From a virus, in IMG/VR virus record IMGVR_UViG_3300005602_000003, positions 1 to 64,000 of that record: DNA of 64,000 bases. One strand, written 5' to 3'. Shown here in pieces: positions 1 through 64,000 of the stretch. Numbering within the stretch: the first letter of the stretch is position 1; the number at the start of each line of letters is the position of its first letter. A model generated the notes under the pieces. That model saw only the letters and a list, made by a program, of their open reading frames with translations. It was not told where the DNA came from and ran no database searches. A program made the position numbers and the translations under genes.

Positions 1-59
1 AGGAAGCCACGGATTTGGCCCTCAACGATCGGCCGGATGATTTTTTCCAAAGGGTCCAT
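1..59 (-). CDS. Partial leftward CDS, N-terminus only
   Basis: An ATG at 59 opens a frame that runs off the left edge and begins MDPLEKIIRPIVEGQIRGFL. It lies 27 bases downstream of a good sigma70-like promoter (86-114), and this supports expression. No clear Shine-Dalgarno is visible; a degenerate copy of the palindrome family (about 65-80) sits in the leader. I do not recognise a function. The charged N-terminus has no signal peptide or membrane segment in the visible part. Confidence 0.5.
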   Translation of the reverse strand, partial: MDPLEKIIRPIVEGQIRGF

Positions 60-64
60 GGCTC

Positions 65-80
65 GCCCCGCGTCAGCGTG
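65..80. repeat. Degenerate CCCGCG/CGTGGG palindrome
   Basis: CCCCGCGTCAGCGTGGG-like copy of the dispersed family, with one arm mutated. It lies between the promoter and the start codon of the partial leftward gene. Confidence 0.55.
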
Positions 81-85
81 GGCCG

Positions 86-114
86 AACGTAGTCAAAAAG
101 AATACGGGTGTCAA
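86..114 (-). promoter_or_regulatory. sigma70-like promoter, leftward
   Basis: On the minus strand TTGACA (114-109), 17 bases, then TACGTT (91-86). The spacer ends in TGAC just before the -10, as in the promoter at 57196-57224. It points into the partial gene that starts at 59. Confidence 0.6.
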
Positions 115-416
115 GTCGCCTTGTAGAAAGCCTCGCGAGTAATTTTCGTCAGGGCCGGGTAGCCGCCGTCGAAGGTGATCTTGGTGGCGGCGAGACTAAG
201 GTCGCTCCACACGCCGGTTGGCCCCGCTGCGCCATAGAGCGAATCGCTGATGTGTTGCAACACCTCGTCGATGCAAGCGCTCAGGCGTTGATGCAGCAAG
301 TCCTCGGCAGACACCATCGGCTTCACCGGCATGAGAGACGCCGCGCGGACGATGGCGGGAGATGCCATGAAGGAGATGAGGCTGGTGAGGAGGGTGCGGC
401 GGGAGGTTTGGATCAT
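111..416 (-). CDS. Exported small protein with Tat/Sec-like signal
   Basis: A 101-residue protein. The upstream in-frame ATG at 470 was rejected because ATG 416 overlaps the stop of the preceding gene by four bases (ATGA). The N-terminus carries SRRTLLTSL followed by a hydrophobic stretch and an Ala-rich cleavage region (IVRAAS), so a Tat- or Sec-type signal peptide is likely. The mature part is short and has no motif I recognise. Family inference: small exported proteins of this type occur in alphaproteobacterial prophages. Function unknown. Confidence 0.65.
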   Translation of the reverse strand: MIQTSRRTLLTSLISFMASPAIVRAASLMPVKPMVSAEDLLHQRLSACIDEVLQHISDSLYGAAGPTGVWSDLSLAATKITFDGGYPALTKITREAFYKAT

Positions 417-631
417 TTCTTCGGTTCCTTGGGCAACGGAGGCGGCACTGCCAGTCCAATCAAAAACCATGGCATCTGCGCCCAGAGACGCTTGAGCTTT
501 TCCTCGTCGGTTTCTTTTGTTTGTTCAGTCATAGGGCAGACCTCAAGAACTCGGAGGCGAGGTGGGGGGTGTTGAATCAGGTTGTAGAGCCGGTGGGCGC
601 AGTAGGGATCGAGCTCGTTGTAGTAATTCAT
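413..631 (-). CDS. Small protein with methyltransferase-like leader
   Basis: A 72-residue ORF coupled by ATGA overlaps to the methyltransferase upstream (628) and the exported protein downstream (416). The first 19 residues, MNYYNELDPYCAHRLYNLI, look like the leader I associate with phage cytosine methyltransferases, but no catalytic domain follows. The second half, from Met34 (base 532), is acidic and ends in a short hydrophobic run (WFLIGLAV) and prolines. It may be a fusion, a decayed methyltransferase start, or a real gene that begins at 532. Confidence 0.5.
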   Translation of the reverse strand: MNYYNELDPYCAHRLYNLIQHPPPRLRVLEVCPMTEQTKETDEEKLKRLWAQMPWFLIGLAVPPPLPKEPKK

Positions 632-1347
632 TTGGTGAGCCGCCGCTCGATCATAGCCGCGTACTCCGGGTTGGCCTCAATCAAGATTGCGTGACGGCCA
701 AGATTGGCTGCAGCTTCGCCCGTCGTGCCGCTGCCGGCGGTGATGTCAAGTACGATCTCGTTCGGTCGGCTATACGTCGCGATCAACCATTCCATCAGAG
801 CCACCGGCTTTTGCGTCGGGTGACACTTTGTCGGATCGTCGTTATTGATGATCGAGATTTCGAGAACGCTCGTCGGGTAGCGTTCAGTCGAGCCGCCTGA
901 AACAATCTCTTGAGTCTTCGCGCCATAATTTTTCCCGTGCGAAGTCTGAGTCGCGGCGTGAACTGGTTCGTGCCCCTGCGTCATCTGCGGATTATAGACC
1001 GGCGGCGCGCGATAGAAAACTAGAACGTGCTCGTGAACGCGCAACGGCTGGCGCTTCGCATTCAGGAAGCCGGTTGGTTTATTTTTACGCCAAATCAGGT
1101 CGTAGCGAAAATCTTCGAGATTGCTGCAAATCAATTGCGCGGCGAACGGTTCGGCTGCCATGAGCACAATAGCCGCGGCCGGCTTCGCGACGCGACGCAG
1201 CTCGCGCCACATCGACGCAAAGGCAATCGGTTTGTCCCAGGCATTCTGCGTTTTGCCGTACGGAAGATCCGATAGCACGAGGTCGACAGAAGCTGTGCGC
1301 AGCTTCACAAGCACTTCGAGACAGTCGCCAACGCAGATTTTGTGCAT
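628..1347 (-). CDS. DNA N6-adenine/N4-cytosine methyltransferase (beta-type)
   Basis: A 239-residue AdoMet-dependent DNA methyltransferase. The catalytic motif SDLPYG lies at about residues 26-31 (a D-x-P-Y variant). The AdoMet motif DITAGSGTTG is at about 201-210, preceded by HPTQKP. This order (catalytic motif first) is that of the beta class, which methylates an exocyclic amino group. No restriction endonuclease is adjacent, so it is probably an orphan enzyme protecting phage DNA or altering regulation. Start: ATG 1347 is preferred over an upstream TTG (1380), which overlaps the -35 box. The ATG is only five bases past the -10, so the mRNA may be leaderless. Confidence 0.85.
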   Translation of the reverse strand: MHKICVGDCLEVLVKLRTASVDLVLSDLPYGKTQNAWDKPIAFASMWRELRRVAKPAAAIVLMAAEPFAAQLICSNLEDFRYDLIWRKNKPTGFLNAKRQPLRVHEHVLVFYRAPPVYNPQMTQGHEPVHAATQTSHGKNYGAKTQEIVSGGSTERYPTSVLEISIINNDDPTKCHPTQKPVALMEWLIATYSRPNEIVLDITAGSGTTGEAAANLGRHAILIEANPEYAAMIERRLTK

Positions 1348-1352
1348 GTAGT

Positions 1353-1380
1353 TTCGTAGCACAAAACGAAGCGTAGTCAA
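1353..1380 (-). promoter_or_regulatory. sigma70-like promoter for methyltransferase
   Basis: Minus strand TTGACT (1380-1375), 16 bases, TACGAA (1358-1353). Transcription would begin at or very near the ATG at 1347, leaving no room for a ribosome binding site. Confidence 0.5.
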
Positions 1381-1687
1381 ATCGAATACATTTTTCCACG
1401 GATTCTGGGGGGCGGGTATTGAGGCTTACCCTAGAACAAAATAACGAAGGGACCATCGCCCGAAATAAAGTTGCGTGGGAGGGTCTGCAGGCGACATATC
1501 GTGTCGCGCGCCGAGGGCACTATGACCGTACAGTTAGCGTCGCGAATACGGTAACGAGACCGTGAACAAGCGCGCTTCGAAAGCGTAGTCGATCGAGGCT
1601 CGATAGGTCGATCGTAGATATATCAATGGGTTAGCTCGAAACGGGCAAGCACTTGTAAGTCATTGCCTGGGGGGTTTGTCGAGATGG

Positions 1688-1720
1688 CGGGTAGGTCGGG
1701 TTTGCCGGGTCGAATCGGGT
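1688..1720 (+). repeat. Four helically phased CGGGT repeats
   Basis: CGGGT at 1688, 1697, 1706 and 1716, about one helical turn apart. Same-face protein binding sites are plausible. Confidence 0.4.
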
Positions 1721-1740
1721 GGCGCGCGGAGCGATTCGTT

Positions 1741-1756
1741 ATCACAACTACGTGAT
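1741..1756. promoter_or_regulatory. Operator-like inverted repeat
   Basis: ATCAC (1741-1745) and GTGAT (1752-1756) separated by six bases, 64 bases before the HTH start codon. The size and symmetry fit a dimeric HTH repressor site. Confidence 0.35.
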
Positions 1757-1819
1757 ACGCGGTGCCGGCGGCCGAAGTCGAGCAAGCGTGCAACCGAACT
1801 AAACTGCTATATCTCCCGG

Positions 1820-2113
1820 ATGGGCTCAAACATACCCTTTGCGCGGGTGCTCGATCAGCTCGGGTGGTCAATCCGCGTCGCCGCGATCGAGCTCCAGGTC
1901 GGCCGGTCGACAATCAAATGGTGGCGCACCGCGCGGAGCGGCGTGCCGCCTGGCGTGCTCCAGCGCTTGCAAAGTGAGCTGGCGCGTCAGCACGAATCGG
2001 CAATGGCGGATCTACAAAGCGTGCGGCCGACGAGCGAGCGTCGCGGGAATAGCGCGCTAGGCGCCTGGCGAGCAAGGCGCGCTCAAATGCGCGACCAGGA
2101 ATCGACCAAATAG
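1820..2113 (+). CDS. Small HTH DNA-binding protein
   Basis: A 97-residue protein from ATG 1820; the long N-terminal extension from 1676 looks non-coding. Residues about 8-35 (RVLDQLGWSIRVAAIELQVG and on) have the spacing of a helix-turn-helix, followed by WWRTARSGVP, which resembles the recognition end of Cro/repressor-like folds. The tail is basic. It is the only rightward gene in the left block and converges on the Dam-type methyltransferase with a 31-base 3' overlap. It probably regulates the 1381-1819 region. Confidence 0.55.
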   Translation: MGSNIPFARVLDQLGWSIRVAAIELQVGRSTIKWWRTARSGVPPGVLQRLQSELARQHESAMADLQSVRPTSERRGNSALGAWRARRAQMRDQESTK

Positions 2114-2571
2114 CCGGCAATGCCACACTGGCGCAGCGCCACCAGGTCAGACTCGCCAAACGATACCAAGCAAGCCGGGGCGCCGCTATTTGCTGCGGCC
2201 TTGGTGCCGTCCGGCCGATGGAAATAAAGCCGATCAGCAAGAAACAAAATCCCGCTGGCGCTTGCCCATATCGGCTCAAACCATTCCGCCTCGGTGCGGG
2301 CGTGAACCAACACAACGCCGTTCCCGTGCTCCGCCATGCGAGTAAGCCACCTGCCTACCTGATACCGATCGAACGGCGGGTTAAGCCATACACGCCCATA
2401 CCAAGGTCGTTCTAACCCGCCTTCCGTGTAGCTCGCCGCAGCGCAAGGCCACGGCTGCGGGATACACGCGCATGGATCAAGATCGAACACGCCTAAGCTA
2501 TCAATAATCCACTTAGGCGTGATCCACGATTGCGAATCGCCAACAGTCTTTTGGTGACTGCCAAGTGTCAC
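2083..2571 (-). CDS. Phage Dam-type N6-adenine methyltransferase
   Basis: A 162-residue protein with DLDPCA at about 30-35 and the catalytic WLNPPF at about 62-67 (N-P-P-F, the D/N-PP-Y/F motif). This is the arrangement of the phage DNA N-6-adenine-methyltransferase family (PF05869). The GTG start overlaps the stop of the upstream small gene (GTGA), so the two are coupled. With the enzyme at 628-1347 the phage has two adenine-type methyltransferases, probably for evading host restriction. Confidence 0.85.
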   Translation of the reverse strand: MTLGSHQKTVGDSQSWITPKWIIDSLGVFDLDPCACIPQPWPCAAASYTEGGLERPWYGRVWLNPPFDRYQVGRWLTRMAEHGNGVVLVHARTEAEWFEPIWASASGILFLADRLYFHRPDGTKAAANSGAPACLVSFGESDLVALRQCGIAGYLVDSWSRI

Positions 2572-2753
2572 AAGCGCACGCTTGGCGTATTACGCCCGAT
2601 CTCGCCACGATAACCAGCGCGCGCGGCTTCCTGCAGATCGGTCGCCAGATTGGAAATGTACGTTTCGAGCGTCGATTCGCTGGTCATCGGATTGCCCGTC
2701 CGTGCGATTCGTGCGCCCGCCTTGCGCATTGTCTCTTTCGTGAGCTCGACCAT
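2568..2753 (-). CDS. Small hypothetical protein
   Basis: 61 residues, mostly charged and helical (MVELTKETMRKAGARIARTG at the start). ATG 2753 is preceded by GGGGAAGC as a ribosome site and a promoter at 2791-2819. Coupled to the Dam-type gene. No motif recognised. Confidence 0.65.
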   Translation of the reverse strand: MVELTKETMRKAGARIARTGNPMTSESTLETYISNLATDLQEAARAGYRGEIGRNTPSVRL

Positions 2754-2790
2754 TTCGCTTCCCCATAGCGGACCTATCGCCGCGATCTCT

Positions 2791-2819
2791 TACATACTCT
2801 TTACTGGTTAGTCCGTCAA
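2791..2819 (-). promoter_or_regulatory. sigma70-like promoter for the Dam operon
   Basis: Minus strand TTGACG (2819-2814), 17 bases, TATGTA (2796-2791). It shares GTAAAGAGTAT around the -10 with the promoter at 3222-3250. Its -35 overlaps the 3' end of the next gene upstream. Confidence 0.65.
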
Positions 2820-3163
2820 GGCGTGTGCGCTAATTCATCCGCATAAAAATCCAGCCATTCGACGCACGCTAGCTGATTAGGCTCGCGACAAGCCTCGCGC
2901 ACGTACGCCACGCCGTCACTTGTCAGTGGATTTTCCAAAAACTCGCCGCACATATGACAATGTTGCGGACAATCCGCTTCACCACCACCATCGCAATAAG
3001 GCCCGGCTGGATAATCGTCGCTGTCCCAGCAAAGATCGCACGAAGCGATTTCTTTTGCACTAGGCACCTTTGTCGGCGTTTCGGCAAAAATCTTTTCGTG
3101 GAGCTTGTCCGCGCACACTTCACAATACAAAGCGGCTCGGTAAACATATGCTAGCTTGCTCAT
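2816..3163 (-). CDS. Cysteine-rich putative zinc-binding protein
   Basis: 115 residues from ATG 3163, preceded by a strong AGGAGG eight bases away (a GTG at 3169 is too close to it). Cysteine pairs YCEVC, CDLC, DCPQHC and HMCGEF suggest two zinc knuckles. The C-terminal third is helical and acidic. Conserved-looking phage protein of unknown role, in an independently promoted transcript. Confidence 0.65.
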   Translation of the reverse strand: MSKLAYVYRAALYCEVCADKLHEKIFAETPTKVPSAKEIASCDLCWDSDDYPAGPYCDGGGEADCPQHCHMCGEFLENPLTSDGVAYVREACREPNQLACVEWLDFYADELAHTP

Positions 3164-3198
3164 TCTCACTTCCTCCTATCCGGTCACGAAAAGTTGAA

Positions 3199-3212
3199 CC
3201 CGCGATCGCGGG
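3199..3212. repeat. Palindrome CCCGCGATCGCGGG
   Basis: Perfect 14-base palindrome in the mRNA leader of the cysteine-rich gene, between its promoter and ribosome site. Confidence 0.7.
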
Positions 3213-3221
3213 ACGACATTT

Positions 3222-3250
3222 CATATACTCTTTAGGGATTAGGGAGTCAA
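3222..3250 (-). promoter_or_regulatory. sigma70-like promoter, leftward
   Basis: Minus strand TTGACT (3250-3245), 17 bases, TATATG (3227-3222). Best-scoring promoter by eye in the left block; drives the cysteine-rich gene. Confidence 0.7.
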
Positions 3251-3263
3251 GCGTGGTGAAGGG

Positions 3264-3448
3264 TTGAAGGGTGAATAGTTTTTTTCACATCGCAAACTCG
3301 CCTATGTTTATACTCCCCTACGGGGCCTATGTGTGGGAGATAAATCAGCCTCACATAGCGACCTTATATCTATTCATACTATTCAACTATTCAGTAATAT
3401 AATAAAAACAAAGGCTTATCGCTGAATAGTCGGTGAACAGTTGACGAG
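3264..3448. other. Candidate replication origin (AT-rich, iterons)
   Basis: This gap is AT-rich in a GC-rich genome and lies at the 3' end of the primase/helicase gene. The octamer ACTATTCA occurs at 3378-3385 and 3386-3393 (TCTATTCA at 3369-3376) and inverted as TGAATAGT at 3272-3279 and 3423-3430, with a near copy TGAACAGT at 3434-3441. A stem CTATGTG (3328-3334)/CACATAG (3352-3358) separates them. Iterons, AT-rich DNA and a stem beside a replication gene are typical origin features; assignment is inference. Confidence 0.45.
3328..3358. repeat. Stem-loop in origin-like gap
   Basis: Arms CTATGTG and CACATAG with a further GG/CC pair inside after one T-T mismatch; loop of about 11 bases. Confidence 0.5.
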
Positions 3449-5836
3449 TTACCCTCTCGTTTTCCACACATCGGCTTTTTCGCGCCACCTCCATGCGCCG
3501 AACGAGCGTTCCCAAATGTCGCGACATTCTTTCAATTCGGGTATTTTCCACCAATTACCGTCCTTTTTGTGCAATTTTTCGCAAGACTGTTCACCCAAAA
3601 ACCGGCCCAATGCGGTCACGTTCACGTCTCCGGGCCTCGTAGAATGTTCCCTCGCGAGGTTCAGTAGAACATGTGCGGGAACATGCCCGCTCGCTGTCGA
3701 ATTGACCGGCAACGTCGCGTCCTGGAGCAACGTTGCCCACCATGTTCCGATCGGCGACAAGCTCCGCTCTTTCTGCAATCTCAGGGCCTCGTTGTGGATC
3801 ACTTGGCGCGGATGCCAGTCGCCCAGCTTGGCGCGCTGCAGGTCGAACAGCATGGCGGCGAGCCCGTCTCCGCTCAACTCTTCGTGAAGAGCTCTGAAAT
3901 AGGCCCTGTCCCCCACCTTGGCGGCCGACACATTGAAGATCGCATAACGGCGTTCGTCATGGCTGGTCGGCACCACCCAATCGGCATTGGCCGCCATGAT
4001 GACGTGCAGCCGGTTCCGCCACGGCGTTGCGTCGATGCCTTTTTGCTCGATCATGAGCGCTGGCTCGGTCAGCATCCCCTTGAGCACCGACTCGCCCTGC
4101 TTGTCACCGGCCCAGAACGCTTCATCGGCGAACAGCAGCAGGCAATTGCGCAGGTGGCCATTGAACGCCCCGACCAAGTGCTTGCTGTTGAAGATCTGCA
4201 GCCCATGCTGGCCGAACAGCCTCTTGAGCGCGTTCGCGAAGCTCCCCTTGCCGCTCCCCTTGTCGCCGCGGAACACCAAGGCCACCTCGGCTCGCTCGCC
4301 GGGGTGCTGCACCGCCCAGGCCGCGAACCGCAAAATGTAGCCGGCCGCCTCCGCATCTCCGGCCGCCAGCACGTTCACGATATGCTCGCGCATTCGTGAC
4401 CAGTCGCCAGCCTTCGGTTCGACCGCAAAACCGTTCCACAAGTTCAGGTATCCGGCCGGTATCGTGCCTTCTGGTGAAAGATCAATGCCTTCGTAACTCT
4501 TTCTCCCGGGCCACTTCAGCCAATAGGCTCCGATCGGCTTCGATTCGTCAGCAACCTTGACGTACTTATGGGCGTATCGTTCGGCGAAACTTTTGAAGCT
4601 CTGAAAGGACGGTACGCGCAATTGCGCATCCACTTTGCTAGGCACCCACCCCAGAACGAGGCATTTTCCGCCCATATCGCCTATTACGCAGAACTGGTCG
4701 TTAAGACTTATCAATGGGTTATTGGGCGTCGTTGCGCCTTTGAACGCGGCGTCAAGTTCCGGCATCGCCTCGGCCGCATGATGCCCGTTCGCCTCCTTGA
4801 CCGGTTCACCCGCCGCAGGCGGGTCGAAAGGGCTGAATTCTTCTGGCACCGTCTCTCGCGGCGTCCGGCTCGGCGGCGTCCACCCAGGCTGCACCTCGCG
4901 CGCCAGGATCACCAAGCGCCCAAAGCCGGTGCGGGTCGGCGGCGAGCGGAACAGGTGCGCCCACTCGGCATCGACATCGGCGGCCGTGTACTTGCCGGAC
5001 TTGGCCGAAAAGTCGTGCCCGAGAGCGCGCCCGGCTTCCGAGCCATCGGTGGCCGCCCAGATCGCCATGATCCCGGCCTTCCACGCCTTCCAGCCCAGAT
5101 CCGGGTTTGTGATGACGGCGATCGCCGCAGCCACATCCTCGATCGGCACCGGTTCGTCCAGGCTCGCCGCAAGGTCCGTCATCGCCTCGCAGGCCGGATC
5201 CTTGGCCCATTCCGGCGGCTGCCCGAGCTCAAGACGTTGCTGCGGGGCCTGGGTGCTCTTCGGTTCCCCGGGTCGGTTTTCGAACCAGTGCAGCAGTTCC
5301 GCCGGCAACGGAACGGGCACCGTCTGGTTGAGCCACGCGTAACGCTGGCCGCTGCGGTGCATGGAAGGTGGCACTACCACCAGCCCGCCGTCGCCGCGGA
5401 TGTCGAGCCCGTGGCCATCGTTGGACGGCACCGGGCCACTGGCCGCGTAATAGAGGTGTCGGCCGATCCCAGGCCGGCCGGATCGAGCCGAGAGGGTCTT
5501 CTGCAACGGGCTCTTGATCGCGCTTTTGAGCGTGGCCACGCCGTCAGGGCCGTCGATGTCCACCACCGCAAGCCCGGAGCGCTGGCCGGTCACCACCCCC
5601 ACATTGGCGTCGGGCCAGTCGCGCCACCAGGCTTCGAGCTGTGCCGGGTCGGTCGACGCCAAGGCGTGCTGGATGCCGGTCTTGGGCGGACGCGGGTGCT
5701 TGCCGGCCGACTTGCACTTCGCGCCGCGCCAGCAGGTGCAGACGCGCTCGCCGTTGACGACACGGATACTATGAAGAGGAAGGACGGGCCACCCGCGCGC
5801 CGCGCACTGCAGCGCTGCATCTAGTAGGTCGTTCAT
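3449..5836 (-). CDS. Bifunctional primase-polymerase / helicase
   Basis: A 795-residue replication protein. Residues 1-170 are a prim-pol domain (PF09250 type): GWPVLPL near the start and the metal-binding LAVVDIDG at about 89-96. Residues about 235-320 resemble a primase C-terminal helical domain. Residues about 515-660 are a P-loop helicase/NTPase with Walker A GDKGSGKGS (524-532) and Walker B LLLFADE (566-572), as in phage D5/DUF5906-type helicases. It would prime and unwind at the origin. Residues about 339-346 (PPAAGEPV) in the interdomain linker are encoded by a palindrome copy at 4809-4823. No Shine-Dalgarno is evident; a hairpin (5840-5875) sits just before the ATG. Confidence 0.88.
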   Translation of the reverse strand: MNDLLDAALQCAARGWPVLPLHSIRVVNGERVCTCWRGAKCKSAGKHPRPPKTGIQHALASTDPAQLEAWWRDWPDANVGVVTGQRSGLAVVDIDGPDGVATLKSAIKSPLQKTLSARSGRPGIGRHLYYAASGPVPSNDGHGLDIRGDGGLVVVPPSMHRSGQRYAWLNQTVPVPLPAELLHWFENRPGEPKSTQAPQQRLELGQPPEWAKDPACEAMTDLAASLDEPVPIEDVAAAIAVITNPDLGWKAWKAGIMAIWAATDGSEAGRALGHDFSAKSGKYTAADVDAEWAHLFRSPPTRTGFGRLVILAREVQPGWTPPSRTPRETVPEEFSPFDPPAAGEPVKEANGHHAAEAMPELDAAFKGATTPNNPLISLNDQFCVIGDMGGKCLVLGWVPSKVDAQLRVPSFQSFKSFAERYAHKYVKVADESKPIGAYWLKWPGRKSYEGIDLSPEGTIPAGYLNLWNGFAVEPKAGDWSRMREHIVNVLAAGDAEAAGYILRFAAWAVQHPGERAEVALVFRGDKGSGKGSFANALKRLFGQHGLQIFNSKHLVGAFNGHLRNCLLLFADEAFWAGDKQGESVLKGMLTEPALMIEQKGIDATPWRNRLHVIMAANADWVVPTSHDERRYAIFNVSAAKVGDRAYFRALHEELSGDGLAAMLFDLQRAKLGDWHPRQVIHNEALRLQKERSLSPIGTWWATLLQDATLPVNSTASGHVPAHVLLNLAREHSTRPGDVNVTALGRFLGEQSCEKLHKKDGNWWKIPELKECRDIWERSFGAWRWREKADVWKTRG
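4809..4823. repeat. In-gene palindrome CCCGCCGCAGGCGGG
   Basis: Encodes PAAGE in the linker between the primase and helicase domains, reading GGT-GAA on the minus strand. Confidence 0.75.
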
Positions 5837-5839
5837 TGA

Positions 5840-5875
5840 TCTAGCCTATTGCTTTGTGTTGCTGCTTAGGCTAGA
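5840..5875. promoter_or_regulatory. Hairpin immediately before primase start
   Basis: TCTAGCCTA (5840-5848) and TAGGCTAGA (5867-5875) form a perfect 9-bp stem with an 18-base loop, ending four bases from the ATG at 5836 in the leftward mRNA. It would hide the initiation region. Possible translational operator or protein-binding site. Confidence 0.5.
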
Positions 5876-6071
5876 AGATCGAGGCGAGCTCGGCCTCCAC
5901 AGCCTGGGTTTCGTCCACACGTCCCCTTGTCCGACCATCCAGGCCCCCGGCTTCATCCACCGGGGGCCTTCTTCTTGAGCGTGCCACGGAATCCCGCCAC
6001 GTTCCATCACCTTCTTGTGACCCCGCTGGCGCGGGGCGAGATTTCCGCTTGACTACATTTTTGGCTTGCAC
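5871..6071 (-). CDS. Doubtful 66-residue ORF
   Basis: Open frame in the leader of the primase gene, basic and rich in Arg/Pro. It contains a palindrome copy in frame (RPAPAG) and ends ELASIF 35 bases before the primase. No ribosome site and no leftward promoter seen; it spans the rightward promoter at 6049-6077. Listed as possible only. Confidence 0.25.
   Translation of the reverse strand: MQAKNVVKRKSRPAPAGSQEGDGTWRDSVARSRRRPPVDEAGGLDGRTRGRVDETQAVEAELASIF
5942..5976 (+). terminator. Terminator-like hairpin
   Basis: GGCCCCCGG (5942-5950) and CCGGGGGCC (5960-5968), followed on the plus strand by TTCTTCTT. No rightward gene ends here, so it may instead insulate the divergent region or act as a leader structure on the minus strand. 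Confidence 0.4.
6021..6036. repeat. Palindrome CCCCGCTGGCGCGGGG
   Basis: Perfect-arm class B copy with an internal TGGC loop. An identical copy is at 16116-16131. Confidence 0.75.
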
Positions 6072-6077
6072 TAAAGA
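6049..6077 (+). promoter_or_regulatory. Early rightward promoter candidate
   Basis: TTGACT (6049-6054), 17 bases, TAAAGA (6072-6077). It shares TAAAGAGTA with the leftward promoters at 2791 and 3222. It is placed to drive the long rightward operon that begins at 6182. The -10 is weak, so an activator may be needed. Confidence 0.5.
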
Positions 6078-6137
6078 GTACGGGTACGTTGAAATGTAGA
6101 GAACTCAGGACAACAACGGGAGCCGGTCATGGAAGCG

Positions 6138-6155
6138 GCCCGCCGAAAGGCGGGC
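6138..6155. repeat. Palindrome GCCCGCC-GAAA-GGCGGGC
   Basis: Stem with a GAAA tetraloop in the leader of the first early gene; such loops make stable RNA hairpins. Confidence 0.75.
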
Positions 6156-6181
6156 ATCCATGCGGCACGAGGGAGAATCAA

Positions 6182-6481
6182 ATGGACCCGACACTCAAAG
6201 CAAAATGGACAGCCACACTTCGCAGCGGTGAATATGTGCAAGGCACCGGCTGCCTTCGCACCAGTGCCGGACATTATTGCTGCCTAGGCGTTCTTTGTGT
6301 GGTCGCCGGTTTCAAAATGGACGAGGAAGGCTACAACGTCATCGACGCCGATGGCCGCGAAGTCGGTTATGCGCCAATCAAAGCCGCGACGAAGGCCGAG
6401 GATCTGATTACGCTGTACAGTATGAACGACGATGGCGTGCCGTTCGCCGACATCGCGGACTACATTGATGCCAAGCTCTGA
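6182..6481 (+). CDS. Conserved phage protein, YCCLGVLC type
   Basis: 99 residues. ATG 6182 follows GGGAGA; the ORF upstream to 6089 is leader. The centre carries HYCCLGVLCVV, a signature I know from many small phage proteins of unknown function, followed by an acidic C-terminal half. First gene of the early operon, so probably expressed immediately after infection. Confidence 0.7.
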   Translation: MDPTLKAKWTATLRSGEYVQGTGCLRTSAGHYCCLGVLCVVAGFKMDEEGYNVIDADGREVGYAPIKAATKAEDLITLYSMNDDGVPFADIADYIDAKL

Positions 6482-6722
6482 ACACGTTCGCGCAAAGGAC
6501 TGGCGCGAAGCGATCCCGCTGACGCGGGATGAACTCGGCCGCCTCATCGGCTACTCGGCCCAGTCCATCCAGCTCTTCGAGCTCGGCCACACACCGCCGC
6601 GCAATTTCGTCAATGCCAAACGCAAGGACAGGAAGATAGAGCCCAAGGTCTGGCTGCGCTACAAGGCAGCGTGCGCCGGCATCGACGCGTGGCTCAAGCA
6701 CAAGAGGAGGTTCGATTGGTGA
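6468..6722 (+). CDS. XRE-like HTH protein
   Basis: 84 residues from ATG 6468, overlapping the previous stop by 14 bases. PLTRDELGRLIGYSAQSIQL has the helix-turn-helix spacing of XRE-type regulators, followed by LFELGHTPP, where the recognition helix ends. The start of the motif (IPLTRD) is encoded by a palindrome copy (6513-6530). Likely an early transcription regulator. Contains a good ribosome site (AGAGGAGG, about 6702-6709) for the next gene. Confidence 0.65.
   Translation: MPSSEHVRAKDWREAIPLTRDELGRLIGYSAQSIQLFELGHTPPRNFVNAKRKDRKIEPKVWLRYKAACAGIDAWLKHKRRFDW
6513..6530. repeat. In-gene palindrome ATCCCGCTGACGCGGGAT
   Basis: 18-base class B palindrome encoding IPLTRD at the start of the HTH. 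Confidence 0.75.
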
Positions 6723-6952
6723 CCCCAACGAAGGAAGGCTTCTACTGGGCGCGGTGGCGAATCAAAGGTCGAGGTACGGCGGACGAAGACGATCTGCCGG
6801 GCGACGAATGGGAGGTGATGCACGTCGTCGAGAATTGCATCGACGAGACCGATCCCGAGTATTTGATGGTCATGGTGCCCGGAGTGCAGCAGTGGCAACC
6901 ACTGGAAAATTTCTTTTGGAGCGATTTGCCGCCGCTGGAGGTGCCAGCATGA
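6719..6952 (+). CDS. Small acidic phage protein
   Basis: 77 residues. GTG 6719 overlaps the previous TGA (GTGA) and is preceded by AGAGGAGG at ideal spacing. Begins TPTKEGFYWARWRI, a pattern seen in small phage proteins with a beta-rich fold. Aromatic and acidic; function unknown. Confidence 0.65.
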   Translation: MTPTKEGFYWARWRIKGRGTADEDDLPGDEWEVMHVVENCIDETDPEYLMVMVPGVQQWQPLENFFWSDLPPLEVPA

Positions 6953-7044
6953 TCACCTGGATCCTCGTCCACGCCCTCGCCGCCCTGTTCTGGGTTCCTG
7001 TCTGCACCGGGTTGCTCCGGCTTTATTGGAGGGCACGTGCATGA
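6949..7044 (+). CDS. 31-residue membrane peptide
   Basis: ATG 6949 overlaps the preceding stop (ATGA) and follows GGAGG. One hydrophobic helix (ILVHALAALFWVPVCTGLL) then a basic tail. Tiny integral membrane protein; role unknown. Confidence 0.6.
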   Translation: MITWILVHALAALFWVPVCTGLLRLYWRARA

Positions 7045-7139
7045 AGACAATTCCCTACTTGCTCGGGATGGCGATTGTCGGCGGCCTCTGGACATTCACC
7101 GTCATCGCGGCCATTCACTTCATCGTCAAGTTCTGGTGA
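7041..7139 (+). CDS. 32-residue membrane peptide
   Basis: ATG 7041 overlaps the preceding stop (ATGA); GGAGGG lies upstream. Mostly one transmembrane helix (YLLGMAIVGGLWTFTVIAA) with a short tail. Paired with the 31-residue membrane peptide before it. Confidence 0.6.
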   Translation: MKTIPYLLGMAIVGGLWTFTVIAAIHFIVKFW

Positions 7140-7142
7140 CGC

Positions 7143-7499
7143 ATGATCCGCCACAACGAGATCACGATCGACTCCAAGCGCTGCGCCATCAGGCACCGCG
7201 GCGCCGAGGTCTTCTTCAAGTCGCCCGAGTTCCGCAGCCGTTACGAGCCCTACGTTCAGTACCGGCTGCTATGCCACCTGATCCTTGGCGGCGCGCAATC
7301 GGTCGGGGAATTGTTCGAGCTGATCTACGGCGATCGCGCCGACGGCGGCCCGGAACAAGGACCTCACATCATTTTTGTTCATTTTTACCATATGCGAGAG
7401 CGCTTGCGCCTGCTGTCTTTGTCGTTGCGAAAGTCCAAGGATTGCGGCGTGCTGCGCTATTGGGTGGAGCCCGCCTCGGCGGCGGGTGAACCCGTATGA
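7143..7499 (+). CDS. Winged-helix protein, response-regulator-like
   Basis: 118 residues. VQYRLLCHLILGGAQSVGEL then LIYGDRADGGP and VHFYHMRERLRLL resemble the OmpR/CtrA-type winged helix (helix, wing, recognition helix), but no receiver domain is present. It may imitate or compete with a host regulator such as CtrA; this is inference. The last residues (PASAAGEPV) come from a palindrome copy. Its stop overlaps the polymerase start by four bases. Confidence 0.6.
   Translation: MIRHNEITIDSKRCAIRHRGAEVFFKSPEFRSRYEPYVQYRLLCHLILGGAQSVGELFELIYGDRADGGPEQGPHIIFVHFYHMRERLRLLSLSLRKSKDCGVLRYWVEPASAAGEPV
7470..7486. repeat. In-gene palindrome, 5-base loop
   Basis: CCCGCC-TCGGC-GGCGGG followed by TGAACCC; forms the C-terminus AAGEPV of the winged-helix protein. 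Confidence 0.7.
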
Positions 7500-9307
7500 G
7501 AATCATTTGCGCGGACGCTGAGTCCTATTACGACGACGAGCTTAGCGTAAAGCGGATGTCGACCGAGGAATACTGTCGGAAGACAACGCCGCATGGTTGG
7601 GCTGTGAAATGGGACGCCACGACCCTGCCACGTTGGCACACTCATGAAGAATTCAAGTATCTCGCAAAACATGAGGACTGGTCAAACATTGGCGTGATCC
7701 ACCATCACGCCCACTTTGACGGATTGCTGCTCTCGCATCACTATGGCGTCCACCCGAAATTCTTCTTTGACACCCTTTCTTACGGCAGGCTTCTCATCGG
7801 GAATCATCTGCCGCTCAGCCTCGACTCGCTGGCGCAGCAGTTCAATCTAGCGCCGAAGACCGTGCCCTATGACCTCTTCAAAGGCAAGCGCTGGCATGAG
7901 CTGTCGCGCGAAGTGCAGGAACAGGTGGCAGACGGCGCCTGCCGGGACGTGGAACTGACCTGGGACCTGTTCAAGATTCTCGGCAGGCAGATGCCGCGGG
8001 AAGAGTTGAGCGTAGTGGATATCACCATCAAGATGTTCACAAATCCTGAACTGATCGGTGACACAGACGCGCTCGCGGCACTCTGGGAATCCGAGAACAA
8101 GGCCAAAGCCGAACGCATGGCAAGTCTTGGGGTGTCCTCGACCGAGCTTCAATCCTCTGATAAGTTCGCGGCGCTGCTCGAAGCCGAAGGCGTCGAGATC
8201 GAGTACAAAGACGGCAAGAAGAAGCAGATACCGTGCTTCGCCAAAACCGACGACTTCATGAGGGGATTGCTGGAAGATGATAACGATCGGGTCAGGGCAC
8301 TCGCCGAAGCGCGTATCGGGCAGAAGTCGACTCTGCTCCAGTCGCGTTCCGAGACTATCGGCTGGATGGCGCGTCGAGGACCTCTGCCTATCTATCTGTT
8401 CTACGCTGGCGCTCATACAAGCCGCTGGTCGGGAGGGGACGATGCGAATTTTCAAAATCTCCCGGCTAGAAAACCTGAAACTCGGCGACTACGAGAAGCT
8501 ATTCTAGCGCCACCGGGCTACGTGATTGGCAAACCCGATCTGAGCCAGATCGAGTGTCGCATCTTGAACTTCCTGGCGGGCCAAGATGACGTGGTCGAGA
8601 AGTTCAAACGCGAGGAGGATCCCTACGTGGGTCTCGCGTCGTTGTTTTACCAGCGACCGATTACCAAAGCGGACGTGAACGAGCGCGGCACTGGCAAGCA
8701 GGGCGAGCTTAGTTGCGGCTACGGCTGCGGCGGCAAGAAGTTCAAGGGCACGGCCAAGGCAGGCACGTACGGCCCGCCGGTCGAGCTGACGCTGGAAAAG
8801 GCGCAGGAGTTCGTCAAAATCTATCGGGACTCGCACCCACGCGTGGTCGACTATTGGAAGGCCGCAGATCGGATGTTGTCGAGCTTAGCGAACGGCGGGA
8901 CCGCGCAGTGGGGGCCGATGCTGGTTCGAGACCACCGCGTCTGGCTTCCCAATGGAATCCCGCTTCTCTATACGACGCTCGAATGGCATGTGGCCGAGGA
9001 CGAAGAGGACGAGACCGGGTGGCGCATGAAGAAGCGCAAGGGCAAGAAGCTGATTTGGGACCGGATGTGGGGTTCCAAGCTGGTCGAGCAGACCACGCAG
9101 GCGCTGGCTCGTGTTGTGATTTCTCGGGCAATGATCCGCATCGCGGCGTTGGGCTATCGTATCAAGAATCAGGAGCATGACGCCATGTGGATCCTGCTCC
9201 CCAAGGACGACCCCGACCGTCACCTGAAAATCTGCATCGACGAGATGACACGCTCGGTGGATTGGCTGCCGGGCCTGCCGCTAGCCGCTGAAGGGAGCTA
9301 CCGATGA
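7496..9307 (+). CDS. Family A DNA polymerase with 3'-5' exonuclease
   Basis: 603 residues. The N-terminal third is a proofreading exonuclease: Asp7 and Glu9 (CADAES), Asp75 (HFDG) and Asp151 (CRDVEL) match the Exo I-III acids. The polymerase domain has motif A PDLSQIECR (Asp348), motif B around RGTGKQGELSCGYG (397-410) and motif C EHDAMW (Asp562). The last is a variant: family members usually have His-Asp-Glu, here Glu is Ala. No 5' nuclease domain, as in T7-like enzymes. This is the replicative polymerase and is coupled on both sides by ATGA overlaps. Confidence 0.93.
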   Translation: MRIICADAESYYDDELSVKRMSTEEYCRKTTPHGWAVKWDATTLPRWHTHEEFKYLAKHEDWSNIGVIHHHAHFDGLLLSHHYGVHPKFFFDTLSYGRLLIGNHLPLSLDSLAQQFNLAPKTVPYDLFKGKRWHELSREVQEQVADGACRDVELTWDLFKILGRQMPREELSVVDITIKMFTNPELIGDTDALAALWESENKAKAERMASLGVSSTELQSSDKFAALLEAEGVEIEYKDGKKKQIPCFAKTDDFMRGLLEDDNDRVRALAEARIGQKSTLLQSRSETIGWMARRGPLPIYLFYAGAHTSRWSGGDDANFQNLPARKPETRRLREAILAPPGYVIGKPDLSQIECRILNFLAGQDDVVEKFKREEDPYVGLASLFYQRPITKADVNERGTGKQGELSCGYGCGGKKFKGTAKAGTYGPPVELTLEKAQEFVKIYRDSHPRVVDYWKAADRMLSSLANGGTAQWGPMLVRDHRVWLPNGIPLLYTTLEWHVAEDEEDETGWRMKKRKGKKLIWDRMWGSKLVEQTTQALARVVISRAMIRIAALGYRIKNQEHDAMWILLPKDDPDRHLKICIDEMTRSVDWLPGLPLAAEGSYR

Positions 9308-9609
9308 TCCACCTGTTCCTGCTGGCCTTCTTTTTCTCGCCAGCTCACGCCGCCGACCTGGCGCTCCCCCGCCTATCGGCGGGCGAGCCCTGCCTCATCC
9401 GCCAATCAACCGGCGCCCCGGTCGTCCCTCACCTCTCGCCCGCCCGCCTACCGGCGGGGTGGGCAGTTTGGCCCGACAAGACATGCGCGTCCGGCTTCCG
9501 CTGGGGCGACGCTGATCGGTGCGACGTGAGCCGTCCGCCTGCGGCGGATAAACCGGCCAAGGTGGTGGACGACGCGAGTTGTCCGTATGGATGGCGATGG
9601 TCCCGCTGA
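9304..9609 (+). CDS. Secreted cysteine-containing protein with three palindromes
   Basis: 101 residues with an N-terminal signal peptide (LFLLAFFFSPAHA). The short mature chain has four cysteines and ends PYGWRWSR. Three palindrome copies are in frame and encode PRLSAGEP, ARLPAGWA and RPPAADKP, about a quarter of the mature protein. It is probably periplasmic; a possible role in blocking superinfection is speculation. Confidence 0.6.
   Translation: MIHLFLLAFFFSPAHAADLALPRLSAGEPCLIRQSTGAPVVPHLSPARLPAGWAVWPDKTCASGFRWGDADRCDVSRPPAADKPAKVVDDASCPYGWRWSR
9368..9384. repeat. In-gene palindrome 1 of 3
   Basis: CCCGCC-TATC-GGCGGGC encoding RLSAGE in the secreted protein. Confidence 0.75.
9443..9459. 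repeat. In-gene palindrome 2 of 3
   Basis: CCCGCC-TACC-GGCGGGG encoding RLPAGW. Confidence 0.75.
9534..9548. repeat. In-gene palindrome 3 of 3
   Basis: TCCGCC-TGC-GGCGGA encoding RPPAAD; the outermost pair has changed from C-G to T-A on both sides, so the pairing is kept. Confidence 0.7.
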
Positions 9610-9821
9610 CCCGCCTGACGGCGGGTGAAGGCGGCTTGCCAGCCGTAGGCTGGTTCCGCTTCGTCACCCACGACCGCGTACTCGACTATTTGAATTGTGG
9701 GTGGCACATCGCATCTGTTGACCTTGGTCACCATAGCGAGTATGCTGTACTTCTTGAGTGGCTTTGTGCCTGTCCTCTGAAGGAACCAAAACATGCCGAC
9801 CAACGTCGAAGACCTGGCTGA
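9597..9821 (+). CDS. Conserved small phage protein
   Basis: 74 residues from ATG 9597 (ATG 9591 also possible). FRFVTHDRVLDYLNCGWHIA followed by DLGHHSEYAVLLEWLCAC is a pattern I know from short alphaproteobacterial phage proteins. It overlaps the secreted protein by 13 bases and the next gene by 29. A palindrome (9609-9626) encodes TRLTAGEG near its start. Function unknown. Confidence 0.55.
   Translation: MVPLTRLTAGEGGLPAVGWFRFVTHDRVLDYLNCGWHIASVDLGHHSEYAVLLEWLCACPLKEPKHADQRRRPG
9609..9626. repeat. Palindrome ACCCGCC-TGAC-GGCGGGT
   Basis: Begins at the last base of the secreted-protein stop codon and encodes RLTAGE in the next gene. Confidence 0.75.
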
Positions 9822-10167
9822 AGGCTTCTCGCCGTTTGCTCCCGCGCCTCCACCCGCCGAACAGGCGGGCAAGCCCACTCGCAAAAAGCGTGCGGCCAAC
9901 AAACCCGCTCCGCAGGCCAAGACTGCCCCGGCGTCCAAGCCCACTCGCGCCCCTCGCGCCCCTCGCGGCAACGGAGGCACAGGAAAAGGCACCAAGCACC
10001 GCCAGTCCAGAGAACTCCGCCTCCCGGTCTCCGCCCTGTTCGATGCCGCGTCTGGCCTCAAGGTGGAGGACGGCAAGCTGTGCTACGCCATGATCGAGCA
10101 GCTTCAAGGCGTGAGCAAGCAGTCGCGGCGGCGGATCGTGAATGCTTTGAATCGCATCTTTTCCTAG
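9793..10167 (+). CDS. Basic protein with disordered Ala/Pro/Lys N-terminus
   Basis: 124 residues. Residues about 15-65 are proline, alanine and lysine rich with repeated KPTRAPRAPRG-like segments, as in histone-tail-like DNA-binding regions. Residues 70-124 form a compact helical domain (QSRELRLPVSALFDAASG). Probably a nucleic-acid-binding protein. A palindrome copy (9853-9869) encodes PPAEQAG in the disordered part. Confidence 0.6.
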   Translation: MPTNVEDLAEGFSPFAPAPPPAEQAGKPTRKKRAANKPAPQAKTAPASKPTRAPRAPRGNGGTGKGTKHRQSRELRLPVSALFDAASGLKVEDGKLCYAMIEQLQGVSKQSRRRIVNALNRIFS

Positions 10168-10183
10168 GCTAGGAGACTGCTAC

Positions 10184-10327
10184 GTGACCAAACCAATCAG
10201 GGACAGCCTAGGTCGACGCCCCATCACTAACGCGGACATAGATTTTTACAAGCGCTGGAGCGACCTCGGAGAGCAGCCGCTTTCTCGGCAAGAAGAAGAG
10301 ATTTTCCGCGAATGGCTGCGCAGCTGA
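10184..10327 (+). CDS. 47-residue acidic peptide
   Basis: GTG 10184 is preceded by AGGAG at about eight bases. The peptide (TKPIRDSLGRRPITNADIDF and on) is helical and acidic. In the operon without gaps; function unknown. Confidence 0.5.
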   Translation: MTKPIRDSLGRRPITNADIDFYKRWSDLGEQPLSRQEEEIFREWLRS

Positions 10328-10345
10328 TAGAGAGACAGCGAACAG

Positions 10346-10450
10346 ATGGCTAAGCGCCGCAGGGTCACGGTCGAATTTTCGGCCAAACAACTTCGGATGC
10401 TTGATCGCCTCTGCAAGCGTTGGTGGCCGTCGTTATCTGGGGACGAATGA
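10346..10450 (+). CDS. 34-residue basic peptide
   Basis: ATG 10346. MAKRRRVTVEFSAKQLRMLD followed by RLCKRWW could form a ribbon-helix-helix half. Stop is two bases before the next ATG. Confidence 0.45.
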   Translation: MAKRRRVTVEFSAKQLRMLDRLCKRWWPSLSGDE

Positions 10451-10451
10451 C

Positions 10452-10697
10452 ATGAGCAAGTTTAGAAAAAAGCCGGTCGTAATCGAGGCGTTCCAGTGGA
10501 CAGGACAACGGCCGGCCAATTGGCCGGAATGGGCAACAAAGGTCAGGCTGCTTGATGGGCGCGATCTCATTGTTGACACGCTCGAAGGTCGCATGCGTGC
10601 CGATCTCGGGGATTGGATCATCAAGGGCGTGAAGGGCGAGCAATATCCCTGCAAGCCCGACATTTTCCTTGCAACCTACGAACCGGTCGCAGACTAG
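10452..10697 (+). CDS. Conserved phage protein, FRKKPVVIEA family, copy 1
   Basis: 81 residues. Starts MSKFRKKPVVIEAFQWTG and ends with GDWIIKGVKGEQYPCKPDIF and TYEP, the signature of a widespread small phage family of unknown function. A paralogue is at 17210-17491. The conserved PGDWIIxGV and PCKPDIF blocks suggest a small beta fold. Confidence 0.75.
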   Translation: MSKFRKKPVVIEAFQWTGQRPANWPEWATKVRLLDGRDLIVDTLEGRMRADLGDWIIKGVKGEQYPCKPDIFLATYEPVAD

Positions 10698-10708
10698 GAG
10701 AGAGTGAG

Positions 10709-10873
10709 ATGCGGAAGAACAAGCAAACGAGCTATTGGGTTGTCCTTCCGACCGGAGAACCTTTGCCTGCGACTGAGAGCGATAACAGTCAAAGCGCCAT
10801 GGCGAAGGCCATGATGATGGATGTGCCTCACGGATGCCGCGTTGAGGAAAAGTCGCAGACTTCTGCAGAGTGA
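10709..10873 (+). CDS. 54-residue hypothetical protein
   Basis: ATG 10709 after AGGAGAGAG. Mixed sequence with a Met-rich helix (SAMAKAMMMDVPHG). Function unknown. Confidence 0.5.
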   Translation: MRKNKQTSYWVVLPTGEPLPATESDNSQSAMAKAMMMDVPHGCRVEEKSQTSAE

Positions 10874-10877
10874 ACCG

Positions 10878-11063
10878 ATGATCACAGCCGACGAAATTCC
10901 GACCGATCGAGTTAAATTCAAGCTCTGGGCCGACGCCGCCTGCGTCTTGTGGCCCGCCGATCTCCAGGCGCAAGCGTATCGCGCATGGGAGAACCCCGAC
11001 CTCCACCGCGCCGAATTCGTCGAGGCTTATCGTCACTGGCTGGCGATTGTCATGATGAAATGA
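10878..11063 (+). CDS. 61-residue hypothetical protein
   Basis: ATG 10878. Amphipathic helices with conserved-looking Trp residues (FKLWADAACVLWPADLQAQA). Its stop overlaps the start of the RecB-like nuclease (ATGA). Confidence 0.5.
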   Translation: MITADEIPTDRVKFKLWADAACVLWPADLQAQAYRAWENPDLHRAEFVEAYRHWLAIVMMK

Positions 11064-11782
11064 ACGCCCTCGACCTCCCACCCGCGCTCGACCGCGCATC
11101 ACCCGCCTGGGGTCCGATGAACAAGCTTCCGCCATTTACCTACACGGGCCTCAACCTGTATGATGACATCTGCCCGCATCAGTTCTACCGGAAATTCATC
11201 AAGAAGGACATCAAGTATGTCGAGACTCCGCAGATGGCTGCGGGCAACGTCGCCCACCGAGCGCTTGAGTTACGCGTTGGTCGCGGCGTGCCTCTTCCTG
11301 GTGCTCTGGGTCACCTTGAGCCACTAGTCGCTCCGTTCGACGGCAAGGGCGCCAAGGTCGAGGTGAAGCTGGGACTCACCGCTACGGGCGGCACGACTGG
11401 GCACTTCTCCGACGACACGGCGGGGCGCTGCCGCATTGACGTTTACATGATCTCGGGCACGTCCGCCTATCTGGTTGACTGGAAGACGGGCTCGGTGCGG
11501 GAGGACCCGTTCGAGCTCGAAGTCCAAGGCTTGTTCCTCAAGGCGCGCTACCACCAGATTCAGACGATCAAGGCGAAGTACGCGTGGCTCAAGGAAAAGC
11601 GATTTGGGCAGGTGCATGACGTATCGGACACCAAGCGGACCTGGGCGCGCGTCACGGGCATCGTGGAGCGGATGAAAAAGGAACCCTCGCCCGCCGAAGG
11701 CGGGTGGGAGAAGCGCCCAGGCGGACTATGTAAGGCGTGGTGCGACGTTTTTGATTGTGAGCACAATGGTCGGCGCAAATGA
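11060..11782 (+). CDS. PD-(D/E)XK exonuclease, RecB/Cas4-like
   Basis: 240 residues. The nuclease signature is RCRIDVYMISGTSAYLVDWK: an Asp in motif II, then D-W-K in motif III, as in the PDDEXK_1 family (PF12705). A late QIQTIKAKYAWL helix resembles the Q-rich motif. Cysteines near the start (ICPHQFY) and near the end (CKAWCDVFDC) could hold the iron-sulphur cluster typical of Cas4/AddB-like nucleases. Probably acts with the helicase downstream in recombination or host DNA breakdown. A palindrome (11690-11704) encodes SPAEGGW. Confidence 0.78.
   Translation: MNALDLPPALDRASPAWGPMNKLPPFTYTGLNLYDDICPHQFYRKFIKKDIKYVETPQMAAGNVAHRALELRVGRGVPLPGALGHLEPLVAPFDGKGAKVEVKLGLTATGGTTGHFSDDTAGRCRIDVYMISGTSAYLVDWKTGSVREDPFELEVQGLFLKARYHQIQTIKAKYAWLKEKRFGQVHDVSDTKRTWARVTGIVERMKKEPSPAEGGWEKRPGGLCKAWCDVFDCEHNGRRK
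11690..11704. repeat. In-gene palindrome CCCGCCGAAGGCGGG
   Basis: Read CCC-GCC-GAA-GGC-GGG-TGG; the usual TGA tail is TGG here, which avoids a stop. Confidence 0.75.
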
Positions 11783-12069
11783 AAACCGAGGAATCCGCGC
11801 TCAAAGCCAAATACCGAGCGCACCTCAAGGAACTGGGAGCCTATCGCTTCAGTCCTGTTCAGATGGGCTACGGCATGCCGACGCTCGATGATCTCGCCTG
11901 TCTCCACGGTCGTTTCATTGGCCTAGAGGCCAAAGCGTCAGGGAAAAAGCCGACGCCGCGTCAGATCCAGATCATCAAGGACATACAGACGGCTGGCGGC
12001 GTTGCCTTTTGGTTTGACAGCTACGACGGCTATTTGCTGAACATGCGCGTTCAGGGATTCATTCCGTGA
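11779..12069 (+). CDS. VRR-NUC-like nuclease
   Basis: 96 residues. RFIGLEAKASGKKPTPRQ contains the E-x-K of the VRR-NUC/Holliday-resolvase-like fold (PF08774), with an upstream PTLDDLACLHG that carries the preceding Asp. Standalone VRR-NUC proteins are common in phage replication modules and cut branched DNA. ATGA overlap with the RecB-like gene. Confidence 0.7.
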   Translation: MKTEESALKAKYRAHLKELGAYRFSPVQMGYGMPTLDDLACLHGRFIGLEAKASGKKPTPRQIQIIKDIQTAGGVAFWFDSYDGYLLNMRVQGFIP

Positions 12070-12560
12070 AACTGACTCTGGCCACACTAAAGCGCTACTT
12101 GCGTTACGATAAGCGTACCGGCGAGTGGCGATGGCTATGTTCTCCGAATGGAAGGATTGCTGCCGGTTCTCAGGCAGGGACGGCTAAAAAAGATTTTTAC
12201 AGACAGATAACTCTTTTTGGAAGAACCTATCAATCTAGCCAACTTGCATGGTTTTATGTTAAAGGTTCTTGGGCCAAAAGTCACATCGATCATAAAGACG
12301 GAAAAATAAGAAACGATCGTTTCTCAAATTTGAGAAAGGCGACGAGAGACCAGAATATTTCTAATTCCAAAATGCGTAAGGACAACACTTCCGGCTACAA
12401 GGGGGTGTACAAAACACATACCCTCGGCAAATGGCAAGCGTGTATTGGACACAAAAACGAGCGAATTTATCTAGGGCTGTTCACCTCCCCGCAAGCGGCA
12501 CATCAGGCATATTGTCAGGCTGCAAAAAAATTAAAAAGAGAGTTTGCGCGTTTCCAATGA
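12066..12560 (+). CDS. HNH homing endonuclease with AP2 domain
   Basis: 164 residues from a GTG that overlaps the previous stop (GTGA). SHIDHKDGKIRNDRFSNLR is an HNH_3-type metal site. The C-terminal 55 residues (NTSGYKGVYKTHTLGKWQAC and on) are an AP2 DNA-binding domain, a known homing-endonuclease pairing. Local base composition is more AT-rich than in its neighbours, which fits recent arrival. It lies exactly between a nuclease and a helicase without disturbing either. Confidence 0.85.
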   Translation: MKLTLATLKRYLRYDKRTGEWRWLCSPNGRIAAGSQAGTAKKDFYRQITLFGRTYQSSQLAWFYVKGSWAKSHIDHKDGKIRNDRFSNLRKATRDQNISNSKMRKDNTSGYKGVYKTHTLGKWQACIGHKNERIYLGLFTSPQAAHQAYCQAAKKLKREFARFQ

Positions 12561-14164
12561 CCCAATTTTTTCACGACACTCAGCGCAACATCCTGGTCTA
12601 CCCGCAGGTTTCCGATTACTGGCGCGAGCAGCTTATCCGCGCGATGCCGGAGGCCCGGGCTCTACCCGCCGCAGGCGGGGTGGCCGTCCCGCGGACCCTG
12701 CGATCGAGCCAGGTGCTGCGTCACTTCGGCTATCCGGTGCCGCCGATCATGTCCGAATACGACTGGCCGGCCGAACCCGGCATTCACCCCTACGAGACCC
12801 AGAAGCTCGCCGCCAACTTCATGGTGCTGCACCCGAAGTGTTTCAATTTGTCGGATATGGGGACCGGAAAAACGCTGTCGACGCTGTGGGCCTGCGACTG
12901 GCTCATGCTGCAAGCCGCCAAGGTCGACAAGCCGTTCCGGGTGCTCATCGTCTGTCCGCTGTCCATCATGCAAAGGGTTTGGGCCGATGCCATCTTCAAG
13001 CATTTCCTGTCTCGCCGAACGCTTGCGATCCTCCACGGCTCTCCTGAGAAGCGAGCCAAGGAGCTTGCAAGAAATGCAGATTTCTACATCGTCAATTTCG
13101 ATGGGGTTGGAACAGGCGCTCATACGCGTAAGAAGCTGGAGCTTGATGGATTCTCTGCCGCGCTCGCGGCACGTAGCGATATCCGGCTCGTCGTCATAGA
13201 CGAAGCGTCCGCTTACAAAGACGCGCAAACCAAACGGCACCGAATAGCCCGCCAGGTCTTCGGCAATCGCTGGCGCTGGCTCTTGACCGGAACCCCGACC
13301 CCCAACGCCCCGACCGACGCCTACGGCCTCGCCAAGCTGGTGAACAACGCCGAAGGCAAGTCGTTCAAGACGTTCCAGCTAGAGACGATGCTGCAGGTTT
13401 CCAACTTCAAGTGGAAGCCCAAGACCAACGGCTACGAGCTGGCTCGCAAGCTGCTGACCCCATCCATCCGCTTCGACATCTCGCAAGTGTGGGATGGCCC
13501 GCCGATGACGGTGCAGCAGCGCGAGGTGGAGCTGACCGTCGAGCAGAAGAAGCTCATGGCGGAGCTCAAGCGCAGCCTGCAGGTGACCGTGAAGTCGGGA
13601 CAGCCGATCACGGCCGTGAACGAGGCTGCCGTGCGTACCAAGTTCCTGCAGGTGAGTCTCGGGGCCGTTTACGACCAAGGCCACAAGGCGCACCCGGTCG
13701 ACGCTACGCACCGCATCGAGGAACTCAAGGCGGTGATCCGTGAGGCGCCGGGGAAAATGTTGATCTTCGTGGGGTTGACATCTGTGGTGAACCTCTTGTA
13801 TAAGCACCTGACGGATTGGTCCAGGGAGGTGGTCAATGGCGAAACTAGCCAAAAAGAACGAAACCGTATTTTTGGAGCTTTCCAATCAGCAGATAACCCT
13901 CGACTGCTCATCGCAGATCCTGGCACAATGGCTCATGGGCTCAATCTCTACGCTGCTCGAACAGTCGTTTGGTACGGCCCATGTGACCGTACTGAGCTCT
14001 ACCTACAAGCGAACAAAAGAGCCCATCGACCCGGACAAAAGCATCCCGTTACGGTCGTCCAAATCGTAAGCAACTCGCTGGAACGCGAGATCTTCCGCCG
14101 TCTGGAAAAGAACGAGTCGATGCAGGGCATGCTGCTCGACATGGTGAAGCGAGGGGAGCTATGA
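12557..14164 (+). CDS. SNF2-type DEAD/H helicase
   Basis: 535 residues; ATG 12557 overlaps the HNH stop. Walker A is DMGTGKTL (100-107), Walker B LVVIDEAS (211-218), and the C-terminal RAHRPGQ (488-494) is motif VI of the SNF2 group. Such phage enzymes act in replication restart or displace DNA-bound proteins. A palindrome (12665-12679) encodes LPAAGGVA at residues 36-43, before the helicase core. Confidence 0.88.
   Translation: MTQFFHDTQRNILVYPQVSDYWREQLIRAMPEARALPAAGGVAVPRTLRSSQVLRHFGYPVPPIMSEYDWPAEPGIHPYETQKLAANFMVLHPKCFNLSDMGTGKTLSTLWACDWLMLQAAKVDKPFRVLIVCPLSIMQRVWADAIFKHFLSRRTLAILHGSPEKRAKELARNADFYIVNFDGVGTGAHTRKKLELDGFSAALAARSDIRLVVIDEASAYKDAQTKRHRIARQVFGNRWRWLLTGTPTPNAPTDAYGLAKLVNNAEGKSFKTFQLETMLQVSNFKWKPKTNGYELARKLLTPSIRFDISQVWDGPPMTVQQREVELTVEQKKLMAELKRSLQVTVKSGQPITAVNEAAVRTKFLQVSLGAVYDQGHKAHPVDATHRIEELKAVIREAPGKMLIFVGLTSVVNLLYKHLTDWSREVVNGETSQKERNRIFGAFQSADNPRLLIADPGTMAHGLNLYAARTVVWYGPCDRTELYLQANKRAHRPGQKHPVTVVQIVSNSLEREIFRRLEKNESMQGMLLDMVKRGEL
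12665..12679. repeat. In-gene palindrome CCCGCCGCAGGCGGG
   Basis: Encodes PAAGG ahead of the helicase core; right flank GTG instead of TGA. Confidence 0.75.
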
Positions 14165-14343
14165 AGATAGAACTAGCTTACGAGCTGATGCGAAATCCGT
14201 CGAAGGTACCGCTGATAAACTGGCTTCAATGCCATGCGACGATGTTGCGAGCGCCGCAGCCGCTCGACAAAAGTCAGATGATCGCAGAAGCAATTGCCGA
14301 TCTGTGCGAAAGCGTAGAAGCGCTTCTACCGAAGGGACGCTAA
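14161..14343 (+). CDS. 60-residue hypothetical protein
   Basis: ATG 14161 overlaps the helicase stop (ATGA). Predicted helical; KSQMIAEAIADLCESVEALL suggests a small coiled coil. Function unknown. Confidence 0.6.
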   Translation: MKIELAYELMRNPSKVPLINWLQCHATMLRAPQPLDKSQMIAEAIADLCESVEALLPKGR

Positions 14344-14345
14344 CA

Positions 14346-14822
14346 ATGACTTCTGACGAAACCGAAGAAGGCTCGCCTGCCGCAGGCAGGGACTGGACCA
14401 AATCCGGCCTCCGCCCCATGCCCGACACGCCGGGCGAGATCATCAAGGCCAGGATCGGCCTCGACACGTACCTGAAAGCCGAGATGGCGCGGCTCGACAC
14501 CTACTACAAGCCGATGCGCGAGTGGCTCCAGGCCGCAGACAACAAGCTGCTGGAGCTGCTCAACGAGCAGGGCTGCGACTCGTTCAAGACCGAGCACGGC
14601 ACCGCCTACAGGTCGGTCATCACCAGCGTCAAGGTGGAAGACCGCGAGAAATTCCTCGACTTCGTGCTCGACGAGACGAACTGGGACAAATACGGCAACG
14701 AGATGCTCATGGCCAGTCCTCAGAAAGATGCCGTCAAGCGCTTCGCCGAGGAGCACAACGGCGTGCTGCCGCCGGGCCTGTCCACTTCCGCTTTCACCCG
14801 AGTCAACATCAGGAGATCGTGA
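14346..14822 (+). CDS. Conserved phage replication-region protein
   Basis: 158 residues. The central part, KLLELLNEQGCDSFKTEHGT then AYRSVITSVKVEDREKFLDF, and the end, NGVLPPGLSTSAFTRVNIRR, match a pattern I know from phage genes next to SSB-like genes. A helical N-terminus is followed by a beta-rich half. No enzyme motif; role in replication is inferred from position. Near the start a degenerate palindrome (14376-14390) encodes SPAAGRD. Confidence 0.65.
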   Translation: MTSDETEEGSPAAGRDWTKSGLRPMPDTPGEIIKARIGLDTYLKAEMARLDTYYKPMREWLQAADNKLLELLNEQGCDSFKTEHGTAYRSVITSVKVEDREKFLDFVLDETNWDKYGNEMLMASPQKDAVKRFAEEHNGVLPPGLSTSAFTRVNIRRS

Positions 14823-15028
14823 TGCTCGAGCTGCGCTACGAGAAAGGCACTGACGCGCGCAACCATATTGTCCGCTGTTCGTGCGGCTGGTCGTTCTCGT
14901 CAACTTATTTCGACACGCGCAAGCGCGGCGATCTACACATGCGCGCGTTCTACGACGAAGACCGGAAATGGAATGACCCGCCCCGGCAAACTCTGATGCC
15001 GCCGACTCTCCACGAAAATCACAACTGA
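14822..15028 (+). CDS. 68-residue Cys-motif protein
   Basis: ATG 14822 shares one base with the previous stop (TGATG). RCSCGWSFSST is the only motif-like segment. Basic and acidic residues alternate; function unknown. Confidence 0.55.
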   Translation: MLELRYEKGTDARNHIVRCSCGWSFSSTYFDTRKRGDLHMRAFYDEDRKWNDPPRQTLMPPTLHENHN

Positions 15029-15041
15029 AAGGACTAATCTG

Positions 15042-16115
15042 ATGCCTCCGGAACTTCCCGCATACCTACAAAACGACGGCGAGCAGTTCGCGGTCGACAC
15101 CCTCACGCAGAACCTCGGCGTCGGGATGCCGCCCTACGTGTCGATCGCCGAGAACCGGTTCAAGCTGGTCGACGGCGCGGGTGACGAGGAGCCGATCACG
15201 ACGGTCGACCCCAAGACCGGCATCCCGTATTTCGACGCGTGCATCATCGACTGGAACGAGCATCCGTCCAAGGTCTTCTTCTCGCGGCCATATGACCCCA
15301 ACGATCCGTCGCCGCCCGACTGTTGGTCCGACAACGGCGTGGCTCCGTCGATCAATGCAGCGAGCCCGCAGCACGCGACGTGTGATGGCTGCCCCAAGGC
15401 GGTCTGGGGCTCCGCCACCTCCAAGGTCTCGGGCAAGGGCGTGCCGGCGTGCAACAAGACCCAGAAGCTCGCGCTCGCGTTGCCCGACGACGACGTGGTG
15501 TTCCTGCTGCGCGTGCCGCCGAACAGCCTGGAGAACCTGCGGGCCTACACCAAGAAGTTCCAGGGCCAGAAGGTGAGCGTCGCCAGCGTCATGACCCGCA
15601 TCTCGTTCGAGAAGGGCGTGATCGGCACCCTGACGTTCGCGGCCACGGCGTACATCGACCAGAAGATGGCGACGTTTCGGAACAAGATCCGGGCCGAGAA
15701 GGGCACGGATGCCATGGTGGGGCGGACGGATCGACCGCGCCTGACGGCGGGTGAACCCGTGAAGCAGGTGGCGGGCGGCCCTTTGTCGCCGGGGGGGTCT
15801 GCCCAGAATGCGGCCTCCCAGTCGACCACCACGGCACCAGCACAGACCCAAATCGCAGGCCCTGTGCAGGCTGCATCCCCTTCTAGCCCGCCACAGGCGG
15901 GTGAACCCGCCCCCACAGGCAGGCGCCGTAGCCGCCCGAAGGCCGAACCCGCCGCAGGCGGGCTACCCGACCCGAACGCCCAGGCTCCGTTCCGGCCGAC
16001 CCCGCCTCCCGGCGGGCAAGCTGCCCCTTCACCCGCCGCAGGCGGGTTCGGCATCCAGAACGGAGCCGCCCCGGACGCCGCGATCACGGCCGAGCTGGAC
16101 GCGCTGTTCTCATGA
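15042..16115 (+). CDS. SSB-like ssDNA-binding protein with repeat-built linker
   Basis: 357 residues. Residues 1-230 form the folded part: CDGCPKAVWGS with a later Cys (VPACNK) suggests a zinc site, then a beta-rich region as in phage single-strand-binding proteins. Residues 235-345 are a low-complexity Pro/Gly/Ala linker. The chain ends ITAELDALFS, an acidic-aromatic tip like the SSB tail that recruits partners. The linker holds six palindrome copies (15736-16046), encoding LTAGEPV, PPQAGEPA, EPAAGGLP, PPPGGQ, SPAAGGFG and a decayed one. A ribosome site AAAGGA precedes the ATG. Confidence 0.7.
   Translation: MPPELPAYLQNDGEQFAVDTLTQNLGVGMPPYVSIAENRFKLVDGAGDEEPITTVDPKTGIPYFDACIIDWNEHPSKVFFSRPYDPNDPSPPDCWSDNGVAPSINAASPQHATCDGCPKAVWGSATSKVSGKGVPACNKTQKLALALPDDDVVFLLRVPPNSLENLRAYTKKFQGQKVSVASVMTRISFEKGVIGTLTFAATAYIDQKMATFRNKIRAEKGTDAMVGRTDRPRLTAGEPVKQVAGGPLSPGGSAQNAASQSTTTAPAQTQIAGPVQAASPSSPPQAGEPAPTGRRRSRPKAEPAAGGLPDPNAQAPFRPTPPPGGQAAPSPAAGGFGIQNGAAPDAAITAELDALFS
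15736..16046. repeat. Cluster of six palindromes in the SSB linker
   Basis: Copies at 15736-15752 (one arm mutated), 15887-15901, a decayed one near 15908-15925, 15948-15962, 16001-16016 and 16032-16046. The densest cluster in the window. Confidence 0.75.
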
Positions 16116-16131
16116 CCCCGCTGGCGCGGGG
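16116..16131. repeat. Palindrome CCCCGCTGGCGCGGGG
   Basis: Starts immediately after the stop codon of the SSB-like gene and is followed by TAAACCC and the next ribosome site. Confidence 0.75.
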
Positions 16132-16151
16132 TAAACCCAAAGGAGACTAAA

Positions 16152-16508
16152 ATGCGCATGATTACCGACCACATCGCCAATCCCGTCAACGATCAGATCA
16201 AGATCGCCGTTACCGACGAACCGGGCGCGGGGGGAGCGAATCATGCCTACGAAGTGAGTTGGCCTGGCGGCCCGATCACTCATATCGAATTTCAGAACGG
16301 CCCTATTAACGAGGTTGGCGTCAACGGGCTCACGCAGGAGGCTCTACTCGCCATCGTCATCGATCGGCTGCGCTCGTTCCAGGCAGGTCCATTCGCCTGC
16401 AAGGAAAACGCGGAGGCTTTGGAACACTCGCTGCAAGCGCTTGAATGGCTCAAATCGCGCACGAAGGCCAGGATAGCGCGTGGGGTCGAAGGGACGATGC
16501 AAAAGTGA
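16152..16508 (+). CDS. Acb2/Tad1-like cyclic-nucleotide sponge candidate
   Basis: 118 residues; AGGAG six bases before ATG 16152. The N-terminal 55 residues look beta-rich and end in IEFQNGPINEVGVNG. The rest is a helical hairpin: LTQEALLAIVIDRLRSFQAG, then FACKENAEALEHSLQALEWL and a terminal RGVEGT. From memory this pattern is that of proteins now named Acb2/Tad1 domain, which sequester CBASS cyclic oligonucleotides or Thoeris signals. If correct, it is an anti-defence protein. Not verified by search. Confidence 0.6.
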   Translation: MRMITDHIANPVNDQIKIAVTDEPGAGGANHAYEVSWPGGPITHIEFQNGPINEVGVNGLTQEALLAIVIDRLRSFQAGPFACKENAEALEHSLQALEWLKSRTKARIARGVEGTMQK

Positions 16509-16792
16509 CGATCCAAGCCCGTCTCGAAAAGTGCATGCGGAAGGGGAACCTGCGGGTGAGCGATCTCGCCTGCTGGTTCGGCCGCCCGCATCCGACCGTG
16601 CGGGGCTGGGTGAAGCGCGGCATCCAGCCTGGCGGGGGGCCTATGGACCAGGAGCAGGTCGAGTCGCTCCTGGGCACGTTGGAGGGTATGATTGGGAAGA
16701 ACAAGCGGTTCCCGATCCCGTTGATGGGGCCACGAGAACGCAAGGCGTATGTGGCCAGAATCCGAGCAACGGTGAACGGATCGGGACGCTGA
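16505..16792 (+). CDS. HTH DNA-binding protein
   Basis: 95 residues from GTG 16505, overlapping the sponge stop (GTGA). NLRVSDLACWFGRPHPTVRG is a helix-turn-helix, followed by WVKRGIQPGG. Coupling to the Acb2/Tad1-like gene resembles the pairing of anti-defence genes with small HTH regulators, but a general early regulator is equally possible. Confidence 0.6.
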   Translation: MTIQARLEKCMRKGNLRVSDLACWFGRPHPTVRGWVKRGIQPGGGPMDQEQVESLLGTLEGMIGKNKRFPIPLMGPRERKAYVARIRATVNGSGR

Positions 16793-16811
16793 GGGACGCA
16801 GGAGGATGCAA

Positions 16812-17036
16812 ATGGTCGAACAGGACAAACCGAAACTTGAGCCGTGCCCGTTCTGCGGGAGCGACATGGGCCGCTTTGCGGGGATGACCCCGGATGCGTT
16901 TGCCAAGGGTGAGAGCAGCGATGGCACCGCCCTCAAAACGTTTGCCGTGTGTTGCGAGTGCGGCGCCATCGGGCCTGATGGGGAGACGATGGAGCAGGCG
17001 GTAGGGGAGTGGAACAGTCGCGCTGAGGGCGGCTAG
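16812..17036 (+). CDS. Lar-like zinc protein
   Basis: 74 residues. AGGAGG lies six bases before ATG 16812, so ATG 16806 is rejected. LEPCPFCGS, later CCECGAIGP, and the closing AVGEWNSRA fit the Lar restriction-alleviation family (PF14354). Two CxxC pairs probably bind zinc. Lar of Rac prophage modulates type I restriction; family membership does not prove that activity here. Confidence 0.72.
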   Translation: MVEQDKPKLEPCPFCGSDMGRFAGMTPDAFAKGESSDGTALKTFAVCCECGAIGPDGETMEQAVGEWNSRAEGG

Positions 17037-17051
17037 CGGAGGAGGATGGGC

Positions 17052-17174
17052 ATGAGCAAGCGGTGTGAGTGCGGATGCCAAATGCGAACCGTCATGCTCT
17101 GCCCCTGGCATTGGGCAATGTGCATCCTTGCAATTTTTGGACTTGGTTTTGTGGCGAACAATCTTCTGCACTGA
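17052..17174 (+). CDS. 40-residue Cys-rich membrane peptide
   Basis: ATG 17052 preceded by GGAGG. An N-terminal CECGC segment is followed by one transmembrane helix (WAMCILAIFGLGFVANNLL). Confidence 0.5.
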   Translation: MSKRCECGCQMRTVMLCPWHWAMCILAIFGLGFVANNLLH

Positions 17175-17209
17175 CCGCGCCTCGTGACGAGCGGCAACAG
17201 GAGGGATGG

Positions 17210-17491
17210 ATGGCGAAGTTCAGAAAGAAGCCGGTCGTGATCGAGGCCGTCAAGTTTCTCGGCCCAGTGCGCGAGATAGAGGGTGATGAGCCGCAATGGT
17301 ATTGCGCGGCCCGCTCGATCGACCCGGGTGAGATCGGCGCCATCTCGTATCGGGATGGCTGCATGCACATCGGCACGCTAGAGGGCGTCATGAAGGCAAT
17401 GCCGGGAGACTGGATCATTCGCGGCGTGAAACATGAACTGTACCCGTGCAAGCCGGACATCTTCGCCGCGACCTACGATCCGGCTGACTGA
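17210..17491 (+). CDS. Conserved phage protein, FRKKPVVIEA family, copy 2
   Basis: 93 residues from ATG 17210 after GAGGG. MAKFRKKPVVIEAVKFLG, PGDWIIRGVKHELYPCKPDI and ATYDP match the copy at 10452-10697, with a longer middle. Two diverged copies in one early operon suggest either duplication or two specificities. Confidence 0.75.
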   Translation: MAKFRKKPVVIEAVKFLGPVREIEGDEPQWYCAARSIDPGEIGAISYRDGCMHIGTLEGVMKAMPGDWIIRGVKHELYPCKPDIFAATYDPAD

Positions 17492-17522
17492 CACAGCGGC
17501 CGAGCCGCGAGGGAGAGATGGG

Positions 17523-17699
17523 ATGGCTAAGGCAAAAAAGCACACTAGGACTGACATCGATTTGATGGAGGTCGAATGCGCCCTGTTGCTCGCCCACCAA
17601 GGAAAGGATGTGATCTGGAGTTCGGCCCAGGAATCGCTCCAGCGATTATTTGATAGGTTCAAAGAGAACCTGCCGCCTACCTACAAAGTGAATATCTGA
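17523..17699 (+). CDS. 58-residue hypothetical protein
   Basis: ATG 17523 after GGGAGAG. Starts MAKAKKHTRTDIDL; helical; no motif. Confidence 0.5.
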   Translation: MAKAKKHTRTDIDLMEVECALLLAHQGKDVIWSSAQESLQRLFDRFKENLPPTYKVNI

Positions 17700-17705
17700 C
17701 GCTCG

Positions 17706-17743
17706 CGTGTCGAGAGTGACACTTAGAATTATTCAAATATAGG
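17706..17743 (+). promoter_or_regulatory. Weak internal promoter with hairpin
   Basis: GTGTC-N6-GACAC (17707-17722) and GTGACA (17716-17721), 16 bases, TATAGG (17738-17743). The -10 runs into the ribosome site of the GRDP-like gene, so this is doubtful. Confidence 0.25.
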
Positions 17744-17751
17744 AGAACGTT

Positions 17752-18306
17752 ATGTTCGGTCGCAAACGCAAAAAGGTCGAGGCGCTTGAACTTTCAGCGA
17801 TTGGCGCTGGGGTGGTAAAGCGCCATGGATGGGAGCCGGACCGCGCCAAGCGAGCCGAAAATGAATATCGAAAATACCTCTATCTGCTGATGCTATATCC
17901 AGGCTCCATTCTAACGCCGTGGGATGACGACTTAGACCTTTTTTGGCACGAGCACATCCTGCATACCCAACAATATGCGGCTGACTGCCAGACCCTATTT
18001 GGCCGCTTCATCAACCATGACCCCACGATCAGCGCCAGTCCGGCCAACGAAACGAAGGCGCAGAATTTCACAGCGCAGGCCTATTTTGAAACGTTCGGCC
18101 GCAAGGCGCAGGCTGGCGATTCCTGGCTTCTGCCGACATCATCATCCGTGGCTGCCGTAGGAGTTATGAGTCCGGCGGCGGCTAAGAAGCAATCCAGTTG
18201 CGCCGCAACATCTACCGTCGTCTCATCGTGTGGCTCTAGCCACTCTTCCTGCTCCGGAGGCCACAGCTCCTGCGGCGGTCACGGGTGCGGTGGCGGGGGG
18301 CACTAA
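17752..18306 (+). CDS. GRDP-like (glycine-rich domain) protein
   Basis: 184 residues; ribosome site AGGAG. Residues about 45-90, YPGSILTPWDDDLDLFWHEH then HTQQYAADCQTLFGRFINHD, match the GRDP-like family (PF07173), best known from plants and some bacteria. The WHEH...D..C pattern may bind metal. The last 40 residues are almost entirely Ser, Gly, Cys and His in CGGHGCGGGGH-like runs, a possible metal-binding or secreted-like tail. Unusual cargo for a phage; function unknown. Confidence 0.6.
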   Translation: MFGRKRKKVEALELSAIGAGVVKRHGWEPDRAKRAENEYRKYLYLLMLYPGSILTPWDDDLDLFWHEHILHTQQYAADCQTLFGRFINHDPTISASPANETKAQNFTAQAYFETFGRKAQAGDSWLLPTSSSVAAVGVMSPAAAKKQSSCAATSTVVSSCGSSHSSCSGGHSSCGGHGCGGGGH

Positions 18307-18340
18307 ATGTCGCTGACCCGTCCAGTATGAAGGAATGAAC

Positions 18341-18625
18341 ATGGGCCACAGTTATTTCGCTTCAAAACAAGAGCGCCTATCCTATGAACGGCAGGCGCAA
18401 GAACGGCGCGACCAGGAAACCGCTCGCATAGAGGACGAGCGGCGCAAGCTCGCTGCTAAAATCGTCATGTCGGTAGTTGATAAAATCGTCAACGAGATTG
18501 TGCGCCCCGGTCCAAAGCCCGAAGAACGTGAATGCTACGAGATGGCGGGCGAACTTCGTGCCAGCATTCCCGATCTTGAGGCCTTGGCAAAGCAAATAAT
18601 CGACGTAAACGACGGCGTTGAATAG
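18341..18625 (+). CDS. Helical charged protein
   Basis: 94 residues from ATG 18341 (AAGGA upstream; ATG 18335 is too close). Residues 5-45 are a charged coiled coil (SYERQAQERRDQETARIEDE). Confidence 0.55.
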   Translation: MGHSYFASKQERLSYERQAQERRDQETARIEDERRKLAAKIVMSVVDKIVNEIVRPGPKPEERECYEMAGELRASIPDLEALAKQIIDVNDGVE

Positions 18626-18660
18626 CGCCCGTCCACTGCTACGCGAGAAGGACTGAACAG

Positions 18661-19071
18661 ATGTTCGAAGTGGTCATCAAAACGAACGAGACTTGGCTGA
18701 TCTGCGGCGGCCGTGATTTTGCCGATCAGGCTATGTTCGACGACGTGATGGGTCGGCTCATGGGCATGTGGGGATGCCCTTCTAAGGTCGTCCACGGAAA
18801 GTGCCCAACCGGCGCCGACCAGATGGCCGACGTATGGGGCAATCGCATGGCGATTGATGTGGTGCCGTGTCCCGCCGATTGGCAGCGGCACGGAAAATCC
18901 GCAGGACCGATACGTAACTTCGACATGCTCAAGGATCACAAGCCAAGGCGCGTCATTGCGTTCCCCGGCGGGGCCGGAACCGAGGACATGATCCGCCAAT
19001 CCAAGATTCATCGCGACATTGATCGCGAGCTGGTTGATGTGGTCGAAATCCAGCCCGTAGCAGTTCAGTAG
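18661..19071 (+). CDS. SLOG/DUF2493-family protein
   Basis: 136 residues. WLICGGRDFADQ, then VVHGKCPTGADQMADVW, CPADWQRHGKSAGPIRN and FPGGAGT are the glycine-rich and Arg motifs of the SLOG (YspA, DUF2493) Rossmann-like group, whose members bind nucleotide-derived ligands and occur in defence and anti-defence settings. Role here unknown. Good ribosome site (AGAAGGA). Confidence 0.75.
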   Translation: MFEVVIKTNETWLICGGRDFADQAMFDDVMGRLMGMWGCPSKVVHGKCPTGADQMADVWGNRMAIDVVPCPADWQRHGKSAGPIRNFDMLKDHKPRRVIAFPGGAGTEDMIRQSKIHRDIDRELVDVVEIQPVAVQ

Positions 19072-19082
19072 CGAGCGACGCG

Positions 19083-19292
19083 ATGCCAACCAAAGAACAG
19101 ATCGAGGAAAAGGCGCAGAATATGTTCACGGCGACCGAAAAGCGTTTTGGCTGGAACGACCTTTGCGGCGCCACAAAGGGCGCTTGGCGCAGGCGCGCGG
19201 CAGCCGAATTTGGGATTAGCGGTAAAGAAAAAACCAGAAATGTTAGGGGCGCCCTTGGGAATGTCGCGCTTCCTAGACTTAGGAAGAAATGA
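19083..19292 (+). CDS. 69-residue basic protein
   Basis: Helical N-terminus (KEQIEEKAQNMFTATEKRFG) and a basic second half. ATGA overlap with the next gene. Confidence 0.5.
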   Translation: MPTKEQIEEKAQNMFTATEKRFGWNDLCGATKGAWRRRAAAEFGISGKEKTRNVRGALGNVALPRLRKK

Positions 19293-19546
19293 ATATGATA
19301 TCAATCAAGCCCACAAAGAAAATGATTGACGGCCTGAAATGGTTCCGAATTAAGGAGCCGGTCGCGTGGTTCCCGTGCGATGGAACCGCGCCCAGCCATA
19401 TAATACGCAGGCGTCTCAAGACGATCGGATGGGTCGAGGAATGCGGAAAAGAGCCGGTGCGCGGTTTTTTCTCCGTTACTCAGTTCCGGGTCAGCGAACT
19501 CGGCCTTCAAGTCCTGGCCGAGCATTCACAGTCATCACACGAATGA
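19289..19546 (+). CDS. Putative small winged-helix-like protein
   Basis: 85 residues. Helix (MIDGLKWFRI), then HIIRRRLKTIGWVEE, a strand-turn-strand and VSELGLQVLAEH; the order suits a small winged helix but this is weak. Confidence 0.5.
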   Translation: MNMISIKPTKKMIDGLKWFRIKEPVAWFPCDGTAPSHIIRRRLKTIGWVEECGKEPVRGFFSVTQFRVSELGLQVLAEHSQSSHE

Positions 19547-19553
19547 GGCCAAG

Positions 19554-19751
19554 ATGGAAACCGTGATCGAGCAGTCCGAGAAGGTGCTTGAGGGTGGCCG
19601 CATCATCCAGGTGCAAACCGTTCGTCGAGATGATGGCACTGAGTTCCAGCGGGAACTTTACTATACCTGCTCAATCTGTGGTGCCACGAGCGATCGGCCA
19701 TTCGCCCGATCCGCAATTAGCTGCATGCGATCCGAGTGCAGGGATTCATAG
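19554..19751 (+). CDS. 65-residue CxxC protein
   Basis: Beta-rich first half; YTCSICGATSDRPF and a later Cys pair (SCMRSEC) suggest a zinc site. Confidence 0.5.
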   Translation: METVIEQSEKVLEGGRIIQVQTVRRDDGTEFQRELYYTCSICGATSDRPFARSAISCMRSECRDS

Positions 19752-19754
19752 ACG

Positions 19755-19910
19755 ATGACACAGTGCCCATACGGTCAATGCACGATGCGGAATCTTTGCA
19801 AGGGCTTCCACTGCGTTCGCCAAGCCCTTGAGGCTGACGGCTGGCGTCGAAAGGACGACGGCACGATCGAACGAATACCCGACGCAGACGGTGAGAAGGA
19901 ACCTTCGTGA
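19755..19910 (+). CDS. 51-residue Cys-rich peptide
   Basis: ATG 19755. MTQCPYGQCTMRNLCKGFHC has four cysteines in 20 residues. Stop overlaps the next ATG (TGATG). Confidence 0.5.
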   Translation: MTQCPYGQCTMRNLCKGFHCVRQALEADGWRRKDDGTIERIPDADGEKEPS

Positions 19911-20107
19911 TGACACAGCGACCGATTGATGAACTTAGGGCCGCTGATGACTTCCGCAACTCACTTTGCGGGAGATCTGACGGAAATAGGCTCGGCGCCC
20001 CGGTCTGGCACGGATGGGCGATTTTCGACGCCTTCTTGGCCGGCATAGACTATGCGCGTCGCGTAGCAGACGGTGAGCGAGTGCCACAGGAGGGGAAAGA
20101 TGGCTGA
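19910..20107 (+). CDS. 65-residue hypothetical protein
   Basis: ATG 19910 preferred to the GTG at 19907. WHGWAIFDAFLAGIDYARRV is a helix typical of small phage proteins. Its end holds the ribosome site for the next gene. Confidence 0.5.
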   Translation: MTQRPIDELRAADDFRNSLCGRSDGNRLGAPVWHGWAIFDAFLAGIDYARRVADGERVPQEGKDG

Positions 20108-20297
20108 GCAAAAGGTGCTGACGGCAGCAATGGATAATCTCGATGCGTGGCGGCTCGGAGGGATCGCGAAGGAGGCCGGCGATCCGAACCGGAAGGACGT
20201 AGGCGATCCAATCGACCGCGGCCTGATCTTACTGCGCCTACTGACCGAGAAGGGCTACACGGTCACGGTGCAGATCAACCCTCGCGCTGATACCTGA
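20100..20297 (+). CDS. 65-residue hypothetical protein
   Basis: ATG 20100 after GGAGGGG, overlapping the previous gene by eight bases. No motif. Confidence 0.5.
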   Translation: MAEQKVLTAAMDNLDAWRLGGIAKEAGDPNRKDVGDPIDRGLILLRLLTEKGYTVTVQINPRADT

Positions 20298-20300
20298 TTT

Positions 20301-20696
20301 ATGGAGCCCGACATGGTGTCAAATGCTGACGCGCGCTGCCCCTGCTGCGGCGCCCAAGAGCCCGACTGGAACGGCTCTCACGCCGATCCTGCATATTTCG
20401 AGCGCGACGCCGCTCTTGAGGCCAAGGACGCCGAACTCGCCAGCCTCAAGGAGGATGCCCGCGCGTCCAATGCGCTCGCTGCGGAGAATTTTGCGCGGGC
20501 AAAGAAGGCAGAGGCCGAGAACGCCAAGCTGCGGGCGGCGCTGGAGCCGCTATCGAAGGTGACGACTTGGCGCGACACCTACCCGGACGCAGACCACGAC
20601 AGGATTGTAAGTGCGCATCCGATAGAGTTGATGCACGTTCATGCAGCGAGAAAACTGCTCGCTTGTGAGCAGACTGCTACACAAGGAAAGGAATGA
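20301..20696 (+). CDS. Zinc-knuckle plus coiled-coil protein
   Basis: 131 residues. An N-terminal RCPCCGAQEPDW site is followed by a 45-residue coiled coil rich in Ala, Glu and Lys (about residues 35-82) and a C-terminal helix. A pattern common in small phage early genes. Confidence 0.55.
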   Translation: MEPDMVSNADARCPCCGAQEPDWNGSHADPAYFERDAALEAKDAELASLKEDARASNALAAENFARAKKAEAENAKLRAALEPLSKVTTWRDTYPDADHDRIVSAHPIELMHVHAARKLLACEQTATQGKE

Positions 20697-20699
20697 GCC

Positions 20700-20894
20700 G
20701 TGAATTTTCTTAGGGCTGACATTCTTTATGGCCAAGCATATCTACTCGCTAACAACGATGAAGTCTGGCGTGTTTTTATCGGAGATCGTGGCTCGCCATT
20801 AATTGAGAGGCTGACACCATTGCAAAGGCGTGAGTGGGAGGCGGCATGTCTGGAATGGGATCAAACGCCACCGGGCCTTAGAAATGCTCGCTGA
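20700..20894 (+). CDS. 64-residue hypothetical protein, last early gene
   Basis: GTG 20700. EVWRVFIGDRGSPLIERLTP; no motif. Ends the rightward operon 16 bases before the leftward block; no terminator hairpin is visible between them. Confidence 0.5.
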   Translation: MNFLRADILYGQAYLLANNDEVWRVFIGDRGSPLIERLTPLQRREWEAACLEWDQTPPGLRNAR

Positions 20895-20909
20895 TGGGCA
20901 AACTGCTAC

Positions 20910-21293
20910 CTAAATTCTTCTCCAAGCAATCACGCCGTTTGTCGATCGAGGACGCGTGCGTACCGCGTTCCCGTCATTTCCAGATATTGCCAGCACCATC
21001 CCGCGCGCCAGCACCTGGATCACTTGGAAAACGTGGTGCGGCAGAACCCCGATGATACCGGGCGCCGGGCCGCTTGCAGGATTGCCCACGCGTGCCCAGT
21101 TGCGTGCCAGTGCCAAACCTGGCGCTCGGATCCCGGTGTGTTGCTGCATCCAAATACCGCACCAGGGGAGGCCGTGTCCCCGATGGCCTGCCACGCGGTA
21201 GGCGTGGTGATGTCCGCCTGTCGGCGGATGATGCCTCGCAAGCGCGGGGCTAGCGCCAAGCACAACAAGCAACAAAACGAGCAAAGTCTTCAT
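20910..21293 (-). CDS. Secreted NlpC/CHAP-like putative peptidase
   Basis: 127 residues with a signal peptide (KTLLVLLLVVLGASPALA). The mature part has GLPWCGIWMQQHTG, later GVLPHHVFQVIQV and LAISGNDGNAVRTRPRS. A Cys after Trp, then His-His and a polar Asn-Asp turn, resembles the TIGR02594/NlpC-CHAP amidase layout. If active it would cut peptidoglycan from the periplasm. The linker HHPPTGGHH contains a degenerate palindrome (21213-21228). GGGAGG precedes the ATG. Confidence 0.5.
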   Translation of the reverse strand: MKTLLVLLLVVLGASPALARHHPPTGGHHHAYRVAGHRGHGLPWCGIWMQQHTGIRAPGLALARNWARVGNPASGPAPGIIGVLPHHVFQVIQVLARGMVLAISGNDGNAVRTRPRSTNGVIAWRRI

Positions 21294-21351
21294 GATCAGC
21301 CTCCCAGCTTGAGGCTGCTAACCAAGATACAAAATGCGGTAGAAATGAGGC

Positions 21352-21367
21352 CCGCCTATCGGCGGGT
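21352..21367. repeat. Palindrome CCCGCC-TATC-GGCGGG
   Basis: In the gap between two lysis-region genes, followed by TAAACCC as at 16116. Confidence 0.75.
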
Positions 21368-21374
21368 AAACCCA

Positions 21375-21734
21375 CTAGTGAGTCAGATGCGCAAGCAGCG
21401 CCCAATGATCGATAGTCCACAGCACCCCTGAGCCAAGTGCGCCGATCACCATCCATCCGATCTTGCCAACTTTGGCGATGCCTGTTGCTTCAACGCGCAA
21501 GTTATCGAGACGATCGACGGTGGGTTTCATCTGCCCAACGTCCTTTTTCAAATCTCGAACGTCGTAACTGACGGCTTGAAAATCGTGACTCAGATCTTCG
21601 ATCTTATCGTAGATTACCTTGCGCCCCTCGGTCGCGTGGTGGTCTTGCGCCTTCCAGTGAGACTCAAAAGCTTCTACTTTAGCCGCCAAGCCTGCTACCA
21701 GGCGATCGAGCTCGCGATACTCTCCGGGGGCCAT
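21375..21734 (-). CDS. DUF1515-like coiled coil with C-terminal anchor
   Basis: 119 residues. EYRELDRLVAGLAAKVEAFE starts a long amphipathic helix up to about residue 85; the end holds a membrane helix (IGWMVIGALGSGVLWTI). This matches the DUF1515-like proteins found near holins in rhizobial prophages. Probably part of the lysis apparatus. Confidence 0.6.
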   Translation of the reverse strand: MAPGEYRELDRLVAGLAAKVEAFESHWKAQDHHATEGRKVIYDKIEDLSHDFQAVSYDVRDLKKDVGQMKPTVDRLDNLRVEATGIAKVGKIGWMVIGALGSGVLWTIDHWALLAHLTH

Positions 21735-21745
21735 TGGGAACTTTC

Positions 21746-21967
21746 TTATTGACTGCTCTTGGTCGCCTGGTCGAATCCTTGCAAAACGCCCTTGGCGTGT
21801 TCGGCCTCGCCTGTGACTTTGACCAGCGCATCTTTGATGCTGTTGGTATTCTGAGTCAACTCGTGGAGGTTGTTCGCGTTGCGCCGTGCCATGAAAAAAC
21901 TTCCAAGAGCCACGAGGGCAAAGATGAGATCGGCGAGACCGCTCAACAGTTGCCCCAGGCTCTGCAC
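21746..21967 (-). CDS. Small membrane protein, holin-like
   Basis: 73 residues: one transmembrane helix (LADLIFALVALGSFFMARRN) followed by a charged soluble helix. Candidate accessory holin. Confidence 0.5.
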   Translation of the reverse strand: MQSLGQLLSGLADLIFALVALGSFFMARRNANNLHELTQNTNSIKDALVKVTGEAEHAKGVLQGFDQATKSSQ

Positions 21968-21968
21968 G

Positions 21969-22205
21969 TCAGTCTCCCATAGGCAGCGGTTTGAGCACGA
22001 TCACGAGCGCGAACGCGTTCTTGCCGGCGCTCGTGGTCTTGATCCTTGCGACCTGGTATCGGTACGGCCCGATTGAGAACGACACGTTTTCTCGCACGCC
22101 TGCTTGCGCGAGCGCGGCCGATGCCCCGGCGACGCTCAGCGGCGGGCTGACTTGCCCCGCGGTCGCGGGACAGGTTGCCAGAAGGAATAGAAAAGCCCAC
22201 CTCAC
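21969..22205 (-). CDS. Secreted 78-residue protein
   Basis: GTG 22205 overlaps the previous stop (GTGA). Signal peptide (WAFLFLLATCPATA) and a beta-rich mature part (VSFSIGPYRYQVARIKTT). Function unknown. Confidence 0.5.
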   Translation of the reverse strand: MRWAFLFLLATCPATAGQVSPPLSVAGASAALAQAGVRENVSFSIGPYRYQVARIKTTSAGKNAFALVIVLKPLPMGD

Positions 22206-22441
22206 GTCGTCGTGGTCCCGTCGTCAGCCGGGAGCGGTTGCTGCAACTGAGCGCTCAAAGCCGCCAAGTTGGTTTGCAGCGTAGTGATCTGGGCCGCTGT
22301 GACCGTCGTGCCTTCGAACAAGCTGTAGATCAGTTGCGCGAACGGTTCCGCGTCCTCGGCGGCAGTGATGACCGTAGGCCCAATCTGGACCGCCTCGCTG
22401 ATGACCGACGCGATGGCGGCAAGAATTGTCGTGGGATCCAT
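22202..22441 (-). CDS. Ala/Thr-rich 79-residue protein
   Basis: Helical, AEPFAQLIYSLFEGTTVTAA then a Gln/Leu helix and a Thr tail. Common alongside holins in related phages by my recollection; function unknown. Confidence 0.55.
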   Translation of the reverse strand: MDPTTILAAIASVISEAVQIGPTVITAAEDAEPFAQLIYSLFEGTTVTAAQITTLQTNLAALSAQLQQPLPADDGTTTT

Positions 22442-22474
22442 GGGAAAGTGCTCCTGTTTTTCTGTATGACAGCT

Positions 22475-22855
22475 TCAGTGGATGCCGTAAGCGGCTTCGA
22501 TCGCCTGGAACCCGGCGAGCGCACTTTCGGCAGCCGTGATGACGGCGGATGCGCTAAGTGTCGGATTGGCGGCCACGAACGCATTGGCGGCCTGAATGGC
22601 GTTCTCGGCCGTGAGATCGGCGGCCTGCAGCTTGAGGATAATGCTGCGCTGGGCGCAGACGGCTGTCACGGTCGACACCGTCCCGGTCCTGCAGAGCGGC
22701 AGGTTCCGGTAGGCCACCGCCGCCGAGAGCGCGATGCCGTAGGCACTTTCGACACCGCCGAGCTGGTTGTAATTGATCGGGTTCTGAATCTCGCCCGACA
22801 AGAGAGCGCACCCGCCTACGGCGGGCAGGAGGAGCAAGGCCAGGAGCTTGCGCAT
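22475..22855 (-). CDS. Lipoprotein with palindrome-encoded lipobox
   Basis: 126 residues. MRKLLALLLLPAVGGCALL is a lipoprotein signal with Cys16 after AVGG. The bases coding LPAVGGC are a perfect palindrome copy (22811-22825), so the repeat forms the lipobox. The mature part is Ala-rich and helical. Located among lysis genes; an outer-membrane role such as spanin-like action is possible. Confidence 0.6.
   Translation of the reverse strand: MRKLLALLLLPAVGGCALLSGEIQNPINYNQLGGVESAYGIALSAAVAYRNLPLCRTGTVSTVTAVCAQRSIILKLQAADLTAENAIQAANAFVAANPTLSASAVITAAESALAGFQAIEAAYGIH
22811..22825. repeat. Palindrome encoding a lipobox
   Basis: CCCGCC-TAC-GGCGGG; minus strand reads CCC-GCC-GTA-GGC-GGG-TGC (P-A-V-G-G-C). 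Confidence 0.8.
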
Positions 22856-22868
22856 AGGAGGTGTCCTT

Positions 22869-23174
22869 TCAGGGTTTCTTGGTGACGGTCGTGTCGATCG
22901 TCGAGGTGACGAGGGTCGAGGGGGCGGCATCCGCCACGAGCGGATCGTGGACCACGATGGCGGCCACCTGCCCGGTGGCGGCGAGCTCGTTGATCTTGGC
23001 CATGAGGCGGTTGCCGTAGAGGGACCACAGGAAGGTCCCGACTCCCACGGCAACGCCCGCGTAGGGCGCCCAGGTGGCGCTGGTGCCGAAACCGGCGTTG
23101 ATCAGGGCGCCTGACAGGAGCGCGAACGCGAAGCGGATGTAGCGCTGGATGTCGGCCGATGAAGGGGCGTCCAT
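22869..23174 (-). CDS. Holin-like membrane protein
   Basis: 101 residues. Two hydrophobic helices (IRFAFALLSGALINAGF and YAGVAVGVGTFLWSLYG) with a short turn, an N-terminus without signal peptide and a soluble tail. Topology and location near endolysin and coiled-coil anchor suggest the holin. Confidence 0.55.
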   Translation of the reverse strand: MDAPSSADIQRYIRFAFALLSGALINAGFGTSATWAPYAGVAVGVGTFLWSLYGNRLMAKINELAATGQVAAIVVHDPLVADAAPSTLVTSTIDTTVTKKP

Positions 23175-23272
23175 GAGTGTCTCCGTTTCGCCTTTGTGCC
23201 ATAATTCGAGGCGGGTTGTAAACCGGCTTTACCGACAAGCTCGTCACAGCGCGGCGGTCAGCGGCGGGCTCC

Positions 23273-25891
23273 CTACCCCACCATCGGGAGGAACATCGGC
23301 GTGTTGTCGTTGGCTGCGGGGGCGAAGTCGCGTTTGAGCAGGAAGTTAAATTGCGCAAAGCCATAGTAGAGCTGGTAGGGTGTCGAATTTGGCAATGCCG
23401 CCGACAGCAGCGAATATTGACCGCCCCCAGGGAGCACTAGATGTGACGGCACCTTGGAATGAGGGAACAAGCTCGGGTTTACAAACTGCCCAAAATACGA
23501 AGCCATGAATGGTATTCCGTAGTTGACGGCAGGCGAAGCGCTGTTTTTCCACGCGAGCAATCCAGCCTGCAACGCAGTGTTTGCTGCGGCGCCTGTCCCG
23601 CTGCCAGGAGGAACCAAAACCCCAATATTTGTTAGCGTAGTTGCACTTGGCGTCACTGGTTGCGGGGCGCCCTCATACCACTCGACCCGCAACGAAACCA
23701 TTCCTGCTGGTCTTTGGCTATCGAATCCCTCTGCGATCGCTTCCCATGCAGGAAGAATTTCAGACAATAATCCGATCAAACTGGTTGCATTCGCCGGACC
23801 GACCGAAGTGACCCCGGTCCCCGGGCTGACACTTATTGGCGTCGAACCACAGCCACCGTTCGACGCGAATGCGGCAATCTGGAATGTCATCGTGGTTACA
23901 TTAACGAAGCAGTATCCCGTACCCGCCGTGAGTCCGTTGCACACCGTACCGCCAGTCGCTTGAAACACCGCGATCATATTATTGGCGCTGCCAGTTTGAA
24001 TCGTGGATGTCGCTGAGTAACCATGCGCCGCTGACGTGCTGAATGTGGTTCCTGTCGGGCATGAGAACGTCGTGGCCGTGCCGGAATTGTACGTCAACGC
24101 AGCGACCGTACCCTGTCGAAAGTCATTATCCAGAGACGCGAGTGAGGTGGGATCGCTCGCATTGGACGCGAATGCAGTTGCTAGTGTTTGTAAAAATGAC
24201 GCATTGTTGGCAGTTGCCGTGGTGCCCCCGTTAGAGCTTTGGTCGCTGAAATTTGTCCCGGCGGTATAGGGCGCGTACCCAATAACATCGACCACGTCGA
24301 TGGGCCTATTTGGGAAGGTGGTGTAATCGGCGCTCCCGGTGTAGGCACTATAAACGGCGTTTCCTATACCCGTGCTCGTACCAGATGGCGCCAAATCGTA
24401 TCCACCCATGCGCCACTTTACCGTCGTCGGCGGATTGGCCTCCGCCTGGGACATCAAGGTCCGACGAACTCTGGACATTTGACCAGAACATGCGGCCGGG
24501 ATGAGCGATCCCATGATCTGAGCAACACGTATTCCGTAGAAATCGTTGTACGGCTGGTTGTTCGCGTTCGGGAATCCCATCGCCAGACCGCGCTGGAAGG
24601 CCCACTGCGTCTCGGGGAAGCCGAAATTCCACAGTTCGTTGGTATATTCCGGCTCATAGAACAGTGTCGATTTCAGGTTTCCACAGACATACGCCGCCTC
24701 CTGCGTTATATAGTTGTTGTTTGCAAGATACGGAATTGTTGCCCACAGATTGACGTTGAGTCCGTTCGCCATGCTAACTTGGGCCTCGATCGGAATTGTC
24801 CCCGTCAGGCCCCCGGCTTGATATAGCCATTTATTGAGGACGCCGTCGAAAATGAAGGTTGCGTTTCCCACAGCAACCGCAGATGCAGACGGCGCGAGGG
24901 CGAACATCGTGACGATTGGATACGCAACCCCCCCAACGCATAGCATCGGGGATGTGGTCGTGTTGGCCGAAGACAGCGAGCCCTGTATTACCGACCCATC
25001 ACTAGGGGTGCCAGGAGTGTCCGTCGTTGGAGCGGCAGTATATAGCTCTAAACTCCCGCCGGTAGCAGAACAGCCTCCGCTGCTTGTACTGGAATAGGTA
25101 ATACTGGAGGACTGAACAGACGGCGGAAAGCGAGGCGAGGTCCAACTCAGGCTGGAAAGCGTAGACCGATAAGCCCATTGAACGTCTGTCGATAATCCGG
25201 CCGGTCCCGCATCGACCCATCCCATTGGCCGAATGGCTTGTGCGTGAGCACCTTGAAGCGCGGCAATCTGCTCTGGCGTAAACAAGCCGCGATAATCAAC
25301 CGCAGGCCCATAAGTGGTATACGCCGTCACATCACTGGCTCTGACGATAGCGAGGCTCGCGGTGCCTGCTGCGCCATAGCTTCCGGCGCCGGGAAATTGC
25401 AAAGAAAACGTCGATGTTGTCCACGTCATAGAGCCAGCACCGGCCCCACTAATCGTCAGCGTCACATTACCGCCGGTGCAACCCGACACGCTTCCGCCGG
25501 TTCCCGTCAACGAGCAAGACGAGTTTGTTCCGAGATTCACTATTTGAAGTTGCGTTCCCGCCGTCCAGATCGCCGTGTATTGCGTGCCGGTCCAGAACGT
25601 ATTGTTGAACGTGATGCTCACAAGCCCTGTAAACGACTGCGTTGGGTAGCCGTTTGCGTCGAGCGCGGCCGTCTGGGGAGTTGCACCTCCGCTAAATCCC
25701 TCTGATCCTACATGCAAAATGTTGATGAAGTCCGCCGGGATCAAATCCCCGCCGCCGAGATTGAGTTGCGCAAACCCGGAAGCCCCCACAGGCAATCCAT
25801 GAGGCGGCCATGCATCTGCGTTTGCGCAGCAAACGATCGCTGCTATTTGAAACAGCCTTATCAGGAATGCGTTAAACTTAAAATGCATCAT
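23273..25891 (-). CDS. Large exported glycoside-hydrolase-like protein (putative depolymerase)
   Basis: 872 residues. A signal peptide (FLIRLFQIAAIVCCANADA) opens it. Residues about 100-330 are beta-rich Ser/Thr/Gly segments. The central region has LWATIPYLANNNYITQEAAY and FYEPEYTNELWNFGF. The YTNELWN with Asn-Glu resembles the acid/base motif of clan-A glycoside hydrolases, so a polysaccharide depolymerase or tail spike is likely. Signal peptides are odd for a virion protein; it may instead be released. Related exported proteins follow. Confidence 0.55.
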   Translation of the reverse strand: MMHFKFNAFLIRLFQIAAIVCCANADAWPPHGLPVGASGFAQLNLGGGDLIPADFINILHVGSEGFSGGATPQTAALDANGYPTQSFTGLVSITFNNTFWTGTQYTAIWTAGTQLQIVNLGTNSSCSLTGTGGSVSGCTGGNVTLTISGAGAGSMTWTTSTFSLQFPGAGSYGAAGTASLAIVRASDVTAYTTYGPAVDYRGLFTPEQIAALQGAHAQAIRPMGWVDAGPAGLSTDVQWAYRSTLSSLSWTSPRFPPSVQSSSITYSSTSSGGCSATGGSLELYTAAPTTDTPGTPSDGSVIQGSLSSANTTTSPMLCVGGVAYPIVTMFALAPSASAVAVGNATFIFDGVLNKWLYQAGGLTGTIPIEAQVSMANGLNVNLWATIPYLANNNYITQEAAYVCGNLKSTLFYEPEYTNELWNFGFPETQWAFQRGLAMGFPNANNQPYNDFYGIRVAQIMGSLIPAACSGQMSRVRRTLMSQAEANPPTTVKWRMGGYDLAPSGTSTGIGNAVYSAYTGSADYTTFPNRPIDVVDVIGYAPYTAGTNFSDQSSNGGTTATANNASFLQTLATAFASNASDPTSLASLDNDFRQGTVAALTYNSGTATTFSCPTGTTFSTSAAHGYSATSTIQTGSANNMIAVFQATGGTVCNGLTAGTGYCFVNVTTMTFQIAAFASNGGCGSTPISVSPGTGVTSVGPANATSLIGLLSEILPAWEAIAEGFDSQRPAGMVSLRVEWYEGAPQPVTPSATTLTNIGVLVPPGSGTGAAANTALQAGLLAWKNSASPAVNYGIPFMASYFGQFVNPSLFPHSKVPSHLVLPGGGQYSLLSAALPNSTPYQLYYGFAQFNFLLKRDFAPAANDNTPMFLPMVG

Positions 25892-25892
25892 C

Positions 25893-27218
25893 TTAGTGGC
25901 GTCGCTTCAATTCTTCAATTTGGGCCTGTTGTTCTTGAATCGCGCGCACCAGCAACGGTATCAAGCCGACAAGATCGATCCCATTCGGAGTTCCATCCGC
26001 GTCGTATCTAGCGAGTTTTGGCAGTACCGCAGCAAAATTCTCCGCAAGAAACCCATATTGCAGCCGCGCTCCGTTGTCGCCAAATCCCTGCTTGTAAAAA
26101 TAGTTTCCTGGCGTCAGATCGGCTATCTTGGCCAGCGCACTATCAATCGGCCTCCAATCACGTTTGGCCGCCGCCATAGACGATGTCCCGAGACAAATTC
26201 CAAGAGTCCCGCTTCCAGCGTACAACTGGCCGGCCGTTGAGTTCCAGCAAAGAGTATTATCAGTTTGTGCGGCGTCGCTCGTAAGCGCTGGCATTTGGAC
26301 TGTCTGCGTCCCACCCTTTAGTATCAGAGCGGTTGCCAGGGTATTTTGAGTACCGGAGGCCGCGCTGCTCAACGTCGTCTTAAACACTACATCCCCGCCG
26401 CCTGAGCCGTTGCTTTTTGACCCAGCGACGGTGAACGTTGCGCCAGCGACGTTGGTATTGCCGGCTGATACAGATTGGGGCTGAATCGTTTGGGCAACAG
26501 GAGAGGCCGCATCAGAGGCACCAAACTGAAGCGTAGCGTTCACGGGGGATGTGATAATAGTGCTGCCATTGCGCAGGCCGTAGCCGCCGCTCGTGTTGGT
26601 GAGATTTATCGCCCCACCAGCGCTGCTTGAACTGGACGTGATATTACCGCTCACTCCTATCGAAGACCCAAACGTCCAACTGCCTCCCGCGGTTATTCCG
26701 AAATCGAGTTGGTTTGTTCCTCCAACCAAAACTTCAACATTTCTTGTTGATCCAGTCCCGCCCTTTTGAGTTCCGATCGTCAGGACGTTCGTCACGTCCT
26801 TAAACCCAAAGACGCCCCGCTCATAGTTGGTGGGGCCCGTCACTGTATCGACCGTGTTGTAAGTATAAAATTCAGACGCGGTCGTGCTGTCGGATAAAGC
26901 CAACGTGCCCACCCCGGCCCGATTCAGGAAAGTGTCCGAGTTCCAGTTTACGGAAGACCCAGAAACGACAATTACCGCCGATGATGCCCAGCTACTTCCA
27001 TCAGGAAAGGTGACTGTCCCGGTAAAGGTGGGAGACGCTGACGTAAACGTCTTCATCGCACTCGGCGTTGTCGTGACCGCTGGGTTGGCAGTTTGAAACA
27101 TCGGAATTTGCTCGGTCCCGCCAAGAGCTGAACCTGCGCTCAGAGCATTAATTGTGGAATCGGCCAATGCAGGGCTTATAGTGAAAACGGCAAGGAAGGC
27201 GGCTATAGTGATTTTCAT
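25893..27218 (-). CDS. Tail fibre with S74-type intramolecular chaperone
   Basis: 441 residues from ATG 27218 (a GTG at 27230 overlaps the previous stop and is the alternative). A signal peptide (ITIAAFLAVFTISPALA) precedes a long Ser/Thr/Gly repeat stalk. The C-terminus, KRDWRPIDSALAKI, LQYGFLAENFAAVLPKLARY and LIPLLVRAIQEQQAQIEEL, is the peptidase S74/intramolecular-chaperone domain that trimerises and self-cleaves in phage fibres. Receptor binding is the likely role. Confidence 0.75.
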   Translation of the reverse strand: MKITIAAFLAVFTISPALADSTINALSAGSALGGTEQIPMFQTANPAVTTTPSAMKTFTSASPTFTGTVTFPDGSSWASSAVIVVSGSSVNWNSDTFLNRAGVGTLALSDSTTASEFYTYNTVDTVTGPTNYERGVFGFKDVTNVLTIGTQKGGTGSTRNVEVLVGGTNQLDFGITAGGSWTFGSSIGVSGNITSSSSSAGGAINLTNTSGGYGLRNGSTIITSPVNATLQFGASDAASPVAQTIQPQSVSAGNTNVAGATFTVAGSKSNGSGGGDVVFKTTLSSAASGTQNTLATALILKGGTQTVQMPALTSDAAQTDNTLCWNSTAGQLYAGSGTLGICLGTSSMAAAKRDWRPIDSALAKIADLTPGNYFYKQGFGDNGARLQYGFLAENFAAVLPKLARYDADGTPNGIDLVGLIPLLVRAIQEQQAQIEELKRRH

Positions 27219-27226
27219 GGTTGATC

Positions 27227-27451
27227 TCACTTGATTAGGAATTTCGAGCCGGTATTAACGAGCAGCGCTGAACCAGTGTTGGCCAAAAGGAAGTTGGTGC
27301 CCCCACTCGGGCCACCTCCCACCCCACACAGCATCATCCCGCATTGCGCCTTGACGTGCGTAGGCGCAGACAGGAACACCCCCAGGATGGCGACCAGGAG
27401 CCATGCCGAGAGGGCGACCGGGGCTAGGGCGAGGATGGCGCGGCGCATCAT
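27227..27451 (-). CDS. Small exported Gly/Leu protein
   Basis: 74 residues: signal-like helix (LAPVALSAWLLVAILGVFL), then two cysteines and NFLLANTGSALLVNTGSKFL, an internal repeat of LANTGS/LVNTGS. Precedes the S74 fibre and shares a coupled stop/start. Confidence 0.6.
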   Translation of the reverse strand: MMRRAILALAPVALSAWLLVAILGVFLSAPTHVKAQCGMMLCGVGGGPSGGTNFLLANTGSALLVNTGSKFLIK

Positions 27452-27485
27452 AGGCCCCCGATGAGTGACGGATGGGGCATCACGG

Positions 27486-28583
27486 CTATAGCTGGACGTA
27501 GGTTAGATTCCCGGACACATAGACGTTCGTGCCGTTGACCATGCAGAACTCGGCGGAAGCTGCACCCTTTGCGATGGTTCCGGAACCGTTACCGTAGGTC
27601 TCGCCGCCGTTTGCGGCGTATGACATGCTGTTGGCGACGTTGGTGGTCGTACTGCCGATGACTGCCGCATTATTGGTCGCACACGCAGTTCCGGTCCCGG
27701 TCGTAAAAGCCACCGTCGTCGCCCCGGCGACCACGTAATGGAGCGCGCAAACATAGATTGTCGTTGAGCCGGACAGAGCAACGAGTTGTACGGACGAAGT
27801 GCCATTTGTGGTGAAGGCCACATTGGTTTTATTGCCATACGCGCACGGATCGTTGCTCACATAGCCAATGAGATTGCACGGGCTACTCGTGCAAGCTGGA
27901 ATTTGAGAGGCGATTAAGGTTGCGAGATTGGAACCGTTCGGTGCGTCGATATGCAAATTCGCGCTGCTGTCGATTTCCGCATTTTGCACAGTGCCGGTTG
28001 CGCCGCCATTCTGTGTTCCCCCCAGCAGCACCGGAGGATTGGCGGCTGCGCTACCGGCTGCCGTGGGGCCAAAGACGGCACCGGAGGAACCGGAGCCACC
28101 GCCGCCTCCACCCGAGCCCGTAGGCAGGCCCGAACCGCCCACCATGTTGACGGTAGTGGTCGAGGTCGACGTGATGCAGGTGAGCTGCGTGTTGGTGCCG
28201 ACCGTGAACCCAAACCAGCTATTGGGCGGAATTGGTTGATCGCTAGTCGTAGCCGACGCGCCAAGCTTGCAATACGCTACGTTGGTGGCCCCGGCGTTGC
28301 TGGCCACCACCTCGGCGCCGGCCGGGAGAGTGCCGGTGACGCCGCCGGTCGTAACCGAAATCGGAGTGCCGGTGGTCTGGGTCGTGCCAGGAAAGCCCGT
28401 GATCGAAGCCGAAACCGACGCGCTTACGTATAGCGGATTACCCGAGGCGCAAGGCGCCCACTGGGGGTTCGTCGGCCCCTGGTAGCAGTAGAGGTTGACT
28501 TGTTGCGCTTGCGCCGGAGTCAACCCGCCGCAGGCGGGCAGGAACCAGAGCAGCCCTAGGACTCCGAATACCAGCTTGCGCAT
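27486..28583 (-). CDS. Exported Ser/Thr/Gly-rich protein, putative fibre
   Basis: 365 residues; AGAGGAAG before ATG 28583. The signal peptide is VFGVLGLLWFLPACGGLTPA; its LPACGGLT is encoded by a palindrome (28524-28538). The mature protein is rich in Ser, Thr, Ala and Gly with a pure Gly/Ser hinge about residue 140 and several Cys. Beta-structured fibre or secreted adhesin; no enzyme motif. Confidence 0.6.
   Translation of the reverse strand: MRKLVFGVLGLLWFLPACGGLTPAQAQQVNLYCYQGPTNPQWAPCASGNPLYVSASVSASITGFPGTTQTTGTPISVTTGGVTGTLPAGAEVVASNAGATNVAYCKLGASATTSDQPIPPNSWFGFTVGTNTQLTCITSTSTTTVNMVGGSGLPTGSGGGGGGSGSSGAVFGPTAAGSAAANPPVLLGGTQNGGATGTVQNAEIDSSANLHIDAPNGSNLATLIASQIPACTSSPCNLIGYVSNDPCAYGNKTNVAFTTNGTSSVQLVALSGSTTIYVCALHYVVAGATTVAFTTGTGTACATNNAAVIGSTTTNVANSMSYAANGGETYGNGSGTIAKGAASAEFCMVNGTNVYVSGNLTYVQL
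28524..28538. repeat. Palindrome in a signal peptide
   Basis: CCCGCC-GCA-GGCGGG; minus strand gives PACGGLT, the cleavage region of the signal. Confidence 0.8.
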
Positions 28584-28594
28584 CGCGCTTCCTC

Positions 28595-29233
28595 TCAGAT
28601 CGCCCATTGGGCCTTCAACTCGTCGACCGTCATCGGGTCCACGATCGTATTGTTGTCGACGTTGCCGACGATGCCCGGCACCGTATGCGGCCCGGGGCCG
28701 AACGAGTCGCCGTTGTTCTGCCAGAGCCAAGGTGCCTGCCAGCTCTCCTGGACGGTCCAGGTCCTGCTGTACTGCGCGAGCCACAGCCGGTGCTTGCCAA
28801 AATACGGGTCGTTGCCGTCGATCTTCTCCTTGGCGATATTGCCCGAGTAGATCACCGGCATGCGGCCGAGCTTGTCCTCGATGCGCTCGCAGAAGGCGCG
28901 TGCGCTCGACGCCGATGGCGCCGAGCCGTCCGACAGGCTCTCCCAGTCGAGTGCCACCAAGGTCGCGGCATCCGGCTTGGCGCACGACAGGAAGAAGTCG
29001 GCCTCCCCGGCTCCGCCGCCGTGATAGAAGTGGTAGGCGCCCCACAGCAAACCCGCCTTGAGCCCGAACGGCCGCCGGATCGTGTACATGGCATCGACGT
29101 GCCCGGTGCCTTCGCTGGCCTTGTGGATCACGCCGACGTAGCCGGCGCCTGCCACGGCCACGAAGTCGATCGGTTGGGGCACACTCGAATTGTCGCCCGC
29201 GTAGATGTCGATGACGAGAGGCTTATTGGGCAT
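28595..29233 (-). CDS. GH25 endolysin (lysozyme)
   Basis: 212 residues. IDIYAGDN at about 8-15 and ALDWES at about 94-99 provide the Asp and Glu of the GH25 muramidase site; AYHFYHGG and LWLAQYSRTW are also typical. It cleaves the glycan backbone of peptidoglycan. No signal peptide, so it depends on the holin. Confidence 0.88.
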   Translation of the reverse strand: MPNKPLVIDIYAGDNSSVPQPIDFVAVAGAGYVGVIHKASEGTGHVDAMYTIRRPFGLKAGLLWGAYHFYHGGGAGEADFFLSCAKPDAATLVALDWESLSDGSAPSASSARAFCERIEDKLGRMPVIYSGNIAKEKIDGNDPYFGKHRLWLAQYSRTWTVQESWQAPWLWQNNGDSFGPGPHTVPGIVGNVDNNTIVDPMTVDELKAQWAI

Positions 29234-29239
29234 GAGGAT

Positions 29240-31270
29240 CTACCAAGTAAAAGCTGTTATCGCGACAATGTCACCAGTATTGGCCCCGCTCTCCGTCCAG
29301 TAGATGATCTGAGAGGTGACGAGCGCTATCCCCGGCAAAAGCGCACCAAACGCAGTCCCGAACAACGCTCCTGTAGAGGCGCCCTGTCCTTGTGCCCCAA
29401 TGCCAGTACCGTCTCCCGCGGCCGTGACGGAGCCGCCATGCGAACTCACTGTTCCAACGATCGCATCCACCGTTTTAGTAACTGTTGCCGGCACACCCGA
29501 AGCTATGGATAGGCTGGTAAGTGTTGCCGACCCAGTCAAGCTTGACGATATGGTCTTCGGCGTCTGATACCAGAATTTTCGGCTCTGGATCAGACCGACC
29601 ACGACATGCGCCGACCCGTCAGTCGGCCATATGCCGATAAGCGCCGAGGCAACGTAGCCGCTAGGCATGCTCGCGCCTGGATAGAGCGTCGAGCAGGCGT
29701 TGGTCGCAGCATTGGACCCTAGCACGGCGAACGTCGACCCGTCGCCTTTGGTGATTGAGTAGACGCAAATGAACCCCGAAGTCGGCGCCGAGCCGGTATC
29801 CATTCCATTGGCGCCGGTGTTCGTAATCGTCAACGTATGCGATGCGCTGGCTTCCTTGTAGATCGTGGCTCCCAGCGAGGTCTCGGTCAGTATCTCGTCA
29901 GCCGTAACCGTGAGAGTCGTCGTGCTGCCTTGGACGATCTTGAGATTGCGTGCATCTCCCGCTACGCCTTGAGGACAAGTTATGGTCGTACTCGCGCCGG
30001 AACAGCCGGCGATGGTCAAAGCCCCGGTCAGACCATTGACGGACGAGACCGTGGCGCCGGCAGCGACAGCAGAAACTGTAGTGTATTTGATCTGCCCCGA
30101 CGCCGACACGTCTTGGATCATCACCAAATCACTAGCGCCGGGCGTAGCCTTCAGACTCAGGCTTCCGATCGTGAATGGGGCGTAGTTCGCCGATCCGCTG
30201 CTGACGTTGCCCAACAACGAATAGCCGGTCCCGTCCTGGACGATATTGGCGAGAGTAACGAAGTTGGAGCCGCTCAGTGTCGGCGAACCCGCAATTGTGC
30301 CCGATAGCGTAGCGCCGTTGATCGTCTTATTGGTCAAGGTCTGCGATGCCGCCAGCAACGTAACCGTGTCCGTCGCAGCCGGGAACGTGTATGTGTAGGC
30401 GCTGCCGGTCGGGAATGCCAGTGTTGGCGTAGCGGTTCCGGTCGTCGTCAGCGACGCAGCAAGTGTCAACGTGTTGGAATTGTTATTGACCCCGGTTCCG
30501 CCGAAGCCCGGGGCTAAGATAGTCCCTTGCCAGACTCCGGTAGCTATAGTGCCGACAGTCGTTAGCGAAGAATTGACCACGTTGCTGGCAAGCGTGGTTC
30601 CGGTCAGCGTGTTGGCGGCCACTGACGCGATCCCCGCCGTAGAGATCGAGGTAATCAATCCCTTGTTGTTGACCGTGACGATCGGAATGGCGACCGAAGA
30701 TCCGAAAGTGCCGGTATCGGGGTTGACCGTCGCCAGAGTAGCTGCCGCCGAACCGGGTCCGGTAGCCGTCACGTCTCCGGTCAGTGCGCTGATCGAGGAG
30801 AGCGAACACGTCTGCTGCCCTACTACAGTGCCGTTGACAAAAAGACACGAACCATTGACCGGGCCGCCGTTGATCGGCGTGGTGCCGAGCGTGATCGTGC
30901 TCAAGGAACCAGGAAACGGATAACTGATGCCGTTGATCAGAAAATTGAGCGTCTCGGACGTGGCCCCACCGTAATTCTGCAGGGAGATTGTCGCGGGAGC
31001 CGAGCTGGAAACTGAGAAGCAGAGACTGTTATAGGCGCCGATGATTGGCGCGCTGTTGGCGCATAGCGCAGGACCGCCATTATTTGTAATTCCAAGACTC
31101 GTGAGGCCGTTCGGGTTGGCAGCCGTACCGCCGTCTTGAAGAATCCCGTTACTGGTCCAAACCGGAATGTGCCCCGGAGTCACGGAACCAGATTGTAAAA
31201 TTTGAGAATACGCAGGAGGCGCAAGACCCCACAGCGCGAACGCGACAAGAAGGCGCTTGAGCACTTTCAC
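29240..31270 (-). CDS. Exported large fibre-like protein
   Basis: 676 residues. Signal peptide (KRLLVAFALWGLAPPAYS). Long Ser/Thr/Gly beta-repeat stalk and a globular C-terminus (VVVGLIQSRKFWYQTPKTIS and on). It resembles phage fibre shafts. Third protein in the cluster with an export signal. Confidence 0.6.
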   Translation of the reverse strand: MKVLKRLLVAFALWGLAPPAYSQILQSGSVTPGHIPVWTSNGILQDGGTAANPNGLTSLGITNNGGPALCANSAPIIGAYNSLCFSVSSSAPATISLQNYGGATSETLNFLINGISYPFPGSLSTITLGTTPINGGPVNGSCLFVNGTVVGQQTCSLSSISALTGDVTATGPGSAAATLATVNPDTGTFGSSVAIPIVTVNNKGLITSISTAGIASVAANTLTGTTLASNVVNSSLTTVGTIATGVWQGTILAPGFGGTGVNNNSNTLTLAASLTTTGTATPTLAFPTGSAYTYTFPAATDTVTLLAASQTLTNKTINGATLSGTIAGSPTLSGSNFVTLANIVQDGTGYSLLGNVSSGSANYAPFTIGSLSLKATPGASDLVMIQDVSASGQIKYTTVSAVAAGATVSSVNGLTGALTIAGCSGASTTITCPQGVAGDARNLKIVQGSTTTLTVTADEILTETSLGATIYKEASASHTLTITNTGANGMDTGSAPTSGFICVYSITKGDGSTFAVLGSNAATNACSTLYPGASMPSGYVASALIGIWPTDGSAHVVVGLIQSRKFWYQTPKTISSSLTGSATLTSLSIASGVPATVTKTVDAIVGTVSSHGGSVTAAGDGTGIGAQGQGASTGALFGTAFGALLPGIALVTSQIIYWTESGANTGDIVAITAFTW

Positions 31271-31557
31271 TTCCTCCGCACGATCCAGTTCGCGGCGAGC
31301 ACGAAGCTCGCGTAGATCGACAGGCTGATGATCTGGAACGTGTTGGGATCAGGCGTCTTGAACCAAAGCGCGAAGACCGATCCGACCGTGATCAGGGTGA
31401 ACAGCGACGCCAGGGCCACGAGGGATTTCTGGGAGAGCGTGCGCAGTGCCAGGAAAATGGCGTCCGTGGCGATCTTCTGCCCTACGGGCTCGACTTGCCC
31501 GCCGGCAGGCGGGTCAGCGGGCTCTTCGACCAATTGGAATCGCGCTGGTTCCGCCAT
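31267..31557 (-). CDS. Two-helix membrane protein, holin candidate
   Basis: 96 residues. A charged N-terminal half with a palindrome-encoded DPPAGGQV (31498-31513), then two transmembrane helices (LVALASLFTLITVGSVFALW and IISLSIYASFVLAANWIV) and an Arg-Arg-Lys end. Overlaps the fibre start by four bases. Confidence 0.55.
   Translation of the reverse strand: MAEPARFQLVEEPADPPAGGQVEPVGQKIATDAIFLALRTLSQKSLVALASLFTLITVGSVFALWFKTPDPNTFQIISLSIYASFVLAANWIVRRK
31498..31513. repeat. In-gene palindrome CCCGCC-GGCA-GGCGGG
   Basis: Encodes PPAGG in the charged half of the two-helix membrane protein. Confidence 0.75.
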
Positions 31558-31804
31558 TTACCGGGTCTCTTTCTCGCCCGCCAACGGCGGGTGAAGCCCC
31601 GGCCTGAACGCGGGCGCGGTCGATCACTTCGGCGAACGACTGGGGCTCGTCGTCATCCCCGCCCTTCGCCTTGAGGTATGCCGCATAGTAGGCGGTCAGC
31701 TTCCCAAGGCTGTCCAACCGGTCTTGGAGACTTACCCCGTCCTGTTGGGCTTCTTCGGCGATCTTGGATGCCAGGGCGTGGATGTCGGATTCGAAGTTGG
31801 CCAT
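31514..31804 (-). CDS. 96-residue helical protein
   Basis: ATG 31804 directly follows the stop of the ejection protein. Helical N-terminal half (ALASKIAEEAQQDGVSLQDR). The C-terminus, with a palindrome-encoded SPAVGGRE (31577-31591), overlaps the next gene by 44 bases. Unknown. Confidence 0.5.
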   Translation of the reverse strand: MANFESDIHALASKIAEEAQQDGVSLQDRLDSLGKLTAYYAAYLKAKGGDDDEPQSFAEVIDRARVQAGASPAVGGRERDPVNGGTSAIPIGRRAR

Positions 31805-34800
31805 CTACTGCACCGGTATCGGCGACGTTCCAGCCGCGGTCGGAGTCTGGTAGATCGATTCACCCGCAGCCGCGCCCGCAACCCCGCCCTTCTGCATGAC
31901 ACGCTGCAACACCTCGCGCGAGCGCGCAACTGCCGCCGGGTCGCCTTTGAGGCCCTTCTGCACGAAGCGCATCAGCGCGGGGCTGTTCGAAAGGTCCGTG
32001 ACCATCTTGAAATACTTGCCGAGCATCATACGAGCAACGGCGTCGAAGCCGGGGATCTTCGGCAGGTACTCGCCACCTTTACCAGCGATGCCGGACCACG
32101 GGTGCTCCACCTTGGCGGTGGCCGCCATCGACTTGCCGGGATTGTTAGGGTCGCGCACGCCGACCAGGTACGTCATCTCCTTGGCGAGCTGCTTCATCTC
32201 GTCGTAGCGCACGCCCGGGAACATGATCCGCTGCACTTCCTCGCTGACGCCGCCTTTACCCGCGGTGCCGCCGAGCCGTTGGCCGGGCTCCAGCGTGCCG
32301 CGCAGGATGCGTTGCACCCACACCTGCCGCAGGGCATTGAACTCAGGCGACTCGCGACCGAAGCGCGCCTCCGCGGCCAGGATCAAATCCTCGTTGTTGA
32401 GGATGCGATCGACCGCCTCGGATGCGCCTGTGGTGATGTCGTACAGGAAGCCCAATGGGTCCTGCTTCTGACGCAGCCGCATCTTCGACGCGTCGCGCTT
32501 GGCTTCCTGCTCGGCCTTGCGCATCTCGCCGTTGAGCGTCTTGAGCGGGTCAGCCTTGGCCTGGGCCTTGGCAGCGTCTGAAGCCAACCGGGCACGTTGG
32601 ATCACGTCCGTCACGGTGTCGCCGGGACGTACCGGGATGTCGAGCTTGCCATCCAGCATGGCAATACGCCGCACCTGCTCCAGCAGGTTCTGGGTCACTT
32701 CACGGCCATGCACGGTCTCCAGCACGCCGCTGTGGTAGCGATCGAGCACATTGCGTGAGAACGCCGAGCCGTCGATCACGTCCGGGGTCGTCTTGGACAT
32801 GCTCGACTGCATCAGGTCGCGCATGTCGGCCGCACGCACGCCAGCCCACAGATTGGGTCCAATCATGTTGCGGATGCGGTTGGTCAGGTCGGTGTGGCCT
32901 TCCTTGACGATCGCCTTGTAGAGCACGTTCGGATCGGCCGGCTCGCCAGCTTCGAGCCCCTTGGTGATCGCTTTGATGTTGTTGGCCTCGAAGATCCGCA
33001 TGTTCTCGCGATAAAACGCATCGGCGCGATCGAGCTGCCCAGCCGCCGCCTGGAGCTCGGGCGACGCCGCCGGATCATGAAGTGCGTCGTCGACGCGGTT
33101 GGCGAAGAACTTGTAGGTGCCGTTCTTGATGTCGGAATTGAGCCGATACCAGTCCGCGTTGGACCGCATCTGCGAGCGCAGATTGTGCAACTGCCCGAAG
33201 GTCGGCTGCGCCGGCTCCCTGATCCACTCGCCAGTCTCGGGATCGCGTTCGCCCGCCATGGCGCGAAGCTGGCGCACGATGCCGGGCTGGTTACGCTGGA
33301 AGTCCTCCGGCAGCTCGTTGGCGAACTGCTCGGCAAGCTCGGGCAGTCCTTCGACGTTGGGCAGGTGCCCTTCGGCAAGCTGGTCGGCCTGATTATACAT
33401 CGTGTTGGCGCGTTCCTGCACGCCACGCCGCACTGCCACGAGCTGGTCGCCGACCATCTGCCAGAGGTCGCCACTATTGTGCCCGGCGCCAGCCGTACGC
33501 GCGGCCTGCTCGATCGACTGGTTGATATGCTGGTAGCCCTGGTCGATCAGGGCCTGCGCGGCGCGCTGCGCGTCCTCGGCCGCCAGGGACAAGGCCTCGC
33601 GCTGGGCTCCCGCCACCGTCCTGTCCACAAGCCCGCCGGTCTTGCGCGCCGCGATGGCGGCTTGCAGCTTGGCGTCCGCCTGCGCCGACTCGGCCAGCGT
33701 CTTGCGCAATATTATTTCGCCAGCCTCCTTGGTCGGCACCGCCGCGGTCGGGTCGACCACCGACTTCGGCGGCGTGGCGCCTGTCATCTCGATGATATTC
33801 TTCGCCTGGTCCTCGTAATGGCGGGTCGCCGACTGCATCAGCGGCTTCTGGGTACGGAACGCCGGGTCGAACGCCTCCGCCACGTTGATGACGTGCGGCA
33901 ACTCAGGCGCCCACATGGAAGGCGGCACCAGGACGCCCTTCTCCCGGAGCGCGATCGCGGTTTCCAGACCTTCCGGGGCTTCCGTGGCGCCTGATATCCT
34001 GGCGGCCAGTGCCGGTAGCGCATTCGTGACCTTGCCCTTGAGGTACGGATAGGCGCCCGCAACGCCACGCCCGATCGCCGAGCCCGCGCCTGCCGTGCCG
34101 GCTGCGAAGCCCAGGTTCTCGGCTTCCTCGCCGCCCGTACGGTCGTAGACGCCCGCGAGCTGCAGAATGGCGTCGTTGAACGCCTGTCCGGCGCCGGCGC
34201 CAGCCGCTGCCCCGGCAATGCCGCCGGCCACGCCACCCGCCACCGTGCCGGCCACAGGGACCGCGCTGCCGCCAACCGCGCCGCCCGCGCCGCCGACCAA
34301 TTCACCCGCGAGGGAACCCAGTACCGGGGCCGCTTGAGAGGTCAGGAAGCCGCCTGTGGCCTGCGCACCGTGCCCCGGCTTGCGCATCTTGCCGCCCTCG
34401 TCCTCGACATAGAGCTCGCCCGTGGGGGTCTCCTTGACCTTGCCAGGGTAAGAGCGCTCCAGCGCCTTGCGGCGCTCCTTGTCGTTGACCGACATGTCGT
34501 AGAGGGTCTGCGCCGTGAAATCGATCGGCTCGTACTTGGGTTTCTGGCGGGTCTGCCCCTGCGGGTCGACATAGGACTCGCCCTCCGGCACGGCATCATA
34601 ATCGGCGTCGCCACTGACCGTGTACTGCTTGCGCCGGGTCTTGCCCTCGGGGTCCACGTAGGTCGAACCGGGCTTGAGGGCCGCGTAGCCGTCCTCGTCC
34701 TTGATGGTCGGCACCCGATCCTGGAACGCTTCGCCGGCCTCGGCGCCCTTGCGGGTGACGGGACCGAAATATGCCTTGGAAGGGTCGTCCCCGCCCGCCG

Positions 34801-34852
34801 CGGGCGGAGTGACTTGTCCCGCGTCAGCGGGATCGATATCAGGGTCCGGCAT
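31805..34852 (-). CDS. Large internal virion (ejection) protein
   Basis: 1015 residues. A Gly/Ala-rich hydrophobic stretch at about 175-250 (VGGAGGAVGGSAVPVAGTVA and on) may enter or span membranes during DNA delivery. The rest is long helical coiled-coil sequence, as in podovirus ejection proteins. No lytic transglycosylase motif seen. The N-terminus contains two palindrome copies (34791-34807 and 34817-34832) encoding TPPAAGGDD and DPADAGQ. Next to another long helical virion protein. Confidence 0.7.
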   Translation of the reverse strand: MPDPDIDPADAGQVTPPAAGGDDPSKAYFGPVTRKGAEAGEAFQDRVPTIKDEDGYAALKPGSTYVDPEGKTRRKQYTVSGDADYDAVPEGESYVDPQGQTRQKPKYEPIDFTAQTLYDMSVNDKERRKALERSYPGKVKETPTGELYVEDEGGKMRKPGHGAQATGGFLTSQAAPVLGSLAGELVGGAGGAVGGSAVPVAGTVAGGVAGGIAGAAAGAGAGQAFNDAILQLAGVYDRTGGEEAENLGFAAGTAGAGSAIGRGVAGAYPYLKGKVTNALPALAARISGATEAPEGLETAIALREKGVLVPPSMWAPELPHVINVAEAFDPAFRTQKPLMQSATRHYEDQAKNIIEMTGATPPKSVVDPTAAVPTKEAGEIILRKTLAESAQADAKLQAAIAARKTGGLVDRTVAGAQREALSLAAEDAQRAAQALIDQGYQHINQSIEQAARTAGAGHNSGDLWQMVGDQLVAVRRGVQERANTMYNQADQLAEGHLPNVEGLPELAEQFANELPEDFQRNQPGIVRQLRAMAGERDPETGEWIREPAQPTFGQLHNLRSQMRSNADWYRLNSDIKNGTYKFFANRVDDALHDPAASPELQAAAGQLDRADAFYRENMRIFEANNIKAITKGLEAGEPADPNVLYKAIVKEGHTDLTNRIRNMIGPNLWAGVRAADMRDLMQSSMSKTTPDVIDGSAFSRNVLDRYHSGVLETVHGREVTQNLLEQVRRIAMLDGKLDIPVRPGDTVTDVIQRARLASDAAKAQAKADPLKTLNGEMRKAEQEAKRDASKMRLRQKQDPLGFLYDITTGASEAVDRILNNEDLILAAEARFGRESPEFNALRQVWVQRILRGTLEPGQRLGGTAGKGGVSEEVQRIMFPGVRYDEMKQLAKEMTYLVGVRDPNNPGKSMAATAKVEHPWSGIAGKGGEYLPKIPGFDAVARMMLGKYFKMVTDLSNSPALMRFVQKGLKGDPAAVARSREVLQRVMQKGGVAGAAAGESIYQTPTAAGTSPIPVQ
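34791..34832. repeat. Two adjacent palindromes of different classes
   Basis: CCGCCCGCCGCGGGCGG (34791-34807) and TCCCGCGTCAGCGGGA (34817-34832), nine bases apart in the ejection protein N-terminus. Confidence 0.75.
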
Positions 34853-36507
34853 TACTGCACCACCGGATCATTGGCCCACGGCGCCGCTTTCGGAGCGGCA
34901 GGAGGCGTGGCAGTAGCGGGGCTTGACCCGCCGGAGGCGGGTTGGCGCTTCTTCGCGTCCGCCTGCATCTTCTGGTACAGCGTCTTGAGCTCTTTCAGCG
35001 ACCGCAGCGTGTTGGCGGTCGTGTCGCCCATATTCAGGCCCGCAATGATGTCGTTGATCCGCGACGACTCCGAAGCCAGCGGCCGGCCCGCGCGGTCGAA
35101 CAAGAGTTGTGGGGCCACGGCTTGCAGGTACTCGATGTCGCGCGACATCTGCACCCGGTCAGTGTCGTTGGAGCCGAAAAGGTCACGTACGCGCTCGGCC
35201 GTCCTGGTTGCCTTGCCGGCGATGCCCGCCGCGCCAACATACTTATCCAACACGCCGGTCACGCCGTCGATCTTGGCCATCGAGTTATCGTACATCTCGA
35301 TATGCGACTCGTCCTTCTCACGCTGGTTCCCGGTAACGCCGGCCGACTCGGTGCGAAGCTGGCTGCGTCGCTGCGCCGACAGATCAGCGATCTCTTCCTC
35401 TGACTTGCCCTCTTGGCGCCACTTGGCCTCCTCGCTCTGCACGGCACGCTCGATGTCGCGATCGGCCGTGGTGACGCCCGCCGTGCCCGGCAGTTTCTTC
35501 AGGCTCTGCCCAAACGCCGTATAATCCTTGAACCACTGTCCGAGCTTCGCCTGGTCGTCGCCGGGCGGCATCGGATGGCTCAGCATCCAATTCACAAGCT
35601 GCTGCTGGTCCGCGTTGGTCTTGCCAATCCCGTGGGTGTTGTTCCACAGGTTCATGACCACGTTGGGATCCTGCTTCTGCTCGGGCGTCAGCTTCTCGTA
35701 GTTCTGCTGGTACGCCCATCCCCGCATATGATAGTCGTCCGACTTCTCGGACAAGTCCTGAATCCCCTCAGCATATTTGAGCCGGTTGGCCTTGAGCTTG
35801 TCGGCCTCGTCCCACATGCCGTTGTCGATGAAGAACAGCATCTGCTGGTCGCCGAAGCGTTGCGCGGCTTCCTTGGACTTGATGGCGCCCAGCGTGATGT
35901 CGGTGTCCAGCAGCTTGAACACGTCCTCGTATGTCTGGTGCTGCATCTGCTGACGCTTGACCGCCAGCTCCGTGTTTTCCTTCCAGGCTGTGAACGCGCG
36001 CTTATACTCCTCGTCCTTGCCGTCCTTGATGGCGTTCATGGCGGCGGCCGAACCGTTGAGCGCGTTGATCATCGGCTGGTGCGTGAATGCGCTCGCGAGC
36101 GTCGCGAAGATCACGCCGAGCGAGCCGAACGACTGCAAGGGCTTGGCGGCGTACTTCTCCTTCTGGGCCTCCTCGTTCCAGTCGTGGATGTCCTGCGGGG
36201 CGTGCGCCTCCTGGGCCTGAGCCTTCTCCAGCCGCTGGCGATCCTGCGCCACCAGCCGATCGGTCTTGGAATTCTGCGCGTCTTCCTGGGCGATATGCTG
36301 CCGGTAGAGATCGGCGCCGCCCGAGTAGATATCCGATCCGCCGCTGATCGGATCGCCACCAGTCTTGGAAGGAAGCGTCTTGTCCCGCGGCGCGGGAGGA
36401 GTCATGGAATCAATCGAGTTCGGCACCCCGGCCACGGACGGAGCCGGCGCGTTGACGCCGTCGTATGACCAGCCTTGCGACGCGATATCGGTTTGCGGTT
36501 CAGCCAC
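34852..36507 (-). CDS. Internal virion protein, coiled-coil
   Basis: 551 residues from a GTG at 36507. Shares one base with the next gene. Mostly charged helix, Gln-rich around 180-260; ends in a Pro/Ala tail where a palindrome (34926-34942) encodes QPASGGSS. Second ejection-type protein by size and position. Confidence 0.65.
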   Translation of the reverse strand: MAEPQTDIASQGWSYDGVNAPAPSVAGVPNSIDSMTPPAPRDKTLPSKTGGDPISGGSDIYSGGADLYRQHIAQEDAQNSKTDRLVAQDRQRLEKAQAQEAHAPQDIHDWNEEAQKEKYAAKPLQSFGSLGVIFATLASAFTHQPMINALNGSAAAMNAIKDGKDEEYKRAFTAWKENTELAVKRQQMQHQTYEDVFKLLDTDITLGAIKSKEAAQRFGDQQMLFFIDNGMWDEADKLKANRLKYAEGIQDLSEKSDDYHMRGWAYQQNYEKLTPEQKQDPNVVMNLWNNTHGIGKTNADQQQLVNWMLSHPMPPGDDQAKLGQWFKDYTAFGQSLKKLPGTAGVTTADRDIERAVQSEEAKWRQEGKSEEEIADLSAQRRSQLRTESAGVTGNQREKDESHIEMYDNSMAKIDGVTGVLDKYVGAAGIAGKATRTAERVRDLFGSNDTDRVQMSRDIEYLQAVAPQLLFDRAGRPLASESSRINDIIAGLNMGDTTANTLRSLKELKTLYQKMQADAKKRQPASGGSSPATATPPAAPKAAPWANDPVVQ

Positions 36508-36679
36508 GAGCCTTCACTACCTCGGTTTTCCATCTCTTACGCTTAAAATACGCGCTCAACCATGCCGGATCTTTACCAACAGTCCACTTCAAGATTGGCG
36601 CCGCGAAAGTCACTCGCCGATCGGTGAGCACGAAGCCAGCGCAAAAGTGTGGAGCCGTCACTCGAACGAGCGTCTCCAT
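36500..36679 (-). CDS. 59-residue basic protein
   Basis: ATG 36679 shares one base with the upstream stop (TAATG). METLVRVTAPHFCAGFVLTD, FAAPILKW and a basic end (KRKRWKTEVVKARG). This TAPHFxAGFV pattern is, by recollection, a conserved small phage protein. Overlaps the next gene start by eight bases. Confidence 0.65.
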   Translation of the reverse strand: METLVRVTAPHFCAGFVLTDRRVTFAAPILKWTVGKDPAWLSAYFKRKRWKTEVVKARG

Positions 36680-37347
36680 TACGCAAACGCCAATTTACCG
36701 AGTGCGCCCGCAAAGGCCGCTATGGCTTGGCCGGTCGCGGCCTGCTGTTGCTGTTGCGCCTGCCCGAGCGCAATCAAGTCCTGGTTCTGCAACCCCGCGT
36801 ACTGGGCGCCCGAGCTGATCAGCCCCTGGCCGGTCTGGGCGAGCTGCGTTTCCAACTGGCCCTGCAGCGTCAAGCCCTGCTCGCTCTGGAAGTTCAAGTC
36901 CTGGGTCAAGGCACTGTTCTGGGTCGGGTTCGCGTTGCCGGTCGTGTTGGCGGCCTGCTGCACGGTCGATGCTTTGGCCGCCGCCACCTTCTGATCGACC
37001 GCGGCCTGGAGCGCAGGCGGGAGTGTCCCCTGCGTCAAGTAGCTCTCCAGGCCTTGCCCCTGCTGGGTGAGGCTGGTGGCTTGAGCGCCTGCCGCTGACG
37101 CGGCTCCCGAAAGCGTGTTTTCCTGCTGGGTTGGCTGGTTGCCTTGGAAGATGTCGTACAGCAGCGCGCCGCCGGCTACGCCCGCGCCGAGTTCGGCGCC
37201 GGTATTGCCACCGAAGATGCTGCTCAACGGATTTGATCCGCCCCCGCCGGAGGGAGCCGCGCCCGGATATCCGCCAGCCCCTTGGGTCGAGATATTGCCG
37301 CCCGAGAAAGCGTCAAATTGGTCGGAGCCACTGTCGATGAAGCTCAT
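36679..37347 (-). CDS. Gln/Ala-rich internal virion protein
   Basis: 222 residues. Glycine-rich N-terminus, a hydrophobic patch (ELGAGVAGGALLYDIF) and a long Gln/Ala/Thr helical region. Position and composition resemble the smaller core proteins of podoviruses. Confidence 0.55.
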   Translation of the reverse strand: MSFIDSGSDQFDAFSGGNISTQGAGGYPGAAPSGGGGSNPLSSIFGGNTGAELGAGVAGGALLYDIFQGNQPTQQENTLSGAASAAGAQATSLTQQGQGLESYLTQGTLPPALQAAVDQKVAAAKASTVQQAANTTGNANPTQNSALTQDLNFQSEQGLTLQGQLETQLAQTGQGLISSGAQYAGLQNQDLIALGQAQQQQQAATGQAIAAFAGALGKLAFA

Positions 37348-37352
37348 GAATC

Positions 37353-37378
37353 CTCGCTTGCCCGCTCACAAGCGGGCG
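37353..37378. repeat. Inverted repeat TCGCTTG...CAAGCGGGCGA
   Basis: GCCCGCT/AGCGGGC arms; it lies in the short gap between two virion genes and reaches into the end of the GNAT-like gene. Confidence 0.55.
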
Positions 37379-37806
37379 AAAAATTGCTTGCGCTCGTACA
37401 CCCGGCCGACCTCTTCCTTGATCAAGTCGTGCGGCACGTCGGTCATCTCCTCGACGATCAGGATCTTGGCCTGCTGCGCCACCGCCCACGACTTGAAGTG
37501 AGCGTAGAAGCTGGCCGCTTCCTTCTCGAAGCCTTCCTCGGCGAACACGAAACGCTCGCGCACGATCAGGCTTGGATCGAGCGTCTCCTCACGCATCGCC
37601 TGCGCCAACGCGACACCGTGCTCCTGGTACAGGAACAGGAACTCGTTGGACACGATGATGCCCTTGAGCCAGGTCAGGATCTGAGGCTCGGACAGGTGCG
37701 GCCGAACTTTCTGCAGACGCTTCATGATCCAGCCACCGTGCTTCTGGAGGTCGGCCATGCCGAATTTACGCGTGACGAGCGGGCGTTCGATCTCGACAAC
37801 TGACAT
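37366..37806 (-). CDS. GNAT-like virion-associated protein
   Basis: 146 residues from ATG 37806, sharing bases with the previous stop. Helix-strand pattern with FLFLYQEHGVALAQ and ASFYAHFKSWAVAQQAKILI suggests a degenerate acetyltransferase fold like T7 gp13. Probably an internal virion or morphogenesis protein. Confidence 0.5.
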   Translation of the reverse strand: MSVVEIERPLVTRKFGMADLQKHGGWIMKRLQKVRPHLSEPQILTWLKGIIVSNEFLFLYQEHGVALAQAMREETLDPSLIVRERFVFAEEGFEKEAASFYAHFKSWAVAQQAKILIVEEMTDVPHDLIKEEVGRVYERKQFFARL

Positions 37807-38153
37807 CACGAAACTCCCAAAAGGCTGCTGGCGGCTTGATGTTCGTTGTAATGCGTCTGCACCCACTGGGCAAGCTGGTTCGGCTCGTTCCAGTCAAGCT
37901 CGTTCAAAGCGTAACTGGGCAGGCCGAGCGCGCTGTCCATCGCGGTGTGCATTTGCTGGTGCAGCTCCAAAAATGCGTCGAAACTGGCCTTGTTATTCGG
38001 ATCGAACGGCTGCAAGGCATACTCGGTCAGGTCGACGCCTCTGGTAGCCAGTGTCAGCCGAATAATGTCCCGATGGTTCGCCACATTGGCGAACTGCCAC
38101 GCCTGCAAGTCGGCGTTGGTCTTCGGGACGGCAGCAAGCTGGGCAAGCGGCAT
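37806..38153 (-). CDS. 115-residue virion-region protein
   Basis: Helical, with LATRGVDLTEYALQPFDPNN. Lies between the nozzle and the GNAT-like protein; unknown. Confidence 0.5.
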   Translation of the reverse strand: MPLAQLAAVPKTNADLQAWQFANVANHRDIIRLTLATRGVDLTEYALQPFDPNNKASFDAFLELHQQMHTAMDSALGLPSYALNELDWNEPNQLAQWVQTHYNEHQAASSLLGVS

Positions 38154-38164
38154 TTTGATCCTCG

Positions 38165-38180
38165 ACCCGCGTCAGCGGGT
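38165..38180. repeat. Palindrome ACCCGCGTCAGCGGGT
   Basis: Class B copy in the gap before the nozzle gene end, followed by TAACC. Confidence 0.75.
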
Positions 38181-40477
38181 TAACCTCGGTACTGCACGAT
38201 CGCGGTGTCGAGCGCCGCGCTCAACAAAGACATGTCCTTGGCAGTCGTCGTGACGGTCATGCCCTCCAGCACCCCGGTCTGCCCGACTGCCTGCGGCGGC
38301 ATGACGGCGTAACCTACACCCCCGGCCGTGATCGTGTAAGGGGGCGTGGACCCGGTCTCGTTGTCGATCGTGACCGTGTAACTGTCGTTCGTCGCGTCGA
38401 AAAAGTACGCTAAGCCGAACAGCCTGTTCGATGCCCGCTGATTGACGTAGCCGCCCGGCGCGTCCCACAGTCCCGATTGCACGGTCTTGGTGAAGCCGGT
38501 CGACGGGGTCTGGAACAGCGGGTAGATGTGCGTGCCATCCGTCCCGTAAGCCGTGTAGACCGAGTTGATCTCCTGAGCCGCGATGAACGTCAGCGTCACG
38601 TCCTGCTGGCTGGACCACCAGCGCTGGCCACCCCAGAGAAATATCTTGTTGACTTGCGTCAAACTGATCGGGTCGATCACGGTCGCCAGGATCATCCAGA
38701 TTTTCTTGTTGAAGATGTTGGCCTTGGCGGAACTCAACTGGTTGCCGCCGAAGTTCGCCACGGAATTCCACAGGCCCTTGGGCAGCCCGGAGCCGTCGAG
38801 CGCGTCGCTGATCTTGGTGAAAGTCGAGCCCGCCAGGAAGTGGACCCCGACCGAGTTGCCGAGCACGATGGCGTTGCCGAACGTTAGGACCGAGGCCGGG
38901 TAGGGCGAGCCCGTGTCCGGGTCGGCGTTGAGCCACGAGAAGCTGATGATGCCGTTGCTCACCGTCACGCCCGACACATAGTCGGTCGCGGAATCTCCGA
39001 TCAGGTACAGGAACCCGTTGGTCGAGATCAGTTGCGTGTAGCCGACCTTAAGGTTCGAGTTGTTCGAGACGCCCGAGAAGCCGCCCGCCGTGGTGGCGAA
39101 ATTGGTCGGGTCACCCGGCACGCTCGCCATCAGGACAGGGCCGTTGACGACCCAGACGTGACCCGCATAGGTCTCCACGGCCGTGCCCTGGACCCCGAAA
39201 GGCATGAGCTCGGCTACCGCGGTCGCGTTGACGGCCGGATCCTCGATCGTAATGGTTGGCGGCGTGTTGGAGCCGTAGAGCCCGCCGCTCGCCACCGTGA
39301 CGGACGTGATCACGCCGGAGCCGTTGAGCACAAGCTGGAACGTGGCTTGCGATATAGGGGAGCCGCCACCGGCCGCCGTAGCGGTCGCCGAGGCGCTATA
39401 GCCGCTGCCGCCGTTATTGACCGTCACACTCGACACCGTGAAAGCCCCGCCGTCGGAAGCCGTGACCGTGGCGTTCGAGGGTGAAGGATATATCGTGCTC
39501 TCGATGTTTCCTGGATTGACGACCGTTACGCCAGTAATGACTCCGCCCGTAATTACGGGCTGGAGGACTGGCGCGGTTATGGTTATGTGACCGGTCGTCA
39601 CGCCCGGCGTGAGAGTAGTGAACTGCGAGTAGCCGCTTCCGCCGGAAATGACGGTAACCGAGCCAAAGGAAAAAAACACCGGCGAACTATTGTAAGGCGG
39701 AGGAGCCGGCCCGAGCGTCACCGAGAACGATGCGCCCGACCCACCGCCTGTCCCGCTCAAATTGGCGGTCAAGACGCCGCCGGAACCACCAGAGTTACCA
39801 CCGGAAAAGTTGAGCGTGACGGTCTGCCCCGGCAGGTACCCGGTTCCGGGGTTCGTCACGATGACGTTGGTCACGATGCCATTAGCTATCGACGCCAGGA
39901 AAGTAGCACCGGACCCCGAGCCACCCGACGCCGTGACGGTCGGAACCGTCTTATAGCCCGAGCCGGTATTGGTCAGCGTCACCAGCGGCCCGATGCCGCC
40001 GGCCTGCGACAGGAAGGTGCCGTTCCAGATCCAGTAGCCGTTGGTCTGATTGGCGACGATGATCAAATAGAGTTGGCCGTACTGCGTGACCCCGACATTG
40101 GTGATCGACGGAGTCAGAATCGTGCCGGCCGGCGCGATCGTGGTCGCGGCTCCGTTCGACACCTGTATCTGGACGATCGAGCCATCAGACAGGAAAACCG
40201 CGCAGTAGGCGACGGCCTGCAGGTTATAGAAAGCGAAGAGCTTGACGGTAAGCCCGCCGGTCGCGGTGTAGAGCGCGGTGCCGACGCCGTACATCGTACG
40301 CAGGTTGCGCTTGGCGATCGGCATGAAGCCGTCGCACCACGCCATCTTGTCGTTAGGCACGCCTGCGCGCGGCACCTGCGTGTCGATGCCGGCCCAGTCC
40401 TCGAAGACCAGGACCGGAGGGCCGGGGGGCTTGTAGGGGCTTGAGGGCTTGGGGCCTTCGATTTGGGGGGCTTGCAT
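38180..40477 (-). CDS. Tail nozzle-like protein with GxGY insert
   Basis: 765 residues. The N-terminus (VLVFEDWAGIDTQVPRAGVP) and C-terminal half (WGGQRWWSSQQDV and on) look like the podovirus nozzle (tail tubular B) beta-propeller. Residues about 165-420 are an insert of Gly/Ser/Thr repeats with GSGYKTVPTV, GTGYLPGQTV, GSGYSQFTTL and GSGYSASATA. The same GxGY motif recurs in two other virion proteins. The insert may be an exposed adhesive domain. Confidence 0.68.
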   Translation of the reverse strand: MQAPQIEGPKPSSPYKPPGPPVLVFEDWAGIDTQVPRAGVPNDKMAWCDGFMPIAKRNLRTMYGVGTALYTATGGLTVKLFAFYNLQAVAYCAVFLSDGSIVQIQVSNGAATTIAPAGTILTPSITNVGVTQYGQLYLIIVANQTNGYWIWNGTFLSQAGGIGPLVTLTNTGSGYKTVPTVTASGGSGSGATFLASIANGIVTNVIVTNPGTGYLPGQTVTLNFSGGNSGGSGGVLTANLSGTGGGSGASFSVTLGPAPPPYNSSPVFFSFGSVTVISGGSGYSQFTTLTPGVTTGHITITAPVLQPVITGGVITGVTVVNPGNIESTIYPSPSNATVTASDGGAFTVSSVTVNNGGSGYSASATATAAGGGSPISQATFQLVLNGSGVITSVTVASGGLYGSNTPPTITIEDPAVNATAVAELMPFGVQGTAVETYAGHVWVVNGPVLMASVPGDPTNFATTAGGFSGVSNNSNLKVGYTQLISTNGFLYLIGDSATDYVSGVTVSNGIISFSWLNADPDTGSPYPASVLTFGNAIVLGNSVGVHFLAGSTFTKISDALDGSGLPKGLWNSVANFGGNQLSSAKANIFNKKIWMILATVIDPISLTQVNKIFLWGGQRWWSSQQDVTLTFIAAQEINSVYTAYGTDGTHIYPLFQTPSTGFTKTVQSGLWDAPGGYVNQRASNRLFGLAYFFDATNDSYTVTIDNETGSTPPYTITAGGVGYAVMPPQAVGQTGVLEGMTVTTTAKDMSLLSAALDTAIVQYRG

Positions 40478-40493
40478 GATTCGCTAAGCCCTG

Positions 40494-41426
40494 TCAATAC
40501 CTACCATACGGGTTGACCACCCTCGATGGACGAGCGGCCTGCGAGCGACGCACCACGCTGTTCTCGTACAGCTTCATATAATACTCAGCCGCGTTTAGAT
40601 TTTGATAATTCAAGTAGCAAAGATGCGCAGCGTAGTACGCCACGGACTGCGCCCATGGATGCGGCACAGCATCATAACTTTGGTCGTCAAGCAAATCAGA
40701 CGGGGCACACAAACAGTCCCACTGCCACTGAAACTGCTGCGAGGCTAATGGGTACGCATAAATGGAGCCGTCGGAACCCTGACCAAATTGTGCAGCGAAC
40801 GTTGGTACGAACAAATATTGAAACGGAAATTGGGCGACCCGCGCCAAATATTCAGAAAACGCGTAAGTCGGTAAGGCATACCTATAGTTGCTGTAGATAA
40901 TCACCGGATTTGATCGCAGAGCATAAACGTAATCAATGCCAGGCCACCAGCTTTGCACGGGCAGATCGGAAAACTGATACACTTCTTGATTAGGTTGCAG
41001 CAAATTCATCGGTGACAAGGTCAACGAGATAGAAGCGCCAGTTCCAGTAGGATCGATAATCCCGGCTTGGGGTTGGAAGTATCCACTACCGCCAAACACG
41101 ATATCAACCGCGGCAATCGTGCCGCCAAGCAAGATCGCATTGCTCGTCGCCTGGGCACCATTAGGGTACGGAGCGAGTCCGCTCGGAAAATCCGGTGCGG
41201 TGATGCTCACCACTGGTGCGGTATAACCCGTGCCTGGATCAACAACCGTTGCGGACACCACTGATGCGCTTATTGGCGTCAAACGCCGAATACACTGAGC
41301 TCGTTCGGCTACCTCACGGCGGCCCTGATTAATGTATGCAATCAAATCGTCGGGATTCGTCTGCTCCTGCTTCGTATCCCGAATCAGTCGTTGCACAAGC
41401 TGCATATAGCCAAAAAGGGTTGCCAT
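40494..41426 (-). CDS. Head-tail adaptor-like protein with GxGY insert
   Basis: 310 residues from ATG 41426 (GGGAGG seven bases away; GTG 41429 also possible). The first 45 residues (MQLVQRLIRDTKQ and on) and the C-terminal helical part resemble tail tubular A. Residues about 55-140 are a GxGY module (GTGYTAPVVS, GSGYFQPQAG). Confidence 0.6.
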   Translation of the reverse strand: MATLFGYMQLVQRLIRDTKQEQTNPDDLIAYINQGRREVAERAQCIRRLTPISASVVSATVVDPGTGYTAPVVSITAPDFPSGLAPYPNGAQATSNAILLGGTIAAVDIVFGGSGYFQPQAGIIDPTGTGASISLTLSPMNLLQPNQEVYQFSDLPVQSWWPGIDYVYALRSNPVIIYSNYRYALPTYAFSEYLARVAQFPFQYLFVPTFAAQFGQGSDGSIYAYPLASQQFQWQWDCLCAPSDLLDDQSYDAVPHPWAQSVAYYAAHLCYLNYQNLNAAEYYMKLYENSVVRRSQAARPSRVVNPYGRY

Positions 41427-41448
41427 CACGTGGCCTCCCTGCTATAAA
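41420..41448 (+). promoter_or_regulatory. Promoter for antisense HNH gene
   Basis: TTGCCA (41420-41425), 17 bases, TATAAA (41443-41448). Rightward, against the virion operon, 67 bases before the HNH start. Confidence 0.5.
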
Positions 41449-41515
41449 AACGAGGCAGGAAGGCGCTGGTAACGCCCTCGACTGCCTCTGACCAAGCCGA
41501 TCTCAGGAGGATCGA

Positions 41516-42040
41516 ATGGCTAAACGCAGCAAAACATATTCTGGCGTACAGCGCAACGATTTGACGGCGCGCTATGTTCGCCGGCTTCTTCGATATGTGC
41601 CTAAGACGGGTAAATTTTTCTGGAACGAAGCCCGGTATCGCCGGATCAAAAAAGGTGATGAAGCCGGATCGCCCACTGCCAGGGGCTATGTGACCATCGG
41701 AATAGACGGGCATAACTACTTGGCCCATCGGCTCGCCTATTTGTGGATGACAGGCAAGTGGCCCAAACATTTTATCGACCACCGAAAAGGAAAAAGCAAT
41801 CGTTGGGCCAACATAAGGCCAGCCACAAACAGTGAAAATCTTTGTTACCGCGGCAAAACAAAATATAATACTAGCGGATACAAATGCGTGTACCTCAACA
41901 AGCGTACGGGCAAATGGTACTCCCACATCACCGTAGCCAAGCGCGCAAAACACTTGGGCACGTTCGACGCAGCTAAAGATGCAGCAAAAGCGTACAGGCG
42001 TGCCGCTAAACATTATCACGGACAATTCGCGATGACATAA
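41516..42040 (+). CDS. HNH homing endonuclease with AP2 domain, antisense
   Basis: 174 residues; AGGAGG before ATG 41516. FIDHRKGKSNRWANIRPA is an HNH-like site with the usual Asn; YNTSGYKCVYLNKRTGKWYS begins an AP2 domain. Inserted between two adaptor genes on the opposite strand without breaking either. Related in layout to the endonuclease at 12066. Confidence 0.82.
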   Translation: MAKRSKTYSGVQRNDLTARYVRRLLRYVPKTGKFFWNEARYRRIKKGDEAGSPTARGYVTIGIDGHNYLAHRLAYLWMTGKWPKHFIDHRKGKSNRWANIRPATNSENLCYRGKTKYNTSGYKCVYLNKRTGKWYSHITVAKRAKHLGTFDAAKDAAKAYRRAAKHYHGQFAMT

Positions 42041-42042
42041 AT

Positions 42043-42813
42043 TCATTGTTGCTCGCCTCTCGGCTGCAGCCCCATCTTATTTGTCTGCGCAACATCTTGC
42101 GCTTGAGAATACATATAACGCAGCACAGATGGATTGGAATTCCTGCGCGCATTAGCCATGAACTGCCGATAATGTTCCGAATACATTCTTGCCGCCTGTG
42201 CCTCGCGCTCCGAAGTCTGCGAAGACATAAGCGCGTAGTACGCCGAAAGAAAGCTAACGGCGTCGGTCCAAAAATATGAAAGTGCTTCGACCGTCGAATC
42301 ATCAACGAGTGCGATCGGATACGCCGAACAGTCGCAATTCAGCGTATAGACCGCGTCCGGGATCGGGTCGACATAGAAGCTTCCCGTCCCCTTCGTACCA
42401 GCGCCCCCGCCAACTCCGGGATCAGCCGCGCCCTGGGAAAACTGGCTCCAATGTCGTGGCTGCCCGCTCGAAGGCACCGGGTTGTTCAGATAGTACGTGA
42501 AAAACCAGGGCCACTCACGCGCGTACACCTGCTTCTGTCCGGTACCGACCGAGAAATTGATCTGCTGGACGTTGATCGCCCCCTGAATGCCAGTGGTCGC
42601 TGCAACTCCGAAGCTGATCTGGTCAAAATTGTACGCCCGCTGCCCAACGACGGTCTGAATCGTGCCCATGGCGCGAATCGCCTCGGCTTCGCCGGCCACC
42701 TGCCCGCGTGCCGTGTTGATCCAAGTCGTGAGGTTGGCAGTCGAATAGAGGGTGCTAGGCGCCCCAGGGTTCTGGAGCAACGACTGCGTCGCCGCCAAAT
42801 ACGCATTCAGCAC
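42043..42813 (-). CDS. Second adaptor-like virion protein
   Basis: 256 residues. TWINTARGQVAGEAEAIRAM and a helical C-terminus (FLSAYYALMSSQTSEREAQA) resemble the 310-residue adaptor across the HNH gene, without the GxGY insert. The two may be paralogues or successive tail adaptors. Confidence 0.6.
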   Translation of the reverse strand: MLNAYLAATQSLLQNPGAPSTLYSTANLTTWINTARGQVAGEAEAIRAMGTIQTVVGQRAYNFDQISFGVAATTGIQGAINVQQINFSVGTGQKQVYAREWPWFFTYYLNNPVPSSGQPRHWSQFSQGAADPGVGGGAGTKGTGSFYVDPIPDAVYTLNCDCSAYPIALVDDSTVEALSYFWTDAVSFLSAYYALMSSQTSEREAQAARMYSEHYRQFMANARRNSNPSVLRYMYSQAQDVAQTNKMGLQPRGEQQ

Positions 42814-42825
42814 CTCGGGCCTCCA

Positions 42826-43119
42826 TCACGGGCTGACCCGTCGTGCATAAATGAGCCCTATGGCCGGGTTGCTGCGCTCGGCGTCGAGTACAAAATTGGC
42901 TTGGCTGCCATCAGCGGTCTTGCACAGCACCGGCGAACCAGTCCGCATGGCCTGCTGGATGCCCCCCGCGGGGGCTCCGACGTAGTTCACGGACCCGGGC
43001 GGGTTGGTGGCCACGGCCACGGCGCCCTCGCCCACGGCCGTCGTATCCGGCAACGTGACGACCTGGCTCCCGTTGCCGCAACCCACTCCGTAGATCGTGG
43101 CTCCGAGCGTGTTCGTCAT
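42826..43119 (-). CDS. 97-residue virion-region protein
   Basis: ATG 43119 shares a base with the preceding stop (TGATG). Beta-rich, small, Gly/Ala/Thr. Unknown structural protein or decoration. Confidence 0.55.
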   Translation of the reverse strand: MTNTLGATIYGVGCGNGSQVVTLPDTTAVGEGAVAVATNPPGSVNYVGAPAGGIQQAMRTGSPVLCKTADGSQANFVLDAERSNPAIGLIYARRVSP

Positions 43120-43538
43120 CAAACCGCCGCGAGCTTGTCGATCGTTTCGAGCACAGCCAGCTTCGAGCCACCGACGAAGTGGACGATCGAGTGCTCGGGA
43201 ACGGCCGGCTCCGCCTTGCGCGGCGCGACTGCCTCTAGGGCGGGCGCTGCCGGCGTATCCGGGACCTCGTCCACGGCCGGGAGAGCCACGACCTCGGGGA
43301 TCTCGGGCACCACCACATTGCCGGACGCGTCCTTGACGGCCGGGACCGCGGGACGCCCCTCGACGGCGGGACGCGACGGACGGCCGGCGATGAACTTGCG
43401 CTCGGCGACCGCCGGGGAACCGGGGTGTTCGGCCTTGGCCGGAGCCGCCGGCACATACTCCACCGTCAGCACGTTGGCGCTGTTGATGAGCTCCGACTTG
43501 CCGGTGTCTTTCCGAGTGACCTTGATCAACGTACCCAT
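43119..43538 (-). CDS. FlbD-like small protein with Pro/Ala insert
   Basis: 139 residues. LIKVTRKDTGKSELINSANV (5-24) and the C-terminal IVHFVGGSKLAVLETIDKL would join into one short beta domain of the FlbD/SH3 sort. Between them about 85 residues are Pro/Ala/Val/Glu repeats (EGRPAVPAV and so on). A domain split by a disordered loop is unusual. Structural role likely. Confidence 0.5.
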   Translation of the reverse strand: MGTLIKVTRKDTGKSELINSANVLTVEYVPAAPAKAEHPGSPAVAERKFIAGRPSRPAVEGRPAVPAVKDASGNVVVPEIPEVVALPAVDEVPDTPAAPALEAVAPRKAEPAVPEHSIVHFVGGSKLAVLETIDKLAAV

Positions 43539-43556
43539 GACAATAAACCTTTCTGG

Positions 43557-43571
43557 CCCGCCATCGGCGGG
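43557..43571. repeat. Palindrome CCCGCC-ATC-GGCGGG
   Basis: In the 33-base gap between the decoration protein and the FlbD-like gene. Confidence 0.75.
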
Positions 43572-44747
43572 TTACGGTGCCGGCTGGAGGACCACGATAT
43601 CCGGCGAAGAACCCATCTGCAGCCCGATCGAGGCCACGGTCGACGGTGCCGCCACGCCGGTCGCCTGAAGGAAGAACGCGGACGGCGTGCCCTCGAAGAG
43701 GCCGCCGTCGTAGATGACGCCGGTCGACCCGACCGAGATCGAAGTGTTGGCGGGCGTGAGCAGGATCTGAGCCGGCCGCGGCAGCCATGCCAGATGCAGC
43801 GAGTTCGGATTGACGATCGACCCGGCCGATGGGGCGCCGCCGATCGTGACGATGCCCTGCGCGCCCGTGCCGTAGCCGACGCCCGGACCCGTGACCGAAG
43901 CCGCCGTCACGGTCTGCATGACGTTGGCGGTGAGCGACGGCGTGCCGGTGCCGATGCCGGTAACGGTCAGCGTCACGGTGAGGGTGCCGTTGGGCTGCGC
44001 CTGGCCATTGTTCGTGCAGATAGCGCCGGTCAGCGAGCCGGAACCGGTCAGCGAGAACGAGATGGTGGCGGCCGTGATGCCGATGTTGATGTTCGGGTCG
44101 TACGGCGACGGCAGCACCACGCCGATCGGCGGCGATGAGTAGCCGGCGCCCGGGTTGGTGAAGCTGAAGGCCGACACGGTGCCGCTGGTAATGACGCAGT
44201 AACCACTGGCCGGCGTACCGCCGACCCCGTTCGAGTTGACGACGGCCGGAGCCGGCGCCGGGATGAACACCAGGGGGGCGATACCGTAGCCAGCGCCAGC
44301 GCTCGACAGCGTCGGGGCGTTGTTGTTCAGGAGCTGGCCGCCGATGATCGGCAGCCACGTCGATCCGGCCGGCACCGCCGTGATCGTGGTGGTGGCCTGG
44401 GTCATGCCGCCGGTACCATAGGAGGCAACGGAAGCCGACACCGGGCAGCCGGTCAGGTTGGCGAGCCGGACATTGAAGCCGTCGCTCTTGATGAAGCTGA
44501 TCCCGCGACCGCCATAAGCCGCGCTGTTGCCCCGAGCCCAAGTATTGGTAATCGGATCCAGGTACTGAATGATCGCGTAGAAGCCGGCCGAGATATACCA
44601 GTCGCCAGCCGGGATGACGATGCAGTCGCCGGGGCCGAGGCACAAGCTGTTGGTCGAGATATCAGCCGGAGCGCCGAAAAGCTCGGTCGGGTAGAGATAC
44701 TGCGGAAGCTGCAGACCTACGCCGGGACCTGAAAGCGGAGAGGGCAT
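43572..44747 (-). CDS. GxGY-repeat virion protein
   Basis: 391 residues. N-terminal LYPTELFGAPADISTNSL domain, then GxGY modules (GAGYGIAPLV, GAGYSSPPIG, GVGYGTGAQG) and a C-terminal beta part (ILLTPANTSISVGSTGVIYD). Located just downstream of the capsid gene, so a capsid decoration protein is likely. Confidence 0.55.
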   Translation of the reverse strand: MPSPLSGPGVGLQLPQYLYPTELFGAPADISTNSLCLGPGDCIVIPAGDWYISAGFYAIIQYLDPITNTWARGNSAAYGGRGISFIKSDGFNVRLANLTGCPVSASVASYGTGGMTQATTTITAVPAGSTWLPIIGGQLLNNNAPTLSSAGAGYGIAPLVFIPAPAPAVVNSNGVGGTPASGYCVITSGTVSAFSFTNPGAGYSSPPIGVVLPSPYDPNINIGITAATISFSLTGSGSLTGAICTNNGQAQPNGTLTVTLTVTGIGTGTPSLTANVMQTVTAASVTGPGVGYGTGAQGIVTIGGAPSAGSIVNPNSLHLAWLPRPAQILLTPANTSISVGSTGVIYDGGLFEGTPSAFFLQATGVAAPSTVASIGLQMGSSPDIVVLQPAP

Positions 44748-44759
44748 TCTGCTTGCTCC

Positions 44760-45812
44760 TTAAAACGCTGCCGCGCCGATGTTGTAAATGGCGGCGCCGG
44801 AAGACGACTTGGTGCAGACGTAATCGTAGCCGACCACCACGACACCTTGCTGCCCGATCTGTCCAAGCGGCACCAGTGAATAGAAGCCCGAAAAGTCGAA
44901 GGCCGCATCCTCGGACAAATACATCGACATGTACTTGACGTTCGGGAAATAGGCCGTGCCCTTCGGACAGAAGTGGTCCATGAAGATCGGGATGCCGGCA
45001 ATATTGATGTTCGGGAACGATGACCGGACGGTCGTGTCCATGTTGTAGGACGCGCCGGGGTTGACGTAGACGTTCTCGGTCGCGATCAGCGAGTTGTTGA
45101 GCGTCGCGTAATCGCCCGGCGCCATGACGCCGAAAGTCGGAGCTTCGCCACCCGCCTTGTCGGTGATCTGAATCAGGGCGCTCGACATCGACTGCCGGTT
45201 GAACCCAACGGTCGCCGGGGACGTGGTGGCGCCCGTCGTGATCGTGTTGGCGTTGATGTACTGGCCCTGGAACGCCGAATTGCCGGCCGCGTTGCGGTTG
45301 ATGCCGCCGTACGTCGCCACATTGGTGCCGTTGTCGAACGCGTTGTAGAACGAGTCCGGGAACAGCGGGTTGTTGGTGTTGTTGGTGAACGACAGCGTGG
45401 CCATCTGCTGGCGCGTCACCGCGTACACGTCGTTCATGCGCGCCTTGAGCAGGCTGATCTCGCGATCGGTAGCCTGCAAGACGGTTTCGCCGAACGGCAG
45501 CGGAACAGGGACGACCCAGTAGGCGAGGTTCCACTGGCCATTTTGAATCCCGGGCGTGATGACGGGGCTGTTGAATCCACCGCCGTAGCCGGTGAAAGAA
45601 CCCTGCACCATCGAGTTCCCTTGCAACGGAACAGTAACCTGATTCAGACCACCGGCCGCGCGCTGCGCGTTGCCGGTCATGTAGAAAAGTGTGGGGCTTC
45701 CGAAGTATATTTGTACAAAAAGACGAGGGACGAAAGCCCTGCGTGTCACTGCGGCTAGTTCACTATAAAGTGAACCAGCAGAAGGGGCAACTCCAATTCC
45801 GGGAAGCGGCAC
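44760..45812 (-). CDS. Major capsid protein
   Basis: 350 residues from GTG 45812 (AAGGAG upstream). TLFYMTGNAQRAAGGLNQVT, LKARMNDVYAVTRQQMATLS and late GYDYVCTKSSSGAAIYN suit an HK97-fold capsid, and size, position after scaffold and before decoration protein agree. The scaffold gene is separated from it by an antisense HNH gene. Confidence 0.75.
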   Translation of the reverse strand: MPLPGIGVAPSAGSLYSELAAVTRRAFVPRLFVQIYFGSPTLFYMTGNAQRAAGGLNQVTVPLQGNSMVQGSFTGYGGGFNSPVITPGIQNGQWNLAYWVVPVPLPFGETVLQATDREISLLKARMNDVYAVTRQQMATLSFTNNTNNPLFPDSFYNAFDNGTNVATYGGINRNAAGNSAFQGQYINANTITTGATTSPATVGFNRQSMSSALIQITDKAGGEAPTFGVMAPGDYATLNNSLIATENVYVNPGASYNMDTTVRSSFPNINIAGIPIFMDHFCPKGTAYFPNVKYMSMYLSEDAAFDFSGFYSLVPLGQIGQQGVVVVGYDYVCTKSSSGAAIYNIGAAAF

Positions 45813-45828
45813 GGCTAACTCCTTCTAC

Positions 45829-45857
45829 TTGACTTCCCCAAGTGGCATGAGTAAGCT
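45829..45857 (+). promoter_or_regulatory. Promoter for HNH gene in capsid leader
   Basis: TTGACT (45829-45834), 17 bases, TAAGCT (45852-45857), rightward, 30 bases before the HNH ATG and inside the leader of the leftward capsid gene. Confidence 0.5.
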
Positions 45858-45887
45858 GACCTTCGTTGCGAACAAAGGAGCAAGCCC

Positions 45888-46664
45888 ATGCCACTTGAGA
45901 AATCGTGCTTGAATTGTGGAATCGTGTTCCACAGCTACCCGAGCGAAAACCAGAAGTTCTGCAGCATAGCGTGCCGCAGCAGCTACCGATTCAACACGCC
46001 GACCGCCGCGAAAAACGCCGTCACGCTTCACTGCAAAGAATGCGGAAACGCCTTTTCGATGGTCCAATCTTATTTGGACGCCTACAAAAAGAAATTTGGA
46101 CACGAGCCATTGTACTGCTCGATTCCGTGCTCGGCCGAAGGTCGAAAAAAGACGGCCGAAGAAAAGAACCGATTCGTCTGCCTTTGCTGCGGCAAAGAAG
46201 GAAGCAAAAGGCGTAAACCCGGAGGCCGTCTCTATCTCCAACAGAAATTTTGCAACCAAAAATGCAAAGTCGACTACCAGTCGAAGCAGGCCGTAGATCG
46301 CTTTAACGAAGGAAACTACCGGACCCACATAAAGCGCCACGGATACGCTTGGATAACGATCCCAATTCTTGGAAGAACGGGACGCAAGCACATCATGGAA
46401 CATCGGTATGTGATGTCCAAGCATCTCAAACGCGACTTGCTCGCCGACGAGACGGTGCATCACAGGGATGGAAACCGGACTAACAACGATCTTTCGAACC
46501 TTGAACTGTTTAGCAGCCGGCACGGACCCGGACAACGCGTCGTCGACAAAGTCGAGTTCGCGATAGAGATTCTGACTCTCTACCCCGAATTCGCCAAAGC
46601 CGCTGGTGTCCGCCTGGAGCATATCAGCGACCACTCCGAATCGACGCCAGAGTGTCGTGAATGA
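45888..46664 (+). CDS. HNH endonuclease with zinc-ribbon N-terminus, antisense
   Basis: 258 residues. Three CxxC...C units (SCLNCGIVFH, HCKECGNAF, CLCCGKEG) form zinc ribbons over the first 130 residues; HHRDGNRTNNDLSNLELF is the HNH site, with the preceding MEHRYVMSKHL typical of HNH_3. AAAGGAG precedes the ATG. It lies between scaffold and capsid on the opposite strand and its 3' end overlaps the scaffold gene by 41 bases. Confidence 0.85.
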   Translation: MPLEKSCLNCGIVFHSYPSENQKFCSIACRSSYRFNTPTAAKNAVTLHCKECGNAFSMVQSYLDAYKKKFGHEPLYCSIPCSAEGRKKTAEEKNRFVCLCCGKEGSKRRKPGGRLYLQQKFCNQKCKVDYQSKQAVDRFNEGNYRTHIKRHGYAWITIPILGRTGRKHIMEHRYVMSKHLKRDLLADETVHHRDGNRTNNDLSNLELFSSRHGPGQRVVDKVEFAIEILTLYPEFAKAAGVRLEHISDHSESTPECRE

Positions 46665-47220
46665 CCTGATCAGCCGCCATCATGGAGGCGCGCTCGTCGC
46701 TCTTGGCGTCGAGCAGCTTCTTGGTGAACGCGTCGCCGGTATCGGCCTGCGCGCCGTCCATGAAATTCCACGAGCCGGTGACGCCAGGCATGGACGGCGG
46801 CGGCGCCGGGTTGCGACGCTGGAAGATCGCATCGGCGGCTTCGAAGTCCATGAGGCTCTTCTCCTCCATGATCTTCTTGAGCTCTTCGATGCCCTTGTCG
46901 GTGTAGCCGTCCTTGCGGGCGGCCGCGATCACGCTGTCGTACTTCGAGGTGAGCGACGCAGTGGTGCGCTCCTTCTCGCGCTCCTCGCGTTCGGCACGGA
47001 GCGTCTCTTCGAGCTTCTTGACCCGCTCGTCGACCTGACTGACTGCATCCACGGCGGGTTTGAGCATGTCGGCGCGCGGCGTCCGCACGTCGGGATCGGC
47101 TTCCTTGTGGAGGCGTTCCAGCTCCAGGGCTCGCTTGGGATCCGACGTGATCTTGGCGATCACGCCCTTGAGGGCGCGCGCTTCGAGCAGCTCGTTCTCG
47201 TCGACCTCGATCTTGGGCAT
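46624..47220 (-). CDS. Capsid scaffold-like protein
   Basis: 198 residues, acidic and coiled-coil rich (RVKKLEETLRAEREEREKER). Placed between portal-side genes and the capsid gene, as scaffolding proteins are. Would direct procapsid assembly and leave. Confidence 0.65.
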   Translation of the reverse strand: MPKIEVDENELLEARALKGVIAKITSDPKRALELERLHKEADPDVRTPRADMLKPAVDAVSQVDERVKKLEETLRAEREEREKERTTASLTSKYDSVIAAARKDGYTDKGIEELKKIMEEKSLMDFEAADAIFQRRNPAPPPSMPGVTGSWNFMDGAQADTGDAFTKKLLDAKSDERASMMAADQVIHDTLASIRSGR

Positions 47221-47223
47221 GGC

Positions 47224-47415
47224 TTACTTCGCCCCGCCCATGTTCGACCCGGCGTTCGGGACGTGCGAGAGGCCCATGACCTCGGACTTATCCTGCGCCG
47301 GCAGGTGGCTCTTGCGACCGCCAAGGTCGATCTGCTCCATGCCGACCCGCACGATCTGCGCGTCGCTGGTCGGGATCGACTTGGCGGAATTCTGGAAGAT
47401 GTTCAGATTGGACAT
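47224..47415 (-). CDS. 63-residue structural-region protein
   Basis: ATG 47415 after GGAG. LNIFQNSAKSIPTSDAQIVR; short and polar. Unknown. Confidence 0.5.
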   Translation of the reverse strand: MSNLNIFQNSAKSIPTSDAQIVRVGMEQIDLGGRKSHLPAQDKSEVMGLSHVPNAGSNMGGAK

Positions 47416-47428
47416 GCGCGATCTCCGT

Positions 47429-47608
47429 TCAGTAATCGTGCCCGCGACGCGGACGCTCGGTGCTGACGACGCCTCGACCCGGCTCATGAACCATGCCGGG
47501 GAGGCGGGCCATCTTGTAGGTGTCGGAATAGACCTGGGCGGAACGCACGACCTCGTCGCCGCTCGGCATTTCCTTGGTCTGATTCTCGAAAATGGTGTCC
47601 CGGGCCAT
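47429..47608 (-). CDS. 59-residue structural-region protein
   Basis: ATG 47608 shares a base with the preceding stop (TGATG). Acidic, unstructured; ends GVVSTERPRRGHDY. Confidence 0.5.
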   Translation of the reverse strand: MARDTIFENQTKEMPSGDEVVRSAQVYSDTYKMARLPGMVHEPGRGVVSTERPRRGHDY

Positions 47609-48036
47609 CACGCTGCCTTCGCCTGCCCGCCTGCGGCGGAGCCACCACCGGCGGCTTTGCTCTGCAGATACTGCTGCATCTGCTGATTGTTGGCCTGGCT
47701 CTTCATGGCGAGCTGATTGATCTGGTTGGTCTGCGAGCTCGGCGTCATGGAGCCGGGTGGCACGAACTTGGACAGCTTCTTGATGGTCTCTGAAACGGCG
47801 GCACCCAGCTCGCCCGTGACCCCGATCATCTTCACGATCTCGTCGAGCTTCATCACCACGAGACCAAGCCCTTGCAGCGCCTGCGCCTCGTAGCCCCGGT
47901 TCGGGGTCGGCTGCGTGGCGCCCGAATTGCCGAACGGCGACCCGCCTGCGGCGGGCTGACCCGGCTGGGGCGAACCGCCCGCACCCGCCGGAGGCGGGGC
48001 GGGGGTTTGACCAGGAATTGGAGCTTGGTCGGGCAT
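47608..48036 (-). CDS. Pro/Gly-rich protein with helical core
   Basis: 142 residues. A central helix pair (LGLVVMKLDEIVKMIGVTGE) is flanked by Pro/Gly/Ala-rich tails. Palindromes at 47626-47640, 47941-47955 and 47984-47998 encode GSAAGGQA, QPAAGGSP and PPPAGAGGS. Low-complexity ends are therefore largely repeat-derived. Confidence 0.55.
   Translation of the reverse strand: MPDQAPIPGQTPAPPPAGAGGSPQPGQPAAGGSPFGNSGATQPTPNRGYEAQALQGLGLVVMKLDEIVKMIGVTGELGAAVSETIKKLSKFVPPGSMTPSSQTNQINQLAMKSQANNQQMQQYLQSKAAGGGSAAGGQAKAA
47626..47640. repeat. In-gene palindrome, last base changed
   Basis: CCCGCC-TGC-GGCGGA encoding SAAGGQ near the C-terminus of the Pro/Gly-rich protein. Confidence 0.65.
47941..47998. 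repeat. Two in-gene palindromes
   Basis: CCCGCC-TGC-GGCGGG (47941-47955) and CCCGCC-GGA-GGCGGG (47984-47998), 28 bases apart in the Pro/Gly N-terminus. Confidence 0.75.
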
Positions 48037-48042
48037 CAGTGC

Positions 48043-48090
48043 TTACCGACGACCCTTCCGCTTCATCCTGCGATTGCGGGTGCGGTCCAT
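48043..48090 (-). CDS. 15-residue Arg/Lys-rich peptide, copy 2
   Basis: ATG 48090 to TAA 48043: MDRTRNRRMKRKGRR. It starts on the base after the stop of copy 1 and ends six bases before the Pro/Gly-rich gene. Coding units are 39/48 identical, with reading frame and most peptide residues kept. Probable microprotein; polycationic, so RNA, DNA or membrane binding is plausible. Confidence 0.5.
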   Translation of the reverse strand: MDRTRNRRMKRKGRR

Positions 48091-48138
48091 TTACCGACGA
48101 CCCTTGCGCTTGTGTTTGCGATTGCGGACACGGTCCAT
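48091..48138 (-). CDS. 15-residue Arg/Lys-rich peptide, copy 1
   Basis: ATG 48138 to TAA 48091: MDRVRNRKHKRKGRR. Preceded by a strong AGAGGAGA ribosome site about eight bases upstream, which is unlikely by chance for a non-coding tract. First of the tandem pair. Confidence 0.5.
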   Translation of the reverse strand: MDRVRNRKHKRKGRR

Positions 48139-48289
48139 TTGCGGAGTCTCCTCTTTTGCCCCGTTGGGGGCGGACAAAGCCACGCGGGGTGCGGGCTAAC
48201 GCTTCACCATCCCCCGGCTTGCCAAACCCAGCAATGTGAGGTACGTAGGCGACCTACCCCCTGTTGTGAGTTTTCATAGGCAGGTTTAA
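48139..48289. other. Short divergent intergenic region
   Basis: Between the leftward microprotein pair and the rightward excisionase-like gene. Holds the rightward promoter at 48219-48247; nothing else seen. Confidence 0.5.
48219..48247 (+). promoter_or_regulatory. sigma70-like promoter, rightward cassette
   Basis: TTGCCA (48219-48224), 17 bases, TACGTA (48242-48247), aimed at the HTH gene at 48290. Confidence 0.5.
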
Positions 48290-48496
48290 TTGCCCAAGGC
48301 CATCAAGCCGGAAAAACCGCCCGCCGACGCCCGGTTTCTTTCAATCAAAGAGGCCGCCTATATCCTTCGCGTCTCGGTCTGGCATCTCTACGAAGTGCTC
48401 AAGACCGACAACCACCCGCCCTATTTCCGGGTCGGCAACCTGATCCGCTTCCCTCGCGCCAAATTCCAGAACTGGTGCAAAGACGAGGACAACTGA
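48290..48496 (+). CDS. Excisionase-like HTH protein (HTH_17)
   Basis: 68 residues from a TTG at 48290. FLSIKEAAYILRVSVWHLYE then PPYFRVGNLIRFPRAKFQNW is the MerR/excisionase-type winged helix (HTH_17). Rightward among leftward virion genes. With the serine recombinase at 56346 it could direct excision, or regulate late genes. Confidence 0.7.
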   Translation: MPKAIKPEKPPADARFLSIKEAAYILRVSVWHLYEVLKTDNHPPYFRVGNLIRFPRAKFQNWCKDEDN

Positions 48497-48497
48497 A

Positions 48498-48941
48498 ATG
48501 CACTCTTTGACGATCGCGTTCGGCGAAGGCCAGATGATGTCCTGGCGACTGCTGTTCACCAATGTCGAGAACGCGCAGGCGGCGTTTCACAAAATCGCAT
48601 ACCCGTCACTGCCTTTGACACCGTTTCCCGCTGTTGGCACAGCGAGTGACGCGCCGCAATCCATGGAATGGCACCGCTCAACAGCGGCCAACACGGTAAT
48701 TCCAATCTACGCCGAAATCACCGACGACTTTGGCCAATCGGTGATGATCAAAGTAGACGGCGTCAAAGGACTCATGCTCGAAGACATGGAACATTCGCAG
48801 CTCGGAGATATCGCCATGCGCCTCCACGGCGCGCGCACGCAGGCCATGGCCGTATCACAGGCGAACGCCGATCCGAAACTTCGAGCTGGCGGCAGCATTC
48901 AACCGGCGGCGTTCAACGGCGGATTTCCGAGGCAGAATTGA
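48498..48941 (+). CDS. 147-residue hypothetical protein
   Basis: Starts two bases after the HTH gene. SVMIKVDGVKGLMLEDMEHS; mixed alpha/beta, no motif. Forms a two-gene rightward cassette that converges on the portal gene. Confidence 0.55.
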   Translation: MHSLTIAFGEGQMMSWRLLFTNVENAQAAFHKIAYPSLPLTPFPAVGTASDAPQSMEWHRSTAANTVIPIYAEITDDFGQSVMIKVDGVKGLMLEDMEHSQLGDIAMRLHGARTQAMAVSQANADPKLRAGGSIQPAAFNGGFPRQN

Positions 48942-48956
48942 CCCGCCGCAGGCGGG
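48942..48956. repeat. Palindrome between convergent genes
   Basis: CCCGCC-GCA-GGCGGG fills the 15 bases between the stop codons of the rightward cassette and the portal gene. No U-run follows, so it is a weak terminator at best. Confidence 0.75.
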
Positions 48957-50672
48957 CTACTTATGCCCACCCGAGTGCTTGAACTTCTCGACCAGCAACT
49001 CGGGATGCTCCTTGAACAGCTTCTCCTGAGCTTCCTCGTGAGCCTTGTTCTGGGTCTTGGCCGTCTCCTTGTGCGGGATCGGCGTGTTGTCGATGACGTG
49101 CTCGGCCTGCACCACCCCGGCTTTGAGCGCCGCGAATTCGAGCTGGGTATTCTCGTCCGTGAAGATCGGCGACGACGAGTGGCTGTCCACCGTGACACGC
49201 CAGTTCTCGCTGATGTCGGTCAGCAAGAAGCTGGACTCCTCGATCGTCGCGATCGAGGTGCCGTCGTACCAGTAGCGTGACGGGTCTTTGGCTTCCTTGA
49301 GCTGCAGCGTCAGCTCGGCTGCCTCGGCGGACTGGCCTTCGACCACCAGGGCGCGGTCGCGCAAAGTCGGCGACGCCATCTTCTGCAGGCCGCTCGCATG
49401 CGCCTGCGACCGCACGCCCGGAGTGCCTTCGCCCTGCATGGCGGCCGGGAAGCCGCCCAGCTTGTCGATCTCCTCCAGGAGCCACTTGAGCAGTGGCAGC
49501 AACTCCGGCGGCACCTTCGGAGTCAAATCCTCGACCTTGCCGCCTTGGCCGAGATTGAAGTACCCGGCGTAACGCGCCGCCGCGTAGTTCTCATCCTGCA
49601 TCGTGGTGTCGCCCGAGAACCCAAGGATCCGGTCGACCTGGAGACCCATCAGCCGCTTGGTGTCGCCGCACAGATCGGACAGGAAGCTCTGCGGCTCGAT
49701 CAAATCGGCGAGCTCGGAACGGCCCCAGAACCAGTTCGTGACTTCGTTGGGCTGGATCACCCGGTACGGCTGAAGCTTGCTGTCCTTGATCAGCAGGTTC
49801 TGCTTCTTGCCGCGCGGTGCGATCAAGATGTCGGGCTCGACCAACTGGATGGTCGTATAGTCCCGGGTATCCTTGACCCACAGTTCATGAAACTGAACCG
49901 TGTCAGCCATCACCACCGGTCCCATGATGGCGTAGTTCGGGTCGTTGCCGATCTGCACGATGCCGCCGGGCAACGGACGCGTGGCGCCTTGCACGCCGGT
50001 CTGAAGCTGCGACGTGGACAGCACCTGATGGAAATAGGACGACGGTTCGGAGACGCCCGACTCGCCCTTCTGGGCGTGAGTCTTGATCTGACGGAAAAGC
50101 CTCTCGGCGTTGGGCATATGCCAGATGCGCTTCCACACCTCGGGCATCGTCAAGGTCGACGTTTCGAGCAGCGCCTCCTGCTTGTTGATGTCGTTCTCAT
50201 CCTCGCGATAGACGCCGAACTGCCACGGCATCACCAGCTTGCGCTCGTAGGTGGTGTGCTCGTCAGGCGCCTCGCCCGTGGTCTCGCACCACTGCTTGAG
50301 AATCGCGATGCCGTACTTGAGCGAGTCGAAGACGCCGCGCGCGAACAGTTTGTCGGTCTTGGTTCGATCCCACTCGCGGGTCAGAATGTGCCCAACCTGC
50401 TGGGCCATCTTCTGCATGCGAGGCAGGATCGGGTTCTCGAAGTCGAGCGCGAACTTGAGCTCGACCGGGCTGAAGATGTGCGACGCGGTGCGGTCGAGAT
50501 CGCGGTACATCTTGTTGAGCAGCGACTTGGTGCCGTCATAGCGGCCGGTCTCCGCCATCACGTTCATGAGCCGGTAATAGGCGCCGCGGCTGCCCTGGCT
50601 GACCTTGCAGGCTTCGATCAGCTCGTTCGCAAGGTCGAGAATTTCCTTTTCGTTGGACGGGACCGGGATCAT
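48957..50672 (-). CDS. Portal protein
   Basis: 571 residues. Helical N-terminus with RMQKMAQQVGHILTREWDRT, a long central beta/alpha part (ITNWFWGRSELADL-type crown contacts: EVTNWFWGRSELADLIEPQS) and a C-terminal helix. Size and place between terminase and scaffold fit the podovirus portal. ATGA overlap with the zinc-ribbon gene. Confidence 0.8.
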   Translation of the reverse strand: MIPVPSNEKEILDLANELIEACKVSQGSRGAYYRLMNVMAETGRYDGTKSLLNKMYRDLDRTASHIFSPVELKFALDFENPILPRMQKMAQQVGHILTREWDRTKTDKLFARGVFDSLKYGIAILKQWCETTGEAPDEHTTYERKLVMPWQFGVYREDENDINKQEALLETSTLTMPEVWKRIWHMPNAERLFRQIKTHAQKGESGVSEPSSYFHQVLSTSQLQTGVQGATRPLPGGIVQIGNDPNYAIMGPVVMADTVQFHELWVKDTRDYTTIQLVEPDILIAPRGKKQNLLIKDSKLQPYRVIQPNEVTNWFWGRSELADLIEPQSFLSDLCGDTKRLMGLQVDRILGFSGDTTMQDENYAAARYAGYFNLGQGGKVEDLTPKVPPELLPLLKWLLEEIDKLGGFPAAMQGEGTPGVRSQAHASGLQKMASPTLRDRALVVEGQSAEAAELTLQLKEAKDPSRYWYDGTSIATIEESSFLLTDISENWRVTVDSHSSSPIFTDENTQLEFAALKAGVVQAEHVIDNTPIPHKETAKTQNKAHEEAQEKLFKEHPELLVEKFKHSGGHK

Positions 50673-51163
50673 CTACCGATCATCCGTTGAACCCGCGACA
50701 TCGCCTGCGCGCCCGCGTGCGGCGTGTCATGGCCGACCACGCGGCCGTTCAAGGTGATCGAGCCATCCGCGACCCCGGCCGCTGCCTCCTTGCCCTGGAA
50801 CTTCGGCCCGTTTTGCCCGACCGTGAGGCGGGCGGTCTCGGCCGCCACGGACGGCGCCGCGATCTCGCCCTCCTTGGTGTCGCGCAGGTTGGTAATCTTG
50901 AGGCCCGCCATGTCGGACACGTCGCAGCCCGCCATCTGGGCAGCCTGGTGCATGCGGTGCTCCGACGACTTCTCCAGGTCGCGGTAGACGCCGTCCGTAG
51001 CCGCCATGCGGGCAGAACGCAGGGACGGCATGACAACGTCATCGTCGGCCCGATCGTGCGCAGTGCGGTAGCCGCAGAGCGGGCAGTGTTCAGGCGTGCC
51101 GAGGGTGGGTTCCCACGGGAATTTCTTCTCGCACGAGGGGCAACGCATCGAGAACCTAGCCAT
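50669..51163 (-). CDS. Zinc-ribbon protein next to terminase
   Basis: 164 residues. RCPSCEKKFPWEP and HCPLCGYRTAH form a zinc ribbon; the rest is helical and Ala-rich. Overlaps the terminase stop and portal start. Could be a small-terminase substitute or DNA-packaging aid; inference from position. Confidence 0.6.
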   Translation of the reverse strand: MARFSMRCPSCEKKFPWEPTLGTPEHCPLCGYRTAHDRADDDVVMPSLRSARMAATDGVYRDLEKSSEHRMHQAAQMAGCDVSDMAGLKITNLRDTKEGEIAAPSVAAETARLTVGQNGPKFQGKEAAAGVADGSITLNGRVVGHDTPHAGAQAMSRVQRMIGR

Positions 51164-53057
51164 ACCGCCATCTCGTTTTCTGCTGCATCCGTGCCGTATT
51201 CATGCGAACCGTCCGCTTCTCGGCGAAGAACTGGTCCAGATGGTTCTGGTTGAACAGCGCCACCTGATCCGTGATGCTCAGCCGTTTACGGGCGGCCTCC
51301 GACTCTCGGGTCATCTTGCGGGCGATCAGGTCGCGCCTAATCTTGGTTTCCCAGTAGTAGTTCGCCAGGGCGGCGGCGATGACCCGATCATCCTTCTTGG
51401 AGCCCTCGATCTTGTCGCCGTCGCGGGCCATTGTACGCATCTCATTGATCAGGTCAATGGAGCGGATATGCAGCTTATCGCTCGAAATCGAGTCGCGGAG
51501 GCGCTCCATGATCAGGATCTTGGACTGCTGGCCGGTCTTGAAGTGATAGTTATGGCCGTGGCCAATCGCGTCGACCCTCGAATAAATATAGGCCGTTACG
51601 TTTCTAAAAATGTTGCGCAGGCCCTTCTCTTCCAGCGTCTTGAACTGGTAGCCGTTCTCGACCTGATACTTGACCGACTTCAACTCGTCGACCACGGCTT
51701 GGCCGGGGCCGTTGAGCTCCATGATGTAGCGAACTTGACCGCCCCCTCCCGCGTACCAACCCAGGAGTCCGCATAGCGCCCACGCGAGCTGGCGCGTGGT
51801 GGCGAGCGGCCAAGCATACTCGGCGACCTGATCCATACCGTCTGAGTAGCAGCGGAAGACTTCGAGCGCCGAGCGGTCGTTATTCTCGTCCGCGCCGTGG
51901 GCCGGATCGCCACCAATGACATAGACGCCGTCCGGGTCGGGATCGGCAAACACCTTCAGCTCTGCCGACTTCATGTTGTCGGCTTGATAGACCCGGACCT
52001 CGGCGAACTCGGCGGTGCCTCGGAACATATAGCGGTTGAATTTCTTGGTGACGTATTTGTTGGTGATATTCGTCAGGTTCTCGCCCGAGAAGAACACGCT
52101 GCCAGTCTGCTGGAACGCGTCCTCGGCGGTCCACGGCTGCTCCTGCAGCCGCGTGGTGTTGCCGTCGAACTTGGGATCGTTCTCGCCCTCCGACTTCGCG
52201 GCCGGGTCCATCTTGCGGCGAACCCAGGCGAGCTGCTCAGGGGTGATATCAAAATCGTAGAGATATTTGACCTCGGCGATCTTGGCCTGCTCCTTCTCGC
52301 TTGGCGGGAAGACGCCGTAGAGTTGGAAGTCGGGATGGTCGCGCTCGATGCGCTGGCTTTCCTTGCTCCAAAAACCTAAAAACACGGTTTTACAGTGCGC
52401 GGTATCGTCGACCGCCTCATCCCAAATATCGCTCCAAACCCCATAGCCACGAGCGGTCGACTCGTAGATATAAAGTCGCATCGGATGAACATCAGAGAAC
52501 GCATTCTCCAGCACCTCGATGCCTTGCGGGTCGCCGAAGTTGCAAATTTCCGAAAGGTGACAAAGCGTCAAGTCGGTGGACGCGCCAAGGCTCTTGGTGC
52601 TAGCAGTCTTGCGCGAGCCGGCCGACATGAAGAGCAGCGTCGACTGATTCTGCAACATCAGCCCGTCGCGGTTGTTGCCTTTGATCTTGGGGAACTTGAG
52701 CGACGCCGGCAGGTTCTCGATGACAGACACCAGCTCCGTGCGGGCCTTGCTCTCGTTACGCGACGTGTCGAAGACCACTGCGCCCTTGAGCCCGCCCACC
52801 ATGCCTTGCAGGTAGACGACGAGGAGTCTGATAATCGAAGATATTCCGAGCTGCCGACTTTTGAGAACGTAGACTTTGTGGATATCGTCTTCCAATGCGT
52901 CGAAGATCGCACCAATCAGGAGCCTCTGCCCATAAAACAGATGCTCGCCGATACAGATTAGGCCGACGTGATCTTTTGAATTAATCTTTGATTCTTGTAG
53001 AAACGCGTAAAACCCGCTCTCAAGGCGGACGCGTTCGTCGTGGGACAGACCTGACAT
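51156..53057 (-). CDS. terL: Large terminase subunit
   Basis: 633 residues. ATPase: LKSRQLGISS (65-74) is the K-x-R-Q-x-G-x-S Walker A variant, and LTLCHLSEIC around 163-172 is Walker B with catalytic Glu170. Nuclease: YVIGGDPAHGADENNDRSAL gives Asp384 and Asp390/Asp394; KKDDRVIAAALAN near the end gives the last Asp. It translocates DNA into procapsids and cuts it. Confidence 0.92.
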   Translation of the reverse strand: MSGLSHDERVRLESGFYAFLQESKINSKDHVGLICIGEHLFYGQRLLIGAIFDALEDDIHKVYVLKSRQLGISSIIRLLVVYLQGMVGGLKGAVVFDTSRNESKARTELVSVIENLPASLKFPKIKGNNRDGLMLQNQSTLLFMSAGSRKTASTKSLGASTDLTLCHLSEICNFGDPQGIEVLENAFSDVHPMRLYIYESTARGYGVWSDIWDEAVDDTAHCKTVFLGFWSKESQRIERDHPDFQLYGVFPPSEKEQAKIAEVKYLYDFDITPEQLAWVRRKMDPAAKSEGENDPKFDGNTTRLQEQPWTAEDAFQQTGSVFFSGENLTNITNKYVTKKFNRYMFRGTAEFAEVRVYQADNMKSAELKVFADPDPDGVYVIGGDPAHGADENNDRSALEVFRCYSDGMDQVAEYAWPLATTRQLAWALCGLLGWYAGGGGQVRYIMELNGPGQAVVDELKSVKYQVENGYQFKTLEEKGLRNIFRNVTAYIYSRVDAIGHGHNYHFKTGQQSKILIMERLRDSISSDKLHIRSIDLINEMRTMARDGDKIEGSKKDDRVIAAALANYYWETKIRRDLIARKMTRESEAARKRLSITDQVALFNQNHLDQFFAEKRTVRMNTARMQQKTRWRYG

Positions 53058-53088
53058 CCCGGCAAATTAGGCCGAAGGCGCTGGGAAA

Positions 53089-53376
53089 TCAACGTCTTTG
53101 CTGCACCCCAAAACCCTGCGGATTCCTGTTCTTCGCGTCCAGATCCTCCACGGCGTTCTCGATCCGCTTCTTGGCGGTCGCCCAGAACTGGACCACGTCG
53201 GCCGAGCCATCGAGCAGGAGGAACTCCACCGGGTCCCCACCCGCCGCAGGCGGGTAGATCACCACGGCGCCGCCGAAGGGCTGGTCCGCATTATGCTTGA
53301 TCCGCTCCGCCATCTTGGTGAAGGCTTCGTCTGGACTTGCCCCGCTTTCGCGGGGTTCGACGAGAGGCTGGTTCAT
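53089..53376 (-). CDS. Conserved small protein with two palindromes
   Basis: 95 residues. PFGGAVVIYPPAAGGDPVEF and QFWATAKKRI. The YPPAAGGDP is encoded by a palindrome (53240-53254) and EPRESGA near the start by another (53340-53355). Adjacent to the terminase; small-terminase role possible but unproven. Confidence 0.6.
   Translation of the reverse strand: MNQPLVEPRESGASPDEAFTKMAERIKHNADQPFGGAVVIYPPAAGGDPVEFLLLDGSADVVQFWATAKKRIENAVEDLDAKNRNPQGFGVQQRR
53240..53254. repeat. In-gene palindrome CCCGCCGCAGGCGGG
   Basis: Encodes PPAAGG. Confidence 0.75.
53340..53355. repeat. In-gene palindrome CCCCGCTTTCGCGGGG
   Basis: Class B copy encoding PRESGA. Confidence 0.75.
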
Positions 53377-53594
53377 CAGACATACCTATGCTGGTACTTC
53401 GGCTTAATTTCCGAGTGCAAATACCCGCCCACCGACGCGACCGCCCCGGAAGCCAGCATCTCGGCAGTCTCCTCGGGCACGCCCTCGTAGAGGCTGGTGC
53501 GGCCGTTCTGCCAGCGGATCGTCATGCCGCCACGTTCCTCGTCGTACCCGACCTCGGAGACGTGGGAGCTGTAGACGGATTTGGACCAGCTCAT
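53376..53594 (-). CDS. KTSC-domain protein
   Basis: 72 residues. SSHVSEVGYDEERGGMTIRW then YEGVPEETAEMLASG match the KTSC domain (PF13619), a small beta fold found near nucleic-acid enzymes. Shares bases with its neighbours. Confidence 0.75.
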   Translation of the reverse strand: MSWSKSVYSSHVSEVGYDEERGGMTIRWQNGRTSLYEGVPEETAEMLASGAVASVGGYLHSEIKPKYQHRYV

Positions 53595-53893
53595 GATGCC
53601 TCCTCCTGATCGGCAACTTCGCGATCTTTTTCAGAAACATGCTGGTCGTAGCCACGCATCAGGGCGTTCGCGAACCATGTGATCATCCAGCCTTCGTCAA
53701 GCGGATTTCCCTCCGGGTCTCGATATCCAAGATCTTCGTTGGCTATCTTGCAGAACGCCTTGGCCCAGTCCTGGGCGTCGAAGGACGGCAGAGGCCAATC
53801 AGGACGTTCGTTATCGGGCCGCCCACTGGCGGCCCATTCTGCCTCAAAAGCAGCGTGATCACCGCCGAGAATTATCGGGTATCCATTGCTCAT
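53591..53893 (-). CDS. 100-residue hypothetical protein
   Basis: Helical. DWAKAFCKIANEDLGYRDPE followed by DEGWMITWFANALMRGYD. ATGA couplings on both sides. Confidence 0.6.
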   Translation of the reverse strand: MSNGYPIILGGDHAAFEAEWAASGRPDNERPDWPLPSFDAQDWAKAFCKIANEDLGYRDPEGNPLDEGWMITWFANALMRGYDQHVSEKDREVADQEEAS

Positions 53894-54231
53894 TGGCTGC
53901 CTTCCATGGTCTTCCGCGCTTCCTGCATCAACTCCTCTACAACCGGGAGAAGCGTGCCGTCGTCATCCTCGATCGTCTCGTCCGCATAGGCAAGCATGCC
54001 CAGCTTGCAAATCACCGGACGGGCCGGGTCGAACGCCGGATTGCCGGGCGGCACGCGCCAGAGAATCACCCGCCTTCTGGCGGGTTCGTGATCCCCGAGC
54101 GACCAGAACTCGCCCTTCATCTCGTCGCCGAACGGCTTGCGGATGTGGCTGCGCCGGTCGGGATGTGCCAGGAAGAACGAGGCATCCTGCTTGTCGATCC
54201 AGGCTTGGGGGAGGTGTACGTCGTCAGCCAT
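53890..54231 (-). CDS. 113-residue hypothetical protein
   Basis: Includes a palindrome copy (54068-54085) encoding HEPARRRVI. LPQAWIDKQDASFF start; mixed fold; unknown. Confidence 0.55.
   Translation of the reverse strand: MADDVHLPQAWIDKQDASFFLAHPDRRSHIRKPFGDEMKGEFWSLGDHEPARRRVILWRVPPGNPAFDPARPVICKLGMLAYADETIEDDDGTLLPVVEELMQEARKTMEGSQ
54068..54085. repeat. In-gene palindrome ACCCGCC-TTCT-GGCGGGT
   Basis: Encodes PARR in the 113-residue protein. Confidence 0.75.
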
Positions 54232-54388
54232 GGCGGGCTTCCAATTCCTTGATCCGCTTGGACGCGGCTTCCAACATCTCGCGATCGTCGCAAGCTTTCA
54301 AGTCATAATCGCCCACGGACAGCATCTGCTTGAGTTTGAAGTCCAGTTCACGCGCCCGGCTATCTAACTTTTCGGTCAAGGTTGCCAT
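54224..54388 (-). CDS. 54-residue helical protein
   Basis: ATG 54388. LTEKLDSRARELDFKLKQML; charged coiled coil. Overlaps both neighbours (8 and 29 bases), consistent with the compact operon. Confidence 0.55.
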   Translation of the reverse strand: MATLTEKLDSRARELDFKLKQMLSVGDYDLKACDDREMLEAASKRIKELEARHG

Positions 54389-54740
54389 GACAGTCGTATC
54401 CTACACCTGTGGCAGAAATAGTCACCGGGATCGAAACGAACTTCGCCGCCAATTCTTCGGCCCGCCTTTTCAATTCTGTCCGGCGGCGCGCAGTCATAGG
54501 CCGCCATTGCAAGCTAGAATTGCACGCCCCGTTCGAATGTGGCTGCTTCCCCACGTCGTTTACATAGGTGACGTGCGGCTCTTTCGTCAGTTGCCAAACA
54601 GGTCCAACGTACGCATCCTGAGCCCACCAAGCAGAGCTATACGACGGCTCCAGACCATACGAGCATTTGATCTCGATCTCGGAACCGTCGCGTGGAGCCG
54701 AATTCATGTCCTGCCACGCGTTGCCACCAAAGATGCTCAC
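54360..54740 (-). CDS. DUF551-like protein
   Basis: 126 residues. AWQDMNSAPRDGSEIEIKC is the DUF551-type opening (W..M.SAP.DG). The C-terminus is basic and helical. A second DUF551-like protein is at 61983-62339. Confidence 0.6.
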   Translation of the reverse strand: MSIFGGNAWQDMNSAPRDGSEIEIKCSYGLEPSYSSAWWAQDAYVGPVWQLTKEPHVTYVNDVGKQPHSNGACNSSLQWRPMTARRRTELKRRAEELAAKFVSIPVTISATGVGYDCHGNLDRKVR

Positions 54741-56167
54741 GCTGCCCTCCTGTGTTCCTTAACCTTCTGCGCAAGTGCGCCGACGATACGCTCGAACACT
54801 TTCTCCCAACTTCGCGTCTTGTCCTGCGGGAAAACCCGGTGGTTCGGATACCAGAGAACGTCTTTTCCGTCCACGCCAAGGCGATAATCTCGGCCTAGGT
54901 AGCTGTAAGGCACCCAGCACTCCTTGCCGACCAGTCCGCAGATATGCGCGAGCGCGGACTCGCAGCAAATCACCAAGTCGAGACCCTTGAGGAGCGCGGT
55001 GGTATCCGAAACATCAGAGATGAATGGCGACAGATCCTTGACCAGCCCGGACATCGCGGTGGTGTAGAGGTCGCCCTTGCGCTGGCTGCCCGGCGAGTCC
55101 ACCTGCAACGAGTAGAGCTGCACGCCAGCCACCCGATAGAGTTCCAAGAAGTGCTCGACCGGGATGCTCCGGTGGCGGTCGATGTCGTTCTGAGGCGAAC
55201 CCGCCCAGGCGATGCCGACGTGAAGCTTCTGGTCCGGCACCTTCCAATCGGAGCGGATCGAGTAGTCCGGGTAGGAGATGTGTGGCGTGTTGCGGATTTC
55301 CTCGTCGGTCAGGTCGAGCGCCGCCGGGAGACTGATGAAGGTCGACCAGTAATCAGCGGCCGGGAACGGCGTCGTGGGCTGGAACGGAATGATGTTGACG
55401 TTGGGCAGGCGCATGAACGCGTGCTGGAACACGCGCATGAGCTGCTCCTGAACGTAAAGATGCACATAACGGGCTCGCCCCGCGGCAGCGGGGACGAACC
55501 GAGCGAACGACAGCGTGTCGCCGAGACCCTGGTCGGCCTGGATGAACACCTGCGCGTCCCTCTGGCCTTCCCAGCGCGGGTAGGGGTACGACAGGAAGTT
55601 CTTCAGCCGGTATTCGAACCGAACTTCCATCTCCTTGAAGCCCTTGGCGAGCTGGCGGTCGAAGATCAGCGCGAGCGCGAGGCCGAACCGGAAGTTGGAA
55701 CGGTGTATCCCGTCGCCTTCGAGCTCGATCGCCTTGCGCCAGCAGCCTACGGCTGCCGAGGTGTCGCCCAGGTCGCCGTGGACCAGCGCCAGGTCGGCCC
55801 ACGGGTTGGCCATGTCGGGGTCGATGCTCAAAGCCTCCTTGGCGCAGGCGAAGGCTTCCTCGGTCTCGCCCAGATCACGCAGGCGCCAGCCGAGGTTCGA
55901 GAGAATTTCGGCCTTGCGAGTGGGCGCGGGGTTGCAACGAAGAGCGCGGCGCCATGCCGCGACCGCGGCCTTGAGGGCGTAGATGTCGGACACGCGGTTG
56001 CCGTACTGGAACAACGGCTCGTCCCAGGTCGGATCCGCCCAGATGGCGGAGGAGAAGAACTGGAACGCCAGCTTCCCGGCTTCCGGCCCCGCTGACGCGG
56101 GGTTGCCCGGCGTCATGCACTGGACGGCCTGATTGAACAGCTTGACGGCGGCGGCGCGGTCACCCAT
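54737..56167 (-). CDS. TPR plus glycosyltransferase-like protein
   Basis: 476 residues from ATG 56167 (TAATG with the preceding gene; a GTG at 56176 is the alternative). Residues 20-180 are TPR repeats (AEILSNLGWRLRDLGETEEA, MANPWADLALVHGDLGD). Residues 195-470 form a GT-B-like domain with FIQADQGLGDTLSFARFVPA, HVGIAWAGSPQNDIDRHRSI and DLVICCESALAHICGLVGK, as in ADP-heptose/GT9 and TPR-GT41-like enzymes. It may glycosylate virion or host glycans. Palindromes at 55478-55493 and 56087-56102 encode PAAAGRAR and NPASAGPE. Confidence 0.7.
   Translation of the reverse strand: MGDRAAAVKLFNQAVQCMTPGNPASAGPEAGKLAFQFFSSAIWADPTWDEPLFQYGNRVSDIYALKAAVAAWRRALRCNPAPTRKAEILSNLGWRLRDLGETEEAFACAKEALSIDPDMANPWADLALVHGDLGDTSAAVGCWRKAIELEGDGIHRSNFRFGLALALIFDRQLAKGFKEMEVRFEYRLKNFLSYPYPRWEGQRDAQVFIQADQGLGDTLSFARFVPAAAGRARYVHLYVQEQLMRVFQHAFMRLPNVNIIPFQPTTPFPAADYWSTFISLPAALDLTDEEIRNTPHISYPDYSIRSDWKVPDQKLHVGIAWAGSPQNDIDRHRSIPVEHFLELYRVAGVQLYSLQVDSPGSQRKGDLYTTAMSGLVKDLSPFISDVSDTTALLKGLDLVICCESALAHICGLVGKECWVPYSYLGRDYRLGVDGKDVLWYPNHRVFPQDKTRSWEKVFERIVGALAQKVKEHRRAA
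56087..56102. repeat. In-gene palindrome CCCCGCTGACGCGGGG
   Basis: Encodes NPASAG in the TPR protein. Same sequence at 60553-60568. Confidence 0.75.
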
Positions 56168-56349
56168 TAAAGCCACTTCCTGATTGTAAATCGGCGCACA
56201 AGAAAAGGGACGCCCGTGAACAAGACGCCAATCGTTATCGCGCCAAGAGCGCTACGATAATTTCCGTCATATATACGCGCCGCGGCCCACCCCCACGACA
56301 TAGACCCTGTCATGGCCGCCCGAAAGATACTGAACTCTCGCTCCGTCAC
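56167..56349 (-). CDS. 60-residue membrane protein
   Basis: GTG 56349 overlaps the recombinase stop (GTGA). One or two helices (ALGAITIGVLFTGVPFLV). Unknown. Confidence 0.5.
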   Translation of the reverse strand: MTEREFSIFRAAMTGSMSWGWAAARIYDGNYRSALGAITIGVLFTGVPFLVRRFTIRKWL

Positions 56350-57134
56350 GCCGCTACCTCCCCTTGCCCCGCGTCAGCGGGGTCCGGGTTCAGCCCGCGG
56401 GCGCGGGCCGCTTTGATCAACACTTCGATCTGCACCAGCTTGGTGAAGGGCTTGCCGGTGCGGTCTTTCATCGCTGGATCGTTGTTGAGCCAGCGACGAA
56501 CATAGAGCCGAATGTCGCCAGCATCCCGGTGGCAGCCGTTGTGCAAATTCCACGACGGGAAAGCCGCGACTGCGTTCTGAACCCTCGTCAATACATCCTG
56601 CTCATAAGGATCGGGTTCCAACAATGAGAACTTCCCTTTGCCAACCTTGCGATAGCCATAGGGCACATTGCCGATACAGCCCTGACGTTCGCGCTTGAGT
56701 GTGCGGCCCTCGCCCATGCGCTGGTTGATCCGCATCCGCTCGAAGTCGGCGACGCCTGACAAAATTGTGAATACCAGCTTGCCGACCATCGAGTCGGCGA
56801 TCGGCTCGTAGCCGAAATCCGCGATGATGACGCCGATGCCGCGGTCGGTCAGATCGTCGATCATCGCCAGTGCGTTGCGAGCCGAACGGAACAAACGATC
56901 GAGCTTGGACGCCACGATGATATCACCGCGCTTGGCGTGCTCCAGCATCTCCTTCCCGGCCGGACGTTCGGCGAGCGGCTTGGCCCCGGACACGGCATCG
57001 TCCGTGAAATACGCAATATCGAACGCCTCGACTCCGCGCGCCATCGCCACCGACTTGATCTTGCGGCTCTGCTCCTCACGCGTCCCGCCGTCATCTTGCC
57101 CCTTCGTGCTCCATCGGCTGTACCCGAGCAACAT
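56346..57134 (-). CDS. Serine recombinase
   Basis: 262 residues; AGGAGGGG before ATG 57134 (the ORF to 57224 overlaps the promoter and is rejected). LLGYSRWSTKGQ carries the catalytic Ser6; SKLDRLFRSARNALAMIDDL has the conserved Arg helix. Residues 155-170 (CIGNVPYGYRKVG) begin a Recombinase-type domain (PF07508), but the zinc ribbon and coiled coil of large integrases are absent. Could integrate, excise or invert DNA. C-terminus DPADAGQ is palindrome-encoded (56367-56382). Confidence 0.78.
   Translation of the reverse strand: MLLGYSRWSTKGQDDGGTREEQSRKIKSVAMARGVEAFDIAYFTDDAVSGAKPLAERPAGKEMLEHAKRGDIIVASKLDRLFRSARNALAMIDDLTDRGIGVIIADFGYEPIADSMVGKLVFTILSGVADFERMRINQRMGEGRTLKRERQGCIGNVPYGYRKVGKGKFSLLEPDPYEQDVLTRVQNAVAAFPSWNLHNGCHRDAGDIRLYVRRWLNNDPAMKDRTGKPFTKLVQIEVLIKAARARGLNPDPADAGQGEVAA
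56367..56382. repeat. In-gene palindrome CCCCGCGTCAGCGGGG
   Basis: Encodes PADAG at the recombinase C-terminus, the same peptide as in the ejection protein and at 63533-63548. Confidence 0.75.
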
Positions 57135-57195
57135 CGATCCCCTCCTGCGTGTCTTAAGGAAGCGGATCTTTGCTTCCCGTCTCTGTGTCCGCCAG

Positions 57196-57224
57196 TTTGT
57201 AGTCACTTTTACTACCGGTGTCAA
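57196..57224 (-). promoter_or_regulatory. sigma70-like promoter for recombinase operon
   Basis: Minus strand TTGACA (57224-57219), 17 bases, TACAAA (57201-57196). The TGA inside TTGACA is also the stop codon of the upstream gene, and a palindrome abuts the -35. Confidence 0.65.
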
Positions 57225-57550
57225 CCCGCCTTTCGGCGGGCACGGACTTTCTTTTTCCGCCGGAAGGCCCGCTTCTTTTTGGGCTTCACCTCGGACGCGT
57301 TCCTCGAAGCAAAACCGCCACGCGCTTCGTGGATAATATCGCTGATGAACGACGGCAGCGGGTTCACGATCGGCTGCAAAGCATCAGGCGACACCGACAC
57401 TTTGAAATGCTCGACCAAGGCATCCAGCTTCCACTGAATACCCCGGACCACGTGCTTGATCGAGTCGAGATCCTGCCCAATGCCGGCGCGGTAGCCGGCT
57501 TCCTGAACAAGGAATTTCCTAACGGCTGGCGGCAATCTTGACGGCGCCAT
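57221..57550 (-). CDS. Basic-tailed 109-residue protein
   Basis: Helical N-terminus (SRLPPAVRKFLVQEAGYRAG) and a very basic C-terminus, KKKRAFRRKKKVRARRKAG. The final RARRKAG plus stop are encoded by a palindrome (57225-57240) and the promoter -35. DNA binding is likely from charge. Confidence 0.55.
   Translation of the reverse strand: MAPSRLPPAVRKFLVQEAGYRAGIGQDLDSIKHVVRGIQWKLDALVEHFKVSVSPDALQPIVNPLPSFISDIIHEARGGFASRNASEVKPKKKRAFRRKKKVRARRKAG
57225..57240. repeat. Palindrome at gene end and promoter
   Basis: CCCGCC-TTTC-GGCGGG; encodes the last residues of the basic protein and leads straight into TTGACA. Confidence 0.8.
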
Positions 57551-58523
57551 CTTGCTTCTCCTTTGCTACCTGCTCGGCCACCCAGGCGTAGAGCTTCCGC
57601 AACCCCTCGTAAAGCAGCGCGGATGGCGCCCAGCCGAGCTTCTCCTTGATCAGGTCGTTATTCGAGGTTCTGCCGGCGACGCCGAGCGGCCCCGGGATGT
57701 GCTTGATAGCGATGCGCTTGCCGGCTATGTCCGCCGTCAGGCGGACGAGGTCGTCGATCGAGATCATTTCGCTGGAGCCGAGGTTGACCGGTCCCGCGAA
57801 ATCCGACTCCATGAGTCTTCGGATGCCGTCACAACACTCGTCGACGTAGAGGAACGATCGAGTCTGGGTGCCGTCACCAAAGACTTCGACTTGCCCGCCT
57901 TCGGCGGGTGCTTCTGCCACCTTTCGGCAAATTGCCGCTGGTGCTTTTTCTCGACCACCTGTCCAAGTACAGAATGGACCAAACACATTATGCAGCCGAG
58001 CGACACGAATGCTAAGAGAACAATTGCGTGCGAATGCGTCATAGAGCTTCTCCGCGAACAACTTTTCGAGACCGTAGGCGCTGTCGGGACGAGCGGGCCA
58101 TGCCATATCCTCGCGCAGCTCACAGTGATCCGAGTTCATCTGGATGAAGTCCGGGTAGATGCAGGCGCTCGACGAGAAGAACACCTTCTTGACCTTCGCC
58201 TTGACGCAAGCCTCCAGCACGTTGAGATTGATCAGTGCCGAGTTGGCCATGATCGTGGCGTCATTCTGGCCTGTGAAAATGTACTCGGCGCCCCCCATCT
58301 CGGCGGCGAGGCTGTAGACTTCGTCACCCGGCCGGAACATCTGCTGCCAGAAGCCCATGCGGAAGCGCAGATCAGTGAGCTCGAACTCGTCGGCCGCGGT
58401 CGGTTCGAACTCGGGCATCTTGCGATCGATGCCGAGCACGCTGTAGCCGTCTTGCTTGAGGCGCTTGACGAGCGCAGAACCTATAAATCCGCCCGCGCCC
58501 GTCACAATCGCTGATTTACTCAT
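57519..58523 (-). CDS. NAD-dependent sugar epimerase/dehydratase
   Basis: 334 residues of the extended SDR family. TGAGGFIGS (8-16) binds NAD; FFSSSACIYPD and YGLEK (Tyr/Lys of YxxxK) are catalytic. GGAEYIFTGQNDATIMANS and AWPARPDSAYGLEKLFAEKL resemble GDP-mannose 3,5-epimerase. It would supply an activated sugar for the two glycosyltransferases nearby. A palindrome (57894-57908) encodes APAEGGQ. Confidence 0.82.
   Translation of the reverse strand: MSKSAIVTGAGGFIGSALVKRLKQDGYSVLGIDRKMPEFEPTAADEFELTDLRFRMGFWQQMFRPGDEVYSLAAEMGGAEYIFTGQNDATIMANSALINLNVLEACVKAKVKKVFFSSSACIYPDFIQMNSDHCELREDMAWPARPDSAYGLEKLFAEKLYDAFARNCSLSIRVARLHNVFGPFCTWTGGREKAPAAICRKVAEAPAEGGQVEVFGDGTQTRSFLYVDECCDGIRRLMESDFAGPVNLGSSEMISIDDLVRLTADIAGKRIAIKHIPGPLGVAGRTSNNDLIKEKLGWAPSALLYEGLRKLYAWVAEQVAKEKQDGAVKIAASR
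57894..57908. repeat. In-gene palindrome CCCGCC-TTC-GGCGGG
   Basis: Encodes PAEGG in a surface loop region of the epimerase. Confidence 0.75.
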
Positions 58524-58734
58524 CCGTTTTTCCCTCTCGCCTTGCTATTTCCCGATCAAGATACCAACGGGCTTTCTTCAAATCCTCGATCGCATCGCCC
58601 TTCAAATCTGCCCGCCAAATATATTTGACTGCGTTACCGAGATTGAAGCCCATGTGCTCCGTGATCTGGATACATTCGACCCCACTCGGATGCCGAGTGT
58701 AGTGCGCAGGATGATTGACCGGATCGTCGGACAT
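58516..58734 (-). CDS. DUF3310 (SaV-like) protein
   Basis: 72 residues. VNHPAHYTRHPSGVECIQIT then NLGNAVKYIWRADLK and EDLKKARWYLDREIA are the signature of DUF3310 (PF11753), a common phage protein related to nucleotide or DNA metabolism. Overlaps the epimerase start by eight bases. Confidence 0.82.
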   Translation of the reverse strand: MSDDPVNHPAHYTRHPSGVECIQITEHMGFNLGNAVKYIWRADLKGDAIEDLKKARWYLDREIARREGKTDE

Positions 58735-58735
58735 C

Positions 58736-59992
58736 TTACACCGGCGGAAGCGAAGAATGATCGAACCGGAACGACGACAGCCACGGCTGCGTCTCGCGAC
58801 ACTGGATGCCATGGAACGTACAGCCCGGCGTCAGGGCTTCAATCCGAACGTTCCGATAGCTGACGCCGCTCGGGACCACAAGCTGGCTCACCCCGCGATC
58901 GCGGGGTAAATCGGGCGCGATCTGGTAGCCGGATGCTAGGTCGGTCACTCGGAACCTGCCGGGGCCTTGGACCGTGAATTCGCAAGGGCCGAGGATGGGT
59001 ACTTCCAACCACGGTGGCGGGCCATTCGTGCTGTCGGTCGACTCGGGCACGTTGCCGGCCTTCCACCCGAACGGTCCCCAGCCTTGACTGTTCACTAATC
59101 GCCAGTCGCCCGAGTAGATGCCGCCGATGCCGGGGATCTGGTGCGGGAAAACCACGCTCCCATTCGATGAAGCCAGCAGGCGCTCGGCGCCTCCGCCATA
59201 GGTCTTGATGCCGTTTCGGATCGCGTAAGTGTGCCGAATGAAGTTGTCGAACGCGTCGTCGTTCCGCAGCAAGTCCATCCTGCCGTCCGCCATCTTCAAC
59301 CCTTGGGCCGCGATGTCCTGATCGAGCATGGTGGCGAGCGAAGGTGTGAGGGCGAGACTGGCAAGACCGTGCTTGGCCAGGATGGCGTCCCAACTCCAGT
59401 CACTCGTCAGCGGCTGCTCGCCGCCGCGAAAGGCCCACCAGGCGCCGATGTCGAGGCCGGTGAGCTGGACGAAGACCTGACGGTTCTCGGTAGTCCAGCC
59501 GGTACGGTAGTGGTCCAGGATGATCTTGGCGGCGCGACGGGTGAAGATGACCATCCCGGCGCCGAGGTTGTGGAAAATTCCATAGCCGTCGCGTTGGATC
59601 AACAGGCGATCCTCGTACGAGCGGGCGGAGACGGCGCCGACTTCGAGGCCGTCATCCTGACCACGCGCGAAGAGCGCCATCGTGGTCGGATACCACGTAG
59701 GCTCAAGCAGCACGTCGTTCTCGCACAGCCCGACGAACGCATAGTCCGCGTTTTCCAACATCTTGGTCAGGGCGTAGACGATCGCAGCGTCGGCGCCGCC
59801 GTGGACGTTCACGAACATGGCGTGGAACGCAGACCCGTATTCCTTGGAGATCATGTCGGCGTTCTTCGGCGAGCTCCCGTCAACCCAGAAAATATCCAGC
59901 CCGCCGCCGGATGCGCCGAGCAGCGGGGTAACGGAACGGCGCGTGCAGTCGACCCGGTCCTTGGTGAGGAAGCTGACCGCGACTTTGCTCAT
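58736..59992 (-). CDS. GT-A (family 2-like) glycosyltransferase
   Basis: 418 residues from ATG 59992 (ATGA overlap with the next gene; the longer ORF is rejected). VAVSFLTKDRVDCTRRSVTP, DIFWVDGSSPKNAD and FVGLCENDVLLEPTWY (acidic E-N-D in place of DxD) suggest a GT2-type nucleotide-sugar transferase. The last 110 residues are beta-rich, perhaps sugar-binding. A palindrome (58891-58906) encodes LPRDRGVS. Confidence 0.65.
   Translation of the reverse strand: MSKVAVSFLTKDRVDCTRRSVTPLLGASGGGLDIFWVDGSSPKNADMISKEYGSAFHAMFVNVHGGADAAIVYALTKMLENADYAFVGLCENDVLLEPTWYPTTMALFARGQDDGLEVGAVSARSYEDRLLIQRDGYGIFHNLGAGMVIFTRRAAKIILDHYRTGWTTENRQVFVQLTGLDIGAWWAFRGGEQPLTSDWSWDAILAKHGLASLALTPSLATMLDQDIAAQGLKMADGRMDLLRNDDAFDNFIRHTYAIRNGIKTYGGGAERLLASSNGSVVFPHQIPGIGGIYSGDWRLVNSQGWGPFGWKAGNVPESTDSTNGPPPWLEVPILGPCEFTVQGPGRFRVTDLASGYQIAPDLPRDRGVSQLVVPSGVSYRNVRIEALTPGCTFHGIQCRETQPWLSSFRFDHSSLPPV
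58891..58906. repeat. In-gene palindrome CCCCGCGATCGCGGGG
   Basis: Encodes PRDRG; followed by TAAA on the plus strand as in other class B copies. Confidence 0.75.
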
Positions 59993-61029
59993 AGCACTGT
60001 CTCCAGGTCGTCCAAGAACGCGAGGGCGGCTTCGATCGTGCTGGTCGGCCAAAACGACTCGGAGTTGGAACAGAAAAACACATGCCTGACGAGGTCGAGA
60101 GTCGGTTGCGGACAAGGGAACTCGTGGGCGTCCAGCCAGTCGGCGAGGCGGGCGACGTTCTCCATGCCGTCGATCTCGCCGCGAAGATCCTTCACGAGAT
60201 CGTGCTTATTCCTCTCCTGATACGCGAAGGGTCGGCCGAAGTGTGTGACGTATCCCTTTTCGCGCATGACACGCTGCATGATCAAGCTGGCGTAGATGTC
60301 GTCATAACGGCCGACGCCGGGCAGCATGAAGAACGCGGGCGCGAGTTCGCGCACGAACGCGGTGTTCTGCGAGTTGGTGATCGTCCAGGTGTCTTTGGGG
60401 TCGACCACGAAACCGGACTTGAGAACTTCGTCCACCCGCCTGACGGCGGGCGAGCGGACGATGCGCTCGACCGCGGAGGTGTCGGGATCGCCCAGGATCA
60501 TGCCTTGGGCCAAACCGATCTCGGCGTCGACCACGGGGGTGAACGTAGCTTGCCCCGCTGACGCGGGGTCGATCGGGAAGCCGCGCTGCGTTGCCGGAGG
60601 CGTGAGGAACTGGCCGGGGTCGAGCCAGCCGGATGGAGAAGAGGCTTGGAGGCCGGAAAACGGCTTGGCATACGTGTCGAGTAAAAATTGAAACTGAAGA
60701 AAGTAATTCGGGTCCATCGGGATGTTGTCGTCATCGATACTGATGATCACATCCGCGCCCCACCCCAAGGCTTCGAGCACCGCGATGTTCCGGCGCTGGA
60801 TGCAACTCCACGGAATCAATTCACAACATTTATAACCGAGGGACTTCTGCCTTTCGGGCGGATACCATTCCGTGTTCGACAGGTTCGTGCAAAAATTGTA
60901 CGTATCCACGATCGGAGACTTCTCGTCACCCACACAAAAAAACCTCACGCTTGCAGCCGGATCAAAGCGCCTAAAAAGTGCAAGCACTGTGGGCACGTTT
61001 ATCGTCGTGAGAATCAGCGCCGTTTTCAT
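59989..61029 (-). CDS. RGP/GT75-like sugar-nucleotide enzyme
   Basis: 346 residues from ATG 61029 (GGAGG upstream). LGYKCCELIPWSCIQRRNIA followed by VLEALGWGADVIISIDDDNI contains the R-R-N and DDDN elements that I associate with reversibly glycosylated proteins/UDP-arabinopyranose mutases and related GT-A enzymes. Works with the epimerase and the GT2-like enzyme. Palindromes at 60435-60450 and 60553-60568 encode RSPAVRRV and DPASAGQ. Confidence 0.6.
   Translation of the reverse strand: MKTALILTTINVPTVLALFRRFDPAASVRFFCVGDEKSPIVDTYNFCTNLSNTEWYPPERQKSLGYKCCELIPWSCIQRRNIAVLEALGWGADVIISIDDDNIPMDPNYFLQFQFLLDTYAKPFSGLQASSPSGWLDPGQFLTPPATQRGFPIDPASAGQATFTPVVDAEIGLAQGMILGDPDTSAVERIVRSPAVRRVDEVLKSGFVVDPKDTWTITNSQNTAFVRELAPAFFMLPGVGRYDDIYASLIMQRVMREKGYVTHFGRPFAYQERNKHDLVKDLRGEIDGMENVARLADWLDAHEFPCPQPTLDLVRHVFFCSNSESFWPTSTIEAALAFLDDLETVL
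60435..60450. repeat. In-gene palindrome CCCGCC-TGAC-GGCGGG
   Basis: Encodes SPAVRR in the RGP-like enzyme. Confidence 0.75.
60553..60568. repeat. In-gene palindrome CCCCGCTGACGCGGGG
   Basis: Encodes DPASAG in the RGP-like enzyme. Confidence 0.75.
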
Positions 61030-61406
61030 ATGTGCCTCCACATCTGTCCGTGACGTATTCGGCTAATGACTGAAGTCGCTACGCCGTAGCGCCTCGCTAG
61101 AATCACGCCCTTGGCCGAAGATCGTTTAATCCGCTTAACCTTCGCTTCAGTCAATTTTGCCATCGCGTTACGCGATCCAGGCTGGGAATTTTTCCCGATC
61201 ATATTTCTGTAAGATTTCCAACCGAGGACATGAATCGCATGCAACGTCTGTTCGCGGTGCGTAGCTAACTCCAAATTAGAGAGCGCATTATTCTTTCGGT
61301 TTCCGTCTTTGTGGTTGATTGTCAAATCATCAGGAATTTCGCCCTTGAAATGAAACCATACAAGCCGATGAACGGAAGCTGTAGCACGGACCCCGTCAAG
61401 CGCCAT
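61026..61406 (-). CDS. HNH endonuclease, N-terminally short
   Basis: 126 residues from ATG 61406 (ATGA overlap with the RGP-like gene). VHRLVWFHFKGEIPDDLTIN then HKDGNRKNNALSNLELATH is a typical HNH_3 site, and the C-terminus (VILARRYGVATSVISRIRHG) is a helix-turn-helix. HNH_3 proteins normally have about 40 residues before HRLVW; here only about 13 remain, and the frame upstream runs inside another gene. Likely inserted into, or recombined with, the end of the 61322-61570 gene. Confidence 0.75.
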   Translation of the reverse strand: MALDGVRATASVHRLVWFHFKGEIPDDLTINHKDGNRKNNALSNLELATHREQTLHAIHVLGWKSYRNMIGKNSQPGSRNAMAKLTEAKVKRIKRSSAKGVILARRYGVATSVISRIRHGQMWRHI

Positions 61407-61570
61407 CCCTCGATAACGCAGCTTTTCGAGTCGCCATCCGTCACCCACGAGCACTCGTAGTTGATCGCGTCTCTGGCCCGCCATGTCACTGCCGTCACGA
61501 CGGCAGTCAGATGCTGGTCGGCGTCGATGTGAACCTTGTCGCCGATGTCGAAGTCAGACTCGATCTTCAT
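61322..61570 (-). CDS. Small phage protein with altered C-terminus
   Basis: 82 residues from ATG 61570 (GGGGAG upstream). MKIESDFDIGDKVHIDADQH, TAVTWRARDAINYECSWVTD and EGWRL match a conserved small phage protein that by recollection ends near WRL. The last 25 residues (TGSVLQLPFIGLYGF and on) are probably out-of-frame sequence of the HNH gene, replacing the native end. Confidence 0.6.
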   Translation of the reverse strand: MKIESDFDIGDKVHIDADQHLTAVVTAVTWRARDAINYECSWVTDGDSKSCVIEGWRLTGSVLQLPFIGLYGFISRAKFLMI

Positions 61571-61757
61571 TAGCTTTCTCCCCCTCGGATTCACCTGCCC
61601 CCGCCTGCGGCTCGCCCGCCAGTCGGCGGGACCACTGATCGAAAATATCCCGCATCATCCACGACATGGACCGCCGCTGCCGCTTCGCTTCCTTGCGCAC
61701 GGCGGCGCGCATCTCGCGGGAGAGGCGGACGGTCGTGGGAAAATCTGAAAGTCCCAA
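61554..61757 (-). CDS. Ribbon-helix-helix DNA-binding protein
   Basis: 67 residues from TTG 61757; an in-frame stop five codons upstream leaves no better start. TTVRLSREMRAAVRKEAKRQ then MSWMMRDIFDQW is an Arc/MetJ-type fold. The C-terminal tail holds a palindrome (61615-61630) encoding RRLAGEP. May repress the operon it heads. Confidence 0.65.
   Translation of the reverse strand: MGLSDFPTTVRLSREMRAAVRKEAKRQRRSMSWMMRDIFDQWSRRLAGEPQAGAGESEGEKANEDRV
61615..61630. repeat. In-gene palindrome CCCGCC-AGTC-GGCGGG
   Basis: Encodes RLAGE in the tail of the RHH protein. Confidence 0.75.
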
Positions 61758-61777
61758 GTGTTTGATCCGCTAGTTCA

Positions 61778-61793
61778 ACCCGCTGACGCGGGT
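61778..61793. repeat. Palindrome ACCCGCTGACGCGGGT
   Basis: Class B copy in the RHH gene leader. Confidence 0.75.
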
Positions 61794-61805
61794 CAAGGAA
61801 AACGA

Positions 61806-61852
61806 CCGGACGAGCCTCGCGAGGGGGTTTGGGGGGAGCAAAACCCGTCCGG
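61806..61852 (-). promoter_or_regulatory. Leader hairpin, attenuator-like
   Basis: CCGGACG/CGTCCGG arms (61806-61812, 61846-61852) with a 33-base loop; on the minus strand the stem is followed by TCGTTTT. Lies between the promoter (61919-61946) and the RHH start. Confidence 0.35.
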
Positions 61853-61878
61853 CCGTGTCGCCTGTTCCCCACATCTCG

Positions 61879-61894
61879 CCCGCCTCTCGGCGGG
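61879..61894. repeat. Palindrome CCCGCC-TCTC-GGCGGG
   Basis: Copy with GTGAAC flank in the RHH gene leader. Confidence 0.75.
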
Positions 61895-61918
61895 TGAACG
61901 TGCAGGTGACAGACAGGG

Positions 61919-61946
61919 AGTGTAGTAAGAAAGAATACAAAGTCAA
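61919..61946 (-). promoter_or_regulatory. sigma70-like promoter, leftward
   Basis: Minus strand TTGACT (61946-61941), 16 bases, TACACT (61924-61919). Spacer shares GTATTCTTT with the promoter at 86-114. Drives the RHH gene and the sugar cluster. Confidence 0.65.
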
Positions 61947-61982
61947 GTGCCGTAGATGCTCTCCCATTTTGACTGAATCAGT

Positions 61983-62339
61983 TCACTCTGCGTGGGGCCA
62001 CGCCAACACGTCGTCTTCCATTTTGGCGATATCAACGTTCGGATTTCGGGGTGGCTCCGGGAGTGGCATCCAGTGAGACGGAACACCCATTGTCGGTCGA
62101 GCCCTGCGTCCGATGCCACCCCAATACCCGCCCTGCTTCTCTTCGAGGAACTTGCGCTTGTCGCCGCCGAAATCGTTTCCAGCGATTTCTCCTGGCGACC
62201 ACCAACGGATCATAGTTATGTGCGGCTTGGTCTGTCGGAACGTTCCGAAGCGGGTTTTTACCTCGGCTCTCGGGAAATAGCCCAAGATGACGGTCCCATC
62301 TTTTGGGGCGCTATGCCAATAGCGCCAATGCTGATTCAT
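61983..62339 (-). CDS. DUF551-like protein
   Basis: 118 residues from ATG 62339 (GGAGGAG upstream; TTG 62351 rejected). HWRYWHSAPKDGTVILGYFP and HWMPLPEPPRNPN match DUF551. Small beta fold of unknown function; second copy in the window. Confidence 0.68.
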   Translation of the reverse strand: MNQHWRYWHSAPKDGTVILGYFPRAEVKTRFGTFRQTKPHITMIRWWSPGEIAGNDFGGDKRKFLEEKQGGYWGGIGRRARPTMGVPSHWMPLPEPPRNPNVDIAKMEDDVLAWPHAE

Positions 62340-62363
62340 TTGCTCCTCCAAGGATCAATTCGC

Positions 62364-62633
62364 TTATCTACGACCAGGTGCTTCCGGTATCCAGAAGATT
62401 AGGCCAACCAAATACCCGCCGCATAAAAACCAACCGCACCTCAGTAGATTCTGATCCGCCATATCGAAAAGATAACAGCGGCATTCTGGATTGTACCAAT
62501 CTCCGCTGCTTTCGCAGATTCCGTAGCCGTGACCAGCGCACCACACGGCATAAATTCCAATAACAATTCCTATTGCGCAGACGGATACAGAAAGGATGCG
62601 GCCAACCCAAAGCAAGATCCAAAGCATGGGCAT
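62364..62633 (-). CDS. Two-helix membrane protein
   Basis: 89 residues. LWILLWVGRILSVSVCAIGI and LCGGYLVGLIFWI are membrane helices; a Cys-rich loop (CESSGDWYNPECRC) lies between. ATG 62627 is an alternative start. Confidence 0.55.
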   Translation of the reverse strand: MPMLWILLWVGRILSVSVCAIGIVIGIYAVWCAGHGYGICESSGDWYNPECRCYLFDMADQNLLRCGWFLCGGYLVGLIFWIPEAPGRR

Positions 62634-62664
62634 TCTTCCCCTTGTGAAATAACCTGCTCAGCAG

Positions 62665-63015
62665 CTACTTGAGCGGTTCACCCGCCGTTGGCGGGGCTCC
62701 GGGCTGCGCGGCACGCAGGTAGAGCAGCACCTGGGCGATGACGGCTGAGCCGTCAGCTCCGATGGACTTGGCGGCTAAATCCAGGATGGAGTCCTTGGCG
62801 GTCCCGCCTGTGGCGGGTGAACCTGCCGAAGGCATGGTGCCAGCCAGCCACGACAATGCCTGGGGCGGCATGAAGATCACGACGCACTGCGGCATGCCGG
62901 ATGGGCAGGGGATAGCGGCTTGCCCGGCGGCAGCCGAGGCGGCGGGTTGCTGGGCGAAAGCAGACGACCCGATCAGACAAGACGCAGTGACGCAAGCCGT
63001 GAAAACTCGGCGCAT
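62665..63015 (-). CDS. Secreted protein with two palindromes
   Basis: 116 residues from ATG 63015 (AGGAG upstream). Signal peptide (RVFTACVTASCLIGSSAFAQ). Mature part Ala/Pro-rich with CPSGMPQCVVIFMPPQ. Palindromes at 62803-62817 and 62681-62696 encode SPATGGT and PPTAGEPLK, the latter forming the C-terminus. Confidence 0.6.
   Translation of the reverse strand: MRRVFTACVTASCLIGSSAFAQQPAASAAAGQAAIPCPSGMPQCVVIFMPPQALSWLAGTMPSAGSPATGGTAKDSILDLAAKSIGADGSAVIAQVLLYLRAAQPGAPPTAGEPLK
62681..62696. repeat. Palindrome forming a C-terminus
   Basis: CCCGCC-GTT-GGCGGGG; minus strand TAGEPLK then stop. Confidence 0.75.
62803..62817. repeat. In-gene palindrome CCCGCC-TGT-GGCGGG
   Basis: Encodes PATGG. 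Confidence 0.75.
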
Positions 63016-63040
63016 GAATAATCTCCTAGATGGAAGCGGA

Positions 63041-63217
63041 TTAGCGGCCTTGCAGGATGAACCCGAAGTCGTGCCAGCCAAGCAAGAACAACAGGAACCA
63101 GAGAAAGATGCTGGTCATGTATTGACCGCGCGGGCCGCCCCAACCCCACCACCCGACGCCTGCGTAGGCGAGCAACCACAGAATCATCAGGATCCAGAAC
63201 AACAAACCGATCGGCAT
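63041..63217 (-). CDS. 58-residue membrane protein
   Basis: ATG 63217 after AGGAGG. Two helices (GLLFWILMILWLLAYAGV and SIFLWFLLFLLGW) with a Trp/Gly loop. Small inner-membrane protein, perhaps a superinfection or lysis helper. Confidence 0.6.
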   Translation of the reverse strand: MPIGLLFWILMILWLLAYAGVGWWGWGGPRGQYMTSIFLWFLLFLLGWHDFGFILQGR

Positions 63218-63226
63218 GATAGCCTC

Positions 63227-63391
63227 CTAGATGCGTCCAACCAGGACGAGGATAAGCACGATGATGAGGATCAGCCCGAGGCCGCCGCCTCCGTAATAGC
63301 CAGTGCCGTAGAAGGGACCGCCGCCGAAACCACTGAAGCCGCCGAGCAGGATTATCACGAGAATGATAAGCAGGATGGTGCCGATCGACAT
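63227..63391 (-). CDS. DUF3309 family membrane protein
   Basis: 54 residues. MSIGTILLIILVIILLGGF, a Gly/Tyr loop, and LGLILIIVLILVLVGRI are the DUF3309 layout (PF11752), common in alphaproteobacteria. GGAG ribosome site. Confidence 0.75.
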   Translation of the reverse strand: MSIGTILLIILVIILLGGFSGFGGGPFYGTGYYGGGGLGLILIIVLILVLVGRI

Positions 63392-63487
63392 CTAGGTTCT
63401 CCGGTGTGGGCCGCGATGGCGGAAGAGGTATAGCAGCAAAACAATCTCGTTGCCAATGAACCGCTGCTGGATGGCGTCCCACCACAT
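63392..63487 (-). CDS. 31-residue peptide
   Basis: ATG 63487 to stop 63392, abutting the DUF3309 start. MWWDAIQQRFIGNEIVLLLY has a short hydrophobic helix and a basic end. Its only ribosome-site-like sequence (GGGTGA) belongs to the palindrome flank at 63496. Confidence 0.4.
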   Translation of the reverse strand: MWWDAIQQRFIGNEIVLLLYLFRHRGPHRRT

Positions 63488-63495
63488 TGGGTTCA

Positions 63496-63511
63496 CCCGC
63501 CGCTAGGCGGG
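63496..63511. repeat. Palindrome providing a stop codon
   Basis: CCCGCC-GCTA-GGCGGG; on the minus strand reads GAG-CCC-GCC-TAG, ending the 63503-63844 gene, and its flank precedes the next start. Confidence 0.8.
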
Positions 63512-63844
63512 CTCCAGCTTCTTCGGCGCTTGACCCGCGTCAGCGGGTTGGACCGGCACGAGCATCTCGGTGAAAATGCCGATGTCGGTTTTGCGGATAG
63601 GACGGAAACGGCGACTTCCAAACGAAGGCTCCTTCTCACGCACGACTCCGTCAGGGCAGGTATACATACGCGTCTTGTTTATGATCTCTTCGACGTACAC
63701 CCCCAACTCGAATTCCGATTCAAACCCGCGAATTGTGTAAATGCGCCCTTCGACAGGCAGAATCTCGTCGCCGTAACCCGGACTACGCTCAGGAGGCGGA
63801 GGCCGCCCGTCTATGCACACCACCTGCTGCCCGATCTCGAACAT
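63503..63844 (-). CDS. SH3-like small phage protein
   Basis: 113 residues from ATG 63844 (GGGAGA upstream). FEIGQQVVCIDGRPP and PVEGRIYTIRGFESEFELGV suggest a small beta barrel. The C-terminus QPADAGQ and EPA-stop are encoded by two palindromes (63533-63548, 63496-63511). Confidence 0.6.
   Translation of the reverse strand: MFEIGQQVVCIDGRPPPPERSPGYGDEILPVEGRIYTIRGFESEFELGVYVEEIINKTRMYTCPDGVVREKEPSFGSRRFRPIRKTDIGIFTEMLVPVQPADAGQAPKKLEPA
63533..63548. repeat. In-gene palindrome ACCCGCGTCAGCGGGT
   Basis: Encodes PADAG; identical to the copy at 38165-38180. Confidence 0.75.
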
Positions 63845-63945
63845 CACGGTTTCTCCCATCGATCCTGAAACGTCCTGCCGACATCGTCGGTCGTGCCCGG
63901 CACGTTGCATGCTAACATGTTGCCCACGGGATTGCAGCCCGGAGG

Positions 63946-64000
63946 CTAAGAGGGCTTGCCGGTGAAAAGTTCACCCGCCGTCAGGCGGGGCGCTCCCAGC
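63946..64000 (-). CDS. Partial leftward CDS, C-terminus only
   Basis: An open frame enters from the right edge and ends at TAG 63946 with RLTAGELFTGKPS. The LTAGE is encoded by a palindrome (63974-63989) in the GGT-GAA frame, which supports its being coding. Confidence 0.4.
   Translation of the reverse strand, partial: LGAPRLTAGELFTGKPS
63974..63989. repeat. Palindrome CCCGCC-GTCA-GGCGGG
   Basis: Right-edge copy with TTCA flank; shows the family continues beyond the window. Confidence 0.75.

Follow-up and report, generated by a model that had tools for sequence, protein, structure and literature searches.

Copy number and chance controls

Why does a phage genome carry short GC palindromes at about 0.8 per kb, and do these reflect chance, sites kept for a function or copies of one element? 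The phage is of soil type, and perfect hairpins of 15-20 nt occur by the dozen in it and in its closest relatives. Its genome of 64,877 bp includes a 100-bp terminal repeat; the window, by which we mean the whole stretch of the sequence-only reading, covers 64,000 nt. Class A palindromes (CCCGCC-N3-5-GGCGGG) number 35 in the full record, with 34 exact copies in the window, and palindromes of the form CCCGC-N-GCGGG number 53-54 in the window, where both lie at the positions given by the sequence-only reading. When only strict copies are counted, with 6 bp paired and both classes included, the whole genome holds 51 and the window 50. A further 5 palindromes are likely variants. Predicted genes contain 39 of the 51 strict copies.

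The 60% GC of the genome would speak for chance palindromes or an artefact of codon usage. In 100 dinucleotide shuffles, class A reached a mean of 0.18 and a maximum of 2, against 35 in the genome, and CCCGC..GCGGG a mean of 2.0 and a maximum of 5. Control arms of equal composition gave 0-1 matches each, the exceptions being the related CCCCGC/GCGGGG with 8 and GCCCGC/GCGGGC with 4. Within genes, 27 class A palindromes were observed against 0.98 (maximum 4) in synonymous-codon shuffles, as were 41 of the CCCGC..GCGGG type against 4.2 (maximum 10). The latter control is the one by which the sequence-only reading had proposed to refute its own claim; the counts stay far below those observed, and the palindrome family that it described is borne out. 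Both kinds of shuffle, as well as relatives of equal GC, refute the chance reading, to which we give next to no probability. Individual copies are listed below by coordinates, with the strand given as '.' in brackets.

4809..4823 (.) class A, linker of primase-like gene, TTCA tag
6021..6036 (.) class B, C-G outer pair, intergenic
6139..6154 (.) class A, intergenic
6514..6529 (.) class B, in gene, T-A outer pair, no change in length compared to relatives
7470..7486 (.) class A, close to the gene's C-terminus, TTCA tag
9368..9383 (.) class A
9443..9458 (.) class A
9534..9548 (.) compensated outer pair variant TCCGCC..GGCGGA, TTTA tag
9610..9625 (.) class A, immediately 3' of stop codon
9853..9869 (.) class A, variable linker, CTTG tag
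11690..11704 (.) class A, in gene, +6 nt against most relatives
12665..12679 (.) class A, helicase gene, +3 nt against relatives
15887..15901 (.) class A, variable C-terminal linker, TTCA tag
15948..15962 (.) class A, C-terminal linker shared with the 15887 copy
16001..16016 (.) class A, C-terminal linker shared with the 15887 copy, CTTG tag
16032..16046 (.) class A, C-terminal linker shared with the 15887 copy, TTCA tag
16116..16131 (.) class B, immediately after stop codon, 5' of the next gene's AGGAG, TTTA tag
21213..21228 (.) compensated outer pair variant TCCGCC..GGCGGA
21351..21366 (.) class A, intergenic, TTTA tag
22811..22825 (.) class A, in gene
28524..28538 (.) class A, N-terminal part of gene, at least +12 nt against relatives
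31498..31513 (.) class A, variable N-terminus, CTTG tag
31577..31591 (.) class A, intergenic, TTCA tag
34817..34832 (.) class B, T-A outer pair, CTTG tag, tape-measure-like gene at its variable N-terminus
34927..34941 (.) class A, variable C-terminus
36383..36397 (.) class B, loop of 3 nt, CTTG tag
37360..37377 (.) class B, G-C outer pair, spanning gene end
38165..38180 (.) class B, gene end, A-T outer pair of which one base is also part of the TAA stop
43557..43571 (.) class A, immediately after TAA stop; aligned relatives without hairpin there
47941..47955 (.) class A, in gene, length-neutral against G001
47984..47998 (.) class A, within a 21-nt insertion against the sister clade
48942..48956 (.) class A, between convergent stop codons; relatives hold other family hairpins there
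53240..53254 (.) class A, in gene, +3 to +6 nt against relatives
53340..53355 (.) class B, +6 nt; G001 already has the CCCCGC arm
53818..53833 (.) uncertain, possible variant GCCGCC..GGCGGC
54069..54084 (.) class A, conserved block, length-neutral replacement
55478..55493 (.) class B, length-neutral replacement, CTCG tag
56034..56050 (.) uncertain, possible variant TCCGCC..GGCGGA, loop of 5 nt
56087..56102 (.) class B, within a 12-nt insertion against relatives
56367..56382 (.) class B, close to the C-terminus of the serine recombinase gene, CTTG tag
56393..56408 (.) class B, G-C outer pair, serine recombinase gene, TTCA tag
57225..57240 (.) class A, gene end
57730..57745 (.) compensated outer pair variant TCCGCC..GGCGGA
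57894..57908 (.) class A, +3 nt; G016 already has the GGCGGG arm
58891..58906 (.) class B; linker carries a hairpin in G016, half a hairpin in G001
60435..60450 (.) class A, length-neutral; different hairpin at almost the same position in G001
60553..60568 (.) class B, +6 nt against most relatives, CTTG tag
61615..61630 (.) class A, intergenic, CTCG tag
61778..61793 (.) class B, intergenic, A-T outer pair, flanked on either side by tail motifs
61879..61894 (.) class A, intergenic, TTCA tag
62681..62695 (.) class A, TTCA tag
62803..62817 (.) class A, TTCA tag
63496..63511 (.) class A, spanning stop codon, TTCA tag
63533..63548 (.) class B, A-T outer pair, CTTG tag
63974..63989 (.) class A, TTCA tag

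Two sites previously named as further in-gene copies need correction: 14376-14390 reads CCTGCC..GGCAGG and is a compensated variant rather than a typical member, and 31577-31591 is intergenic in our gene map.

Stem, loop and one-sided tag

The stem comprises exactly 6 bp. In class A it reads CCCGCC, and in class B N-CCCGC, with an outer pair that is variable yet complementary (C-G, T-A, A-T or G-C). Class B had been described by arms of 5 bp, CCCGC/GCGGG; the palindromes are indeed present, but they are better described by a 6-bp stem with a varying complementary outer pair, the sixth pair being complementary in 16/20, 12/15 and 8/10 cases as compared to about 6, 6 and 3.5 expected. A seventh pair is avoided in class A (7/45 against 17.8 expected, P=0.0002). 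Pairing is conserved, such that where the inner five pairs are intact in the studied phage, the sixth is Watson-Crick in 37/39 (class A) and 14/17 (class B). Loops are highly diverse and stems perfect, with few single-mismatch relics; the stems are constrained and the loops free. The copies are not identical units, as they differ in outer pairs and loops.

At the foot of the stem, a 5' tetranucleotide (CTTG, TTCA, CTCG or TTTA) is found in 35 of the 51 copies, against a background of 1.7% per site, and is present on both sides in just 3 copies (Fisher p=0.017; 0.008 when pooled over three phages). Beyond the stem, 39 of 102 flanks carry the motif T[GA]AA/[TC]?CAAG/CGAG, as compared to a background of 2%, confirming the shared flanks noted earlier; the tail consensus is TGAACC. 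The tags of REP elements are rare in the same 102 flanks (GTAG 2, GGAG 2, CGTC 0). As for orientation, an overall count of 33:18, once taken to support an RNA role, was downgraded because the tail words are already 0.57-0.67 sense in the coding baseline. Among strong tails within genes, sense outnumbers antisense by 25:3 (coding baseline about 0.63, p=0.002).

Relatives, empty sites and turnover

Relatives were found with the capsid protein as query, while the polymerase query gave none. Copies number 51 in the studied genome, 22 and 8 in two relatives and 0-7 in ten others; relatives of similar GC hold 0-7 copies, and most relatives have none. The element-rich phages all fall in one clade (100/99 support), and the search of related phages that had been suggested found the family confined to one clade.

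Comparison of orthologous loci with and without the element, likewise suggested earlier, revealed empty sites and clean insertions of 19-20 nt, several of them immediately after stop codons. For example, the empty form TACTGAGGAG of G016 and many relatives corresponds to TATTGA[CCCCGCTGACGCGGGGCA]AGGAG in L137, and L262 carries the same unit. Elsewhere, GGC-AAATGG in G001 is empty, as compared to GGGC[ACCCCCGCTGACGCGGGGCT]AAATGG in L259, which also shows a deletion remnant. Copies turn over between near relatives and have been acquired repeatedly and in recent times. A single A may be doubled at some sites, and no consistent flanking repeat was seen when judged by the AG/ACT repeats of mitochondrial GC clusters; target duplication of the kind left by a simple transposon was likewise not consistent across the aligned sites.

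Intergenic copies adjoin stop codons in 4/12 cases in the studied phage (p=5e-6) and in 3/10 in G001 (p=2e-4), and in-gene copies are located in linkers and termini, where many replace sequence of equal length. Where genes could be aligned, about half of the copies are length-neutral or bring just 3-12 extra nt, and insertion of a fixed unit does not explain these on its own. The view that the palindromes are copies of one element is supported by the shuffles, the one-sided tag, the clade restriction and the empty sites, but simple whole-unit insertion does not hold for about half of the alignable in-gene copies.

Searches for a mobilizer and a host

The REP-associated transposase proposed earlier did not appear: neither the phage nor any of six relatives matched the Y1 transposase family (PF01797), and no candidate mobilizer gene private to the element-rich clade stood out. 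By similarity, the polymerase and helicase suggest a loose link to Rhizobium, Pseudomonas and Xanthomonas phages, and the epimerase one to alphaproteobacterial plasmids. The capsid protein was not found in 385 Alphaproteobacteria; of 396 Acidobacteriota, 2 had matches to it, and these were weak and distant. Hairpin-pattern searches of the genome collection found no host genome with a matching expansion. With TGAACC added, the pattern matched 113 stretches from unrelated genomes, each with a single match among the matches listed; with YRAR added, one alphaproteobacterium (G131) was conspicuous. Its repeat was rejected as a member of the family, being a longer palindrome, CCCTCTCCCGCCTGCGGCGGGCGAGGG, and therefore different from the phage element. 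A CAAG-tailed pattern matched at least 120 viral stretches, nearly all of them once, and these matches are uninformative because their number is near the base-composition expectation (a rough estimate).

Comparison with known systems

REP families carry a tetranucleotide tag at one end, have stems of 5-13 bp in which changes are complementary and may lie within genes (PMC3733652, PMC8266576); CGTC families are likewise without a known transposase (PMC3733652). The phage element resembles REPs (GTAG/CGTC; RAYT/TnpA-REP) in being a short stem-loop with compensated stem changes, a small loop and a conserved one-sided tetranucleotide tag at its foot, present in dozens of copies, some intragenic. 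It differs in its YTYR tag, fixed 6-bp stem, density and lack of an associated transposase among the genes searched, and in being phage-borne and mostly within genes, whereas REPs are mostly extragenic and reside in bacterial chromosomes. Yeast mitochondrial GC42 clusters are mobile-looking GC palindromes with presence/absence polymorphism, conserved stems, variable loops and no encoded transposase (PMC4478555). The phage element shares with them residence in a small genome, the polymorphism with empty sites, the stem and loop pattern and the lack of an encoded transposase among the genes searched, but GC42 is 42 nt long, is flanked by AG or ACT direct repeats and belongs to a different genome and mode of replication. 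RNA anti-CRISPRs (Racr, solitary repeat units) are also phage-borne single hairpins, and class B resembles the I-E repeat stem; the phage element, however, is dispersed in dozens of copies, mostly in genes, and matches no Rfam CRISPR family in the window. The PeSL (promoter/stem-loop cassettes) of T4-type phages are dispersed stem-loops thought to be mobile. Compared by description, they resemble the phage element in their dispersal, but are intergenic and bear promoters.

Discussion

We favor, with moderate confidence, the explanation that the palindromes are a minimal, non-autonomous, REP-like tagged hairpin of about 19-20 nt that has multiplied in one phage clade; in this best reading, the YTYR tag and residence in a phage are what is new. 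A REP-like element had been among the earlier suggestions. Both kinds of shuffle support it, as do the tag on one side of the stem, the confinement to one clade and the empty sites, while a tag other than GTAG/CGTC and the lack of a transposase match in the phage speak against it. In each unit, a perfect 6-bp stem with a CCGC core and a loop of 3-4 nt would bear at its foot a one-sided tag of the form YTYR (CTTG, TTCA, CTCG or TTTA). The unit may be recognized as a folded single-stranded hairpin, probably ssDNA, by an enzyme that acts in trans, is probably encoded by the host and resembles the HUH/Y1 enzymes of REPs. New copies would be made from a template, by insertion or replacement, as the phage replicates and recombines, and would persist where they do least harm, namely in linkers, at the ends of proteins and immediately 3' of stop codons. 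The weakest part of this explanation is the step from a recognized hairpin to a mobilized element. Of the functions offered earlier, an RNA hairpin or a protein-binding site, what stands is a folded hairpin, whether RNA or single-stranded DNA.

It is possible, although in our view rather unlikely, that the hairpins serve as functional sites, in RNA or ssDNA, added under selection by any mutation and bound by a putative protein that measures the 6-bp stem, in analogy to the accumulation of uptake sequences or HIP1. Perfect stems, free loops and the scarcity of single-mismatch relics would be expected of such sites, and the heterogeneous origin of copies (0, +3, +6, +12 or +19-20 nt), the half hairpins already in relatives at 53340 and 57894 and the sense bias of strong tails agree with them. 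Nonetheless, replication direction, and in part codon composition, may confound this bias, perfect 19-20 nt units in otherwise unchanged spacers require template copying, and most relatives survive without any copy.

By analogy to Racr, the copies might instead be many dispersed RNA decoys that mimic the type I-E CRISPR repeat hairpin and putatively titrate host Cas6e, to which we assign a small probability. The I-E repeat hairpin has a 6-bp stem, CCCCGC-N4-GCGGGG, followed by T[GA]AACC. Class B stems with a 4-nt loop and TGAACC tail resemble it, the strong tails are in sense orientation, and solitary repeat units that inhibit CRISPR, I-E included, exist (PMC10651486). Yet Rfam yielded no CRISPR repeat match in the window to E=10, nor any family-marking match at gathering score or E up to 10, and four relatives gave one chance-level CRISPR-DR10 match over a copy (E=5.4). 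Class A stems are of a different form and, with TGAACC, form no array among the listed matches in the genome collection, all of which are single; moreover, most copies lie in genes, while the search for known units, and their discovery, centered on intergenic regions. Intrinsic terminators or mRNA-stabilizing hairpins are very improbable: several copies do follow stop codons immediately or lie between convergent genes, but most are inside genes, and a terminator family was rejected as TTTT lies within 10 nt (either strand) of only 1/51 copies.

In the open-access literature searched, we came across no description of a phage in which a REP-like family has expanded. That the hairpins represent a new kind of phage weapon or parasite, either decoys distributed over many transcripts for a hairpin-binding, Cas6-like host nuclease or hairpins moved into phage DNA as folded single strands, is doubtful; were the latter true, the filling of a phage genome with REP-like elements could be watched among near relatives. 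The REP-like explanation bears on how such palindromes arise and spread, as bacterial families are old and blurred, while this compact phage clade displays the whole course, from empty sites and single insertions through differing hairpins at one site and decay remnants to a 51-copy genome. If a host enzyme is responsible, the clade offers a ready experiment; if selection is, the hairpin-binding partner would be worth finding.

Hairpin excess and anatomy

The virus record (G000) measures 64,877 bp, most of which is covered by the window, and carries an identical 100-bp direct repeat at both ends (1-100 and 64778-64877); the genome is therefore probably complete or circularly permuted. Its genes include those for DNA polymerase, primase, helicase, capsid, tape-measure-like and serine recombinase proteins. 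The serine recombinase gene (56346-57224) is conserved across the phage family, hairpin-less members included.

The GC palindromes of the sequence-only reading were borne out at their listed positions, with 34 class A copies in the window and 35 in the full genome. Their excess over chance was likewise confirmed, as dinucleotide shuffles gave a class A mean of 0.18 and never more than 2, while synonymous-codon shuffles inside genes gave about 1 expected copy against 27 observed. No other arm comes near CCCGCC in frequency among all the 6-bp hairpins of the window.

Class A joins CCCGCC to GGCGGG through a loop of 3 or 4 bases, in rare cases 5, and class B joins N-CCCGC to GCGGG-N' through a loop of mostly 4 bases (TGAC, in either orientation, in 8 of 20). 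N and N' are complementary in 16/20 class B copies in G000 and in 12/15 and 8/10 in two hairpin-carrying relatives, G001 and G016, respectively, with C-G, T-A, A-T and G-C outer pairs all in use. Class B thus has six pairs, as does class A, and the two are a single design of exactly six pairs. The next outward, seventh pair of class A is avoided (7/45 versus 17.8 by permutation, P=0.0002), and where the five inner pairs are all formed, a Watson-Crick sixth pair is present in 37/39 (A) and 14/17 (B) copies. Few single mismatches go uncompensated (5 in the window), although the loops are highly diverse. Judged from sequence, this is the look of a putative folded hairpin under constraint; one would not expect a dimer that binds double-stranded DNA to allow just any complementary pair at a given position, or to put up with loops of 3, 4 or 5 alike.

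A tetranucleotide tag (CTTG, TTCA, CTCG or TTTA) lies 5' of the stem foot in 35 of the 51 strict copies (all six pairs formed) of G000, against a background of 1.7% per site; just 3 copies have one on each side (Fisher p=0.017; 0.008 when pooled over three phages). The TGAACC and TAAACC flanks noted earlier are these tags in reverse reading, as is the CAAG tail. The tag complement lies on the gene sense strand at 25:3, above the coding-composition baseline of about 0.63 (p=0.002), although the gene strand may here be confounded with the direction of replication, because the genes of this phage stand in long one-strand blocks.

Distribution among relatives

With the capsid protein as query, we found 80 loci of related phages. 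Strict copies fall off steeply, from 51 in G000 to 22 in G001 and 8 in G016, and ten more long relatives with comparable GC hold 0-7 each; class A copies are zero in many relatives. In the portal-protein tree, all element-rich phages fall within one clade (support 100/99), and with branches of 0.02-0.03 its inner part is very young. Two further genomes, G009 and G027, also carry tagged class A elements at low copy, so the family probably existed before it expanded. A few hairpins with CCCGCC or GCCCGC stems in relatives (G017 9216, G025 57034, G027 5431 and G001 31856) have T runs after them and resemble ordinary terminators rather than members of the family.

Insertion sites

Intergenic strict copies number 12/51 in G000, where 17.6% of the genome is intergenic (not significant), and 10/22 in G001, where the share is 12.7% (p=2e-4). 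Those adjoining stop codons are far above expectation, 4/12 in G000 (p=5e-6) and 3/10 in G001 (p=2e-4). Three G000 sites lack a hairpin in more distant relatives:

43557: hairpin directly after the stop codon
48942: hairpin directly after the stop codon
38165: hairpin with one outer base common to the stop

In the region upstream of a conserved gene, dozens of relatives have TACTGAGGAG or something close to it, while locus L137 reads TATTGA-CCCCGCTGACGCGGGGCA-AGGAG, with an identical unit in L262. This site is occupied by a class A hairpin in G001 and by a remnant, CCCCGC, in L259, and it is empty in G000 and G016. At the same stop/Shine-Dalgarno junction, G017 (L222 near 3750) has a different hairpin, TAA-GGCGCG-TCT-CGCGCC-CGAGGAG, found also in L143, L144 and L261, perhaps another hairpin family of that lineage. 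At a second site, 20-nt units are present in L259 and L137 and in neither G001 nor G016. On the 3' side of the portal gene, a hairpin lies beside the stop codon in six clade sequences (one pair near-identical); the outer pairs differ among them and the loop occurs in both orientations. G016, L262 and L264 have no hairpin there. At one orthologous site, shared by L258, L259, L260, L137 and the window (48942-48956), the loop is found both as TGAC and as GTCA and the outer pairs differ, as if by loop inversion or repeated hits.

Genic copies lie chiefly in protein ends and variable linkers, and often read in frame as Pro-Ala-x-Gly-Gly. At 54069, 55478, 60435, 6514 and 47941, sequence was replaced with length unchanged; other genic copies add 3, 6 or 12 nt, and in the case of 53340 and of 57894 a relative already has one of the arms.

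Possible explanations

A selected hairpin with a putative binding protein explains the data well in part, namely the perfect stems and the mixed origins of the copies, but leaves unexplained the insertion of whole units into unchanged spacers and the absence from most relatives. A first pointer to a distributed CRISPR decoy is the resemblance of class B with TGAACC to type I-E CRISPR repeats. The known RNA anti-CRISPRs (PMC10651486) are a second, but searches of Rfam and of the genome collection gave the decoy no support. Terminators are excluded, because T tracts are lacking.

We read the family as REP-like in its manner of working. In common with REPs, the bacterial chromosomal palindromes, it has a one-sided tetranucleotide tag, a short stem with complementary changes, its family size and occasional intragenic copies (PMC3733652, PMC8266576). 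Its tag sequence differs, however, REPs have a mainly extragenic chromosomal setting that the phage hairpins do not share, and no REP-type transposase (Y1, PF01797) was found in the phage or six relatives; for these reasons, we do not file it as REP. REP transposases act on folded single-stranded DNA, and such action would fit a strand bias. No dedicated enzyme is known for the spread of CGTC-tagged REPs (PMC3733652) or of yeast mitochondrial GC clusters (PMC4478555) either; the clusters, like the phage hairpins, have conserved stems and free loops.

Dispersed palindromes were also seen in bacteria. The chromosome of Methylorubrum salsuginis (G039, from L058) holds 61 dispersed CCCCGC-N4-GCGGGG hairpins, mostly CCCCGCGACGGCGGGG or its complement, which look like a REP-type family. 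An alphaproteobacterial genome (G131, L433-L441) has dispersed CCCTCTCCCGCCTGCGGCGGGCGAGGG palindromes, related to the phage element in core but longer.

That whole-unit insertions occur side by side with replacements suggests that new copies of the REP-like element would be copied from a template while the phage DNA replicates and recombines, the recognised unit being the hairpin. What this phage carries is a real, clade-specific and still turning-over family of tagged 6-bp hairpins, REP-like in kind.

Follow-up and report, generated by a model that had tools for sequence, protein, structure and literature searches.

Why does the disordered linker of a phage protein hold several copies of one GC-rich palindrome, and did these copies lengthen it? 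The linker belongs to an SSB-like protein of 357 aa, encoded by the ORF at 15042-16115 (+ strand) of the window, the 64,000-nt stretch of DNA analyzed here. The ORF sits downstream of a SNF2-type helicase gene and a DUF7307-like gene, and homologues with the same gene order are found in 14 IMG/VR relatives. The protein matches PHROG 27714 (unknown function; E 8e-17). Gene context and weak OB-fold matches make the label SSB-like plausible, with family and fold searches giving no confirmation: Pfam and PDB sequence searches gave no match, and the best Foldseek matches, PrgE and PRD1 P12 among them, are weak (E > 0.1). An acidic C-terminal tip after a disordered linker, an SSB trait, is present in both alignment and model, and the C-terminal helix ends near a conserved Phe. 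GenBank holds only distant homologues of the protein, and megablast found no close phage relatives there. A related-locus search with the SSB-like protein as query gave no matches; related phages were reached via the capsid and helicase genes, which as queries gave relatives.

The Pro/Ala/Gly-rich linker that holds the copies spans 15736-16046 (+). Its pLDDT is below 50, and in the AlphaFold model this holds for residues 239-341 of the protein, save a short break at 315-316. All copies here are given on the + strand. The linker begins with an imperfect copy at 15736-15751 (CGCGCC-TGAC-GGCGGG, with one mismatch, then TGAACC), which is absent from homologues. Perfect copies follow at 15887-15901 (CCCGCC-ACA-GGCGGG, then TGAACCC), 15948-15962 (CCCGCC-GCA-GGCGGG, encoding PAAGG), 16001-16016 (CCCGCC-TCCC-GGCGGG, with a GGGA loop and a CTTG tag on the minus strand), and 16032-16046 (TTCA-CCCGCC-GCA-GGCGGG, again encoding PAAGG). 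A nested palindrome, GGCGGG-TGAA-CCCGCC at 15896-15911, overlaps the first perfect copy and is formed at its junction. Thus, of the six linker copies that a preliminary description of this DNA had counted, four are perfect and one is imperfect, and six is reached only if the imperfect copy and the nested palindrome are both included. A further perfect copy, C-CCCGC-TGGC-GCGGG-G at 16117-16130, lies directly past the stop codon. At the genome-wide density, a stretch of 380 nt would be expected to contain 0.28 perfect copies; this one has four (p = 2e-4).

The preliminary description held that these copies had expanded the linker and left the folded domain and the tip untouched. The ORF and the repeat-derived peptides are indeed there, and the folded part and the C-terminal tip are free of copies. 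The copies fall between conserved short motifs (RRRSRPKAE, APFRP, FGI, and the C-terminal helix) and never within one, so that RRRSRPKAE, APFRP, and FGI are intact. Growth of the linker by a cascade of element insertions would fit the four to five copies within one linker and the APF-to-FGI segment, which carries two copies and, at 20 aa, is longer than in 10 of 11 relatives. However, the linker after the last conserved domain residue is 125 aa here, within the 88-171 aa of 11 homologues whose linker length is not conserved, and only one of them (L004) has a perfect copy in it. The predicted variation of linker length among homologues in element-sized steps is not supported, and palindrome-free linkers are equal or longer, close to the identical palindrome-free linkers that the preliminary description itself held to count against it. 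The homologue comparison largely refutes the cascade, which we consider very improbable. The peptides alone are weak evidence, since the linkers of the whole family are rich in Pro, Ala, Gly, Ser, Thr, and Gln (59-74%); the DNA is the specific part. The best explanation, weighed below as a whole, is that the linker offers a refuge for copies because it is disordered, and that other processes determine how long it is.

The preliminary description was framed too narrowly, since copies occur at many sites besides the linker. A census of the 64,877-bp tailed-phage contig, of which the window is the first 64,000 nt, finds 52 copies of the core CCCGC-N4-6-GCGGG against about 0.7 expected, or one hairpin per about 1.25 kb. 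Loops of 4, 5, and 6 show a large excess over background; cores with any other loop length stay close to it. Family A has 34 copies in the window (0.07 expected), and the stem forms in the contig are CCCGCC (35), CCCCGC (8), and ACCCGC (7). Compensatory stem variants occur among the copies. Lone half sites (CCCGCC/GGCGGG) number 91 against 71.7, an expectation that counts all sites; uptake-signal-like half sites were considered and rejected, as lone arms are only mildly in excess. Called genes contain 37 of the 52 copies, the calls coming from a simple codon-score script with long ORFs corrected by hand and small genes uncertain. Gene interiors (>100 nt from a gene end) hold 14 of the 52 copies versus 29.8 expected, whereas N-terminal gene ends (12 versus 6.4), C-terminal gene ends (11 versus 6.5), and intergenic gaps (15 versus 9.3) exceed expectation. 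The copies show no regular spacing along the contig.

The hairpins share a loop and a tag. With the inner C-G pair removed, which gives 51 loops of 3-4 nt, the loop reads GNA or GNNA on one strand in 39 of 51 (12.5% expected, p = 2e-25), and the middle bases vary. The same loop signature recurs in the nearest relatives G004 (13/22) and L059 (5/5). In DNA, GNA loops are known to form stable mini-hairpins in which G and A make a sheared pair, according to a passage in PMC6479982 that cites Yoshizawa 1997. The GN(N)A strand has a YTYR tag (CTTG, CTCG, TTCA) at its 5' foot: position -4 is C/T in 38/41 and position -1 is A/G in 40/41, and the 3' foot is weaker. Over 104 hairpin ends, TTCA is counted 15 times, CTTG 12, CTCG 9, GTAG 2, and CGTC 0. 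The GN(N)A loop lies on the sense strand in 16 cases and on the antisense strand in 23, showing no bias.

Copies are scattered over the whole window. From the left, one lies inside the primase-polymerase gene 3449-5836 (4809-4823, minus strand) and one, with a GAAA loop, is intergenic (6139-6154). ORF 9304-9609 contains two (9368-9383 and 9443-9458), and another directly follows its stop codon (9610-9625). Next come a copy near the C-terminus of a PDDEXK-like nuclease gene (11690-11704) and one in the helicase gene (12665-12679), where the window encodes LPAAGGVAVPRT and relatives have LNGA-YVAVPRT. An intergenic copy at 21351-21366, flanked by convergent gene blocks, is terminator-like on the minus strand. 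The copy at 28524-28538, near the N-terminus of gene 27486-28583, adds 4 aa versus relatives. Two copies lie within 31498-31591 (31498-31513 and 31577-31591), and three surround a gene junction within 34790-34941 (34790-34804, 34818-34831, and 34927-34941). Single copies lie at the end of gene 38180-40477 (38166-38179) and in a 33-nt intergenic gap (43557-43571). The Pro-rich N-terminal tail of gene 47608-48036 holds two (47941-47998); on the minus-strand side of this gene, at 48043-48138, there is also a tandem pair of 48-nt units, 81% alike, that begin TTACCGACGACCCTT. At 48942-48956 a copy fills the gap of a convergent gene pair, where L059 and G004 have another hairpin.

Farther right, gene 53089-53376 has two copies that each add 1 to 2 aa (53240-53354), the in-gene copies at 54069-54084 and 55479-55492 leave length unchanged, and that at 56088-56101 adds 4 aa versus all relatives. 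Two copies lie at the C-terminus of gene 56346-57134 (56368-56407). The in-gene copy at 57894-57908 adds 1 aa versus G001; it lies in an NAD-dependent epimerase/dehydratase gene (57519-58523, minus strand), a gene present here in a phage and 64% identical to its G001 homologue. The in-gene copy at 58892-58905 is common to G001 and degenerate in G004, and of two in-gene copies within 60435-60567 the first has a related or degenerate hairpin at its site in G004 and G001. Three intergenic copies lie within 61615-61894 and five near the right end within 62681-63989 (at 62681, 62803, 63496, 63534, and 63974). An HNH endonuclease gene (61026-61484, minus strand; PF13392, E 1e-15) also lies in a hairpin-dense region, one without close homologues in the relatives.

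High copy numbers are confined to the clade of this phage. The nearest relatives have 24 copies (G004), 8 copies (G001), and 5 in a 4.4-kb fragment (L059), whereas the other phages of the capsid/helicase set have mostly 0-2 and a few 4-7. When 2.9 million viral contigs were scanned for CTTGCCCGCCGNAGGCGGG, 14 stretches matched. Of the contigs concerned, at least six are members of this phage group: four have the capsid protein, and the other two, G004 and G005, have many genes in common with the window. Most hairpin sites in the window are absent even from G004 and G001. Filled and empty versions of one site can be compared directly. In the interval from a stop codon to the following ribosome-binding site, the empty sequence CTACTGAGGAG is found in G001 and L060, where L059 reads CTATTGACCCCGCTGACGCGGGGCAAGGAG and G004 reads CTAGCCCCGCCTTTGGCGGGTAAAGGAG. 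Relative to G001, the filled sites L059:2392 and G004:49966 are each longer by about 19 nt, and L059:2392 is 17 nt longer than the window; a second L059 site (1706) gains 20-21 nt over G004 and G001. No target-site duplication is evident at filled and empty sites, among relatives that are 70-89% identical. At an in-gene site that matches between L059 (2161) and G004 (49735), one phage carries a CCCCGC-type hairpin and the other a CCCGCC-type hairpin, with both arms differing together. Same-site hairpins of unlike stem type in the window, L059, and G004 could mark hot spots or selected positions.

Within genes, 17 of 26 alignable sites carry extra residues specific to the window; controls chosen to match in flank conservation and in distance from the protein end give 3.5. 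Together with the empty sites in relatives, these residues support insertion. The gains are small, mostly 1-5 residues (mean 2.2 aa), and none is seen at 54069, 55479, and 60435. Gains of mostly 0-5 aa do not agree with the 5-6 aa that insertion of a whole copy implies. Because they are small or zero, in-place conversion, insertion that loses neighbouring sequence, or trimming at a later stage is also needed, as simple fixed-length insertion does not account for every site. Inheritance followed by decay or turnover is indicated as well, because sites 58892, 60435, and 48942 hold intact or degenerate hairpins in relatives. By reading frame, loop-3 in-gene copies encode PAxGG in 11 cases, PPxAG in 5, and the Arg-rich frame in 0. 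The avoidance of the Arg-rich frame and the depletion of gene interiors back the idea that insertions survive where they are tolerated. Of the proposal that insertion is accepted only where length is neutral, the placement of copies at tolerant spots thus holds up, and expansion of the linker by them does not.

We favor the reading, at a probability of roughly 0.6, that the hairpin is a non-autonomous REP/RPE-like mini-hairpin repeat that spreads at the DNA level within one clade of tailed phages. The unit would be ~18-24 nt long: a GC stem of 5-7 bp without mismatches (CCCGCC/GGCGGG or CCCCGC/GCGGGG), closed by a loop that reads GNA or GNNA on one strand, and, at the 5' foot of that strand, YTYR as an unpaired tag. 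It would insert on either strand relative to transcription, mostly beside stop codons or near gene ends, and in-gene copies would survive only where the frame and the structure of the protein allow them and where they encode acceptable residues, Pro/Ala/Gly instead of Arg. The form recognised may be the hairpin folded in single-stranded replication intermediates. A trans-acting single-strand nuclease or transposase, for example a host enzyme of the Y1/RAYT type, may copy it to new sites; alternatively, replication template switching may do so. DNA seems a better fit than RNA for the hairpin's working form, because the four-base loops are mostly non-GNRA and there is no strand preference. No Y1 transposase (PF01797) was found in the contig or four relatives, and control genomes gave matches. 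A strict-pattern scan of a genome collection for a bacterial source gave one MAG match, with a single copy there.

The same hairpins might instead be functional DNA sites under positive selection, re-evolving wherever sequence permits, for instance as extruded mini-hairpins that a protein of the phage or its host recognises during replication, packaging, or transcription. Phage N4 promoters, which are small DNA hairpins extruded by gyrase (PMC4496689), provide a precedent. The stem and the G..A loop ends are kept and the middle loop bases vary, as in a recognised structure, and at some sites the window, L059, and G004 have position rather than sequence in common. Yet copy number falls from 52 to 0-2 among phages with most core genes in common, most positions are not common even to G004 and G001, and spacing is irregular, which makes this account unlikely. 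Somewhat less likely still is that palindromes arise or are completed in place through replication template switching (quasi-palindrome correction), with no mobile unit. Several in-gene copies without length change speak for it, as do the compensatory stem variants and the arms that pre-exist in a relative (CCCGCC at 57894 in G001; conserved EPR codons at 53341). However, correction of this kind would be expected to favor hairpins regardless of their sequence, and most of the excess comes from a single stem family; the copies also have a tag and a loop in common, and clean 17-21-nt insertions are found.

A role in RNA, as transcription terminators or mRNA hairpins, is suggested by several copies right after stop codons or in convergent-gene gaps and by the T-rich tail of the 21351 copy. 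Against it, 37 of 52 copies lie within called genes, and the flanks lack T runs except at 21351, so that the Rho-independent terminator trait of a GC stem followed by a T run is otherwise missing. Sense-strand GU and AC flank mismatches are equal (33 versus 37), the loop has no sense bias, and Rfam gave no match. An RNA-level hairpin was rejected on this GU/AC symmetry, the loop strand balance, and the Rfam null result, and such a role is highly improbable.

The closest known counterparts of the hairpin include bacterial repeats. REP elements consist of a hairpin with a 5-13 bp stem, a variable loop, and an unpaired tetranucleotide tag at one foot; they occur in many copies, some intragenic and often near protein ends, with lineage-specific amplification (PMC3733652). 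The phage element has the same tag-plus-hairpin plan, with a 5-7 bp stem, a loop of 3-6, and 52 dispersed copies. Unlike in REP elements, its tag is YTYR (CTTG/CTCG/TTCA) rather than GTAG/CGTC, for which the hairpin ends were tested, its loop is GN(N)A, and it is mostly coding, whereas REP elements are mainly extragenic. The RAYT/Y1 gene of GTAG-type REP elements is absent from the phage contig; a host gene may provide it. The element is not filed as REP because it has neither the GTAG/CGTC tags nor the transposase link. Rickettsia palindromic elements (RPE) are found in frame in unrelated coding genes, where they are tolerated and their relics decay (PMC10969869; PMC6649704). They are ~150 bp long (PMC10969869) and encode conserved peptides. 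The phage palindromes likewise lie in frame in genes (37/52, with insertion enrichment at 17/26 sites), but the unit is ~20 nt, sits in a virus on either strand, and uses two or more frames to give several peptides. By analogy, the phage hairpins appear much like the ‘selfish palindromes’ of some bacteria.

The early-promoter hairpins of phage N4 are also small, GC-rich, and formed at the DNA level (PMC4496689). Unlike the about 50 dispersed copies here, which are mostly in genes, they comprise few promoters, used by a giant virion RNA polymerase, the like of which did not come to notice in this phage. In nematomorph mitochondria, perfect inverted repeats in coding sequence are gained and lost between species (PMC6649704). 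Those palindromes are long and arbitrary, with arms that encode conserved residues, whereas the phage copies belong to one short stem family in non-conserved segments. MITEs in viruses such as Pandoravirus salinus are likewise non-autonomous repeats that colonise a viral genome (PMC4495683; PMC6004678). MITEs have terminal inverted repeats and target-site duplications, neither of which is evident here, although the phage unit is itself an inverted repeat and the relatives compared at filled and empty sites are 70-89% identical.

The element is of a known general kind in a new form, and unusual in a phage; a literature search of open-licence papers found no phage case, an absence that is no proof. 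More speculatively, the ~20-nt tagged GN(N)A mini-hairpin may represent a new class of ultra-small mobile DNA in phages, one that multiplies during replication, inserts into or overwrites coding sequence, and supplies Pro/Ala/Gly segments. A compact phage genome would be expected to rid itself of passenger repeats, and this hairpin-dense lineage, with copies mostly in genes, displays repeat proliferation alongside purifying selection. A small genome, empty sites in relatives, and a defined tag and loop make it a tractable case for the spread of palindromes. It also lets one ask which protein segments accept random in-frame sequence. Elsewhere in the window, an N6/N4 DNA methylase gene (628-1347, minus strand; PF01555) has a homologue in 0 of 8 relatives compared. 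Two 40-nt stretches (10458-10497 and 17216-17255) are 85% alike and encode KFRKKPVVIEA-type N-termini of paralogous small ORFs.
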